Below are positions 1 through 64,000 of a DNA stretch of 64,000 nucleotides, in pieces. The stretch lies in the NCBI GenBank assembly GCA_947034885.2, contig OX344749.2:23141501-23205500 (forward strand), written 5' to 3'. Positions within the stretch are counted from its first letter, which is position 1, and each line of letters starts with the position of its first letter. This stretch comes from Thuidium tamariscinum (lineage: Eukaryota > Streptophyta > Bryopsida > Hypnales > Thuidiaceae). The notes below the pieces were generated by a model. That model worked only from the letters and a program-made list of their open reading frames with translations, was not told where the DNA came from and ran no database searches. A program made the position numbers and the translations under genes.

Positions 1-96
1 TGGTACAAGTGAGTTTTCATACATCTAAACTTATGTTTAAATTTGTATTTAAAAGAAAGGCTTTTTTTACTAATTGATTGAGTTTGAATAAATAAT

Positions 97-233
97 CACT
101 ACAAAAAACAAGGGTATAAATGACTTGTCTACAAAGACTGTAGTAGTCATTTCTTGTCCACAATGATTGCAAAATAGTCATTTTGCAGTCATTGTTAGCT
201 TAGTCATTATAGACACTTATTTTTTTTGTAGTG
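97..233. mobile_element. CACTA-type MITE, 137 bp
   Basis: Seen: the segment begins CACTACAAAAAAC and ends TTTTTTTGTAGTG, an inverted pair of the CACTA type, and is flanked on both sides by the 3-bp direct repeat AAT (94-96 and 234-236). A 3-bp target duplication with CACTA ends is the known signature of En/Spm (CMC) transposons. There is no coding capacity, so it must be non-autonomous. The interior repeats AGTCATT several times. Confidence 0.8.
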
Positions 234-831
234 AATATACATGTACAAAGACAACAACAAAATATACAATTTGTATACAAATAATCAATAAGGATGCCCA
301 GCACTACAAATGTTTGTTGAATGACTTTCAAGGAAATTTTGAAAACAAGAAATGCACCTCCTCATACAAAATATGATAACTTTTGGTTGATTCTTATAGT
401 AATGTCTTTTTAGGATTACAAGATTAAAAGGTTTATAATGATATTCTGGGTAATTGGGCAAGAATGAACTAAGATGGAAAACAAAAAGACCAAACCAACA
501 TTCAAATGATTGATGGTAGGAATACCAACACTTTGAATATTTTCTAAAGAAAATGCACTAGTATAGTAATACATGACACTTCTAAAGCCTTGTAGAGTTG
601 TCTTTTACAAATAGCTAATAAACAAAAAATCCCTCAATATGAATATAGTTTCATATTCAGATATTTGTACATTGAGTGGATGGGATACTATCTTGTATTA
701 CCAACTAGATATCTAGGAATGACTAAGAAGAACTAAATTAATAATTTTATTGATTCAATTGAAATATTCAAAAAATTCTCATCGAAAGAATCTCATTTAA
801 ACATTTTAAAATTGGAAGGATGTGGTCATTA

Positions 832-914
832 GGAGGGATTTGAGGCCAGCAAAGGGCCATTTCGAGACTGTTCCCGAAATAGGGTCTGGGAACGGCTGGT
901 TGCTGGTCAGCATT

Positions 915-945
<31 letters not shown>

Positions 946-1124
946 GGGGGGTCCTGAAATATGAAAAAAGTCCAAAATTTTTTATTTTTTTTTCGGAAAA
1001 AAAAGTCAATGACGTGGCAGTCGCTCGACCACGTCGGATTCCTGCAGAACTGCGTTCCCAGACCCTGTTTTCGCGATTTCGGGCTGTGGGAACTCACAGG
1101 CTCCCATTGCCCTCAAATCCCTCC
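832..1124. mobile_element. MITE with long inverted repeats, TA target site
   Basis: Seen: the left end GGAGGGATTTGAGG is matched by CCTCAAATCCCTCC at the right end, and TA flanks both sides (830-831, 1125-1126). A second inverted match lies inside (GGGTCTGGGAACG near 882 against CGTTCCCAGACCC near 1053), so the element can fold along much of its length. It has no ORF of note. The TA target suggests a Tc1/mariner (Stowaway-like) origin, which is inferred. The same end motif recurs near 44.6, 44.86 and 45.4 kb. Confidence 0.65.
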
Positions 1125-1337
1125 TAATGTGTTTGTGTGGCTGCGAACCCCATCACCAAGCTTTTCAACCAAAAATGATCACAATAGATGCATTCTTTGA
1201 TTCTAAGATTTCGTGAAAAGTCATTCATCAAATACTTTTGGTCTTTGGCCACCACAATTATACTCTACCATTTGCCACCATACAATAATGTTCTTCCTTC
1301 ACTCATTAGTGACCAATGGAAAATTTGTAAATAAAGG

Positions 1338-1532
1338 CACTATAAGAAAATGGGGTGTTTTAAATATAGTCCTATAATATTAATAATGAGCTCAAAGGAA
1401 TATTTTCACTAATATTTTACAAAAAATCCTTGTCTTTGCAATAAAACTTTATTAAAAACACTCCTTTTGGGTCATCACTTAACGGACTAAACTACTATGA
1501 CTATATTTAAAACACCTTGTTTTCTTGTAGTG
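1338..1532. mobile_element. CACTA-type MITE, 195 bp, 34-bp TIRs
   Basis: Seen: the left end CACTATAAGAAAA and the reverse complement of the right end, CACTACAAGAAAA, start terminal inverted repeats of about 34 bp that continue through GGTGTTTTAAATATAGTC. A 3-bp direct repeat AGG flanks the element (1335-1337 and 1533-1535). This is a canonical non-autonomous CACTA insertion. The close match of the two ends suggests it is fairly young. Confidence 0.85.
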
Positions 1533-1902
1533 AGGTGTGATTTGAACCTCTATTAGGATTTGTTTCATTTATTCTATGAAAATAATCTTTACTACAATTA
1601 GGCCGTATCTATATCCATAATGCTTGATAACACAATTTTGCCCATGTATTCAAACATTATAGACTTTTCATCCAAGAATGTTATGTCATCCAAAAATATT
1701 ATGTTAATTGCTCACCTGTGGTTTACATTAAAAAAATACTTCCTTGTTAGGCATTGACCTATACATAAAGAATGTTTGCTAGAAACTTGAGGGTTTGATT
1801 GTTCAAGATCCTCTGTCAAAACTTTTTGAGTGGGTCATATAAGACCATGGTGAAAAAGTATAAACAACATTTAAAAATCTTAAAAGTCACAACCATAATT
1901 AA

Positions 1903-2470
1903 GGGTGGCTTTACATTGAGAAGTTGGGCCAATTTGCTTTGTCAAAGGCTAATAATCCTTACTTGTCATTGGTTAAAAGTTTGAAATCAGCCCCAATTCC
2001 TTTACACCAAGAGTTTGAGCCAATTTCATGGTCAAGATTTTTTATTCTAAAAAGAAATGATCTGACATGGTCCAAGCATGGCCCTAGCTTGTTGAATTGG
2101 GTGCACCAAAAGTGAGAGGGCAATTCTTGGCCTTGGGGCCGATTTCAAATTTCAATTAAAAAAGCTTATCTCATAAAATATTACAAATCTGATTTATTAG
2201 ATTTTGTGCAATCGGCCTCAAGGGAGATTAGCCTAGCCTCTAGATGTAAAGTGGTCATGAAATTTTAGCCCATCTCTTCTTTTTTTCTAAATTTTTCTTG
2301 AATCGGCCCAACTTCTTGGCCTCAAGGCCTTTACATATGGGAGAATCAACCCCATCTGTAATCTTATTATAATGGCTAGTTGAGGCTAGCCTTCAAGCCA
2401 AAAAGGGGCTGAGATTCTGTACAATTGGCTTGGAGAGGAATTGGCCCCGCTTCTAGGTGTAAAGCGGCCC
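1903..2470. mobile_element. PIF/Harbinger-like non-autonomous element, 568 bp
   Basis: Seen: the ends GGGTGGCTTTACAT and GTAAAGCGGCCC form imperfect TIRs of about 30 bp, running inward to GGGCCAAT on each side. The 3-bp direct repeat TAA flanks it (1900-1902, 2471-2473). TWA target duplications and GGG-type ends are typical of PIF/Harbinger (Tourist) elements. There is no transposase ORF. The interior is rich in GGCC-containing words such as TTGGCC and GGCCTTG. Confidence 0.75.
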
Positions 2471-2631
2471 TAAGAGCACCTGAGAATTGACCCAAATATA
2501 AGCAAGTACCTTTCAATATTTCAAATGTTAGGTTGCACACCATGTGCCTGTAACTACATAGGACAACACATTGAATAAGACTTGAATGGAGAGAAAGTCG
2601 GTGGACAAATCACAAGAAACCAAATAAAGTA

Positions 2632-3017
2632 AGGGCAAAACACCCATTCCCACACCTATTTCTTGCAGTGGACTGTAGATTCACCCAAATGCATCAGTAG
2701 ACTTCCCTTAATGTGTTCGTCACATATATGATTGTAATTTGCTAACACAACTGGAAGACACATAGGGAAATTTGGTTGGTTGAGTGCTGATTTTCACAGG
2801 GTTCAATTTGGAGGGCACCTACAAGACAGTTCCACAGGTCTAGGGAGCCAACACTTTGAAAATTTGTAGAAATTACATACCGTATCCAAAAAATTTAATT
2901 TCTTTTTTGAATATTCATGATTTTCACTCACTAATACTAGAAAAATATCATTTTTAGAAAACATTGCCTCCAACTATGCTGAATTCCTTATTTGGACGGT
3001 TTTGGGTGTTTCCACTA
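2632..3017 (+). mobile_element. 386-bp TA-flanked TIR element, copy A
   Basis: Seen: a 386-bp unit that occurs three times in the window (here, 39950-40334 reversed, and 43339-43724). It starts AGGGCAAAACACCC, ends GGGTGTTTCCACTA, and is flanked by TA (2630-2631, 3018-3019). The TIRs are short and imperfect (both contain AAACACCC). It is non-coding. The TA target fits a Tc1/mariner-derived MITE, but no autonomous partner is visible. Orientation is set arbitrarily to this copy. Confidence 0.75.
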
Positions 3018-3019
3018 TA

Positions 3020-4428
3020 ATACTGATGTTAGGTGTCTGTGACACTAATTTGATTGATCCAGGGAAAGGACACTGATTCCGACCCAGCTCTTGAGTCTTG
3101 ACTACAGTATGAATTAATTAAACTTTGGAAATAAGCAGATGAGGGAGTCAGAGGAAAGACCGTGCAAACACAAATCTGCCTTGTTTCAATCCTTCCAAAA
3201 AGCCTAGGCATAACTTACATCATTTGTGCACCCAAAACTAACTACTAAAATAAAAACAGAAATAGAAACACAAGCATAACAGAAGTTTCAGGTTCGTTTT
3301 TTGTTTTTGAATTTCAGGGTAATCATCATTACAATGAATGCTTTGAGAATCCTTGTAAATAAGGCCGAGAGATCACATGAACAAAAGGCATCATCACAGA
3401 TAGGTAAGAGAAATAGGACGAAATACTCTGTACATTATAACAGCTCAAGGCTCAAGCACATTCATTTAAATCATTAAAAGTAGAGCTTATATGCAAGTAC
3501 TGTACCAATATTGACTTTTAAGAAACAAACCTTTGCAGCAGAAATGTAGTGGTATTTGCGCACTCAACTAGCTCAGTTTGCTCCCTTTCCTGCAGTGAAG
3601 GACATTCTGATCCGGGTTCTAGGAGCTCATTCATATTCAAGAGAATAAAATTAATTGGTTATAGAAAATTACATTCTAGGAATCATGGTCTACATGCTTC
3701 GATTCAAAGGTTGAAGGATTTAACATAAGGGAACTAGAGGCTCAAAAACCACTCATTTAAGGGCCAGCTTGCCTTTTTCATGTATTTTCTTAGATGGTAA
3801 TATTATTTTGCTCATTTTTCAATGAAAGAGAAATAAACGAGGAATTTAACACAAGTTGTTTTATAATTTTTGGAGCATTTATGAATTACTTATGAATTTT
3901 CAAACGAAATCTAGCACAAGTCCCTATTTGTGATTTGTAGGCCTTGAAAACCCACATATACTTGGTTTTAAAAAAAACCTAGTTTTGTTCAAAAACTATC
4001 ATTGCAACATGTAAAAAGTGATAGAGATGGTTTCTAAATGCAACCCACTCTAAAACTGAAATGAATGCTTGAATCAATTATTATTTCAAATTTTTTATCA
4101 TTTGTAAGCAAGCAAGCAAGCAATTGGACTATCAATTCTTATTTTGATTAAAGTTAGTAGACATCTATACACTTAATTAAGAAAAAAACCCATTGTGGCT
4201 CTTAAATCATCCATTGAAGAAGTAAAAAACAACTCTTCTCATGCTCTAATGTAATGAAGAGTCCATTTCCCCACAATTTGGTATCCATTTCAAAGCCATC
4301 TATGAGACAATTTGAAAAGCCTACACCATTTTTTGAGCCCTCTCCTACATCAATTCTATAATACATTGACACCACAACCCAAGCAAGTATAAAGTCTAAA
4401 CTAATCCTTTCAAAACATGCCACACAAT
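3020..4428. other. Intergenic, no gene seen
   Basis: AT-rich sequence without an ORF that resembles a protein. It holds a short (GCAA)n-type run near 4107-4122 and no recognised RNA gene. It lies beyond the 3' end of TRM11. Confidence 0.6.
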
Positions 4429-4719
4429 GGATTTTTTTTCAGACAATTTGGAACAAAATTGCACCACATTTTTTTGCCTAGCACCACACCTACACAAAAT
4501 AAACAATAAAAATTTGGATGAAATCACCAATAAATTTTAATTTTTCAAAAACAATTGGATGAAATTGCCAAATAATGAATGAAAATAAGATGGTATATAT
4601 ATATAATGTGCCAATATGATATTTTCTATGTGATATATGGATGAATGTTGAAATTTGGAGCACCACAATAAAATGAAGTATCACCACTTTGACACTTCAC
4701 AAGAAATGAAAATAAACCC
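4429..4719 (+). repeat. Dispersed repeat, about 290 bp, copy 1
   Basis: Seen: extended similarity to 32662-32952, sharing TTTGGATGAAATC, ATATGGATGAATGTTGA and CCACTTTGACACTTCAC in the same order. The ends are weakly inverted (GGATTTTTTTTCA against TTTTCAT..ACCC), so it may be a decayed MITE. I could not fix a target duplication. A more distant relative may lie at about 44.03-44.11 kb. Confidence 0.55.
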
Positions 4720-4756
4720 ACTGATGCCACATGTTGGAAAAAATCATGTGCTGCAA

Positions 4757-7700
4757 TCAGACGTACTTCCCTCTGTACTTGGCTCTAACCTCTGCTGGCA
4801 AGTGACTGGTGCCAACCGCAGCAGCTAGTAAATTCTGCGCTTCCGCAACCAACGCATCAGCTGGCCCAAATACGAGCTTGTGCAAGTTCCCTCTTTCTCT
4901 ATTCTCTTCCAGAAACTGCGCATGATTATCTTTAAATTCAACATGCTTCTGATGCGCGCCTTTAGCGATTTCTTCGGTGTATGTTGCGGTTTTTTCCATG
5001 GTTATCAAACACCGTGACCACCTTGTGCTTAAAATCTGCTCGCTGTTGGCAACAAGAGTGAAACAAGGGTGCTTAGGAAAATGAGACTCAGAGCAGTCTT
5101 CTCTTGCGGCAGGGAAGAAATATACCAACCTGCCACCCATGACCAGTAACCTAGCTGCCATGTCAAAAAGATCATGGACACACTCCACTAAGGTGTAAGG
5201 GGCAGTTGAAGGTATATGATCTTTTTTCATCTCTTCCGGAATCACGTAGGCATCTCGCTGCCCATTCAGCATCTTTCGGCCCCCAGACTTTCGACCACCC
5301 GCCCGGACACCATACGGTGGATCACAGATAATAGCATCAAAGATCTGGGAGAAAATAAACAATTAACAAATTAGAAAGACCGAGGTAGTGAACCTTTAAT
5401 TCTGGGTAGTTCATGAATGGGGCCATAAGTGGAGTAAATGTTACGCACAAGTATTTAGGATCAAGTGAAAATGATCATGTACAATTATAGCTCAAGAGTC
5501 AAAGCCTGCCCACAGTATTTTTCACCTGATAAGCGGAACTTTAGAGGTTCATAGCTTATTGATACAACAACCATATAATGCATATTCCATTGCATTCAAA
5601 TCCACTCAAACTGAGGACAAACTTGAAAGCAGAAAAGAAAGAAAAAGCAGGAAGGATCACAACGTCCATCATTGATCTATGATTAAACGGACTAGACCAC
5701 AACTCATCGGGGACATCTCGAAATACCTCACGAACATCAGACCGCCAAGGAGGAGAATTGTTGTCGGCACGAATGAGAGCCAAGGGTTCTCCTAGGTTGT
5801 ACTGCACAGAGCATAGTTCTTGAGCTCAGCAAAGCTATTTCTCATCTAAAGGCATTGACTAACATGTACATAAAACTTGCACATATGGAGTAAGAAAAGT
5901 GAACACTGGAAGCAAACCCAAGATAACAGCAATTCACTGAAATCATAAGACCCCAGCAAACTCTGTAAAGGCAGGCGAGCAAAATGAACATACTCCACGG
6001 CCAAATGGGATAGATTGATTTACTGCATCTACAGTATGTACCTGTTTAAAATTGCTCCAAACATTGCAGTCCGGACCTCGTCCATCCCGCACTACTCGAA
6101 TGTCGATATCTGCTCCCTGATAGCACCATTCATTGTTTTTAAGAATACACTACTAAAAAACCACTTCCAAAGGTATTCTTGGAAAGCTGACCGCGTCACA
6201 ATTGGCGAGGTTTACGTTAGAAACTCCCTATAATGACATTAATATTGCTATTGGGTAGGATTTCTAGAAGAGGAGTTTCTACTAGTGCATGTTTTTGCGT
6301 TTTGAAGAGCACCATTACAATCAGAGAACAGAGACCAACACATGATAAGTCACAACCTATCTTGATGAAAATCACAGACCAGGGGTTTGCTTCTCATTGC
6401 ATTCTGTATGCGGGCTTGCTGCAATAGCAATTCCTCCATTTGCACCAAAACATAATTCCACTCAATTAATATTCTTTGAAGATTCAAATTCACAAAACCA
6501 CGTAAGAGAGTAAACTTGCCATGGTCAATGCTCCGTAATGTGCAGCAGCCACGAGAATACTTCCAGTTCCCACAAACGGATCATACACAAGCTTCCCCGG
6601 CTTTACCAAAGCTTGATGAGACATCAAAAGAGCGATTTCTGCATCCATAGCTGTGGGCCCTAAGTATTTTCGCCTTCTCAACTCGTACTTTGTAACAAGC
6701 GAGCGATCTGAGCATCCGATTTCACGCGCAAAGTACATACGCTTAGCTGCCAGAGGGGGCAAGCCATTTTGTGCTGCTTGACCATCAATATCTATAAGCC
6801 AGAACTTATGTTGCGGCCTTTTCAGCTGCACTTGACCCTGAAATTTGCGATAGGAGCAATGCCACATATGGTATTAAGATATCATTTTTACATGTACTCG
6901 TGTTTCACCTCAACCCCTTCATGCTCAGCAGCTCCTTCCCAGGTCACAAACTCAAAATTAGAGTCATATAACGATATTGTCGGTCAATTCTACCAGAACA
7001 GGGACATTATTAAATTCTGCTACTCATCTACAAGATTTATCCGATCACATAAGTGAAAAAAATCACGGGAGATACGCGAGTTTGAAAAGGGCAGCCCTCA
7101 TAAAGCCAACAAATGTTGAGTGCCCATAAATACATGAAGTTCTGTCAAGTATATGGTTTTCAATCCATCAGAGTCATATGTGCATGACTCCATGTACAAT
7201 ATTCAAAACAATCTTAACCTAAGATTCATCTTGTCGTTCAAAATTTTAAAAAAGGAAAACAATTTGAGCTTCAACTTTCAAAGTCCTATGTTTCAGAAAT
7301 GGCAAAATTCAATAATAAAATCAATTGATAGAACTTAACTTTTTGACATAAATTTTACATAATTTATAATTTCAGAAGGAGAATTTGTAAAAACATGAGT
7401 CAAAAGAGAAATGCAATTTACAAATCAACCCAAAAGCAGCTCTTGGTTAAGGCTTCTCTTCTGGCTAAAAGCCTTCTGAGGACACCCAAGTTGAGATTTT
7501 TGTACCTTAAAAGGAACATAACTAACGCTCTCAATACGAGCAGCTTGCTCATTAAACGTCAAAACCTTGCCAAAGCAGTCCACGACAATCTTAAATGTAG
7601 AGTCTTCGGCCAAAAACGGCGCCTTGTGCTCCTCTGGATAATTGTTCACAGCCTCTTTCAATTCCTCATCGGTACATCCTTCTCCCCACACCTCATACAT

Positions 7701-8675
7701 TCCTTTCAGCAGCAGGCCTGCCATGCAAACAAATGGAAAAATCCCACTTCTAAGGTCGATGTCCCAATTCCACCTAAACCATACATGTATAATTTCACTC
7801 AATGTCTTTCAACGCTAAACCAGTGAAAACTGCCCCATGCAAAGATTCTTAACCTCAAATGGTGAATGCAACCCTAGTGTCCAGATGGACAAAAGTGGCC
7901 ACTTTCATAAACGTAAATTCCATATTCAGAGGAGTTGACATAGATCGTTCAAGAAGCTTCAAAAAAGATAACAAAATGAACCAATGTAGATAAGAAACAA
8001 TCACACCCTATATATATTTTTTAATTTTTTGACACAAATGAAACGGAATTTCATTGCAAGGAGAGGAAAACAAACCCGACCAGCCACAAGTGGCCTGGCC
8101 ACACCCTATATTTTTGGAAGATGTAAGTACCTTTGGGGACGTTAGAATAAAGAGTTAACAAAGTCAGAATAAGGATAGTGTAGGCATGGTTTCAAAAAAG
8201 ACACTACAGCGAGCTTGAAAATTCATTACTAATTGAACACAGGCCCAAAATTTACAGAACACCTTGCATTGGGTTCCACTAGCTCTTGGCAAAAACCCAC
8301 GAAATTCAAAATCAATTTTCGTCACGTGCAAGTAAGCTAGATACTTATTTGCATAGAACTGAAGTTAAGCCATAAACTCTTCAATCACTTTAGTTCTTGC
8401 GTTTCACAGTCTCAATTCTAAAACCCTAAAACCCTGGATCTTACGGCAAGACGATAAAGGAGCATACTTTGTGAGGCAATTTTTCGGGCAATGTCCTCAT
8501 TAGGAAGCTCCACATAATAGAAGGGAGAGTCGGGATGATGCTCCGGAGCTTGTTTCCATTTCAGCCGCTGCCCCCCTTTCACCCCATCAGAGAATCCATG
8601 CAATTTCGCCAGAGCCTCAATCTCGGGTATCCTGTAGGCCAGCAGCCTGTGCAAGAAGTAACAAAAGTACCACAT
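4757..8675 (-). CDS. TRM11: tRNA (guanine-10-N2)-methyltransferase TRM11, 6 exons, 491 aa
   Basis: Role (family): the catalytic subunit that, with TRM112, makes N2-methylguanosine at position 10 of tRNA. Exons read: 8675-8468, 7717-7506, 6837-6520, 6116-6042, 5801-5727, 5344-4757. The phases join cleanly to 492 codons including TGA. Seen: residues 1 to about 140 match the N-terminal/THUMP part of plant TRM11; LVYDPFVGTG (SAM motif I) lies at about 223-232; IICDPPYGVRAGGRKSGGRK (catalytic DPPY) begins near 301; the protein ends KYRGKYV, as I recall for plant homologues. The start ATG precedes WYFCYFLHRLLAYR, the conserved N terminus. Donors are GT except intron 3, whose donor is GC. Intron 1 carries a LINE 3' end and intron 3 a possible CACTA element. 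No damage is seen. Identity is close to certain; the exact exon-1 donor (AA|GTATG) is chosen by frame and alignment. Confidence 0.93.
6148..6287. mobile_element. Possible CACTA-like MITE in TRM11 intron 3
   Basis: Seen: the ends CACTACTAAAAAACC and GGAGTTTCTACTAGTG are CACTA-like and inverted, 140 bp apart, inside intron 3. A 3-bp target duplication is not evident (ATA against CAT), so either the element is old or the boundaries are off. Confidence 0.45.
6518..6519 (-). other. TRM11: GC splice donor of TRM11 intron 3 (GC-AG intron)
   Basis: The reading frame around ACCATG|GCAAGT at the end of exon 3 joins the next exon (GGA GCA GAT ATC, encoding GADI) only if the donor is GC. This gives ..LTM-GADIDIRVV.., which matches plant TRM11 proteins. 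The nearby GT (GGCAA|GTTTAC) would put the next exon out of phase. GCAAGT is the usual consensus for GC donors. The acceptor is TATCAG at 6122-6117. Confidence 0.8.
8014..8099 (-). mobile_element. 5'-truncated LINE/SINE 3' end in TRM11 intron 1
   Basis: Seen: on the minus strand it reads ..CCACTTGTGGCTGG..TTGCAATGAAATTCCG..TTTCATTTGTGTC, then an A-rich tail (AAAAAATTAAAAAAT). The 12-bp direct repeat CACACCCTATAT flanks it (8002-8013 and 8100-8111), as expected of target-primed reverse transcription. Only 86 bp were copied. It shares its 3' sequence with the insertion at 9173-9370. The sense-strand end contains a short palindrome, AATGAAA..TTTCATT. Confidence 0.8.
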
Positions 8676-8718
8676 TGTGCCTCGCCTCTCCCTCTCCCTC
8701 TCCGTCTGCGTTAGACAT

Positions 8719-8727
8719 AAACCCTAA
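8719..8727. promoter_or_regulatory. telo-box upstream of TRM11
   Basis: AAACCCTAA (plus strand) lies 44 bp upstream of the TRM11 start codon, in its 5'UTR or proximal promoter. Telo-boxes are common in plant promoters of translation-related and ribosome-biogenesis genes, which fits a tRNA-modification enzyme. Function here is inferred. Confidence 0.5.
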
Positions 8728-8990
8728 ACCCCTAACGACCGTATTACCCCATTCGCCGTAGGAACTACTTCATCTGCTGCCAAAAAGCAGACCAATCACT
8801 ACCATCATCAAAATCTCACCCACTGGAGTTTACAAATTCAGCAAACCAGAACAAACTCAACAATGCAAAACTTGATGTAGCAAATTTCCGCAAACAATAC
8901 TGAGACCTATCTCAGCACACCCAGTTATTACAAATTGGAAGCTGAAATTACGCTGTTCGTAGCCAAATGAGTAAGCTAAACGTTTCAAGT

Positions 8991-8999
8991 AAACCCTAA
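8991..8999. promoter_or_regulatory. second telo-box upstream of TRM11
   Basis: A second AAACCCTAA, followed by AACCCTAG, lies about 315 bp upstream of the TRM11 ATG. Its repetition with the copy at 8719 makes a promoter role more plausible, but this is motif evidence only. Confidence 0.4.
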
Positions 9000-9172
9000 A
9001 ACCCTAGACGTTTGATCCTGGTGGCTGCAACGAGACTCCACGGACAACTTCACCTGCTAGAAATGGAAATAAGGCAAATCAATCACTACAGTACCACCGT
9101 CAAATCTTGCAAATTCCGAGCGTGGAATCTCCAAACAAACCCTAGAACTCTACAATGAAAATGATCAAGGCG

Positions 9173-9370
9173 CTCTCCTCGCCGGCCGATCACTGCTGAT
9201 GGCTGTTCTGTGCTCTGGCCGGAGGGTCTCTCGCTTGTTTGTCTTACTGGTCCTAAGTGGTTAGTGGAGTCCTGTTCCCAGGCCACTTGTGACTGGGCGT
9301 TGTATTTGTTTTTCTTTTGCAATGAAATTCCGTTTCATTTGTGCCAAAAAATAAATAAATAAATAAATTT
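9173..9370 (+). mobile_element. 5'-truncated LINE (or SINE) insertion, 198 bp
   Basis: Seen: it ends GCAATGAAATTCCG..TTTCATTTGTGCC followed by an AAAAAATAAATAAATAAAT tail, and is flanked by the 9-bp direct repeat ATCAAGGCG (9164-9172, 9371-9379). The 3' portion matches the element in TRM11 intron 1 (8014-8099), in opposite orientation. The 5' part is GC-rich and has no ORF I recognise. Polarity, tail and target duplication identify a non-LTR retrotransposition product; whether the parent is a LINE or a SINE is open. Confidence 0.8.
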
Positions 9371-9396
9371 ATCAAGGCGGAGATCCACATTAGTTA

Positions 9397-9674
9397 CAGT
9401 ATGTGTAGGTCAGTTTCGTAAATAACTCGGGAAAGTTTGGAAGACGGATGTCGAAATTTAAAAAATTATTTACAAAAATTTGAAAAAAAAATTCTTGAGA
9501 AAGATAAGAAAAAGGAACACACTTGTGTATGAATAGAAAGAATCAATTCAAAATTAGAATTGTTCCTCATAAAGTTCTAAAATCATAAAAATTCCTTTCT
9601 GTCTATTGAATTGTCAAACTTAAAAAAGTAAAATAATTTAGCATGAATTTGTCAAAACAGACCTACATGTACAA
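9397..9674 (+). mobile_element. TIR element with GTAGGTC ends, copy 1
   Basis: Seen: the left end CAGTATGTGTAGGTCAGTTT and right end AACAGACCTACATGTACAA are inverted, with TA on both sides (9395-9396, 9675-9676). The interior shares AAAAAGGAACACA and ATGAATAGAAAGA with 55.8-55.98 kb, and the ends match 50201-50485. Non-autonomous; TA target, Tc1/mariner-like by inference. Confidence 0.65.
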
Positions 9675-9676
9675 TA

Positions 9677-11930
9677 ATTAATAGAGCAAAACAATTGATA
9701 TTCGGTTGTTATAAAAGTAAATGCACCTTTGATTGTCTAAGTAAGCAATTGTCAAAAGAAGGTTTAATTAAGAGTAGTAAAAGACAACAAATATTGAAAA
9801 TAGAAAAATTTATCATTGAATTTTTTCTCAATCCTATCTATTATATGCTACATTCTTAATTTGATTGTTCCAAACATATTGTTTTTGCTTCAAGTATATG
9901 AACTTTTTTTCAAACATATTGTTCATCTTTGCTTAAAGATAATAATGTAAGTTCAAAATTTCATATTATACTTTTAGTCTTTGTTGTTGAATACTTCACT
10001 TTTTTTTTATATCAAGACCACCTTCTAAATCCCATGTGATTCATTTCACAAAACTTCTTGCAAAAAAACTATTGTTTTTAAGCAAAATGTGCCAAATAGG
10101 ATGTACTTAAAAAATTGGGTGAAAAATGTTTAAATACAAAATAAATATAAAAGTAATATAATATTAAAGAATATTGTACCTCCAAACATTTAAACAAGAG
10201 ATAATTTACTTCTAAACTCATAGAAAAATGTACAAAAATTGAAATATTATCAAATTTAATGAGAAATGGCTTTTCTAGTGTTTTGTGCTTAGGAAATAGT
10301 AAAAATCCTCCAAATCAAGTGAGCTTCCATTCAAACTTCTTAAAATTTATGTGAGTGCAAGCTATAATGACAATGATACAAAATTGCCCCCAAACCAATT
10401 TCGACTTTTCAATAGGACTCAATTTCATTAAATATGTTCCATCGCTATGTATTGAAGACCTCATTCAATTCATAAAAAGATAGTTAAGTGTTGAATTGAA
10501 GATAAAAGGTTTGCAATTTTGCTTTCTAATGACAATTTAATTTGAATATTTCTATAGATGGAGCTATGAGAAGTCAACACACATGGCAAAAAGTGAAGGC
10601 ATTATACCACAATCTTAAAGGACTCTTTTGTATGATCAAGCTATATGTTTGAAAATTATGAAAGTTGCATTAGCATGAAGAATGTTAAAAATTGCCCCCT
10701 TCTACAAGAGTCTCTATGGGATGTGAAGATTAATATTTTTTGCTTTGACCACCTAAATGTTTCTTTGTATTTACTATTGAAAAGTAAATTTACCAAATTT
10801 CTCATAGAATATTTTTTTTTGTACTTTTCCAAAAATGAATGTAGATCCAATGAAATTATGTACTCATAACTTACAAAGACAACAATAGATCAATTTTATC
10901 TTCATTGCAAGGCCTCCTTCCTTTACCCCATACTAACTAAGTATTAACTATGAAGTGCTTCAAGGTCCATATTATAGATCATGAACAAAGGCCTTCTAGG
11001 CATTGTTTTAGTTCAACTACCTTTTCATTCATCTAATAGAATACTTAAATTTAGAAAAGACAACCTTTCTTAATGACCAAACTCATGAAATTCTAGATAT
11101 TGATTTTTTGGTACAAATCTTGAAGCAAAAATGTGCAAAAATTCATAAAGGGGTTTAGACATTTACAAATCAAAATAGAATCACTTGATATTGTTTGTCC
11201 TCCATTTCTATCAAATATGTGTCTATTGAAGTGTGACAAATATGACCTCAAGTTATTTGCTTTGAATGGCTTCTACTTCACAAAATTAATGGTGTGTCAT
11301 GATTGTAATGTAATAAGCTTTTAGTGAATGGTTTGGTGTCTTTTTCTATGTACTTCAAACATACACCCATTGAACACTTTAAAGTTTCTTCGTATGTTAA
11401 CTTATAAATTCAAAGAAAGTATAAACATTCTCAAATTTTTAATTTTTAATTTCAGAATATGAATGACTCTATTTATGTACAAGGCAAAAATAAACATCTA
11501 ATTGTCATTTTGACTTAAATAATTGGGAATGGGTGTTTTTACCTTACCTTACACAACTTCAAACATTTTGCTATCAATGGATGTACATCACGATTATGAA
11601 GTGCCGCAGTGGCTATATAAAATGTTATAGTGGTACTCTAAATTTCATAATTCATCTGCGTATTGGATAGAAAGTATCACATTCATACATATCACATGTC
11701 CATAAAAACTTCACAATTTGTTACCAAATAATTTTTTCTTGTCCAATCTGGCACCAGAAAGCCAAAAAAAAAGCCCTGGTGTGCACGCATGCCTAGAGAT
11801 GCTTTATCTACATACGGTGTAGATGTTTCGGAGGACTTCACACCCACAGCCCCACCATCTAGATATCATCCAAATGCATCTACTACTGTAGTACATTTCA
11901 GCAGTACTAGAAGCTAGGTCTTAGTGTCTG
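9677..11930. other. AT-rich intergenic, no gene seen
   Basis: About 2.2 kb of AT-rich sequence between the TRM11 upstream region and the GC-rich AP4E upstream region. The short ORFs here show no protein-like composition or family motif. Confidence 0.55.
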
Positions 11931-13280
11931 CTTGCGGAATGCGTTTCATCAGAAAGCAAATCCGAGCCGGCAGTGTCCTTGAATCGCGAAACCGAGGAAC
12001 GTCCGCAATTTCGACGCTATTGCTCACTGCGGGATCCATGGCAGACCCAGGAGACAATCTTATGTAAACAGGACTTCGAATGCCGCACAAGCTGCACCCT
12101 GTTTCTGCAGCTTAACAATTTTTGTTGGGATTTTCTCAGCTGGAGATCGCGGTGATCGGATTGATTTTCGTTGTGGAGTGAATCAGAGGCCGGACAGGAT
12201 TCCTCAGGACGTGGATTTCGTGGGTTTCGAAAGTAATTCCACCTGGGGAGACGAATTCAGGTCCCGCTCTTCGAAATGGTGGTGGTATCGTAGTTAGGGT
12301 TTCAGCATTAGCATACAAGCTGTGGGGAAGGGGGATCATGCGATTACGTGGAGTCGCATTCGTGTGCAGTAGGTGTGTAATCCGTTTCCTGAGTGAAATG
12401 AATGAACGACATCTTTCAGGGTAGTGAATGTTGCTGCTTCGATCTGTGATAGCAAGTCCGGGTGGATCCGCGAGGCTGTGTTGGCGGGCAATCAGAAGCT
12501 ACCGATCATGGTGCGGCGCTAGCCGGGATATCTGCAAAGATTTTGAAGCCGCGGTCGTGTTCGACGGGGAGGTCTCAGTTGTGGCGAGCTCTTTTGTCTG
12601 GCCTTTTGGCTTGACCTAGGAAGAGGTACTTATGAATTTCGATCCAAAACTTGACCTATGTACGTCCGAAATAAAATCAACACTCGTGAAGCTTCGACCC
12701 GATCCGGTGGTCGAGAGTTCTCATGAATCGCTTCAGTCCTTTAGGTCATCAGCTTGGCAAATTACAGCCTCCGTCTTCCGCTCTGACCACTTGAGTTGAT
12801 TGAGTAGACTGTGAGGAGCATGAATTTCGAAGAATGAAATGGCCTGTGTATCGGCTTCTTTTGCAGTGACGGCAAGGTTACGAAAGATGGCATTTTTGAG
12901 CTCCGTGTGCGTATTAATAACTGCTGATTGTAGAGGAGGTTGTGTTCTCCGTGGAGCTCTTCCGGACGACTACAGTAGTTTCCGATGCAATTGGGTCGAG
13001 CTGACGAAATGACCCTGAATGTTCTTCCAGAATGAAGTCGAATTAAGAGCCGGATTGGACAAGGCTTAAAGAACAGCAAGAATAAATCATGAAAGAGAGC
13101 ATGAGAACAATGTAAATCCACATATGTCTCCGAAATTGTCCTTTCTTCCGAATCTCCACTAATCCTGTTGTTCCGAGTTGTATGACCGGCACTAAGCTCT
13201 TCTGATGTTCGTTTTTCTAGAGCGACTAGCACGTGTTTGTGGTTGGTGATGTTGGCATCTATGGGTATTGCAGAGCCACC
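11931..13280 (+). promoter_or_regulatory. GC-rich 5' flank of AP4E copy 1
   Basis: Composition changes sharply from AT-rich to about half GC here, as expected for promoter and 5' leader. The start codon that follows sits in GCCACCATGG, a strong initiation context. Several ATGs precede it, so upstream ORFs are possible if transcription starts far upstream. An antisense ORF of 187 codons (12762-13325) overlaps but resembles nothing. I cannot place the transcription start. Confidence 0.45.
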
Positions 13281-16200
13281 ATGGAATCGTGGGCGAACGA
13301 TATTGTGAAGAAGGCCTTCAAGCAAGGGTGAGCTTCTCCGCTCCGTCTATTCTGAGTGTGTCAGTTATGAAGTCCGCGCACTACCTCTCGATTTTTTTAT
13401 TTGTGAGTCGAGTTGGGTTGTGTCACTTTTGTGAGGATGTTGTGCTGTGTAAGGCTGTCTGTGGATTCGTGTGGGCCACCTATGGTTCAGATGGGTGTTT
13501 CACTTCGTTATGCTTTGAGTTCTCCTCTTATTTGTGGCTTTAGGTATCCATCAGTGGGTCGCTGAAGCGGGGATTTCAGATTTAGGGTTCAGATCTGTAT
13601 TTCGTCTTATCTGGAGCCAGTGTCCATGCGTGTGTTCCCTTGTCTGTGTCCGATTGTTTAGATGGCTTTTGTGTTTGTTTCGTCTGTGTGTAGCAGGTCT
13701 TCCGGCACGATCGATCAGCTGAAGACCATAGGCAAAGAGCTGGCCATGGGCAGTCAAGGTTCCTCGAAAGACTTCATAGATCTTGTGAAGGCCATAGGAG
13801 AATCGAAGTCGAAGGCGGAGGAGGAGAGAATCGTGTTGGCGGAGATTGAATTGCTGAAGAAACGGATCATGGAGCCCGATGTCCCTCGCAAGAAAATGAA
13901 GGAGTATATAATTCGTCTGGTTTACGTGGAGATGCTGGGCCATGACGCGTCGTTCGGCTACATCTATGCCGTGAAGATGACTCATGATGACAATCTTTTG
14001 TGCAAGAAGAGTGGTTATCTGGCGACGACTCTGTTTCTGAACGAAGATCACGACCTGATTATCCTGATCGTGAACACGATCCAGAAGGATTTGAAGTCTG
14101 ATAATTTCCTTGTCGTGTCTGCTGCTCTGACGGCCGTGTGTAAGCTGATCAATGAGGAGACCATCCCTGCCGTGTTACCGCAAGTTGTGGATTTGTTGGG
14201 TCACCCGAAGGAGCACGTGCGGAAGAAGGCCGTGATGGCTTTGCACCGTTTTCACCAACGGTCTCCGAGTTCTGTGGCTCATCTGCTGACGAAGTTTCGA
14301 CAGGTGGGTGGGAAGGCCGATCCCTTGGAGTTGGTTTGATCTTCTTTCTGAAGCGTTTTGTATTGTTTCCGTGCGCGCTGGATGATTTTGTGGCTGGGTT
14401 TTCGTCGGCCGGTGGCTTAGAGCGTTCCCTTTCGTGTTGGTGCTGCAGATCCTGTGTGACAAGGACCCCAGTGTGATGAGTGCAGCTCTGTGTGCCCTGC
14501 TTGACTTGGTCTCCGCTGATGTGAAAGCATTCAAGCACCTGACCGCCAGTTTTGTGAGTATTCTGAAGCAAGTAGTCGAGCACCGGCTCCACAAGGCTTA
14601 TGACTACCATCGCACTCCAGCTCCTTTTATCCAGGTTCTGAGTGTGTCTCCACCTTTCTCCACTGAGGCGCTGTTTTCTTTCCACGTTTGTCGTGTCTCC
14701 CGGTTCTCCAGTGTTGGGTCCCATCGATTAGGGACTCGAACAGCGGTTTGTTTCCAGTGAATGCGTGTTGATGTGTCCATCTGGTTTGCCAGCTTGTGCG
14801 TGGTGTCTGAAGTGCATTGGTGTAGTTCATCGGAGTTCCTGAAGCTCCTTTGTCGGTTGGTTGCAGATCAAGATCTTGAAGATCTTGGCCTTGCTGGGGG
14901 AAGGCGACAGGGTGAGCAGTGAGAACATGTACAGTGTGTTGTTGGAGGTTCTGAAGCGAAGTGAGCCCGCTAAAAGTGAAGCTGTGTCCAATATCAGTAA
15001 TGCCATCCGTTACGAGTGCATCTGTACCATCACTGCCATTGTTGCGAATCCGAAGCTTCTCGATCTGGCTGCTGACATCACGTCTCGATTCCTGAAGGTG
15101 AGCTTGGCTTTGGTGGCCAGCATGTATTTGTAATGCCATTCGGTGGAATTTAGGTCCTTCTTCCATTGTCCGATTTTTTTTGGATGTGGGTATGTACAAA
15201 TTCGCTGCAAGGTATCGGACAGCTGGTTTTGTTCACTCTTGGGTCCCTCCCGCAGTTCAGTTTCAGGTTCGCTAGTTTAGTGTGTCAGTTTCTTTCTGCC
15301 CCCTTCTTGTGTCAGCAGGTGAGCAGTTGTCCGTTATCTTTTCATGACGTCTCCCCTTTCCGCAGTCGCCTGATCCCATAACTTGCATTGCTCTCCCGTG
15401 TTATTGAATATTCTCGTGGTGGTCAGAGTGACAATCACAACTTCAAGTATATGGGCATCGATGCCCTGGGACGCGTGATTCAAATCAATCCCGACTTCGC
15501 TGAGCAACACCAGTTGGCTGTCATCGATTGTCTTGAGGTATGGTCGCCAACCTTCTGTTTTTCAGAGTGGGATCGAAGGTGATGATGACACGTGTACGAA
15601 ACCTTGGGGTCTGAACAGCATTTTTGGAACTTGTGGTTTCCTGCGTGAGGAGTCCTCTTCTTGATTCTGTGGAAACTTGATGGCGAATTTGATTTCTGTT
15701 GCGTATTTCTAGGACCAAGATGACACCTTGAAGCGGAAGACCCTGGATCTTTTGTATAAGATGACCAAGTCCAGCAATGTGGAAGTGATAGTGGAGCGCA
15801 TGATCGGTTATATGCGGACTTTGAGCGATGCCCATAGCAAGACCGAGATTGCTGGTCGCATCATTGAGCTGGCGGAGAGATTTGCACCCAGTAATCACTG
15901 GTTCATCCAGGTCTGAGCTCTGAATGCCTGGCCTTTGTGCGCCTCTGCATGTTTGCTTCGGACCCGAGGATGTGATTTCGTGTGTGAATTTTTCATTTGG
16001 TGTGCGAGTTTTCAGTTTCGCCCAGTTGGTTGTGACTAACTGTCGGTTTGGAACGTTGTTTCGTATGCTCCGCACCAGACCATGAACCAGGTTTTTGAGC
16101 TGGCCGGCGATCTGGTGCCTGCCAAAGTTGCCCATGACCTGATGCGTCTTCTTGCGAAGGGCGCGGGTGAGGACGACGTCGAAGCGGATTCTCTTCTCCG

Positions 16201-19200
16201 CTCTTCTGCTGTACATTTCTTTGCCCTTTGTGTGGTAGCTTGAAGTTGACTTCTTTGGCAATGAGTCGCTTTCGGTGTGCTGAGAGCCGCTTGTTTTCAG
16301 TTGTGTAATTCGGTGAAGTCCACGTGTCGATGGCTTTGTCCTCCAGAAGTCTCGTGAGTGAGTGAATGGTTTTCTTGTGTCGAGTGGTGTTTGAGTAATC
16401 TGGAGGTGTGCCTTCTATAAGGCGGGTCTGTATTTCAGCTCCATGATTAGATTTTCCGTTTCCCTTTTCTCTTTGCTTTTGTGACTATTAGTGTGCTTTG
16501 TCGTTCTCTCCATGTTGTTTTACTCGAGAGTACCCTGTATCTCCACGTTTTGTTCCCGGCGTGTATTCCTTGTTTCTGGCTTCTGGTGTGTTTTCTTGGA
16601 ATGTTGTAGAGTAATGCATCCCCTTCTGCAGCCATGGTGTTTCGTAGGCACCGAAGTCTATCTTGGCTCCTCGTTTTGATTTGCGACATCGTTTGTCCAT
16701 GCAGGTGGAGTCTTATTTGCAATTGCTGAAGGAACCGAAACTGCCATCGATCCTTCTTCAGGTTGAATAAGCTTCCTTCTTCTCCTCGTAGTGTCTGTCC
16801 AAGAGCTAATCCAAAGCAGAAGTTGCGATTTTCTTTTCTTTCCCATGAAGCCTGGTTCCAAGTGTTGGATATGCGTGATGTCATCGGAGCGAGAACTGTG
16901 AGAATACATTTCTAGTTGTAAAATTGTAACAAAAGTGTCGTCGTCTTGTGGGGACACTGAACAACTGTTTGAAACCCTATTTATTTATTTATGCGTGGAT
17001 TCGGACACTAGAACATCCATGGACATTGTGTCTACGGTCTACTGTTGTGCCTTGTGCACTCCTTGGATACACAGAGCAATCCGTTGGAGTCTCGTCCCGC
17101 AACCTCCAGTGTGGGCAAGAAGCCTGAATGCTTTGTCAGGACGTATGTGTGCGCAAGTGGTTGTATCTGATTTTGTTTGTCGTTTTTTACCCGTCAGGTT
17201 GTGTGCTGGGTATTAGGAGAGTATGGAACTGCAGACGGTACTCATGCTGCTGACGCCATCATCGGCAAGCTCTGTGACGTTGCTGAAGCTCATCTTGGCG
17301 ACACCGTTGTCCAGGTGATTGCGCCTGTATTGTGCTTTTTGCACCTTCCTTTCACCTTGGATGCATCTTTGCTGAGGGTGGGTCTTGTTGTGAAGTGGAG
17401 AGTTCGTAGGATGCATGGCCGACTTGTGAATGCACCCCCCTTAATGACCGAGTCGTTATTGAAGTGCTATTTGTTGCATATCTGGTCAGGGATATGCAAT
17501 CACAGCCATCACCAAGATCTGCGCTTTTGAGATCAGTGCAGGCAGACCAGTTCATCTAATCCCTGAGGTGCGTTGTCCATCTTTCTGCTGCGTGTGTTCC
17601 TGTGATTGGTGAACGTATCACTGTCCAGTTTTAGGTGGTAAAGGTTGGTGGTGCCCGATGTGCATCACGTTTTTTCGTTTTCAGCGCATGTCGTCGTCCG
17701 CCCTGTGTCTATTTTTTGTGTGAAGTGTCCCACTTGTGTGGCGTCCTTTGGCAATGGCTTTGCTTCTTTATCTGTTGTGTATGCTATGACGACAGCTTAT
17801 CGTCTGCTACACCTGAGAATTCCTGTGAGTGTACTTTTATGGAAACCACTTACTTGTGTGGGTCTTTTGAGGCCATTTTCATGGCTTCGGAGCAGTCCAT
17901 CTTGTGCTTCGCAACCGTTGTGACTCGATGCCAATCCTTGTTAAGCGTTCTGATTCGATTCTGACTATGGTTTTTCCTTGTTTGCATTGCAGTGTCTTTC
18001 ATTCGTGGATGGTCTGTTATCATCCCACTCCACCGACCTGCAACAACGAGCTTACGAGTTGCAAGTTTTCTTGGGACTTGATCCAGACCTTGTGCAGAAG
18101 GTGCTGCCTGTGAATGGTTGTGGCGAAGAAATCGAGGTATGCACATGGGTTTCTGTTTGGCCGTTGAGAGACCCAGGGTTTCCGGTTTGGAGTTGCCGAA
18201 TTCCATCTATCGTATGTTTGAACGTCTCATTCCAGTGGGTCTGAGTAAGATTTCACCGGAGTTTGTGAAGATTTTAGACTTCCTTGCTCAAAGGAAACGA
18301 ACAAAATGAACAAAAGAAAGATGGCATATGAATTGCTCGAACCTGTGAATCCCTTCTTGGTTTTTCAGCGGTCGACTGTTTTCTGAAAGATTGGGATAGC
18401 ATGATGCGACATCTATTGTTTGGACTTGTCGCAACTTCGAAATTCGGATCAGCTCCCTCTCCCTTATGTCATTTAGTATATTTACAATTGAAGGCTGTGG
18501 TTGTGAATTGCGATGTCTTTGATCCTCGCTTGTTGCTGTTGATTGCTAAGTGCTTGATATCTTTTTTGCTTTTTCGGCTTGTTAAGTCCCCCTTTTCCAG
18601 AATTTTCCTTTTTTGCTCGAGTCCTATGGCGTTTCCTCATTGCTTTGGTTGTGTCCTTGTGATAGTGCGTCTAGTGTGTGTGTTACGGTGCGTCTTGTTT
18701 CGGCGCCTGAATATGGAGCGTTCCCGTTTTGCTGTTCGAATCTGCAGATTGACAAGGAGTTACCCTTTCTCCAAGGGTTTGTGGACTCCGCTCTGGCTAA
18801 TGGGGCCCGTCCGTACTTCCACGAGAACGGGCGCCTGGAGATGAGCAGTGGCATGAGTTCTTTCGCCAGTACGAGCCAGGGTCAGCAGGAGCCCTCCCAC
18901 GCGCTGCGTTTCGAAGCTTACGACACCCCGACTGTCCCCGTTCCCGCCTCTGCTCCTCCTTCCCTTCTTCCCGACTTCCAGGAGGCGAAGCCGGAATCGC
19001 CTCGAAGTCTCCGAAACCAGTTAGCAGCGGACAGTTCCCAGGTGGATTTACTTGGCCCTGACGTTTCGAGGCTTCGATTGGATGGAGTGCAGAGGAAATG
19101 GGGCCGTCCGTCCGCTTCGTCTCAGCCTGCTCCTGTGGCCAGCCCAAGTTTCGAGGAAGAGGGTGGAAGAGGTGGTAGCGTTGGTAGTGGTGTCTCTGAG

Positions 19201-20399
19201 AGAGCCGGCTCTACCGGGGAAAGTACTTCCGCAGGTCGGTTTCCTATTCCTTGATGTGAACACCGTTTTTCGGTTGCCATGTTTGGATCTTTGTAGTCCT
19301 TTTTTCGATGCGGTTTAGGGTTTTTGGAGAACCTGGCCCTCGTAGTTGGTGTCGGAGGCTCGGTCTTGTTCCAATTTGCAGGATTGACATTCGCAAGTGC
19401 CTTCGATGGTGTTGTAAATGGCCGGGCCTGGAGTCAGTAGGTTTTCTAGAACCCCTGTGAGGTGCGGGAATTTTCGTGTCGAGGATTGAGTGACATCTGT
19501 GCATCATGAGTGATTTCTAGCCAAGCCTGATCCGTGTTCTAGACGTTGCTCCTCGTAGTTGTCCATTTCTGTTCTGTCGTTTTCCGTTGGTGTGCGTGTC
19601 TTACTGTATGTAGTCGGATTACTTCATCCGGTGTGATTGATGGATTCTCGATGTGTGTAACTGTTGTTGAGCAGCGCCGCTGCATGTTCCACGCCACGTG
19701 GAGAGAAAGCCGGCGCAACCAGAGATCCCCGCCGAGAAACAGCGATTGGCAGCCTCGTTGTTCGGAGGTTCTTCCGTCCAGAAACCTGTGAATGGAGTGA
19801 AGGGATCCAAGCCAGCATCTGCCCATCTTCGAGGTGGTGAGAAGAGCACCTCTTCCAGGCCCGCGAAAGACCCGACTCCAGCTCCAGCTCGGCCGAAGCC
19901 AGCCTCCGCTCCTCTTATGGATCTGATGGACTTGAGTGAGGGCGACTCCTTCTCGACTCCCGTTGCCAAGGCTTCGTACGATCCATTCCAAGAGTTGGAA
20001 GGTTTACTCGATGGACCTTCCTCGACAGGCGCCGCGTTGTCGACACCAGCAGCAGCCCCTGCCACGAGTAGTCTCGATTTCATGTCTTTGTATGAGAGCA
20101 GTGCTGGCCCCGTGTCCTCCCCAATCGATTCTGACTTCATGTCTTTAGGGCTTACCAGCAGTTCTGGGATGGAGTCCGTGAATGCTAGGCCGCAGGCAGG
20201 CCTCCTGGACTTGAATGAGTTTCCAGCCAGCAGCCCCCTGGCCGGGCTGGAGGTTTCGAGTTCCTCCGCTGCACCTGTTTTGTCGGACAAGAAGGGAGCT
20301 TCCTTGCAAGACTCTCTGCAGAAGGACGCTACCACCCGGCAAGTTGGCGTGACTCCCGCCGGGACCAATCCTGCCCTTTTCCAGGACCTGTTTGGATAG
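13281..20399 (+). CDS. AP4E: AP-4 adaptor complex subunit epsilon, copy 1, 13 exons, 1039 aa
   Basis: Role (family): large subunit of the AP-4 adaptor, which sorts cargo at the trans-Golgi network with AP4B, AP4M and AP4S. Exons read: 13281-13327, 13697-14303, 14449-14634, 14867-15097, 15427-15537, 15713-15910, 16079-16210, 16705-16761, 17198-17314, 17490-17567, 17993-18136, 18748-19234, 19675-20399; all phases agree and total 3120 nt. Seen: [17 protein letters not shown] near the N terminus; the adaptin trunk ([54 protein letters not shown]) to about residue 636; a Ser/Pro-rich hinge with LRFEAYD and [33 protein letters not shown]; and the C terminus [18 protein letters not shown]. The order matches Arabidopsis AP4E (about 938 aa), with a longer hinge. 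The first exon ([15 protein letters not shown]) is less conserved and chosen by phase and Kozak context. No break seen. Confidence 0.95.
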
Positions 20400-20621
20400 T
20401 GGGTCGTGTTTGTTGTGTTCGTTTAGCACCCGACCGCGGTCCAGATGTCCAGAAATGATATTAGTTGCGCAATTGATCGTCTTCCCCAGCTTTTGGGGAC
20501 TTGTCGAGAGCTGAGAGTAGGTTTCTGTTGTATAGGAAGTAGCTGAAGATTATCGCCGGCGGAGTCTCGAGTATCTCTACATGTGATTTATTTTGCATGC
20601 AGAATAATTTGTTTGACATTT
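13338..20621 (+). repeat. Arm 1 of large inverted duplication
   Basis: The reverse complement of 56727-64000 matches this stretch almost base for base, through exons, introns and about 220 bp beyond the AP4E stop codon. Similarity ends abruptly at 20621 (GTTTGACATTT). The left limit is unknown, because position 13338 pairs with the last base of the window. Differences are scattered substitutions and small intron indels, for example in the 5' intron near 13.59 kb and near 17.67 kb. Confidence 0.95.
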
Positions 20622-22096
20622 ATGATAGCATATTCTTGCCATGATATGACGTCGAAAGAAATCTGAGTATAGGCCGAGTGATTTGGGCAATAACTTCCCG
20701 AACCTTTTTAATCCAGTTCCTTTTAGAATGACTGAGCAGGATTACTTTGGGAAGCAAGCGAAGTGTACAGGGTCTGTAATGCTCTGAGGAAGGATTTTAG
20801 GATGGTTTTGACTATAGAGTTGTAAATGTTTTGGTTGGATATTGTCAGTAGTTAAGTGGGGCTTCTAGGGTCTCTCGGAATCTACTTTTGATAGAGATCA
20901 GTCGTTAATCAAATCAGAAAGTCTTGAAAAATATTTCTTTCATTCATCCTCTTACAATTAATAATGATATCTACTTATGCATTCAAAACCTATGCATCCA
21001 AATCGCAAATGATTTGGACATGGTATCCAACAATCATAGCTATAACATTGTTCACCAGTAGCACTGCTCCCTTAAACTTTGAAAAGCATTTCATGAGGTG
21101 GTTTATTCTAGTGGCCTGCACTAAAGGTATTTCCATTTTGCAGGTGTGGGTGTGTGGGGTGGGGGTGGGGGTGGGCGGGTGGGCGGGTGGGGGCTTCGCG
21201 GGCAATATTCTTATAGGGGGTTTCAATGGTGTTTTGGGGCCCATTTTCTCTTTTTAGAAATAATATGGCTAATAATGGGATCTTTGGGATTCGTGCACGA
21301 AAATTTGACATCTCTGATCACAAAAATAAGTTTCCGTTTCTTCCTAACAAGCTGTAATACATGGTTCGCTTTCCATTGATCTGAATTCAGAAAGTTGCTT
21401 GGTGCAAAAATGGTCTGTAAACAACAACAGTATGTGTCCAAGGAACAGTTACAATTAATCAAACAAACCATCATTTGTCAGCCGGGGTCTTTTGCAATGA
21501 AAATTCGGGCACTGAATTGACCGAGTCTAATTCAGGCTCACTGTTTGCACCACATAATTATTCTGACTAATCATGGAACTAGCTTGCAGTAAAGCTGGAC
21601 AAAGTCCGGGTACATATCGAATCGTACCACATAAGAAAGGCATTAACTTTCAATCAGCTCAAGCTGGCACAACATGCGTGAGCATAACCCAACCACCTTA
21701 ACGACAATGTGCTGTCGGCATTCCTCTGAAGTTGACAGTCTTTTATGACATTAAATAATTAGTAATAGTATACGGAACATGCTGCGTAGGAAAATCTAGT
21801 CCCAGAACCACAACCATGCCCATCCAAACAAACAGCCGTGTCTGACCGACCCAAGGTGCAAAATCGTTGGTCCCAGTTGTACGTACGTATGTTTCAGTGT
21901 AGACTTTCTGTAATTTAATACCAATTAAGAAAACAACACACATTGAACACTAGATGATCAGGTCAGCGCACAATTTGCTATATAAAATAACTTGTGCAGC
22001 TTGTCCAACTGGTCTCGTATTTGCCTGGAGCTGGATCCCTCAGCCATGGAGCTTCCATTTCGTAATGAATTGTTGCCACCGCCGTCGTGCAGGTGG
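20400..22096. other. Intergenic between convergent AP4E and LAZY
   Basis: Holds the AP4E 3' flank (inside the duplication to 20621) and then single-copy sequence up to the LAZY stop codon. The two genes point at each other, with 1.7 kb between stop codons. No further gene was seen. A G-rich tract lies at 21143-21203. Confidence 0.6.
21143..21203 (+). repeat. G-rich tract, G-quadruplex-capable
   Basis: Runs of three or more G separated by one to three bases (GGGGTGGGGGTGGGGGTGGG and onward through GGGCGGGTGGGCGGG). This satisfies the usual four-run quadruplex pattern several times over. It lies between two convergent 3' ends. A functional role is not shown. Confidence 0.6.
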
Positions 22097-22116
22097 TCAC
22101 ATTTCGAGGACGACAA
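22097..22116 (-). other. 20-nt terminal coding micro-exon of the LAZY gene
   Basis: The acceptor AACGTACAG precedes TTGTCGTCCTCGAAATGTGA. With the single T left over from exon 3 (GAG T|GTAAGC) this reads F-V-V-L-E-M-stop, the end of the CCL motif. The preceding intron is about 820 bp (22936-22117). Exon choice rests on phase, splice sites and the match to the family signature. Confidence 0.85.
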
Positions 22117-25092
22117 CTGTACGTTGCAACACAATCAGAATTAGTTCACAATAGTTTATAATGCCAACTGAAGTCTGGTGTTCAAAGTCATTCTTCCACT
22201 GACTCATTACTCACAATCCTGCTCAAAGTCCTCATTCTAAAATATAGATCAATCTTTAAGACAGTATATCAGATACATGAAGTAATCTATCTCATTCAAA
22301 GGTTAGTCATGATCGATATCAACCAAGAAGTACATTGATATGCCAGACATTAATCTCTCATCGCAAGCCCTTAAAGAAACCAAGAAGTGTAGATGTATGC
22401 ACTCTATCTCTCTCCTTGCAACAAAAACCTGCAGATATCTATGTTATGTCGAATAATCCTCACGTGTCTCTGGGTTCTTGAGTTCACAGAATCAGTCACT
22501 ATGGAGCCCCTCTCATCCAGTTCACGTGTATGCTTGCAAGAAGGACCAGGCACGTGACAGTGGAACCTTGTTATGAAAAATAACATGCGTAGCCACAACC
22601 CACATGAGTGGCTGCAAGGGATGTAAGATATTTTCATATCGAGGTACGATGTGCTTTCAAGTTTGTGCCGGGAACATTCTCACTCAGTACGTAGTTGGTC
22701 CTGACCTTGTTCAATCATGCACAATCGATCAAGGGTACAGAAAAAAGGACATTTTAACGGTACTAAAGCAACCCCACGTTCGCGAAAACCACACGCCTCT
22801 CCTAATCTAAAGCGATTGCTATCTGGGTGTACAGTAATGGGCTGTATTGAGGTTATGAAAGCTCCATGGATCGAGTGAACGCAAACAATAGAAACACGTG
22901 ATTTCTTGAATACTAGAAATGGTGAGCGACGCTTACACTCGGAGTCGGTTCGAATCCACTTCCCGTTCTGAGCACAAGCCCAAGTCCCTGTCCCGAAGCT
23001 GTGAACTCTCTTCCGCTCAGCACCCGAGCCCGCATACTTGGAGCACTCCAACGGTTTCGATGGAAGTTCTTTACGAAACACCCGTCCTTCCAGATCCACA
23101 TTTGCAATGCACGGCACGCCAGAAACCTAGGACAAGTACAACACTCGTTTTTAATAAACCCGCACAGAACAATGAAGAGTTTCAGACTTTTTGACGAACT
23201 CGTAGAAAATATTATGTGAAGAAAAACTCCAACTTTATTACAAACCACCTTGCGTCCATGCATTAAGTATCTGTTGCAATTGCTGATTCCTCAACTTTCT
23301 TGGACTAATTGCACTCGTGAACGAATTCTGCGCCTCATACTTCTTCTCGTGTGTAGGCCCTATCCTATCATTAGCTATATATATGCCTAAAACAGAACTG
23401 GCATATCCCTCGATTTCTCGGATTTCGGAGGTACCCAAACATCACAACGTGGAAAAGAAAATCTTGCTCTTGATTAAGTCCTCACAGTCGATTCCTGCAG
23501 GGACCATATGAAGGTCTCCTAATCATATATACACGAACCAGCATAAATAGCATAGGCAATAAGTTAGTGTCCGAATCAACGTCATCTCTTCACCTGTGGC
23601 GAATTTCTCGCCGCTGGAGCAGAAGTCTCCGGCTCTGGGGTGACTTCAGCTGGGGGATACCATAGCCGTCCTATTGAACTGAATCCTTTCGCTCTGTCTG
23701 GCTTCTTCGGGTTCCCTGTTGCTCGTAATTGAAGAACATCACACTGCTGTTCTTCTTTGCTGCCGACCCGCTTCTCCGGCCGCACTTTCTTCCGCTTCTC
23801 CTTCTCCCCGAGTTTCTGAGTTCGCCGTGATCTGGACCCGAACAGCCCGCAGCCCCCAGGCATGTGGAATTCTCCATCGGACTGGTCATGATCTGGAGAG
23901 TTCGTGATCGAAGTCCTGGTGCCAGAAGGGTTGGGCTTGAGTGTATGAACCGGCCGTGGTTTCGTAGTTTTGACGCTGGGGTGCAAGGTGGACAATGCAT
24001 CGTTTTCAGAAAACACAGGAAGCTCCTTCCTCTGGCAGCAACGTTGCATTTCTTTTTCGTCGTCAGAGCTTCGGAGGGCCACTTGGATGCTGGAGACGGA
24101 ACTCTGATGATCGACTGGAAGTGTCGGTGTTGCTGGTAGTGTTGTTGGTATTGCTGGTACTGCTGGTGTTGCTGAAGGAGGTTTGAGTGGGTTGATGTCG
24201 AGACCTAAGCGCACTCCTGCGAGCTGGTCCAAGGCGAAGGTGCCGATGGCCAGCAAGCCTTCTTGCTCGTGACTGAACACGAAGCGGATGGTCTCTTGCA
24301 ACCGGTCTTCCCACGCCACTCCCGATCCGGCCATCTCTTTCGCCAGGGCTTCGGAATCGTGGTCCTGGGTAGGCCGTGGGAGGGATGAGGACCCACCTTG
24401 CTCCCGGCCGATGACGGTGTCGTCTCGTGATCCCCAACTTCCTATGGGCCGGATACTCATGGGAGAAGCAGCATCTGATGGGTCGATCGATCATGAACAC
24501 GGACAAGCGTTTCGATTCAAACGAGTGTACTTCGCTATGAATGTGTGTGCAAAAGAATGAGAATGCGGCCAGTAATGACTAGCTTCTTCTCTTATATGCA
24601 ACTGTTACTAGCTCGGGGGGAACCAATCGGGAAAGTGGTTAATTACGATCATGTTAGACGCACTTAAACGAAATTCTAGATCTCTAGGCCAGCTATTCGC
24701 ATTTTGCTACTGACATGTACATGCAGGATTGCTTTCGGAATCCGAGAGACATTGTGAATTCTACATGATCATGGCACTCGAAATCTTTTTTGGGAAGGAA
24801 AATTTTATGAGCTAGTAACTCATGATTAACCAGGTAATCTAAGTACGATTTTCGTGGTAGTTCGATGAGATTGTTTGCAATTAAAATTCTAGAGAACTAG
24901 CGATCGACTCATGTGAAGGATTCCAATCATATATGAAACGTACGGCAATGTTGGTTTCACGAAGCGTTAAAACAAAACTTCCAATCGGACAGCATATATA
25001 CCTGATGTCTTGACTTCCTCATGAAGCCTTGGCTGAATTGACGAAGGTTCCCTCTTCCTTCCCCACCCGAAAAACTGCACCCAACCATCCAT
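22097..25092 (-). CDS. LAZY1-like: LAZY/IGT-family gravitropism protein, 4 coding exons, 393 aa
   Basis: Role (family): LAZY proteins act downstream of statoliths, bind RLD proteins through their C-terminal CCL motif and polarise PIN auxin transporters. Exons read: 25092-25002, 24474-23594, 23126-22937, 22116-22097; phases join to 394 codons. Seen: conserved region I near the start (MDGWVQFFGWGRKREPS; seed plants have MKLLGWMxxK); the IGT motif EGLLAIGTFALDQ at about 102-114; a Pro/Thr-rich stretch; a basic patch near EKEKRKKVRPEKR; and the CCL KWIRTDSE|FVVLEM, split by the last intron so that its end lies on a 20-nt exon. Seed-plant members end roughly KWIKTDSEYLVLEL. If exon 2 is not spliced at CAG|GTGAAG, the frame stops within a few codons and loses the CCL. 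No damage seen. Family assignment is firm; which LAZY subgroup is not. Confidence 0.88.
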
Positions 25093-27420
25093 ATTAATAC
25101 GTACACCGCTTCCCTCGATCAAATTGCAACCAGCTTGCAATCAAATCATCCCGCAGTGGTTGGGCCGGGGCCAATGCAGTGAAACCAGCGAATTCGAATT
25201 TGATCGACATGTAACAGAAAATCGAGAATGCTGCCCACCTATGCATCCAATTTATTTTATGCCGAAAACTTTCAGATGTCACACAATTTAATTAGCCAGC
25301 TGTGGGATCTGTGTGAGAGATGCATGTCTGCAAAACCGGCATACCTTCATGATTGGCGGGGTGAATCTAGCACTTCAAGCTAGCTACTGCCGGAGTTGAA
25401 CTATCGAGGTTGGATACAGAGTGTGCATAGTTTCCGATTGAATCGACTCTTCACACAGCATGTATATAATGGGCCCTGTTCTCTGTTTCAAGAAACATCA
25501 AGAACCATAAGTAAAAGCAGCCTCCTAGAGTCCTAGCTAGCCCAGTACTACACACGTACGCATGGAACTATCCTCTTAATTAATTGAGGTCTAATGCAGA
25601 GCTTAAGACACGATCCAAAAGCGGATGTAAATTGCACCCCTTGCACGAACACACAGATCGACTTACGCATGCTCACAAGGAACCCCTGCACCAAAACCTG
25701 CATGTTCCGTGCAATAGAAACACTGGCATGTATGGCATGGGTTAGCAGCAGAAGTGACTAGAGACGTCATAGTCACTGACGGAGCCCGCGACGGAGCAAG
25801 TTGAACCGATCTTTAACTTGCAATCACGTCAAGAACCGTCCCTAGAAGCGATCGCTAGCTCAACAGCTAGACACACATGTGGCTTTCAAATCAGCCCACT
25901 TGCTGAAAGTTTATGACAAAAATTAAGGTCAGGAGAGTAAGAGCCATTCCCCAGAATCTTCAGGATCCCCGATCCAAGTATGCATCGAATTGATGGACCG
26001 ACATACCTGGAATGATGAGGCGAGGATTCAGACTCACCTGCGATATTCCCTGATGGCAAGGATGGCGCAGCTAGCTAGTGATCGACTGCGGGCGTAGTAC
26101 TCCTACGGTTGCGAAGGTTTCTTCAATCTATCTGCTTCAGTCGCCGTCATGAACTAGTCTCCTCTGCAACAGACTAGCTAGTTCGTCTGTCGATCGATCA
26201 CTTGGAAGTTAATGCCAGACAATACGGGCATTATAACCGCACCTTGAACTGTCACTCTGTGTGCGTAGACTAGGAGCCTGACATGGCCATTTTAAGAAAG
26301 CTCTGCCCACGTGACCGACGGAATCGATCTGAATCAGTACAGGCTAGGGTCGGACCGGGAAGGAAATTAATTTGTTTAGTATTCAGATATGAATCCCAGG
26401 TGCCAGCCATGTTGAATCTCCAGTTTCCGAAATGTTCGCGCAGGGTAGATGTTTGGTCCACTGTTTGCGCCTGTGCGGTTGTTGACAGTGGGACCAGTCC
26501 ATGCATCTAGCCTGGAGCGAGTGCATGCATGTACGTGAATGTGAACATTTCGCGCATTGCGGATTCAATTGCAAATGTGAACATTTAGGGAATGGGGGAA
26601 TGGCGGATTCAGTAGGAGATCCCTAGCCTGCGGAAGGGAAGTTTTGAAATTAATCCGCCGTTCAAATATCGAGATTGAAGAGGCTCGGTGCATGTGCATG
26701 TTCGACCGGTGCATGTGATGCAATCAGTGATCATTGTTAACGCTTGCTGAGTGAGAACTCGTACGTCCGTGTTCCAGGATGTGTTTTGCGGATATTTTTG
26801 CAAGGTTAGTCCTAGCCTGCACGTTCGATTGCACTGAACCCCTTTATAATGCAGTTGCAGACTGTCCAGTACTTCAATTCTAGGCTCTGGTAATCAATCA
26901 TGCAGTCATGTTTCCTTGACTGAAATTTTCCACTTTAATGAGGTACTGTATGTACATGCGTGCAAATTCAAGCTCTTCGCTCTTCAGCTTCCGCTTCCTC
27001 AAGGCAGCAGCTTACGTGGAGATCGAATCCTTGCCGCTTTGGAACAGCCTCGAGGATCTGACTGACTGATTCCATTTACAGGTTGGTGTACCTAAATTGG
27101 TCGTATGGAGTGCAGGAGCTAGCTAGCTAGAGCAGCGGCAGGGCCACTTGATGGTGTACTTCCTTCAAGTGCATAGACTTCATCGTGTAAACTGTCCCCT
27201 GATTTGAAGTTGTGTAAGTCTTTTCCAGTGGAGCCGCTTGACTGCTGGGCTGGGAAATCTTACCGTAGCGACGAGCGCCAGGGTCGACAGACAATAATTC
27301 TAAAAAGTCGTGTCAATTTCTTGGGGAAACTATTGGTTACGTATGCCTGACTCACGGAATGGAACAAGCAGAATTGCTACAATTTAATTAAGGATCACAG
27401 GCGCAATATATCAAGAACCT
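25093..27420. other. Upstream region of LAZY, no further gene seen
   Basis: Moderate-GC sequence rich in CTAGCTAG and ATCGATCG words. No ORF is longer than about 80 codons and none is recognised. It probably holds the LAZY promoter and 5' leader; I cannot place the start site. Confidence 0.5.
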
Positions 27421-29847
27421 AGATCTTTTGGTATGGTGACAAGGAGGGCTAATTTCTGTGATATTTACGGTGATATGGAGAGCTAACTTCCCTGATAAGC
27501 TGCCAGCCAATGGGGTGAAGCCTGGTCCTTCAATTCTTATAGTGAAGTTCATTTTTCATTTTCAAATATCAATCTTGAAAGGATATGGGATATTGGAAGC
27601 AAGGTGGGAGTTTGACCAGCCAAAAAACACATGCAATGATTGCATTCACTGCAAAAATTTAGACCTCAGGAAAGCATTGTAAATCAATTTTTTTTATCAA
27701 ATTGTGGTAATCTACATGCTCAAATTAAATTTAAGGGGTAAAACATCTTTAAAATGTTTTTTTAGTAAATTTTCCTTAAAAGACAAGTAGAATTGACATC
27801 TATCCCAAGTCATTTCATATTTCTAGGGGCTTTGTGGAAATAGTTATAAATCTTGAAGTTGAAGTGGCATAAGGCTCTAAAATGGAGCACCTTCTAAAAT
27901 GTACATGATTTGTACATTACTAAAGGTTACACATTTTGTTCCAAGAGACTTTGAAAAATCAAAGAAAATTAATTTCTTGTTGAAATGTCTTGATTCTACT
28001 TGTGAATGGCTTCTTTCCAACTTTTCAATCTTTGAAAAATAGATCCATCAAAAAACAATTCCCTAAGGTAACTTGATAGCAAATTAGGGTGGTAATAGAC
28101 ATGTGTACCTTAGAATTTACCATATATGTGCAAATGAATTAGTGACTCTAACACCCAAAAGACCAAGGTCTTCTTTTTTGCCAAAAAACCCTCAAAATTG
28201 ACATTTCTATTGCAAAGAGTAAACAAATTTGGGAATCATTATTTTTGGACATCTAACTATAGGATCTTACACTTTATTAGTATAAAAATGTGTGGAATAA
28301 ATTTCAAGATTTTTTACTGCAAAGATTTTAAGATATCTACATTTAAAGTGAAGAAAATAAATTGCGTATTTAGTAGGATTAGATGATTTGAGTTTGAACC
28401 TCCTTAACTTAAGATTTTTCTATTAAAGAGTTTTAAGCTTTAAATGTTTATGGAGTAAAATTGAGTTGAGTCTAGAAAAAAAATGAATTAAAAATTTTTA
28501 ATTTTAATTATTTGAAAGTTTCTTAAGTAGAAGTAGGTACAATTGTATAAGATAGAAGGAAAATCTAAATCATTAATATCTCTAAAGTGAAATTAAAACA
28601 CACTAATTTCAATGGCTAAATGGCAAGATTTTTCTAGTAAGCAAAATAAACTAAGTATGTAAAACTTCTTTTTTTTAAATTGTAAACATTCAACAATAGT
28701 TACATCATGTATACTATTTCTTCAAGAAGATGCTAAAAACAAAATTGTCTTTAATTTTCACATAGCTTATCCAAATGAAATGAAGTAAGACTTTCTATAT
28801 AGACAAAAATGTAATCTATGAGAAAAAAAATTTTAATTAATTTTTTTATGTTGTTGTTATTGTTGTCGTTGTGTCTCCCATATTTTGAGCTTATTTGGGC
28901 ATAATTTTTGTTTCCAGATACAAGTTGGAGAAAAAACTGTAATTCCACAAAGCTAATTAATTTTTCTATCTTCAAAAAAAGTTTCAAAAAATCATGAAAA
29001 AAATTGAAACTGTAGATAGACTAGGTACCTGCCTAAAATCTAATTTTTCTTTTGAAGGGACAATGGTCATTCAGGAATTAAGTAACTCATGAGACCATAA
29101 CATAAGGTAGCCAACCCATTTCCAACTACTTAAGCAACTACATGTATATAGAGCACAAGTTTCTTGAATATAAGATTTTTTCAATGTACAAAATAGAATA
29201 TTGAAGGATTCTATAATTATCTATAATTTTGTTTATCAAAATATACTTATTGCAAATTTTTTTAGCTGAAGAATTTGTTTGATCTATATTGGTCATATAG
29301 AATTTCCTATATCAAACCAAAGGTTGGTTGCAAAATTCACCAAGGGTAGGTTGCAATATTGAGAGTCTTCTAGGAGTTCTAGCCAATCACAATGCACCAC
29401 AATTGCATCAAAAATTGTACCATGATTAATCAATGTTCATCTTTTCTTGCACAAAAAGAAAAGAGTCTACATAGAGAGAATGGAAGGTAATCAAAAATGG
29501 ATTGGCTACCATAAGGTAAACTAGCCGCCCCATGACATGCCAACTTCTTAATGTGGATACCTTGAAAACCATCCATTACAGCCTTACATCAATCTATGGC
29601 AAACTTTTTCTAGTAAATGTGATTAGGGCTATTCATTAGGTTGGTCTGTGGCCAAAATCAATGTTTTAGGTGATGGCGATGGAGTTCTTAGTGATTGCTT
29701 TAGTAACTTCCATCTTTCTATTGTGAATTCATCACAGATAGTTAACTTTTTTACTCTTCTATGTCACCACCATGTTAAAAAATATTATAGCCATGTTAGG
29801 AATTATTATGACAGAGTGATTTAGATGGTCAAATGACCACTATGGTT
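27421..29847. other. AT-rich intergenic, no gene seen
   Basis: Start of the roughly 29-kb AT-rich tract. One segment (about 27.94-28.05 kb) resembles about 39.1-39.2 kb: both share GACTTTGAAAAATCA-like and GAAATGTCTT words followed by CTTTTCAATCT, so an old dispersed repeat is present. No protein-like ORF. Confidence 0.5.
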
Positions 29848-30578
29848 GGGTGATTGCAAGAAACACCGGTCCTATTTCCCGTCACAATTGGAGTGACGTT
29901 CTTTTCTGCTATAACTTTTGAATTAAAATATTTGAGAATATGAAATAATTATTGGAACTCTCTAACTTGATGATTTTTACATCCCTTATTTTTCAGAAAT
30001 TAAAAAAAATTATTTTATATTTAAAATCATTTTTTGTTAATTTGTCACAAACTGAGGTTTAGGGGATTTTACTACGTTAGGAGTACCCAAATTTAATGAT
30101 CTAAAGTTGAAATTTTCATGGTGCATTTGCATAGTAGGAAAGCATATTCCTATCGAAGGGAATCTAAAAATACATTATTTTATGTCCTCCACATGCTTGC
30201 AAACAGCACTCTCATTGCACGCAATTTTTGACCATTGATAAGAGAGTTGAGATTATTTTTTTGGTGAAATGTCATCACCATCAACTCTTCCCAAATGGCC
30301 AATTTTTAGATTCAAGAAAAATAACTTTTCCTATTTTTTACAAATAAAAATGTAAATATGCCCATTTTCATGAGATTTTCCACTTTTCTAGTTCTCCTAC
30401 TTGGAGAATTTTCCTAAGCTTTTCCTTCATAAGATACCTTCTTCTTTAAGTTTTATACATTAGACATATTTTTCATATTTTTTTTAAATTGATTTTCTAA
30501 TTAAATAGTACTCCCAAAGAAAACAGCGTCCATTTCCAAAACGCTACAGAAAATGGACGGTGTTTCTTGCAACGACCC
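29848..30578 (+). mobile_element. TIR element with 4-bp target duplication, copy A (731 bp)
   Basis: Seen: begins GGGTGATTGCAAGAAACACC and ends GGTGTTTCTTGCAACGACCC, an inverted pair of about 20 bp, flanked by the direct repeat GGTT (29844-29847, 30579-30582). The interior matches copy B at 36541-37283 in reverse orientation (for example CTAGTTCTCCTACTTGGAGA). No transposase is encoded. 4-bp target duplications are known from superfamilies such as Sola and Ginger, but I cannot assign the family. Confidence 0.8.
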
Positions 30579-30582
30579 GGTT

Positions 30583-31869
30583 GCACTTTTTGATGGTAAG
30601 TTTTAGGATAGTGGCTAGCAGTTGTTTGAGGCCCATTAGGTAGTACAATTCAACAATTCATAACAAATCTTTACTTTTTCCAAAAAAATTAAAATTTCAA
30701 TCACTCTCTCCACTTTTCATATTCATCCTCATATAGAAAAAAAAAATCTATTTTCAAATTTTTCAAAAGTGTCAACAAGACAAACCAACCACTCTCCCTA
30801 TTATAGGTTGGTTTACTTTAATGTAGTAAGCAAACCCTACTTCCAAAATACGGTAGACAAACCTACCTTGATTTGCAATTTGACTATCTTGGGTCAATTC
30901 CAAAAAGGGCACATATTTTTCAAAGGTGTGCGCATGTTTCATGAATCAAATACATATGGAGTTATAATTTATCAATCAAAATTGTAATCTCTATGAATTT
31001 TTGAAGTATTCATCGCTAAATTACAAAAGCACCCATAACTAGGGAGGCCATTAAACCCCTCCCATAAAGTAGAACCAACCAAGAGGGGTTTTAGACAATT
31101 AATTGCCCAATTTCCTCAAAAAAATGGGTAGCTTCAAGCCTATAGAAAAAATGGAGGGTAAATGTGAAAAAATGCCAAACAAAAATAATAGCTGTCTATA
31201 CCATTGCTAACATGCTTCTAAAACCTCATTTCATTTGTCATGCAAAGCCAAAATTGCATACAAAAATTACATATTCAAAATTGTATATTCAAAATTGGCC
31301 TCCTTCAATTAAAGACCCCTAAGTTAAGGAGCCAATTAACTTAAAACCTTCTTGAAAGGAAGACCACATCACCATTTGTCCAAAAAAAAAAAACTTCGAA
31401 CCAACAAGCTGAATTTACCCTAAATGTAAAGGTTGAAATTTTTTATTCTTTGTACACTTTTTTTTGCAAATTTAATGTCTTGCCATAACTAGGGTCATGG
31501 ATGCCCTAATAACAACCCATCACAAGTTATACCTCATAACCTTCTTTCCTTTCAACTTGCTTCCTACACTCTTGAATCACGAAGATTAAAGATTGTGATT
31601 GAAAGTAAACAACTGGTTATGTCTGATAACCTTCCAGCCACTATCATGGCTTGAAGGTTATCTAATCTATAACCACCTTCTTATGTACCTATTAGCATCT
31701 AAGTTTTCACCAACCACCTATTGACATGTTACCCTGAATGGCATAAATGCACTAATTTTGTCAAATTCCCAAATAGATTTGACTCATTTTTGGATACATT
31801 TGAATGGTGGAATGGGTGGAAATGGGGCCAAATTTGGGGTGACGGAAAAGTGAGGTGCATGCAGAATTA
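30583..31869. other. AT-rich intergenic, no gene seen
   Basis: No recognisable ORF, RNA gene or repeat boundary between the two transposons on either side. Confidence 0.5.
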
Positions 31870-32008
31870 GGGGTGTTTCACACTATGGCTGTCCAAGTCG
31901 AGAGGCCATGGTTTTCTCAAATTTGATTGGTGAAAATTATGGTTTCTCAAATCTGATTGGTGGAATCGACGGCCTCTCGACGTGGATGGTCATAGTGTGA
32001 AACGCCCG
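31870..32008. mobile_element. PIF/Harbinger-like MITE, 139 bp
   Basis: Seen: the ends GTGTTTCACACTATG and CATAGTGTGAAACGC are inverted, and similarity continues for about 37 bp per arm (to GAGAGGCC and GGCCTCTC). The 3-bp direct repeat TTA flanks it (31867-31869, 32009-32011). TTA duplication and G-rich ends suggest a Tourist-type element. Most of the element can fold into a hairpin; the centre also carries the tandem words TTTCTCAAATTTGATTGGTG and TTTCTCAAATCTGATTGGTG. Confidence 0.75.
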
Positions 32009-32011
32009 TTA

Positions 32012-32661
32012 GGCTGGTCTCCCTTCCCGAACCACCAGGAGGTCCTTTAGTCCTTCCCTTCCATTGCTGTCTTCCTGATGGCTATTGCTGGAAACCAGCC
32101 CACCACCCTTATCCCTTCTCTGCAGTCCGCACGGTGCCCCCTCCACAGGACGGAACTCCAAGATCAATACCCGTGAAGAACTCCCAGAACCAGTATGGGG
32201 GGGATGCACAATTATGGGCAGCAGGAGAGCAAGAATCGCATGATCATGAAGTAATGATACTGCTTCCTAAACCAGGCCTAATCCTGTACTTACTTATCTT
32301 CCAAAGGGATGGGCTCACTGCTGTTGGGGGAGTCAGCCAGTCTCCCACTAACAAACCAACCCCTCTACTGGGTGGCCGGCCGCAAAACCAAATGACTTCT
32401 TCACTTGCAATGAGTAGTGAGGACCAAACAGCCACTGATCTGGGCAACTCAGTCTATGGCAGGCACAGCACAACTCTGGACATGCTTCGTGCAGTCGGCC
32501 ACAAATTCGTGGGCTGTGCATGTGTCTTGCGAAATGTACTGCACTGCAAAAGAAGGAAAGAAAGTGGGACTCTAGTAGGATTGTCTAGAGTTGTGCCTAT
32601 CACAGGCGGAGTTGTTGTGCATGTGTGCATGCCACATCTATCCTCTGAAAAGATGCGACCA
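32012..32661 (+). other. Non-AT-rich island with an open frame of unknown nature
   Basis: Between a MITE (left) and a dispersed repeat (right) lies about 650 bp of roughly balanced composition. An open frame from 32134 runs 202 codons (MPPPQDGTPRSIPVKNSQNQ..) and continues into the AT-rich repeat, where it must be spurious. I recognise no domain; there is one hydrophobic stretch (PGLILYLLIF). It may be a captured or decayed host-gene fragment, or plain repeat DNA. No claim of expression. Confidence 0.3.
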
Positions 32662-32952
32662 GGGGGGATTTTCTGGCGATTTGGTGCAAAATTGCACCAA
32701 ATTTTTTGGCCTAGCACCAAGTCCATAGGAAAAAAACAATAAAATTTTGGATGAAATCGCCAATAAACTTCAATTTTTTTTAAATAGTGGATGAAATCGC
32801 CTAATAATGGATGAAAATAGAATGATAGATATGTATTATGTGCTAATCTAATATTTTCTATCCAATATATGGATGAATGTTGAGATTTGGAGCTCCACAA
32901 TAAAATGAAATATCGCCACTTTGACACTTCACGAGAAATGAAAAAAAAACCC
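32662..32952 (+). repeat. Dispersed repeat, about 290 bp, copy 2
   Basis: Same family and orientation as 4429-4719: shared order of GGATGAAATCGCCAATAAA, ATATGGATGAATGTTGA and CCACTTTGACACTTCAC. The start GGGGGGATTTTCTGGCGATTT and the end near AAAAAAAACCC are weakly inverted. Confidence 0.55.
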
Positions 32953-32979
32953 TAGATGCAACCCACCCTAGTTTGCATT

Positions 32980-33015
32980 CCCCCCCCCCCCCTTCCGCCC
33001 CCGCCCCCGCCCCCT
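32980..33015 (-). repeat. C-rich tract (G-quadruplex-capable on the minus strand)
   Basis: A run of about 12 C followed by CTTCC and then G(CCCCC)-type repeats. The minus strand carries many G runs of five or more. Likely length-unstable; the exact run length may be uncertain in the assembly. Confidence 0.6.
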
Positions 33016-33177
33016 CATGCCTCACCATCCACTCAAAAGACAAGTTACACAATGTGATGAAAAGAGGCAATACAGCCTATTTGTATTTTTCCTAACCCCT
33101 CTTTCATTAGAAAATCAAGAGCCGTTGGATTTGAAATCAAAAAAATCCCACCTTCCTTGAAGAAAAATCAACAATCG

Positions 33178-33372
33178 TTGGATACATATATGGATTATAG
33201 ATACGGATACTGGATACGAATGCTGAATATGAATATTGAATATGGACACTAAATATGGATACTAAATATGGATACCAAGTACGGATATTGAATATAGATA
33301 TTGAGTATGGTTACATGAATATGGATATTGAAATTGAATACAAATATGGATACTAAACACAAATACAAATAC
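33178..33372 (+). repeat. Degenerate minisatellite, GGATAYTRAATAT-like units
   Basis: About 195 bp of imperfect 12-13-bp units (ATGGATACTAAATATGG, ATGGATATTGAAATTG and similar). It has a purine-pyrimidine rhythm, is non-coding, and its units vary strongly, so it is old. Confidence 0.7.
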
Positions 33373-33574
33373 GATGATGCCATTCCCTTATTCCATACTA
33401 ATTGTATAGAGGCCCACCCTCTTAAAATTATAAAAGGGGGTGGAGGTGAGGGGAGATGCAATATTAATAAAAAATAATAATATTTAAAAAAATTAGATTG
33501 GGTGGTGAGTGTGTGTGTGGAAATAATTAAAATTTTAAAATTTTTTAGCTCATTGTGACAGTTTTGTCAGAATA

Positions 33575-33604
33575 ACAATGACAATGACAATGACAATGAC
33601 AATG
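33575..33604 (+). repeat. (ACAATG)5 microsatellite inside a short palindrome
   Basis: Five perfect ACAATG units. GCTCATTGTGAC on the left (about 33548-33559) and GACAATGAGC on the right are inverted, so the array sits between and within hairpin arms. Confidence 0.75.
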
Positions 33605-34402
33605 AGCTCAAAAGAGGCAGTAACTGCCTCCCAACAAATGAGGTTTAGCTCATTAGGTTTCGCATATTAGACTTGTCCATGCGTCCCACTAGTTGTGCAA
33701 TTTTCAATTTTTTTGCACCCAGACTCTCCAAAATTTTGCTTGCTAAACTACAAGCTATACGGCCTTCTCATGTTGGACATGTGCTTCATTTGAGCAGGAG
33801 CATCTATGGTAGCTGGCTTGAAAAGAGACCCTCTTCTTCAAATGGTCCAATAGGGAGCCCTATAATAGACAGTCAATGGTTCCAAAATGGATTGCCAATA
33901 ATGTGAGTGCATAATTAAGATTTGTCATATGTTATTTCATACTTTGCCAATGGATGGAATTAGAGCCAAGGAGGGTCCATTTCAAAGCTAGGGTGTGTTT
34001 ACTTAATTTTTCTGAATGAGAATTGATTTCCCAATTAACTTCTTTCAAATGTTAAAATAATGTAAGATTAGTTTAATTTTGAATAAGATCGCATTTAGGA
34101 ACTTCATGTATTACTTTTTTGATGCAACACTGTTTATTTGAAGTCAAGCCATATCTTTTTTCAAACCACATGTACATGGTTATTGTAAGGCCTACAAGTC
34201 AAGAATAGGTACCTACCCCATAATTCTTTGAAAATTCATAAGTAATTCATAAATGCTCCAAAAATATGAAACCAATTGAATTAGATTCTTCAACAATTCC
34301 TCTTCAAGAGAAAAACAAGTGAAAAAAATTTTGAGCATCTGAAAACCATCAAAAGGCAAACAACCCTTAAAGGATCACTTTTCGAGCCAGCTACCTAACT
34401 TA

Positions 34403-34935
34403 TACCTTAATAAAATAGGTTTTTTGTTTTGTTTTGTTTGTTTGTTTGTCACATTGAGATCTCTCGGGCCGTGCATCCCTTAGTCGCATGTTTGGTGTCG
34501 AAAAACTCTTTGGCAAGGAGGGGTGCACATGTTTTGTTGTGTGGCGTTCCAGCCTATAGTGGAAAAATGATTGAATTTCAAAATTTTAATGGATTGGAAA
34601 ATTAGAAAATTACTTTCACTTTGATTTTGACTATAGCAACGACACAAGGCACACTGTCTAATGTACATGAAGGAAGCATCAATCAATACCTTAAGGCAAG
34701 GTGTTTGTTTGTTTATTTGTCACGTTGAGATCTCCCAGCCTATGTATCTACTAGTCGCATACTTGGTATTGTCAAAAAGCTCTTGGTGAAGAGGGGTGCA
34801 CAGGCTTGATTGTGGGGTATTCCAACCTGTAGTGGAAAACTTATTAATTTTTTTTTTAAATTCTAAGAAATTAAAAAATTACTTTTACTTTGATTTTAAT
34901 TGTGACAATGCCACATGGCACACTAGATGACCACA
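34403..34935 (+). repeat. Tandem duplication, two units of about 250-284 bp
   Basis: Unit 1 (34403-34686) and unit 2 (34687 to about 34935) share, in order: TACCTTAA, GTTTGTTTGTTT, TTGTCAC.TTGAGATCTC, TAGTCGCAT, GAGGGGTGCACA, TAGTGGAAAA, AAAATTACTTT.ACTTTGATTTT and ATGGCACAC-like sequence. The units differ at many positions, so the duplication is old. Non-coding. Confidence 0.7.
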
Positions 34936-35153
34936 AACATGGTTATTGATGTTAGCATGCAGAGACCAGCCTCAAACCCCAACCAATCATGATGCCCACA
35001 AACATGACCTAGTTTAGCATTTGGAATTTTGCTTTTGAATTAGCTATGCTACATCTTCCGGTGGGGTAGGGTAACTTAGTATGGCGAGGCCTTGACACAC
35101 AGCATTCAGGGTTTGGCATGTCCATTTTGAAACGGACTAGAAGGGATGCTCTA

Positions 35154-35373
35154 CGGGAGAGGCACCCAATGGTGCACCTGCACCCAATGCCGTCCATTTC
35201 TAAGTCAGCTGTTCATTCTAGAACAGAAATGTAGTGGGATTGTAAACTGCTTATTGTTTTAGGTCAAAAGAAATAAGTCATGTACTGCCTAACTACATTT
35301 ATAGCTTGAAATGATTGTGTGTTGTAGAAACGGACGGCATTGGGTACATGTGCGCTATTGGGTGCCTCTCCCT
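35154..35373. mobile_element. TA-flanked MITE, 220 bp, about 50-bp TIRs
   Basis: Seen: GGGAGAGGCACCCAAT at the left and ATTGGGTGCCTCTCCC at the right, continuing inward to ACCCAATGCCGTCC / GGACGGCATTGGGT. TA lies on both sides (35152-35153, 35374-35375). No ORF. The TIRs are G+C-rich in an AT-rich setting. Stowaway-like by target site; inferred. Confidence 0.7.
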
Positions 35374-35670
35374 TAAGAGAACCATTTGGACTTCAAAGGG
35401 CAATAGGTAAGTTTAAGATAGGCTATTCATTGTGGGCAGCTTTTTCCAAGTGCTCATACTTATACTTGTTGGATTCATCCAAAATTCAAGAAAAATATTC
35501 AACATGTTATATGGTCAACTCATTTTAGGGGAAAAAAAAAAGATGCATTAAACTTAGAGGTGGTTAACCCTAGAAAGATGGGATGGTCACCATATAAATC
35601 ATTCTTTTTGGTATAATGTGAATCATTTACTTAATCCCTGACCTCAAGGATAAAGCTACAATTTTTTTCT

Positions 35671-36354
35671 TGCAATATAGTAATTTGGGATAGCTCATTA
35701 CGGCTAGAGTTTTTTAGTTTTTTTTCTTTGAAATTTTCACACAACATGTGCCTAAGGAGTAGGCCCAATAATTTTCATAAATTTCAACCCTATTGGTTAA
35801 AAAGTTATTGCATGACATGTGATTTTCATAGTTCAACGGGTAGCCTGGGTAGTTAAAATGATTTCTTTAAAAAAAAAACTTTTTTTTAAAATTAAAATTT
35901 TTAATTGATTCTTTAGGTTTATATAGAGATGTGTGGCTTTGAATCATTCCATTTGCATTAATGAGATGAAAGTTATGAGGAATTTTAGTTTGTGGGTAGA
36001 CATGGAGTTTTTGAAACCATACCTACCCACAAACTAAAACTCCTCATAACTTTCATTTCATTAATTTAAATATAATGATTCAAAACTATGCATGTCAATA
36101 TAAACCTAAAGACTCAATTAAAAATTTTAATTTTTTTTCAAAGTGCTTTTTAAAGAAGTTTTTTGAGATGCCTTGGTTGCCTACCAAACAACAAAAATCA
36201 CATATCATCATCTGTAACTTTTTAACCACAAAGTCAAAAGTTATAAAAATTGTTGGAACTTAAAGCTACTCTTTAGGCACATGTTTGTGTGAAAACTTCA
36301 AAGAAAATAAATAAAAACTAGAGCTATAGTGAGCTGTCCAAAATTGCTATGTAA
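35671..36354. mobile_element. Foldback element with arms of about 330 bp
   Basis: Seen: the left arm (about 35671-36005) and right arm (about 36017-36354) are inverted copies with an 11-bp loop (AGTTTTTGAAA). Matched words include TTTGTGGGTAG / CTACCCACAAA, TTAGGTTTATAT / ATATAAACCTAA, and ACATGTGCCTAA / TTAGGCACATGT. The arms are imperfect. A transcript would fold into one long hairpin. No coding capacity; target duplication not resolved. Confidence 0.75.
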
Positions 36355-36540
36355 CCAATAAATATAGTTTTTGCATTTAGGGGTAAAAATACTTAAGAGC
36401 ACTCAAACCCATATGCAACACCTCATTTTTTTCATACAAAATCCCAAGGATAAACACTTGCACTTTTGCCTTGTATATATAGAAGAATTCTCCATCATTC
36501 ATTGAACACTTTGTGTCCATAACAATGTTACAAGGTTAAA

Positions 36541-37283
36541 GGGTCATTGCAAGAAAGACCTGTTGAAAAGCGTAGCGTTTTGTACAATACTCACTTTTTT
36601 CTTTGGGAGTACTATATAAATAGTAAATCAATTTTAAAAAAAAGTGAAAAATATGTTTGATGTATATAACTTTAAGAAGAAGATACCCTAGGAAGGAAAA
36701 GCATAGAAAAATTCTCTAAGTAGGAGAACTAGAAAAGTGCTAAATTTCGTGAAAATTGTAACTTTTACTATAGTTTCACATTTTAATTTGTAAAAAATAG
36801 TGAAAGTAATTTTTATTAAAACTAAAAATTGGAAATTTGGGAAGACTTTATGGTAAAGGTATTTCACCAAAATAATGATCCAAAACTATCTTGATTGTTC
36901 AAAAATGTGCGCGCAAGGAGGCCTGTTAGCACACATGTAGAGGAAAGAGAATAATGATTTTTTAAATTTCCTTCCATGAAAACATGCCTACTTAGTGTAG
37001 GAATAGACCCTAGAAATCTCAGCTCTAAAATATTAATTTAAAGTGTTCCCCAATACTAAAAAACCCTAAATTGCAAAGTGTGACAAATTAGAGAAATTAG
37101 AATTTAAATATAAAATGATTTTTGAAAATTTCTGAAAAATAAGGGTTTTGATAACTATCAAGTCATCCATCTGCAATAAAAATTTCAAGTTCAAAGAGTT
37201 AATTCTTCAAAAGTTATAGCTCATGACAACTCCGTCACTCAAAGTGTGACGCCAAATAGTACAAGTCTTTCTTGCATTCACCC
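36541..37283 (-). mobile_element. TIR element with 4-bp target duplication, copy B (743 bp)
   Basis: Ends GGGTCATTGCAAGAAAGAC and GTCTTTCTTGCATTCACCC are inverted; the direct repeat TAAA flanks it (36537-36540, 37284-37287). The interior is related to copy A (29848-30578) in the opposite orientation, with many substitutions. Different target sequences at the copies show independent insertions. Confidence 0.8.
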
Positions 37284-37287
37284 TAAA

Positions 37288-39651
37288 ACAAATTCAAATA
37301 GCTTCTTCTTGTGTACCAAAAAGGAGGGAGGTGTTATTGTCTTTTAGTATATTAATGTGTTTGTGATGATTTCCTACAAGATTCCAATGACAATCCAAAA
37401 GCATATGTAATAATTAAAAAATAACCTTTTTCCATATACAAAAATCCAACTATTCAAAAGAGTCTCAACCCTTTGAATTACAATTCTACACAAATTGCAA
37501 TTTTTACTAATATTGAATACAAGAAATGAATTGAGTTCAATATTAGGGGTCCAATTGGGTTGAAAACCATAGTGGATGACCTGTTTTGTAAAAATCAAGT
37601 GGCTAGGGATTTTATTTGTAGAGATTTTTCATATTGAAAAATAAATTAAAAAAATACACAACAATATTTTGAAAAGCATTAAATTTTGAATGGAAAAAAA
37701 ATTTAGGAATCACTCAAACCAATTTCAAATTAAGTTGATAGCCTTTCTCCATGTGGATGAATAAAAGGTGTTTCATCTATAATCTTTGTATGAAAGGATG
37801 TATCAATTCACTCAAGATTATAGACTACATTGCCTTGGAAAATTGAAAATGAACTCCCTACAATTGGTAGCTTTCACTACTTTTATCTTCAATAGTAATG
37901 TTTGATAAACTTGTTTAAATATTTTCAAGATTGAGAACAATTAAATTTTATTTCTATATCCAAATTATTATTTTGTTCCAATCATTGTGAAAGTAAGGTG
38001 CATTGAAATTAACCTCATTCTAAATAGCATCCCATATGAACAAATCTACTCAAGGAGTGATATTGATCGAGTTATTTGATAGAGTAGTAGTGAAAATTAA
38101 AAATATAAATGCTCTTAGAGCATTTTTAAGGCCAAAATTTTCTTTAAAAAAAATTCAAATACATATATATATAACAATAAGGTTTCTAAAATAGGCTGCT
38201 TAAGTCTAAAAAATATGAATAAAAGATTATATAACATAATGATTTATTCTTTCTATTTAAAGAAAAATTTACAAAAAGATATTTGAAGAATCATAGTCTC
38301 CATCTAAAATTGGGATCAAATGTTGAAAAGGATTTTTCATAGATAGCCCACCTTACTATTATCTATCTTTTCAAATATCAAATTGGTAATTGGTAAGAAG
38401 CTATCTTTGAAACATGACCATCTAGCAAGAAATTTGCTTCTCCTAAATCACTAACTAAGCTTGATTCACTTTTCATAATTAGTTGATTAGGAAAAACAAT
38501 CCAATGTCATGAAACACTCAATTCACATGTCTCATTTGACCCTTCCATTTGTGTCACTCATCCATCCATTACAATAATCTTAGCAATCCTTTTGCATCAT
38601 GACAATGCACTTCAAGAAGGGCATAACATTGTTAACATGCATGCTGGAGGGGACTTAAATTATTACTAGCTTGGTGAGTTGATTGGCTGGCTAATTAGAA
38701 TGTCAAAATTGGCCCCTCCTTTGGCTTCCCTTCCTCCCATGTGGATTCCAAAGGAACTTATTTGCAAGGAGGCTCCCTCTTTTTGCACAAGCAAAAGGGA
38801 CACCATTACCACTACCACCTACCCTAGGTTGGTGAATAATGTTATGGGACATCTCAATGTATAGTTTACCATGCGATTGCCCCAATTTTGTCCCAACAAC
38901 AACATTAAAAATTTAAGAATATTCATTTTTTGTCAAAATGTTTTTATTCTAGTACTTGCAAATGACTTCTCTCAAAACTATTTAGTCTTTTGAAAGATAT
39001 GTGTGTTCACAAATAGCTTCAATACACTTCAAGAGGAGATGTGTCAAACTGTCATTGGGTGGTTCAACATGGGGCTACCCACAATAGACCAATTCAGTCC
39101 CAACAAACTTTGAAAAATCACTGAAAATTCATTTCTTGGTGAAATGTCTTCATTTTGCTTTCAAATGTCTTCTCTCAAACTTTTCAATCTCTTGAAATAT
39201 ATAGCGGAGCTGTTAAACAGCTTTTGTAAGGTCCCTCGATAAGAAATTTGGGTACCAGTAATAAGCTGATCATGTCTATGAGCCACCAAAAACAACATTG
39301 GGTCCACGTTAAAAAACAAAACAACAAAACAACATTGGGATCTTTTCTGAAATAAACTCCGGTTTCTTTAAATTACAAAAAAAAAAAAAAAACTTTGGCA
39401 ATGTCAGAGGGCTCAAGGCTCACTGTGGATACGACCAGGGGCTGGATTTTGAAGCCTCAGTTAAGTTATTTCCAATACCGTAGCCTGGCTATGACAGTTA
39501 GGCAAAGAGAGGAAAAACAAGGGATTGGCCAGTGGTGTCGGTGGGCATGCCAAGATTCCACAAAAGAGGAAAGGACTGATCAGAGTGTGGGCACAAATTT
39601 TGGGGAGCTCCCCTGCTGGGTTGATTTCCTCCTTGAGTTCCCAGAATGATC
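37288..39651. other. AT-rich intergenic with one richer segment, no gene identified
   Basis: Mostly AT-rich. After an A17-type run at about 39376-39392, a richer segment (39395-39649) carries an open frame of 84 codons (MAMSEGSRLTVDTTRGWILK..) that I do not recognise. The A-run followed by unique sequence could be the tail of an inserted retro-copy on this strand, but no target duplication was found. Confidence 0.4.
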
Positions 39652-39653
39652 TA

Positions 39654-39926
39654 AGGTAGGTACACCTAAAAGCGCCACTTATTCATATTGAGCCTAGTTC
39701 CTGCTATTAATTACTTCAAATTTTTATGTAGTCTTGTTGGCAAGTGAAAGCATGTTCCAACGCACCAAAGAACGTAGGATTTGGATACCGTATGCAAAAG
39801 TTATTAATAGTCAAAGTCTGTTTCTGAAAGCACCATCTACAGTCTGTGAACATGACTGATTTCGGAAATGTATGTGCATTGTAGATGGCGCTTTTAGGAA
39901 CAGGGCACTTTTGGGTGTACCCACCT
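39654..39926. mobile_element. TA-flanked MITE, 273 bp
   Basis: Seen: AGGTAGGTACACCTAAAAG at the left and CTTTTGGGTGTACCCACCT (beginning inside CACTTTTGGG) at the right are inverted, with TA on both sides (39652-39653, 39927-39928). GCGCCA / TGGCGC lie further inside. Non-coding. Confidence 0.7.
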
Positions 39927-39949
39927 TAGACCAGTGAGTTTTTCTTCTA

Positions 39950-40334
39950 CAGTGGAAACACCCAAAACCGTCCAAATAAGGAATTCAGCATAGTTGGAGG
40001 CAACGGTTTCTTAAAATGATATTTTTCTAGTATTAGCGAGTGAAAATCATGAATACTTTTTTAAAAATTAGATTTTTCGGATACAATATGTAATTTCTAC
40101 AAATTTTCAAAGTGTTGGCTCCCTAGACTTGTGGAATCATCCTCTAAGTGCCCCCAAAACTAAACCCTGCAAAAATCAACACTCAGCCAACCAAATTTCC
40201 CTATGTGTCCTTTAGTTGAATTAACAAATTACAATCATGCATGTGGCGAACACATTAAGGGAAGTCTACTGATACATTTGGATGAATCTACAGTCCATTG
40301 CAAGGAACAGGTGCAGGAATGGGGTTTTTGCCCT
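39950..40334 (-). mobile_element. 386-bp TA-flanked TIR element, copy B
   Basis: Reverse-oriented copy of 2632-3017 and 43339-43724, 385 bp. TA flanks at 39948-39949 and 40335-40336. Begins CAGTGGAAACACCC. It lies only 23 bp from the MITE that ends at 39926. It is slightly diverged, for example at the end next to GGGTTTTTGCCCT. Confidence 0.75.
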
Positions 40335-40336
40335 TA

Positions 40337-41136
40337 TCATGGGTTTGTTGGGTTGCATCCTCAACTACAAAATCTACCAGTTAATCTCCTGCAATTATAA
40401 TAATTCTGCACCACCAAATTTCCTTCAATGAAACTCCAATCGACACTGATTTAAAGAAAATATCAAATTGGAAGGATTAAGAAATATTGTATCCTTATTT
40501 GAGACATAGGGTCTTTTTTGCTTTGGTTGAGATTTTGCAATGTATTTAGCCATGGTTAGGATTCACAATTTGACTAGTAGATGTCAAGGATCTCCCCTTT
40601 TCCCCTTCAAAATTTGTGATGGTCCAAATTTGCTTTTACTTCCAAAGTAAATACCCATTTGCATGTCTTGAGAAGATCCATTTCTTAATTCATAAAGTTC
40701 TTTGATTAAGTATCCTTTGAAAAACACTTAAAATGGACTCTTCCAAGTAGTGAAGGCCCTTCTTCAAAATAAATGATGAATGAAATCTAGTTACATCTTA
40801 TTGTTATTGTAAAATCAAGTGATAGATTATTTTGTTAGGCTGTAGTAAAGAAATGGGTAGGATTTTGAAGTTGCTAAAAATACTATAAAGGGGGTATTTA
40901 CATTCCAAGCAACTTTTATTTAAGGAGGCTTTTGCACAAGTTTGTTTCAATTTTTTTAGCTTGATTTTGCTTCTTCTTTTTTGCTAGAGTTGGCCACATG
41001 TTCAAATACTTTCATAACATTTCACATTGAAGAACACGTAGTAAAAAATTTCAACAAGAAATTAGCTTCAAGAAATCTCTTGTACAAATTTTTTTTTCCA
41101 AAAAGTTAATGGTAGAGTTTTAGGTTTCAATTAGCT
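40337..41136. other. AT-rich intergenic, no gene seen
   Basis: No ORF, RNA gene or resolved repeat boundary. Confidence 0.5.
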
Positions 41137-41717
41137 CTTTATACAAGTGGAATGATAGGAGGTAAAATAATCCATGTGGGACAATTACATTCAAATTAGT
41201 AAGAACTCAATCACTCAATCACTCATAAATGAGTAAAATGCAGGAATTTGTGTTCAAGTGGAATTTCAAACCTCATATAGGCGTAGTAAAATAACTTTTT
41301 TTGACAAACTTTGAAATAATAAAAATTGGAAAATCAAGCTAACTTTCATCTCCAAAAAGCCATTTGAGGTTTTAAGCCTCCAAATAAAAGTTATGAACAA
41401 ATTTAAGAAAGGGCTCAAAAGGGAGACTTTTTCTTGACATTTTCAAACATCCTCAATAAAATTTGTCTATAACTTTTGTTTGGAGGCTTGAATTCTCAAA
41501 AAAAATTGGAGATGAAAGTTTTCTTGATTTACCAACATTTATAAGTCCAAATTTTTTTGAAAAAACTTATTTTACTATGCTTAAATGAGGTCAAAATTTT
41601 GCATTTTAACACAAATTCTTGCATTTTACTTAACTATGAGTGGTTGAGCTCTTACTTATTCAAAATTACATATCCCATATGGGTTGGGTTACTTCCTACC
41701 ATCTCTTTTGTATAAAG
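41137..41717. mobile_element. Foldback element with arms of about 260 bp
   Basis: Seen: outer ends CTTTATACAA and TTGTATAAAG; inner matched words include GAGTAAAATGCA.GAATTTGTGTT / AACACAAATTCTTGCATTTTAC, AACTTTCATCTCCAA / TTGGAGATGAAAGTT, and AAGCCTCCAAA / TTTGGAGGCTT. The arms are imperfect and the unpaired centre (about 41.40-41.45 kb) is short. Non-coding; a transcript would form a long hairpin. Confidence 0.7.
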
Positions 41718-42079
41718 TCCTTCTCTTCTCTTGTCATCTCCTCTCTCACTATTCAATTGACTTTGAAACCTTGTGAAACCATCTCCTTTCTCACCATTGA
41801 ATTGACTTTTGAAACCATGTAAAATAGACACTAAAACCATTTAGTTTATTATGTATTGAATGATTATTCCATGACAGCTCAAATCCTCCCTATAGTTGTG
41901 TTGTGTCCGTCAAGCTGCGACCCTTGAAGGTTGTATGTTTCAAAAATTCTCCCTAATGATTACCTCATAGCAGCTGAAGTCTGCCAAGTGTTGAAAGGAG
42001 GCAATTGAAATATCCTTCAGTTTTCTAGCGGCACTCAATTCTTTCCATTTTTACACCCTTTCGGTTTTCAAAACGCCAC

Positions 42080-42740
42080 TGTTTGGGGGATTGTTTCCTT
42101 GTTCATTCTTTCCCCTGCCAATGGAATTCCACCGGCCGCTCCCTTTGAACAAGCCGCCGGCTCGGCTCGGCTTTTCCCCAGTCCTTGGGCTGGCCAGGAC
42201 TTTTCCGCAGATCGATTGACGCAGGCTGATTCTTCTCGACGAGCGGATTCCCTGCCTAAGTTAACATGGGCCTCGCCTCCTCACGCCCCTGGCAGCACCC
42301 TTCTTTGTCTCCGTCGCCGTCGTCGTCGACGTCGTCATGGTACGCGCCTGCATTGAGTAGCTGCCTGCCTGCCTGTTGGCCTGCGCCTGCACCTGCGTTT
42401 GGAGTTTCCTTCCCACGAATCCGCGGCGAGGCTTTTCCCCTGGCAAGGCTTATCAGTGCCTGTCAGTGTTGGTGTGCTGTGGCCGTGCATCCCGACCCAC
42501 CCACCGTGGGTTCGCACTGGACCCTGCATCACAAATTTGTCCTGCTCCCAGAATTCTTCCGTCACAGCTTCAACTGCGAGCGAGGGAGGGAGGGAAGGAC
42601 CGAGGGAGGGAGGGGAGGGAGGGGAGGCCGGGCTCTTCAACTGGCAGCAGTTGGAATCTATCTGTCAAGGCAGTGAGAGAGACGAGAGACACGAGAGAGC
42701 GAGACGGACAGCCAGAAAACTGAGTTCAATGTAGAAAGGA
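42080..42740 (+). other. Isolated GC-rich, CpG-bearing island of unknown function
   Basis: About 650 bp of clearly higher GC content in AT-rich surroundings, with CGTCGTCGTC-type runs and a purine tract of GAGGGAGGG units (42579-42630). Open frames exist on both strands (for example 136 codons from 42266, MGLASSRPWQHPSLSPSPSS..), all Ser/Pro/Arg-biased by composition and unrecognised. It could be the promoter or first exon of a gene or lncRNA, a captured gene fragment, or composition alone. Confidence 0.35.
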
Positions 42741-43338
42741 CACCGCCGACCTTTAGTGTCTAATGGATGGCAAGGAATTTTCTTGTTATATAGGAAAGAA
42801 CTACAACTATTCATCCTCGAACTGATTAGGGGTGGAAAGTGGAGATCTTCTATAATAGGTTGACTTCAAACGAGTTCTTTTGAATTTTTTTTATCAATGA
42901 TTTCTACAGTTTTTAGAAAAGATGATTTTCACAAAGATTGCTTGTATTCCTTTAGGATTAAGTTAAGTTTGGAGAATCAGTTGAAACCTCATTAACCCTA
43001 GAAGGACGGATCGGTTGCCATGGACATCATCCTTTTTGAAACTACTTAAAAAAATTCAAAAGTATCCATTGAAGACCAAACTACTATTCATGATCTCCTT
43101 TTTTGCACAATATTCTAAAAATGAATAATCCCTCTTTTGTCTTACATGTAAGACTTCTATGTCATCCATTAGACCATTCTAGTATGTGGCATCCTTACAG
43201 GATTAATCCTTTGAAGAATAGACTGGTAGCCATAGAAATTATGTATTTTGATACCGTGTGACATCATCTACTTTGAATAAGCCAAATATACTCATTGAAA
43301 GTCAAAATACTATAGAAGATTTCCCCTTTCCACCCCTA

Positions 43339-43724
43339 AGGGCAAAACACCCATTCCTGCACCTGTTCCTTGCAGTGGATTGTAGATTCACCCAAATGCG
43401 TTAGTAGACTTCCCTTAATTGGTATTCGCCACATGTATGATTGTAATTTACTGACACAAGTGAAGGACATATAGGGAAATTTGTTTGGTTGAGTGTTGAT
43501 TTTCACAGGGTTCAATTTTGGGGGCACCTAGAGGACGGTTCCATAGTTCTAGGGAGCCAACACTTTGAAAATTTGTAGAAATTACATACTATATCCAAAA
43601 AATCTAATTTTTTTTGGATATTCATGATTTTCACTCGCTAATACTAGAAACATATCATTTTTAGAAAACGTTGCCTCCAACTATGCTGAATTCCTTATTT
43701 GGATGGTTTTGGGTGTTTCCACTG
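43339..43724 (+). mobile_element. 386-bp TA-flanked TIR element, copy C
   Basis: Same length and orientation as copy A (2632-3017): AGGGCAAAACACCC ... GGGTGTTTCCACTG, with TA at 43337-43338 and 43725-43726. Substitutions against copy A are scattered. Non-coding. Confidence 0.75.
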
Positions 43725-44583
43725 TAATACCAAATGAGGATGAACAGTTACACTTTTGTCACACAAGAAAAGATTCCTTTGGCATTCATTGGATACAAAA
43801 TGTCTGCCTCCACATTCAACTATTCAAGGGTTAATGTGTACTTACAACTTGTTTCTGACAATGCATCACCCCATCTGCACAATCGATCATGGGTGGTTTT
43901 TTTCTTTTTGTTTTTGGTGCTAGAGATTCCATCAGATTGCTCCAGAAGAAAAAACATACTTTCAATTGGCTAGAATATTGCAACAATCTGTGAAGTTTGT
44001 GTTTTCCAGAATACTTTGAATTAAAAAAGAAAAGATCTTTGATGAAATCACCAGATTGTGGGTGGAAACAGAATCAAGGCACCTGATGTGATTGATATGT
44101 GCCAATGTGATATTTCTGTCTGCTAAGGTATGTGAATCATGAAGGTGTCCACACTGCCACCATTGCTCAATTAACATTATCAATAATAGGAGACATCTTA
44201 ACTTAGATGGGTGCGAGGGAGGGAGTCTCCTCATTTCAATTGCAAGAAGAGGGGAAAGGATAGGCCAACTGCTAGTGATTTGCCTGGTTGGCATTGTTAA
44301 AAATAACTCAATTTTTTCCTTCCACATGAAGACAAATGGGAGAAATGGGAAGAACAATCAAAATGATATTGTTTGGATAAAGTATGAAGTATTAGTTATG
44401 AGTTATTGAAGTGTTTGCCCAATTGGGCTCCAAAAGAGTCACTTTAGACTACTCCCAAATCAACAAATAGGTGAGCATGGATCTATAATCATGGTCATTT
44501 TACTTGTCTAAAGTAGTCATTATATTTTCTAAAATAGCCACAATACAAAGGCGTAAAAATATCACTTCCTATATATGTTGATA

Positions 44584-45430
44584 TTAGAGGGGATTTGAGG
44601 CCTCTGAAAAATTGCAAAACAAAAATTGTAGGTATACTAAGAACAATGCCACACAAGCAGTTTGATGTAGTCAAGAGCCTGATTGCCATGGTAAACAATA
44701 TTAATCAATTAATATTTTTTTTAATTGAAAAAAATTTAATCATTTAAATATTTAATTTAATTTAATTTAATTTAAATTGAAAAATTAGAAAATTTAAACC
44801 AACAATGGCTAATATTCAACACAGAGGAACTTTCACTTTTTGACTGTAAATCATTAGAGGGGATTTGAGGCCTCCAAAAGACTATTTAACCCCTAACTGC
44901 CCAATTGACCATATATGGTCGATCTGAAATTTCAGGCCCATTTCTAAGCGGGCAATTAAATTCTTTTGACGGTTAAAAATTTTTTTTTGAACAGTTTTAA
45001 GGGTTAACTATTGAAAACTATCATTTTTCACTGAAAAAAGTACACATTGGATTATTGAGAGGTCTCCAAAGGCATACATGTACCTAAAGTGAAGAGTAAA
45101 GCTTGTCAATTTTTCTTCATTTCCTAGTGTTTAGCAATTTCACTTGATTTGAGATCTAAGAAATTGTACATATCCATTTGCTTTGAGAATGGTTCCAATG
45201 GAAAGTGGAAAGTGTTTTCATGATATTCACCATTGAAAATTTTAACATCCAACTATTGATTTGGAGCTATTTGCAATTTCTACTTATAAAAAATAATTGC
45301 ATTTCAACAATTGCAAGGTGATTGTGTAATGAGTTTAATAGCTTTTCATGTGAAATCAAGTTCCTTAGAAGTGCATTTTAGTGTGCTAACACTCTATGTA
45401 GTTGTTCATGTCACCTCAAATCCCCCCAAA
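44584..45430. repeat. Repeated GGGATTTGAGGCC motif, MITE remnants likely
   Basis: TTAGAGGGGATTTGAGGCCT occurs at 44584 and 44854, and the inverted form CCTCAAATCCCCCC at about 45413. The same core ends the MITE at 832-1124. One or two decayed elements of that family probably lie here, but I could not fix both ends or a target duplication. A (TTTAA)5 microsatellite is at 44751-44775. Confidence 0.4.
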
Positions 45431-45879
45431 AATTTATATGCAAATTTAGGTAACATTGTAGATAAAGGCAACATACTAAATATAAAAATGTACTCTTCTC
45501 TCTTTATAATCTCACAACTCCTATACAATTTTGCACTCAAAATTTGTGTACTTATTAATAAACAAATTCTTTAAACATCTATACGGTTAGATTTTGAAAA
45601 AAAATCATCTTGCTTCATTAGAGATGACTACGAGCCAATGCACTTTTTCCACAGTCAAAACACACTTGAAAAGGCTTGGGCATTTAGGGTTAATATCACC
45701 CATTTGAACATTCATACGATTGACAACAAAACCAAATCAAATTGGAAATTAGGAAACATTCCACATCATGACATTCAAATTAAAACTTGGCTCCCAGATA
45801 TTATCACAATCAATAACAAAATCGCCAAACCTAAACCCTTACGGAATGCAAAGCCGTGTTCTGCTAGATTCAAGTAAGT

Positions 45880-46600
45880 TCGTCCAACTTCTTGTGTAAC
45901 TTACGACATAGTTGCTCTTGGAACTTTGATCTGATGCTGGACACCATGAAAAGGTAGCTGCAATGCCCATGATTCAAACATCTCTATTTTGATCTCTGCG
46001 CAGATTCCTTTTTGCATTCCACCAGTGGTGATTGTGATATTGATTTTGTGGTCATCTTGACAAATTACACTGTCTTTCTCATCGTCCTCATGAATTCCAG
46101 CTGATTGCACACAACTCCGCCGCGAGCTTCAGAAAAAAGTACATAATCAGCAACCGTTTGCATCTGGATTCACGTACCGCCTTGGTCCGCAGAAATGAGC
46201 TCTAAATCGATCGAACTTCACAGTTGTAGGAAACCTGCTGCTCAAATCTCCACGAGAAATTAGTCCGTCTTTTCAGCGTTAATCGATTTCGAACAAGCAT
46301 CTCTTCTATTGTACTCATTATTTCGATCGGGAAATACTCTTTCAAGATTCAACTAGAACACGCAACAGAAGGACGCATAGACCGACCATTCCCACACCAA
46401 CTTGGATTTTATGGACTTCATAATGAAATCGATCTTCAGACAAATAGTTCTAAACACGACAAGATCCGACATACTGTAGCGGTTACACATTGGCACAGCA
46501 AGCACTGACAATCCGCAAAGACAGACACCCAATTGGTCTGATGAACTACAACAACCGACTCCAATTTGTAAGACACTGCAGAATGATTCCAAGTAGGGAA
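45880..46600 (-). other. Segment of balanced composition, possible gene relic
   Basis: Composition rises to near 45% GC. The minus strand holds a 69-codon open frame (46110-45901: MQSAGIHEDDEKDSVICQDD.., ending ..HQIKVPRATMS) of protein-like composition, and further upstream an unrelated open frame of 79 codons (46592-46353). I recognise no family. It may be an exon of an unrecognised gene or a decayed gene piece. Confidence 0.3.
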
Positions 46601-47160
46601 TTCACACAATCAACATAAACTTAACCCAGGAACAATATGGCGGCCAAAAGTGGTTGATGGAGGATAGAGAATCTATCTGTGGCAAGGTATTGTGTATGCG
46701 CACCCAAAATTCCCACCTAAAGTGTAAGAGAATGCATTCATTACAAGGGGCTATTACAGGTGTATATACCTTAATATACAAGTGCAAATCTTCATCCTTG
46801 AAACTTTGTGTGAAAGTTTTGTGTGAGGTCTTGAATAGTAGTTTGACTCTTCCTATATGCGCTCTTGAATTATTTTTAAATAGATGATCTACACTAAACC
46901 CCAAAGGATGGTTTCCCTATTGACCAACCTAGTATTTCAAAGTTAAATCTACCCAAACTTCAATTTGTCATACAATTATACCAAATTCATCACACAAATA
47001 ACCATTAGTTACTCATCTCACAAATACAATATGCCAAATGAATTCCACTATGGACAAAATAAATTATAAAATAAACATGGCCAATTTGAGATTTTGAGTA
47101 GGACTCACATGCTTATACTAGGTAGTGGTTTAGGATGATCGTGATAAAAATCTTGAAGTA

Positions 47161-48022
47161 ATGGCGCAACGATTTCCTAACATTAGTAAATGGACCCTTA
47201 ATCCCGATATAGATAAGGACCTCTCTAATGAATTCTGGTCTAACCCGGAAATAACAGACTCCCAAAAAACAAGCGTATTAAAATTCCGCACTGGCCAATA
47301 CATGGGAAATGCTAGGAAACAATTATTTTTTGGCATTGAGAGATTTCCATCCATCACATGCTCCATTTGCAACTCTCATGACGTAGATACATGGCTACAT
47401 GTACTTTTAAAATGTAAGCAACATCATATTCACGCACTCCGTGTCAAAAGGCATAACAAAGCAATATGGGAATTAAGGAAACTAATCTTATCTACAAAAA
47501 AATAGTAGATATTATACCCTCATGAATGCAGGAACATTCAATAACAATCCACAAGAAAATACAGTCCCCTCATGGTTGTTACCTTGCTCTTGTCAACAAC
47601 AACGATGTCATTGTAATACTAGATTCAAACCGGATATCCTTTGGATTAAAGGACTATCATATCAAAGCAATCCACCAAATGTCCCAGATAAGAATCTCAC
47701 AATACAATTCATTGAATTTACATACTCTAATGATAGATTTGGGCAAACAACAATAGATAACAAAATTCAAAAATACCAACCATTAATAAATAGCATCATG
47801 GCCCAAGGATGGAATGTAGATCCACTCATTGTCATTACAGCAGGAGCTAGAGGAACAACACACATCCCTTCAATGAATATCCTTGAAACTAAACTTAAAT
47901 TAACAAAAACCGCTCTAACACACACTTTCAAAGCAATCAATACCATTGCCATACAATACACTAGACCAATCATTTTAGATAAAAGGAGAATTGAGAACAA
48001 TCAACTACTCCCAATAGAATAA
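47161..48022 (+). mobile_element. Remnant of a non-LTR retrotransposon (LINE), R2-like C-terminal part
   Basis: Two adjacent open frames in different phases (47161-47505, 114 codons; 47522-48022, 166 codons) read as one C-terminal region with a frame change near 47505. Seen: first frame, VLKFRTGQYMGNARKQLFFG, then a CCHC knuckle C-x2-C-x9-H-x4-C (CSICN..LHVLLKC); second frame, KPD at residues 36-38, E65 in IEFTYS, K81 and KY at 84-85, then GARG. A CCHC knuckle followed by a PD-(D/E)xK fold is the layout of restriction-like-endonuclease LINEs (R2 and relatives). The reverse transcriptase core is absent upstream. An A/T-rich tail follows (about 48090-48132). LINE origin likely; endonuclease class inferred. 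Confidence 0.6.
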
Positions 48023-48139
48023 GAAATCCCACAATACACACCACAATTCATTTCTTGTCCAATTTTAAATAAATTGATAACTAACTTGTAGTCAAATTAA
48101 TCTAATTTAATCTAATAAAATAAAATAAAAAATTTCTTA

Positions 48140-48836
48140 GGTACTTTTAAATTGGTTACTTGTTACTTTAGTGTCTATTTTCGAAAGGAAATAGTCTTGC
48201 ATCAATGGCCCTTGATCTTGTGGACATTGGCTCATTGTCATGATGAATAGACACTTTATTCACGCCGGACTACTTTTAGTTGACCGGAGTTTCTACCTCT
48301 AATTTAACTCCTCAAATGCCCTAGGGAACCAAAAGTGTCTTTAGAGTCTAGAAGTCCATATCAAAGTGTTGTAACTTTTGCATCCAATGTCTAATTTCAA
48401 TAAAAATTGTAGTGAACTTTGTGATTGCTTTTCTAGTTTGTGAGACAAAACTTTGAAATCAATCGGAGATGCGCAAATGTTTTGGAGGCCAGTGGAGATT
48501 TGTAGGTTCAATTTGTATTCGCCAAAGCGCATTTGAAGGTTGGAGCTTTGGTAGTTTATATCTCTTTCATCCAATGTTTCTTTTCAATAAAATTTAGGGG
48601 GAAATATATTCTCCTTAAAGTCTAATTATTGTGGAAATTTTTTCATGTTGATTCAAGTTGTTTTAAATGTTTGGGAGCAATTCAAAGTTCGAAATCTAGA
48701 TATTTTTGGATTGCATTGAACTCAAGTGGCTTATTCCTTCTTCATTCAATGTCCATTTTTGATCATTTTCTTTTGAAAACTTGCACCTAGTACTATATGG
48801 GGACTATGTAGGAAAATTTTGTGGATTTTTATATAT
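48140..48836. other. AT-rich intergenic, no gene seen
   Basis: No recognised feature between the LINE remnant and the next TIR element. Confidence 0.5.
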
Positions 48837-49565
48837 GGGTTGTTGCAAGAAACACTTATTATTTTTGACTCAAAATGGTTTTTTCAATGAGTCTTATGAC
48901 TTTGGGAACAATTTTTCTTAAATAAAATAAAATATAGATAATTTGAAGAGAAATGAGAATATTGTATCTCTTAAGATTCAAACTAAGAAAATTTAACTCT
49001 AAGAGTTGTGCACAAAGAATGCACAATGAAAAATACAATGAAAATTTAACTTCGATGTTTGATTTTTTAAAATAGTAAAAAAAATTTTTAAAAAAAATTT
49101 AAAAACCCACTTTTTCTAATCTCAAGGTGCTTCTCTTCAACCATTTTCATCTTTGAGAAAAATAAATTGTGTTCTATACACATGCACAAAGGTAGTCTAC
49201 TTTGAGTATATGTGGAAGTTGGACAGCTTATTATTTAAAAAAAATTTATTCATGGTCTTGTATAGTTTAACTTTAGTAAAACTCCTGGCATGCCAATTTT
49301 GAGCTTAAAATTTTCATTCTTGGGTCATAAATAGAACTAAAACCCTCCAAAATGGCCAAGGTAGACATCCAATTGGGGAATATTTAAAAATAGTAAAATA
49401 ATTTCAAAAAACTTCAAAAAATTACATTATCTCTATAACTTTTATATGTACCTTCATTTGAAGTTTCGTGGAAAATGGACAAATGATGCAAAAGTTACAA
49501 GTAAAAAACCACATGTGGAAGGCCAAGGGGATAAAAAATAGGACAAGTGTTTCTTGCAATCACCC
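48837..49565. mobile_element. TIR element with 4-bp target duplication, copy C (729 bp)
   Basis: Ends GGGTTGTTGCAAGAAACACT and AGTGTTTCTTGCAATCACCC are inverted and match the ends of copies A and B; the direct repeat ATAT flanks it (48833-48836, 49566-49569). The interior was not clearly alignable to A or B by eye, so it may be a different deletion derivative sharing only the ends. Confidence 0.75.
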
Positions 49566-49569
49566 ATAT

Positions 49570-50200
49570 AGGGCTATTTTTATCTTAATTCATAAATTTT
49601 CCTTATTTTATACACCTATTTTTCATTTGAAAATCTTTTTTGCACTATTTTATGTACTCTATGTTCATTATAAATATAAAACAACAACAAACCTTAGACT
49701 ACCTATAATCATTGGTATAAAGTCTTCTACAACTAGAATTGTTCATTAAATTTACAACTCTATTAATCCAACTTTCAATCATTCAAATTTTCTACACCAT
49801 GTCATCAAACTAGGACTCAAAAAAATTCCCATCACTTACAGAAAAGTTTCACAGCCAAGATTTTGAAACTCATGAGGATTCCAAAGATTCAATTTTAGTC
49901 TTTGCATGCATAAAAAATTTGGAATTGATATTATTGTCCTAAATTTTGAAGTTCTATAAAAAGCTCTATTAGCTAAAGTTGTAGTAGTCACTAGATCACT
50001 ATCATATTGTGATATTCTTTCCTTTGATACTATTAATGTTTTGTGTACAATACTAATATGTCAAAAAACCAAGTGGAACAATCTTGAATATGGAAAATTG
50101 TTGTGACAAGAATCAACCAAGATCCACATAACTTCAAAGTTTCATTTTGATAATCTATTGAAAGTCACATGTCAATAAATAACATTTAGACTTTGATACA
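49570..50200. other. AT-rich intergenic, no gene seen
   Basis: No ORF or repeat boundary recognised. Confidence 0.5.
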
Positions 50201-50485
50201 TTGTACGTGTAGGTCAGTTTCGGTAGTTTATGTTGAAATAGTTTACTTTTTGCAATTCGACAATTCGGGAGACACTTGGGAATTTTATTATTTTCAGCAC
50301 TTTATGAGAATGCTCTTAATTTTAGGTTGATTCTATCTATTCAATCATAAATGTGTTTTTTTTTCTAATTTTTCTCAAAAACAATTTTTTCTAATTTTTA
50401 GAAGTAGTTGTAAATATTTTTCTAAGCTTTGACATCTTCCAAATTTTTTTTTAAATTTATTTACAAAATTGACCTACAAGTACAG
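50201..50485 (-). mobile_element. TIR element with GTAGGTC ends, copy 2
   Basis: Left TTGTACGTGTAGGTCAGTTT and right AAATTGACCTACAAGTACAG are inverted; TA follows at 50486-50487, but the left TA is not clear. Related to 9397-9674, reversed, and to the partial copy near 55.77-55.98 kb. Confidence 0.6.
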
Positions 50486-50489
50486 TACT

Positions 50490-52850
50490 CAAGCCATGGA
50501 GTAGAAGTATGATGAAGTACCCTCAAGTAGTCATTCCAACAATAATAGAAGTACCTACACAAGGTATAAGTCAATATATTTGGTGGTGTCTCTTTAATTT
50601 TTTTCATTACTATGTAAACAAGCTACATTTGTACACTAACTAGTCAAATATAATTGAGATATTGTAGTGATTGAGCAAACATTGGATTCACCTTTGGATA
50701 CCCCTTACAAAATTATAGTAAATTCTAATACACTTAAGAATGATTTAGATTTTTTATTTTATTTTGGCAAGGCTATTGTAGAGATATAAATAAATAAATA
50801 TTCATTATTATTTTGTATCCTTCATTATTTATAAAGACCCTAATCCATTATGATGAAGCATATTTAGTTTCAAGTCATGTCTAAAGTTTAGGATCAAGGT
50901 AATAACCCTTCATTTGACTACATGTGTACCACAAGAAAAATGGGAGTGCACTCTCTAAGTTTGCTTTGCTAAAATTTCATATCAATCCAACAAGGTATAT
51001 TAAGTGATTGAGAAGCATTTTAGTAGAGGGAGATTAAGCCATAGATTTGTTTCAATAACTAATTTTTAGCATTTCAAATCCATTTTGCAAATACAATGAC
51101 TCAATTCAATGATATTTTCTATCACCAATATATATTTGTAATCTGATTTTGAAGTGCTTTATGGTTTGAATTTTTTTTCATTTGATTAGGCTTAGAAATC
51201 AAAATTGACCTCTAAATATATTTACTGTATAGGAAAATTTTAGCATCCTTTTTTAACACTAAAACATTATAATCTTACAATCTACATAGCAAAATGACCC
51301 CAAATTTGATTCACGTCACCTACAACTTACACATACACTACAAGATTGTACAATTGAGATTTCTATTACTTAATGACATTTAGACTTACAACACTTCAAA
51401 AGCAATTATGTTTTAAAACCTAAAAATACCCTAGGCCTTTAGGGGTTAAATAAAACAACTTAAATCTCTCCTTTAAGCATCCAAATTAGCCTATAATAAG
51501 ACTAATTGGAACAACTAAAAACCCATTTGTTCTCACTAAGAACTAACACTCAAATAAACTGAAAAAAGGTTGATCTAATACTAGTGCAAAGTTCAAAAAC
51601 TATATTGTAAAATGACAACTTAGTCCTCTAGAAGTCCACTTATAATTTAAAAAATTATTTTTCACCCATTTGTGCTTCTATAACTAACAATTTTGATGTA
51701 CATTACAACAATCCCAAGTTAGACAATCAAACTTTCAATACTTTAAAAAGAACTATAGTTATTATTAAAAATAAATCAATAAATAAAAATATACTATTAT
51801 TTTTTTTGGCCACCCAAAAATATACAACAACCTCAAAATGGTAGCATGGCTCGGGGGGTAAATTCTCCTTTACAATTAAAAACCATGTGTGATAATGAGG
51901 TATTTAATGGGGGTATTTATCCCCTCTGAATTTATTTTTTTCACCCTATTATTAGATAAAAGCTACTAGTGTATATTTTTCTATACCCTTTTTTTTTTGC
52001 AAAACCTTTGAGGGCCTATTTTTTTTCTATATTCAAAAAGTAAGTAGTACTAAAAAGATTTGCAATATATTGCATAAGCAAACATGTTGAAAGCAAAAAT
52101 CACCGTCTAGAAATGTCTAATCCTTTCTAAGAACAAGTTGCAACACTGGACCATTTCAAAAACTAGAACTAAATATACATTTCATCATTTTGCAGCAAAA
52201 AAATACAAGTGCATAAACTATCCTATAGCATACAATCCAAAGCTGTGAGAATTTGAGGGAAGATGAATGCAATGACATATATACACAAATAGAAATAGAA
52301 ATTTTATATGAAAGTATTTACAAATACAACTACCTCTAGTCAAGTGCATTTCAAAACTAAAAACCTACATGTTCAAGTTCAGGATTGTTCTAAAACCATT
52401 CAGTCCCTTGTAAGGTGCTAATCTACTTTGCAGTTTAGAATAATTGAGAGCCTCAAAATGTTTATATGTACCACAATACAAGTTGCAACAATGACAAATT
52501 TTAAGTAACTAATAGCTGCTAAAACAAGGGAAGAGGTTCCAAAAACTACCATTGTACTTTAGGGAGCACAATTAGGTTGTTGAAGAACAATCCAACAATG
52601 AAGGCTTGGGCAGATGCCACCAAGATGCTGCCATTGTAGGCACTCTTGGCCATCCTCCTCCAAAGCTGCACTTAGTCTACAAAGATCATCAGTTGAGAGT
52701 TCAACAAAAAGAGAAGTTTACCATCTATCATAAAGGAGAGGGTGCTATAGGTCCAAATTCTTTCTATAAATACCACAAATTCAAAAAATTGATTTAAGAC
52801 AATACAATGAATCAACAATGTTAGCAACATGTCCTTAGATTTCATTGAAT
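50490..52850. other. AT-rich intergenic, no gene seen
   Basis: Very AT-rich. A 63-codon open frame (52606-52797, MGRCHQDAAIVGTLGHPPPK..) is unrecognised and unsupported. Confidence 0.5.
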
Positions 52851-53610
52851 TCTAAACCATAAACAAAAATTAGAAAAGGATTCTGGAACTCAAGGTCCTA
52901 GGCCCCCTTCTTACATGAGTCACATCCTAAGCACATCCTAAACCAAATCAAAATCAAAACCCTAAAGGACGCATAAGGCATGCAACATGCACAACAATTG
53001 AAAGCAAATGAAGGCAAGTATATATTAGAGAGCATGTAACTTACTAGAAGTTGTAGTATTAAACCGTTGCAAGATTGTCAAATTCTTCGATTTCATTACA
53101 AAATTGAAGCGCACTATAAAGCTAGAAGCTCAACCCTAAATTGGTGGTGAAAGCAATCAAGAAATCTTGAATTAGCATGACGAACCAATTTAGCTAGAAG
53201 TAGATTTGACTTGAATCCTAAACCCTAAGCACAAATTGGAGAACAATTCCAAAACCTCTTATCCTTATCCACCCTTCTCATCCCCTTAGCATTGCATATA
53301 TGAAATCAAAACCAAAAACCTAAAAGATGCCTTAAACCCACAACATGCATAGGAATGCAGCTTGAATCCTAGATTGAAAGCAAATCAATGATAGGCATTG
53401 GAAATATGTAACTTACTAGAAGCAGTAAATTTAGTGCACCCTAAACCTTGAAGCTCACAAGGACATTGGTGGTAGCTAGGTGCAATTACAAAATCTTCAA
53501 TTACCACTATCGTCATGATGAATTAACAACTCGTCAAGAAATTTGACTTGAACCTTGAATCCTAAGCATGAATTACAAAAAAATTACAGAACTCCACATG
53601 ATTCTGGTGC
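52851..53610 (+). repeat. Diverged tandem repeat, units of about 340-367 bp
   Basis: Units begin near 52851, 53218 and 53558 (the third is partial). Shared order: CTAA.C.TAA.CA.AAATT, AATCAAAACC..AAA.CCTAAA, AACATGCA, GATTGAAAGCAAAT-like, ATGTAACTTACTAGAAG, and later GACTTGAA. Units differ widely, so the array is old. Non-coding. Confidence 0.65.
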
Positions 53611-55765
53611 GGCCCATAAGAAATCATTGTGCGTCTATAAACTTAGAAGCAAGCAATTTGAAATTTGCAATATGTGCTAGAGAATCCATTGAGAATACCC
53701 TAAACCTTGACAGCTCTATAGAACTACCATGCCATCATGCCAACTCATTTCCTACCTCCCTAAAGGTGCCTAATTTAAATTTAGACAACATATTGAATTA
53801 ACCTACAACCTTGCTACTAAAGCTATTAAATATTAAATTGAATCTACTAAGCACTTATAGGGAAATTAAAAATTTGGCATCTTATTTTTTTTCTATTGCT
53901 AAAAAGAATGGGGAATTTTTCCCACCTTATTTTATATATAAACTCAACCAAGACATATTACCAATGCTATTGTACATCTACAAAAAATATAAATTTTTAC
54001 TCCTATGAATTAAATTGACCCTATTTTTTTTATCTCACAACACTTTCTACTGCATCAAGAGCTTACACCTCGAGTAGCATGGTCATTAATGGTTGAATTA
54101 ATTTAGAGGATTGCCCCCTCCATATTTCAAATCTTTATATATAATAAATTATTGGATAAGAAGTGTACAATTTGTGCTTGGACTTGCCTTTAGATTCCTT
54201 TTACCACAATAAGTAAGCTATTTTGCTTACAATTGTTATAATAACTTAACGAGTGATGAAATCTCTTTAAATTTGCACACTAATTAATTGATAATTAACT
54301 TGTTAGTATTGAAGATAGTCAATTGCACAAGTAGTATAAACAAGCTTGTTTCTTTTTTTTGTTGTAACAAAGTTTAAATCACAATAATAGAAATATTTTT
54401 AAGTGAATGTCAAGAATTGTCTTGCAAAGGAAATCTAATTTTTGGCATTTGTAATGTTTGCAAGTTATTTTTTGATCCTTATTCCTTTGACCTTGAATCT
54501 TGTAGTCACTAGAATAATGCTCGTCTACAATCTAAATTGAATGGTCTGTACAATATGATATTCTACACTTTGTAGTTTATGTATATTATAGCAAATTGCA
54601 AGGTGACAAGGTAGGGGCATGTATCCACCCCTGCCAAGTTGTAGTGCACCACATATGCAATCTGCATTCATTATAGACAATAACAATAACAAAAACAATC
54701 ATAAATAAGCATGCCATCACAAAAAATTTGAAAATGCAACATAAAACATGGGTTTCTTATAATGGGGTCCAAATAACTCCATTGTACCTCTTTCCAATCT
54801 CAATCTTCCATCAAAATGAAATTTATTTTATCCTTTCCAAGGTCAAGATAATCTTCTTAGTGTGAATATATTATATTTATACAACTTCATTGTTATTTCA
54901 AGTAAATAACAAACAAGAGGTTTTTCTTTAATTGAATTATTCTTATTGTTTGCATGGTACCATACTAACTAAACAACTCTAAATTGGCATTGTATCAAAC
55001 AAGCCTTGGAAAATGAAATGCTCCATATAGGTACCATTATGCATGGTAGTGCCATAGTGTGGAATCTTTTTCATATTAGTCATTGCTATAACTTGATATC
55101 ATGAAACAATATGTAGTTCTATTACACTATCAAAATTTAGGAAAAAAGGAGGTGCTAATTTAATCCACTTAAAGGGAAAATAGGATTGATTGACAACTCA
55201 AATGACAAGTTTCATTTAATTCATGTTTCTTCTTGAATAAAAATTGTTGATAGAAAATAAATTTCTTTACATATAAAACTTGTAAATTAATTATGATTTA
55301 GTGAAAAACAACCCTACAATCCAAACTTTTAAATCTAAACAATACATTCTTCATCCTATTTTTGTGTCATCTAAAATACAATACCTTTATAAATGATAAA
55401 TTATAGTAAAGAATCACCAAATAATTATCTTCATTCTAAATAGATACCACTATAGTATTTGTAATTATTTTGTTTATTGTTGCTTTAATGATTTAGGGAA
55501 TCTACACTACTCAATGTTTGAGTTTTTCATTCCACTATGAATAGTATTACAATTATCTATATAATGTGGTCTTTTCTATTTATGGTGTTTGCAATATATG
55601 GATTTGAAAACTTAGTGAAAAGAACAATCTACAATAATTGATGATAAAATCTCTATTTAGTGTGGCCCCATGTTTTTAGGAGAAGTACTAGTTGAGAAAC
55701 AACACTAAATAGAATGAAGAGTGTTGATGTGGTTCTATGTCTTTACCATGGACTTTGAGAAGAGA
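53611..55765. other. AT-rich intergenic, no gene seen
   Basis: Short AT-driven open frames only; no RNA gene or transposon ends recognised. Confidence 0.5.
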
Positions 55766-55985
55766 AAAACCTACAAGTACACTAATTTTGTAAATAATAA
55801 GGGAGAATTTGGAAGATGTCTAAAATTTTAAAAATTGTTCAACTATTTTTGAAAATCTGAAATTTTGTTCTTTGATGCTAATTCTAAATACCCATGAATT
55901 ATCCTTGAAGAAAAATAGAAAAAGGAACACATTTATACATGAATAGAAAGATTCAAATCCAAATTTAGGAGTGTCCAAAAATGAA
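55766..55985 (-). mobile_element. Partial TIR element with GTAGGTC end, copy 3
   Basis: Starts ACCTACAAGTACAC..ATTTTGTAAATAA and shares TTTGGAAGATGTC with the reverse of 50201-50485, and AAAAAGGAACACA and ATGAATAGAAAG with 9397-9674. The opposite end is missing or decayed. Confidence 0.5.
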
Positions 55986-56726
55986 GAGGAGAAAAGTGCC
56001 CCAAGCCAAGAAATCTGAATTGAGTTGCTGTACTCTTTGAATCCTAAAATTAAATTATTTTAGCACTAATGTGTTGAATTAGACTTGAACGTACCCTTGT
56101 CTTTTTATCCATGGTACAAACAATCAGAGAAAATTGTGGAAAATTTTAACGTACTTCTTGTGAGATTATAAGTTTATAACGGTCAAGCGTCTCCTGAGGA
56201 GACGAGGTCCGATTTAGACGGATTTAGACGGTGGGGCACAGGGGTGAAAACAAAACCCCACTCCTCTTCTTCAGTCCAGACTGTAATAAATCATGTCTTG
56301 CTAGACAGAATGTTCCCATTCCAGCCAACTCGGGACAAGTTGGGTGGACTCCCTGGCTGGAACATGACATGATTTCCAGTACACTGATTCATCATTCTTC
56401 TGAGGGCACAAAATTACTTCATCCGTCAACCCAAGCAATGTAATGATCCTTCAACTTGCACTAAAATAAAGCTACAGGTAGAAAATCTTCTTGTGCATCC
56501 CTCTGAGAGGGGATCTTTCAGTAATGGAGTTTGTAGGTGGGGCCAATTTCAAGAACATTCTCCAGAAAATAGTGTTGGAAATAGACAGTTGTAAATAACC
56601 GTTCCTTGCACCTCTGACATGCAAAAGCCTCTCTTAGTGCATAGTCCCAACACCTTGCACAAACAACTCCCATCACACTCGCATAAAAGACAAATCAGTC
56701 TGCTCACGACAAGGCTCCGGGATCAA
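55986..56726. other. Single-copy flank next to AP4E copy 2
   Basis: Composition rises near 56.18 kb. The sequence is not the continuation of the copy-1 flank, so it marks the outside of the duplication. A 70-codon open frame (56231-56443) is unrecognised. Confidence 0.5.
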
Positions 56727-59700
56727 AAATGTCAAACAAATTATTCTCCATGCAAAATAAATCACATGCAGAGATTCTCGAGACTCCGCCGGCGATAATC
56801 TTCAACTACTTCCTATACAACAGAAACCTACTCTCAGCTCTCGATAAGCCCCAAAGGCCTGGGAAGACAATCAATTGCGCAACTAATATCATTTCTGGGC
56901 ATCTGGACCGCGGTCGGGTGCTAAACGAACACAACAAACACGACCCACTATCCAAACAGGTCCTGGAAAAGGGCAGGATTGGTCCCGGCGGGAGTCACGC
57001 CAACTTGCCGGGTGGTAGCGTCCTTCTGCAGAGAGTCTTGCAAGGAAGCTCCCTTCCTGTCCGACAAAACAGGCGCAGCGGAGGAACTCGAAACCTCCAG
57101 CCCGGCCAGGGGGCTGCTGGCTGGAAACTCATTCAAGTCCAGGAGGCCTGCCTGCGGCCTAGCATTCACGGACTCCATCCCAGAACTGCTGGTAAGCCCT
57201 AAAGACATGAAGTCAGAATCGATTGGGGAGGAGACAGGGCCGGCACTGCTCTCATACAAAGACATGAAATCGAGACTACTCGTGGCAGGGGCTGCTGCTG
57301 GCGTCGACAACGCGGCGCCTGTCAAGGAAGGTCCATCGAGTAAACCTTCCAACTCTTGGAATGGATCGTACGAAGCCTTGGCAACGGGAGTCGAGGAGTC
57401 ACCCTCACTCAAGTCCATCAGATCCATAAGAGGAGCGGAGGCTGGCTTCGGCCGAGCTGGAGCTGGAGTCGGGTCTTTCGCGGGCCTAGAGGAAGCGCTC
57501 TTCTCACCACCTCGAAGATGGGCTGATGCTGGCTTGGATCCCTTCACTCCATTCACAGGCTTCTGGACGGAAGAACCTCCGAACAACGAAGCTGCCAATC
57601 GCTGTTTCTCGGCGGGGATCTCTGGTTGCGCCGGCTTTCTCTCCACGTGGCGTGGAACATGCAGCGGCGCTGCTCAACAACAGTTACACACATCGAGAAC
57701 CCATCAATCACACCGGATGAAGTAATCCGACTACATACTGTAAGACACGCACACCAACGGAAAACCACAGAACAGAAAATGGACAACTACGAGGAGCAAC
57801 GTCTAGAACACGGATCACGCTTGGCTAGAAATCACTCATGATGCACATATGTCACTCAATCCTCGACACGAAAATTCCCGCACCTCACAGGGGTTCTAGA
57901 AAACCTACTGACTCCAGGCCCGGCCATTTACAACACCATCGAAGGCACTTGCGAATGTCAATCCTGCAAATTGGAACAAGACCGAGCCTCCGACACCAAC
58001 TACGAGGGCCAGGTTCTCCAAAAACCCTAAACCGCATCGAAAAAAGGACTACAAAGATCCAAACATGGCACCCGAAAAACGGTGTTCACATCAAGGAATA
58101 GGAAACCGACCTGCGGAAGTACTTTCCCCGGTAGAGCCGGCTCTCTCAGAGACACCACTACCAACGCTACCACCTCTTCCACCCTCTTCCTCGAAACTTG
58201 GGCTGGCCACAGGAGCAGGCTGAGACGAAGCGGACGGACGGCCCCATTTCCTCTGCACTCCATCCAATCGAAGCCTCGAAACGTCAGGGCCAAGTAAATC
58301 CACCTGGGAACTGTCCGCTGCTAACTGGTTTCGGAGACTTCGAGGCGATTCCGGCTTCGCCTCCTGGAAGTCGGGAAGAAGGGAGGGAGGAGCAGAGGCG
58401 GGAACGGGGACTGTCGGGGTTTCGTAAGCTTCGAAACGCAGCGCGTGGGAGGGCTCCTGCTGACCCTGGCTCGTACTGGCGAAAGAACTCATGCCACTGC
58501 TCATCTCCAGGCGCTCGTTCTCGTGGAAGTACGGACGGGCCCCATTAGCCAGAGCGGAGTCCACAAACCCTTGGAGAAAGGGTAACTCCTTGTCAATCTG
58601 CAGATTCGAACAGCAAAACGGGAACGCTCCATATTCAGGCGCCGAAACAAGACGCACCGTAACACACACACTAGACGGCACTATCACAAGGACACAGCCA
58701 AAGCAATGAGGAAACGACATAGGACTCGAGCAAATAAAGAAAATTCTGGAAAAGGGGGACTTAACAAGTCGAAAAAGAAAAAAAGATATCGAGCACTTAG
58801 CAATCAACAGCAACAAACGAGGATCAAAGACATCGCAATTCACAACCACAGCCTTCAATTGTAAATATACTAAATGACATAAGGGAGAGGGAGCTGATCC
58901 GAATTTCGAAGTTGCGACAAGTCCAAACAATAGATGTCGCATCATGCTATCCCAATCCTTCAGAAAACAGTCGACCGCTGAAAAACCAAGAAGGGACTAA
59001 CAGGTTCGAGCAATTCATATGCCATCTTTCTTTTGTTCATTTCGTTCGTTTCCTTTGACCAAAGAAGCCTAAAATCTTCACAAGTTCCGGTGAAATCTTA
59101 CTCAGACCCACTGGAATGAGACGTTCAAACATACGATAGATGGAATTCGGCTACTCCAAACCGGAAACCCTGGGTCTCTCAACGGCCAAACAGAAACCCA
59201 TGTGCATACCTCGATTTCTTCGCCACAACCATTCACAGGCAGCACCTTCTGCACAAGGTCTGGATCAAGTCCCAAGAAAACTTGCAACTCGTAAGCTCGT
59301 TGTTGCAGGTCGGTGGAGTGGGATGATAACAGACTATCCACGAATGAAAGACACTGCAATGCAAACAAGGAAAAACCATAGTCAGAATCGAATCAGAACG
59401 CTTAACAAGGATTGGCATCGAGTCACAACGGTTGCGAAGCACAAGATGGACTGCTCCGAAGCCATGAAAATGGCCTCAAAAGACCCACACAAGACAGTTT
59501 CCATAAAAGTACACACTCACAGGAATTCTCAGGTGTAGCAGACGATAAGCTGTCGTCATAGCATACACAACAGATAAAGAAGCAGAGCCATTGCCAAAGG
59601 ACGCCACACAAGTGGGACACTTCACACAAAAAATAGACACAGGGCGGACCACAAAAAACGTCATGCACATCGGGCACCACCAACCTTTACCACCTAAAAC

Positions 59701-62700
59701 TGGACAGTGATACGTTCACCAATCACAGGAACACACGCAGCAGAAAGATGGACAACGCACCTCAGGGATTAGATGAACTGATCTGCCTGCACCGATCTCA
59801 AAAGCGCAGATCTTGGTGATGGCTGTGATTGCATATCCCTGACCAGATATGCAACAAATAGCACTTCAATAACGACTCGGTCACTACGGGGGGGGCAATC
59901 ACAAGTCGGCCATGCATCCTACGAACTCTCCACTTCACAACAAGACCCACCCGCAGCAAAGATGCATCCAAAGTGAAAGAAAGGTGCACAAAGCACAATA
60001 CAGGCGCAATCACCTGGACAACGGTGTCGCCAAGATGAGCTTCAGCAACGTCACAGAGCTTGCCGATGATGGCGTCAGCGGAATGAGTACCGTCTGCAGT
60101 TCCATACTCTCCTAATACCCAGCACACAACCTGACGGGTGCAAAACGACAAACAAAATCAGATACAACCACTTGCGCACACATACGTCCTGACAAAGCAT
60201 TCAGGCTTCTTGCCCACACTGGAGGTTGCGGGACGAAACTCCAACGGATTGCTCTGTGTATCCAAGGAGTGCACAAGGCACAACAGTAGACCGTAGAAAC
60301 AATGTCCATGGATGTTCTAGTGTCCGAATCCACGCATAAATAAATAAATAGGGTTTCAAACAGCTGTTCAGTGTCCCCACAAAACGACGACACTTTTGTT
60401 ACAATCTCACAACTAGAAATGTATTCTCACAGTTCTCGCTCCGCTGACATCACGCATATCCAACACTTGGAACCAGGCTTCATGGGAAAGAAAAGAAAAT
60501 CGCAACTTCTGCCTTAGATTAGCTCTTGGACAGACACTACGAGGAGAAGAAGGAAGCTTATTCAACCTGAAGAAGGATCGATGGCAGTTTCGGTTCCTTC
60601 AACATTTGCAAATAAGACTCCACCTGCATGGGCAAACGATGTCGCAAATCAAAACGAGGAGCCAAGATAGACTTCGGTGCCTCCGAAACACAATGGCTGC
60701 AGAAGGGGATGCATTACTCTACAGTATTCCAAGAAAACACACCAGAAGCCAGAAACAAGGAATACACGCCGGGAACAAAACGTGGAGATACAGGGTACTC
60801 TCGAGTAAAACAACATGGAGAGAACGACAAAGCACACTAATAGTCACAAAAGCAAAGAGAAAAGGGAAACGGAAAATCTAATCATGGAGCTGAAATACAG
60901 ACCCGCCTTATAGAAGGCACACCTCCAGATTACTCAAACACCACTCGACACAAGAAAACCATTCACTCACCAGAGAGACTTCTGGGGGACAAAGCCATCG
61001 ACACGTGGACTTCACCGACTTACACAACTGAAAACAAGTGGCTCTCAGCACACCGAAAGCGACTCATTGCCAAAGAAGTCAACTTCAAGCTACCACACAA
61101 AGGGCAAAGAAATGTACAGCAGAAGAGCGGAGAAGAGAATCCGCTTCGACGTCGTCCTCACCCGCGCCCTTCGCAAGAAGACGCATCAGGTCATGGGCAA
61201 CTTTGGCAGGCACCAGATCGCCGGCCAGCTCAAAAACCTGGTTCATGGTCTGGTGCGGAGCATACGAAACAACGGTCCAAACCAACAGTTAGTCACAACC
61301 AACTCGGCGAAACTGAAAACTCGCACACCAAATGAAAAATTCACACACGAAATCCCATCCTCGGGTTCGAAGCAAACATGCAGAGGCGCACAAAGGCCAG
61401 GCATTCAGAGCTCAGACCTGGATGAACCAGTGATTACTGGGTGCAAATCTCTCCGCCAGCTCAATGATGCGACCAGCAATCTCGGTCTTGCTATGGGCAT
61501 CGCTCAAAGTTCGCATATAACCGATCATGCGCTCCACTATCACTTCCACATTGCTGGACTTGGTCATCTTATACAAAAGATCCAGGGTCTTCCGCTTCAA
61601 GGTGTCATCTTGGTCCTAGAAATACGCAACAGAAATCAAATTCGCCATCAAGTTTCCACAGAATCAAGAAGAGGACTCCTCACGCAGGAAACCACAAGTT
61701 CCAAAATGCTGTTCAAACCCCAAGGTTTCGTACACGTGGCATCATCACCTTCGATCCAACTCGGAAAAATAGAAGGTTGGCGACCATACCTCAAGACAAT
61801 CGATGACAGCCAACTGGTGTTGCTCAGCGAAGTCGGGATTGATTTGAATCACGCGTCCCAGGGCATCGATGCCCATATACTTGAAGTTGTGATTGTCACT
61901 CTGACCACCACGAGAATATTCAATAACACGGGAGAGCAATGCAAGTTATGGGATCAGGCGACTGCGGAAAGGGGAGACGTCATGAAAAGATAACGGACAA
62001 CTGCTCACCTGCTGACACAAGAAGGGGGCAGAAAGAAACTGACACACTAAACTAGCGAACCTGAAACTGAACTGCGGGAGGGACCCAAGAGTGAACAAAA
62101 CCAGCTGTCCGATACCTTGCAGCGAATTTGTACATACCCACATCCAAAAAAAATCGGACAATGGAAGAAGGACCTAAATTCCACCGAATGGCATTACAAA
62201 TACATGCTGGCCACCAAAGCCAAGCTCACCTTCAGGAATCGAGACGTGATGTCAGCAGCCAGATCGAGAAGCTTCGGATTCGCAACAATGGCAGTGATGG
62301 TACAGATGCACTCGTAACGGATGGCATTACTGATATTGGACACAGCTTCACTTTTAGCGGGCTCACTTCGCTTCAGAACCTCCAACAACACACTGTACAT
62401 GTTCTCACTGCTCACCCTGTCGCCTTCCCCCAGCAAGGCCAAGATCTTCAAGATCTTGATCTGCAACCAACCGACAAAGGAGCTTCAGGAACTCCGATGA
62501 ACTACACCAATGCACTTCAGACACCACGCACAAGCTGGCAAACCAGATGGACACATCAACACGCATTCACTGGAAACAAACCGCTGTTCGAGTCCCTAAT
62601 CGATGGGACCCAACACTGGAGAACCGGGAGACACGACAAACGTGGAAGGAAAACAGCGCCTCAGTGGAGAAAGGTGGAGACACACTCAGAACCTGGATAA

Positions 62701-64000
62701 AAGGAGCTGGAGTGCGATGGTAGTCATAAGCCTTGTGGAGCCGGTGCTCGACTACTTGCTTCAGAATACTCACAAAACTGGCGGTCAGGTGCTTGAATGC
62801 TTTCACATCAGCGGAGACCAAGTCAAGCAGGGCACACAGAGCTGCACTCATCACACTGGGGTCCTTGTCACACAGGATCTGCAGCACCAACACGAAAGGG
62901 AACGCTCTAAGTCACCGGCCGACGAAAACACAGCCACAAAATCATCCAGCGCGCACGGAAACAATACAAAACGCTTCAGAAAGGAGATCAAACCAACTCC
63001 AAGGGATCGGCCTTCCCACCCACCTGTCGAAACTTCGTCAGCAGATGAGCCACAGAACTCGGAGACCGTTGGTGAAAACGGTGCAAAGCCATCACGGCCT
63101 TCTTCCGCACGTGCTCCTTCGGGTGACCCAACAAATCCACAACTTGCGGTAACACGGCAGGGATGGTCTCCTCATTGATCAGCTTACACACGGCCGTCAG
63201 AGCAGCAGACACGACAAGGAAATTATCAGACTTCAAATCCTTCTGGATCGTGTTCACGATCAGGATAATCAGGTCGTGATCTTCGTTCAGAAACAGAGTC
63301 GTCGCCAGATAACCACTCTTCTTGCACAAAAGATTGTCATCATGGGTCATCTTCACGGCATAGATGTAGCCGAACGACGCGTCATGGCCCAGCATCTCCA
63401 CGTAAACCAGACGAATTATATACTCCTTCATTTTCTTGCGAGGGACGTCGGGCTCCATGATCCGTTTCTTCAGCAATTCAATCTCCGCCAACACGATTCT
63501 CTCCTCCTCCGCCTTCGACTTCGCTTCTCCTATGGCCTTCACAAGATCTATGAAGTCTTTCGAGGAACCTTGACTGCCCATGGCCAGCTCTTTGCCTATG
63601 GTCTTCAGCTGATCGATCGTGCCGGAAGACCTGCTACACACAGACGAAACAAACACAAAAGCCATCTAAACACTCGGACACAGACAAGGGAGCACACGCA
63701 TGGACACGGGCTGCAGATAAGGCGCTTGGAAAAGGAAATACAGATCTGAACCCTAAATCTGAAATCCCCACTTCAGCGACCCACTGATGGATACCTAAAG
63801 TCACAAATAAGAAGAGAATTCAAAGCATAACGAAGTGAAACACCCATCTGAACCACAGGTGGCCCACACGAATCCACAGACAGCCTTACACAGCACAATA
63901 TCCTCACAGAAGTGACAAAACCCAACTCGACTAAGAAATTAAAAAACCGAGAGGTAGTGCGCGGACTTCATAACTGACACACTCAGAATAGACGGAGCGG
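56727..64000 (-). repeat. Arm 2 of large inverted duplication
   Basis: Reverse-complement match to 13338-20621, 7274 bp inside the window and continuing past its end. It ends abruptly at 56727, where GTTTGACATTT is followed by TTGATC instead of ATGATA in arm 1. Intron indels against arm 1 include a gap of about 16 bp near 59.65 kb and extra bases near 63.72 kb. Confidence 0.95.
56948..63630 (-). CDS. AP4E: AP-4 adaptor complex subunit epsilon, copy 2 (exons 2-13; exon 1 outside window)
   Basis: Same gene as copy 1, inverted. Exons read: 63630-63024, 62878-62693, 62460-62230, 61900-61790, 61615-61418, 61249-61118, 60623-60567, 60130-60014, 59838-59761, 59353-59210, 58597-58111, 57669-56948. 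Every exon has the same length as in copy 1 except the last, which is 3 nt shorter and loses one Phe (GDSFSTP becomes GDSSTP). All GT and AG sites persist and no stop interrupts the frame. Substitutions I read against copy 1 include GES to GEA in exon 2, QLL to QML, THAA to THSA, EISAGRP to [10 protein letters not shown] to VDS, HENG to HENE and EAYD to EAYE; exons 3-7 look identical in protein. The 47-nt first exon, homologous to 13281-13327, should lie just past 64000. Likely functional, inferred from intactness. Confidence 0.92.

What the first reader, a model, noticed from the sequence alone, without database searches (positions are those of the whole stretch)
13338..64000. Two intact, inverted, convergent copies of AP4E around a 36-kb spacer
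Arm 1 (13338-20621) and arm 2 (56727-64000) are near-identical in reverse orientation, and every AP4E exon in view keeps frame and splice sites in both. Adaptor subunits are normally held at matched dosage with their partners, so a kept duplicate of one large subunit is notable. A palindrome with a 36-kb spacer could also allow inversion or gene conversion between the arms.
Basis: seen in the sequence. Interest (0 to 1): 0.75.

Follow-up and report, generated by a model that had tools for sequence, protein, structure and literature searches.

The report
Inverted duplicate of adaptor gene AP4E
A plant genome, probably a moss, carries two complete, slightly different copies of a vesicle-adaptor gene facing each other 36 kb apart; the duplication looks real, but face-to-face gene copies are ordinary in this genome.

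Summary
The arms are 11980-20626 (+) and 56722-65377 (-; the last 1.4 kb lies past the window): 8693 alignment columns, 96.5% identical, 36.1-kb spacer. Each arm holds a complete 13-exon AP4E model of 1039 or 1038 aa, every intron GT-AG, best matched by solved AP-4 epsilon (459 bits; AP-1 gamma 200). No third AP4E locus was found in the 363-Mb assembly. dN is 0.0046 and dS 0.028, so both copies look constrained. Divergence, orientation and unlike flanks argue against a haplotype misjoin. Divergence is patchy: 8.0% upstream, 2.3% in introns, and an 877-bp identical tract that 1 of 2000 permutations reaches. Arm-to-arm gene conversion on an older duplication fits best. The case is not exceptional here: an AP-1/2-type beta-adaptin forms a near-identical inverted pair on another chromosome, and 21 of 46 neighbouring same-family pairs in three control families are inverted. 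Candidates for the other AP-4 subunits each appeared once, two of them tentatively named. Dosage, expression and inversion were not testable. One oddity: the leader of the neighbouring INTS8 gene is homologous to the AP4E leader.

The parts
11980..20626 (+). Arm A of the inverted duplication (8.65 kb)
   Evidence: blastn self-comparison of window plus flanks, 96.5% identity over 8693 columns; end alignments
56722..64000 (-). Arm B, in-window part; the arm continues to position 65377, i.e. 1377 bases past the window end (L004)
13281..20399 (+). AP4E copy A, 13 coding exons: 13281-13327, 13697-14303, 14449-14634, 14867-15097, 15427-15537, 15713-15910, 16079-16210, 16705-16761, 17198-17314, 17490-17567, 17993-18136, 18748-19234, 19675-20399; 1039 aa
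   Evidence: hand-built exon model and splice sites; Pfam Adaptin_N E=1.2e-81; PDB AP-4 epsilon 9u9i_E 459 bits against 200 for AP-1 gamma
56948..64000 (-). AP4E copy B, exons 2-13 in the window (exon 1 at 64057-64011 lies past the window end); 1038 aa
20627..56721 (.). Spacer, 36.1 kb: G+C-richer part to about 28 kb with a 302-codon frame at 23585-24490(-), then mostly A+T-rich DNA; no Pfam match at E<=0.01 in six frames of 20.7-30.7 kb (the rest was not scanned in six frames)
14680..15557 (.). 877-bp tract identical in both arms, the candidate gene-conversion tract (B: about 62647-61770)
   Evidence: permutation within coding and noncoding classes: 1 of 2000 reaches 877
12000..13280 (+). Upstream region and leader of copy A, the most diverged part of the arms (102 of 1279 sites differ); about 800 bp of it is homologous to the leader of INTS8 at 78216-79003, past the window

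Best explanation
This is a real, local, inverted segmental duplication that copied the whole AP4E gene with about 1.3 kb of upstream DNA. Shown: structure, extent, intact frames, divergence, and no third locus found. Inferred from substitution counts: both copies are under purifying selection. Inferred from patchiness: arm-to-arm gene conversion has since homogenised parts of the gene body, while the upstream regions kept diverging. Each copy presumably makes a normal AP-4 epsilon subunit from a somewhat different promoter. The duplication is one instance of a tendency of this genome to hold local gene copies in inverted orientation about as often as in direct orientation, not a feature special to AP-4.
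For: One 8693-column inverted match at 96.5% with non-matching flanks. Both genes intact, 13 exons. 11 nonsynonymous against 18 synonymous codon differences over N=2374 and S=737 sites, Fisher P=1.1e-5; a model with one neutral copy expects about 32 nonsynonymous changes, P=1.8e-5. Upstream 102 of 1279 sites against introns 92 of 3978, P=6e-18; introns 2-4 4 of 706 against introns 5-12 71 of 2903, P=6e-4; 877-bp identical tract. Other inverted pairs with identity from 83% to 100% in the stretches compared; 21 of 46 control-family neighbour pairs inverted.
Against: No related genome was available, so conversion is judged from patchiness alone, with no orthologue to show concerted change. Unequal mutation rate or unequal constraint along the arm could give part of the pattern. 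The neutral-copy test assumes independent evolution, and conversion would bias it. No RNA, read or population data. The orientation sample is small, gene rows were merged by eye, and the limit of 150 kb is not the published definition of tandem genes.
Confidence: 0.85

Rival explanations
1. Assembly artefact: two haplotypes, or a fold-back read, joined as an inverted repeat.
For: No reads could be inspected. Some other inverted pairs in this genome are 100% identical in the stretches compared, which is where an artefact would be hardest to exclude.
Against: Arms differ by 3.5% with indels. Counterpart flanks do not match (one 31-bp hit in 10 kb on the inner side, none on the outer side). One search does show short repeats (up to about 725 bp, 78-84%) on both sides of arm B, read here as dispersed repeats. 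If the sample is a haploid moss gametophyte (inferred), there is no second haplotype.
Confidence: 0.04
2. Inverted duplication with no gene conversion: the block pattern reflects uneven constraint and mutation only, and the duplication is simply as old as 2-3% divergence implies.
For: Coding exons are less diverged than noncoding sites, as constraint predicts (31 of 3117 coding against 204 of 5467 noncoding sites).
Against: Intron windows alone are over-dispersed (variance/mean 1.78, permutation P=0.0024); introns 2-4 are about four times less diverged than introns 5-12; upstream DNA diverges about 3.4 times more than introns.
Confidence: 0.25
3. The second copy is on its way to pseudogene, or one copy is already silent.
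For: Upstream regions differ by 8% with indels, so expression may differ. With the INTS8 leader as outgroup, copy A's leader carries more derived changes (21) than B's (11), 11 unresolved.
Against: No stop, frameshift or splice loss in 13 exons of either copy, and dN/dS about 0.17.
Confidence: 0.15

Closest known systems
PpHsp16.4a/b of the moss Physcomitrella (PMC4228350, passages seen)
   Same: Two copies of one gene in convergent (tail-to-tail) orientation, explained by the authors as recent tandem duplication and inversion
   Different: Genes 100% identical, stop codons 7.7 kb apart; AP4E is 36 kb apart, 3.5% diverged and a large multi-exon gene
Tail-to-tail Hsp70 pairs of Physcomitrella (PMC5028893, passages seen)
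   Same: Local moss gene pairs in convergent orientation
   Different: No arm comparison in the passages seen
Palindromes of the willow W chromosome (PMC7023750, passages seen) and mammalian X palindromes (PMC8981503, only the start of the abstract in a listing)
   Same: Gene-bearing inverted arms; in willow, homogenisation limited to parts of the arms
   Different: Those lie on sex chromosomes and the willow arms carry several gene families; whether contig C1 is an autosome is unknown, and AP4E is the only gene recognised in this arm
AP-4 epsilon, solved in 9u9i
   Same: Trunk aligns over residues 39-611, best match in the PDB copy
   Different: The protein here has a C-terminal part of roughly 400 residues with no Pfam match to an appendage domain

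Membership tests
AP-4 complex epsilon subunit | Adaptin_N trunk | tested here: met
   PF01602 E=1.2e-81, residues 78-615
AP-4 complex epsilon subunit | Closer to epsilon than to gamma, alpha or delta | tested here: met
   PDB bits: epsilon 459, gamma 200, alpha 161, delta 127
AP-4 complex epsilon subunit | C-terminal appendage (ear), as in animals (recalled) | tested here: inconclusive
   No appendage family among the 19 Pfam matches at E<=1. Whether land-plant epsilon proteins normally have one was not checked, and a weak appendage could be missed, so this does not decide membership
Gene-converting palindrome | Inverted arms with a unique spacer | tested here: met
Gene-converting palindrome | Arm-to-arm identity above 99% | tested here: not met
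   96.5% overall; above 99% only in parts, chiefly about 13.9-15.4 kb
Gene-converting palindrome | Concerted substitutions relative to an orthologue | not testable with these tools
   The genome tool states that no relatives of this genome are held
Gene-converting palindrome | Homogenised tracts beyond chance | tested here: met
   877-bp tract, 1 of 2000 permutations; intron over-dispersion P=0.0024

The most novel reading that the evidence does not exclude
In this presumably haploid-dominant plant, inverted gene pairs are kept as an internal backup: each arm serves as a repair template for the other, so important genes such as large adaptins survive in near-identical convergent pairs, while the promoters, lying outside the conversion tracts, are free to diverge. 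The AP4E and AP-1/2 beta palindromes would be two cases in one pathway, and the shared AP4E/INTS8 leader a relic of an older round at the same locus.
Probability: 0.1. Interest if true: 0.65.

Novelty: new member of a known kind. Interest (0 to 1): 0.3.

Why it matters
A retained duplicate of one AP-4 large subunit, with a gene body partly homogenised and upstream regions that diverge, is a clean place to measure gene conversion and expression divergence in a plant that is probably haploid for most of its life. [quoted passage not shown] That contrast could be measured genome-wide once annotation is at hand.

Tried and rejected
Haplotype misjoin: disfavoured on divergence, orientation and unlike flanks. 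A unique status for AP-4: rejected after finding the AP-1/2-type beta pair and control-family pairs. Inverted orientation as an excess over random: not supported, since 21 of 46 control pairs does not differ from one half (P=0.66); it exceeds only the published angiosperm fractions, which were defined differently. Pfam on the nearest 10 kb of the spacer in six frames gave nothing at E<=0.01; the other 26 kb of spacer was not scanned that way, only single open frames at 31996 and 47486 (no family and one sub-cut-off match). AP4M was named by recall from its sequence; for one 39-residue exon the PDB ranked AP-1 and AP-2 mu above AP-4 mu. The AP4B candidate at C9:715398 scores 129.5 bits to AP-2 beta and 118.3 to AP-4 beta, so its name is likely, not settled. 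Apparent G+C-free contig starts turned out to be masked letters and were dropped. Literature on inverted moss duplicates and on AP4E in moss. Searches returned no paper; one search returned six papers on other subjects; led to the moss papers cited; one search gave the palindrome papers. The report of opposite-strand tandem genes in the first Physcomitrella genome paper is recalled, not read.

Full report
OBSERVATION. The window lies at 23141501-23205500 of contig C1 of a 363-Mb assembly with 11 large contigs and 8 small ones. Self-comparison of the window with 10 kb to its left and 30 kb to its right (matches at E<=1e-20) gives one inverted match of 8693 columns, 11980-20626 against 65377-56722, 96.5% identical. 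The spacer is 36.1 kb.

GENE. A hand-built model with 13 coding exons gives 1039 aa (copy A, 13281-20399, +) and 1038 aa (copy B, 64057-56948, -). Pfam gives Adaptin_N. The best PDB match is AP-4 epsilon (9u9i_E, 459 bits), ahead of AP-1 gamma (200), AP-2 alpha (161) and AP-3 delta (127). A six-frame search of the genome with the exon-2 translation found these two loci and three distant adaptins at 26-29% identity.

CONSTRAINT. Of 1037 compared codons, 18 differ synonymously and 11 nonsynonymously; NG86 dN is 0.0046 and dS 0.0276. Over N=2374 and S=737 sites the two classes differ at P=1.1e-5. A model with one unconstrained copy (the other at dN/dS 0.1) predicts about 32 nonsynonymous changes, P(<=11)=1.8e-5. 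Two codons differ at more than one base and were counted once each.

PATCHINESS. Upstream DNA (12000-13280) differs at 102 of 1279 sites, intron 1 at 17 of 369, introns 2-4 at 4 of 706, introns 5-12 at 71 of 2903 (all introns 92 of 3978), and the stretch after the stop codon at 10 of 210. The longest identical run is 877 sites, 14680-15557; 1 of 2000 permutations that kept the coding and noncoding counts reached it. Intron windows of 100 sites are over-dispersed (variance/mean 1.78, P=0.0024). The split at intron 4/5 was chosen, so its P value is a description, not a planned test. Arm-to-arm gene conversion explains the pattern best, but without an orthologue it remains an inference. A faster-changing upstream region could explain part of it.

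NOT A MISJOIN. The arms are 3.5% apart and in opposite orientation. Ten kb of outer flank against outer flank gives no match at E<=1e-5, and inner against inner only one 31-bp match. Two haplotypes of one place would share flanks. One search also lists repeats between the two sides of arm B (up to about 725 bp, 78-84%), which I read as dispersed repeats. The sample is probably a haploid moss gametophyte: CCCTAAA repeats (133-195 copies in the first 3 kb) at 6 of the 11 large contigs (for four of the other five most of those letters are masked), 11 large contigs, and published 11-chromosome moss assemblies made from gametophytes (starts of abstracts in a listing). The species is not known.

PARTNERS AND PARALOGUES. 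One AP-4 sigma locus was seen (C10:8331090-8332196; PDB AP-4 sigma 116.9 bits against 97.9 for AP-1). The probable AP-4 beta (C9:715398) and AP-4 mu (C9:9475163) were each seen once, with names only partly settled. So gene counts are 2 epsilon to 1 each of the others, as far as this search goes; protein dosage is unknown.

CONTEXT. The Adaptin_N search gave 52 matches, read by eye as 15 genes. Two pairs lie within 150 kb, both convergent: AP4E and an AP-1/2-type beta subunit at C5:30437114 (+) and C5:30463610 (-) (PDB AP-1 beta 126.8 bits against 28 for AP-4 beta). The C5 copies are identical over 3799 compared bases. At the centre of that pair the arms are 99.8% identical over 2782 columns on either side of 2.4 kb with no full-length mirror match. 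The DNA between these fetched pieces was not seen, so a continuous palindrome is inferred. Three control families were then searched: AAA (2 inverted, 0 direct neighbour pairs within 150 kb), Ras (5 inverted, 5 direct) and peroxidase (14 inverted, 20 direct). Together 21 of 46 are inverted; with a 50-kb limit 16 of 33. The AAA search scored only 19 of 239 first-look candidates and the peroxidase search 150 of 177 with its list cut short, so these are samples. For the 7 inverted AAA and Ras pairs the two stretches were compared: identities 100, 97.9, 97.7, 97.6, 88.0, 84.8 and 82.8%. Among the 5 direct Ras neighbour pairs, C10:23.56/23.68 Mb was 100%, C7 a/b 98.1% and C6 a/b 85%; C7 b/c matched only in pieces at 76-88%, and the C10:11.7-Mb pair was not compared. 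The 34 peroxidase pairs were not compared by sequence. The sigma (8 genes) and mu (9 genes) searches gave no neighbour pairs. A ratio near one half does not differ from random orientation (P=0.66) but is well above the roughly 12-20% non-parallel arrays that follow from the Arabidopsis and rice figures quoted in PMC2547482 (P=8e-5 against 0.20). Definitions differ, so this is only indicative.

LITERATURE. Physcomitrella has 100% identical Hsp16.4 genes tail-to-tail, 7.7 kb apart (PMC4228350, passages), and tail-to-tail Hsp70 pairs (PMC5028893, passages). PMC3045890 (passages) states that tandemly arrayed Physcomitrella genes are highly similar, which suggests concerted evolution by gene conversion. 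Large palindromes with evidence of gene conversion were described on the willow W chromosome (PMC7023750, passages). The AP4E pair is thus a new member of a known kind.

A LOOSE END. The neighbourhood past arm B includes an INTS8 gene in one open frame of 1205 codons, stop to stop, with its first ATG at codon 7 (Pfam TPR_INTS8 E=1.3e-37; one locus found in the genome). About 800 bp of its leader aligns co-linearly, in the same sense, with the AP4E leader: 66% (A) and 68% (B) identity; for A the local score is 214 against a maximum of 31 in 200 shuffles that kept single-base composition only. Genome searches with the INTS8 leader or the AP4E upstream region did not find each other, so that search does not reach such divergence and further diverged copies elsewhere would be missed. 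The two genes share an old promoter or leader duplication; which gene had it first is not known. PMC3729371 (passages) discusses single-exon moss genes with multi-exon homologues, which may bear on the intronless INTS8.

One search was made while checking this report. It led me to drop a remark on G+C-free contig starts and to base the flank statement on a direct comparison. On rereading I narrowed the above-99% stretch to about 13.9-15.4 kb. The ear test was changed from not met to inconclusive.

Noticed in passing
Past the window: L005 4216-5003 (window scale 78216-79003) and window 12000-13280: The 5' leader of INTS8 is homologous (66-68%, about 800 bp, same sense) to the leaders of both AP4E copies.
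   Followed up: partly
G000 C5:30436900-30464050 (L060, L061, L062): Inverted convergent pair of an AP-1/2-type beta-adaptin, 100% identical over 3.8 kb compared, with a 2.4-kb asymmetric centre.
   Followed up: partly
L063-L077: Further inverted gene pairs (AAA and Ras families), identity 83-100% in the stretches compared, about 7-108 kb apart.
   Followed up: partly
Past the window: L005 5032-8646: INTS8 reads as one open frame of 1205 codons without introns; one locus was found in the genome.
   Followed up: partly
window 23585-24490 (-): A 302-codon frame in the spacer contains a GLLAIGTF motif that recalls LAZY-family proteins (recall only; no Pfam match).
   Followed up: no
window 4760-5362 (-): Frame with a weak match to an RNA methyltransferase domain (UPF0020, E=0.0079, below cut-off).
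   Followed up: no
Past the window: window scale 70612-74489 (L004, L005): Successive open frames read like a retrotransposon polyprotein (recall; no search made).
   Followed up: no
window 18748-20399 and its mirror: The C-terminal part of AP4E has no Pfam appendage match and contains LLDLNEF and LLDGP, which resemble clathrin-box motifs (recall).
   Followed up: no
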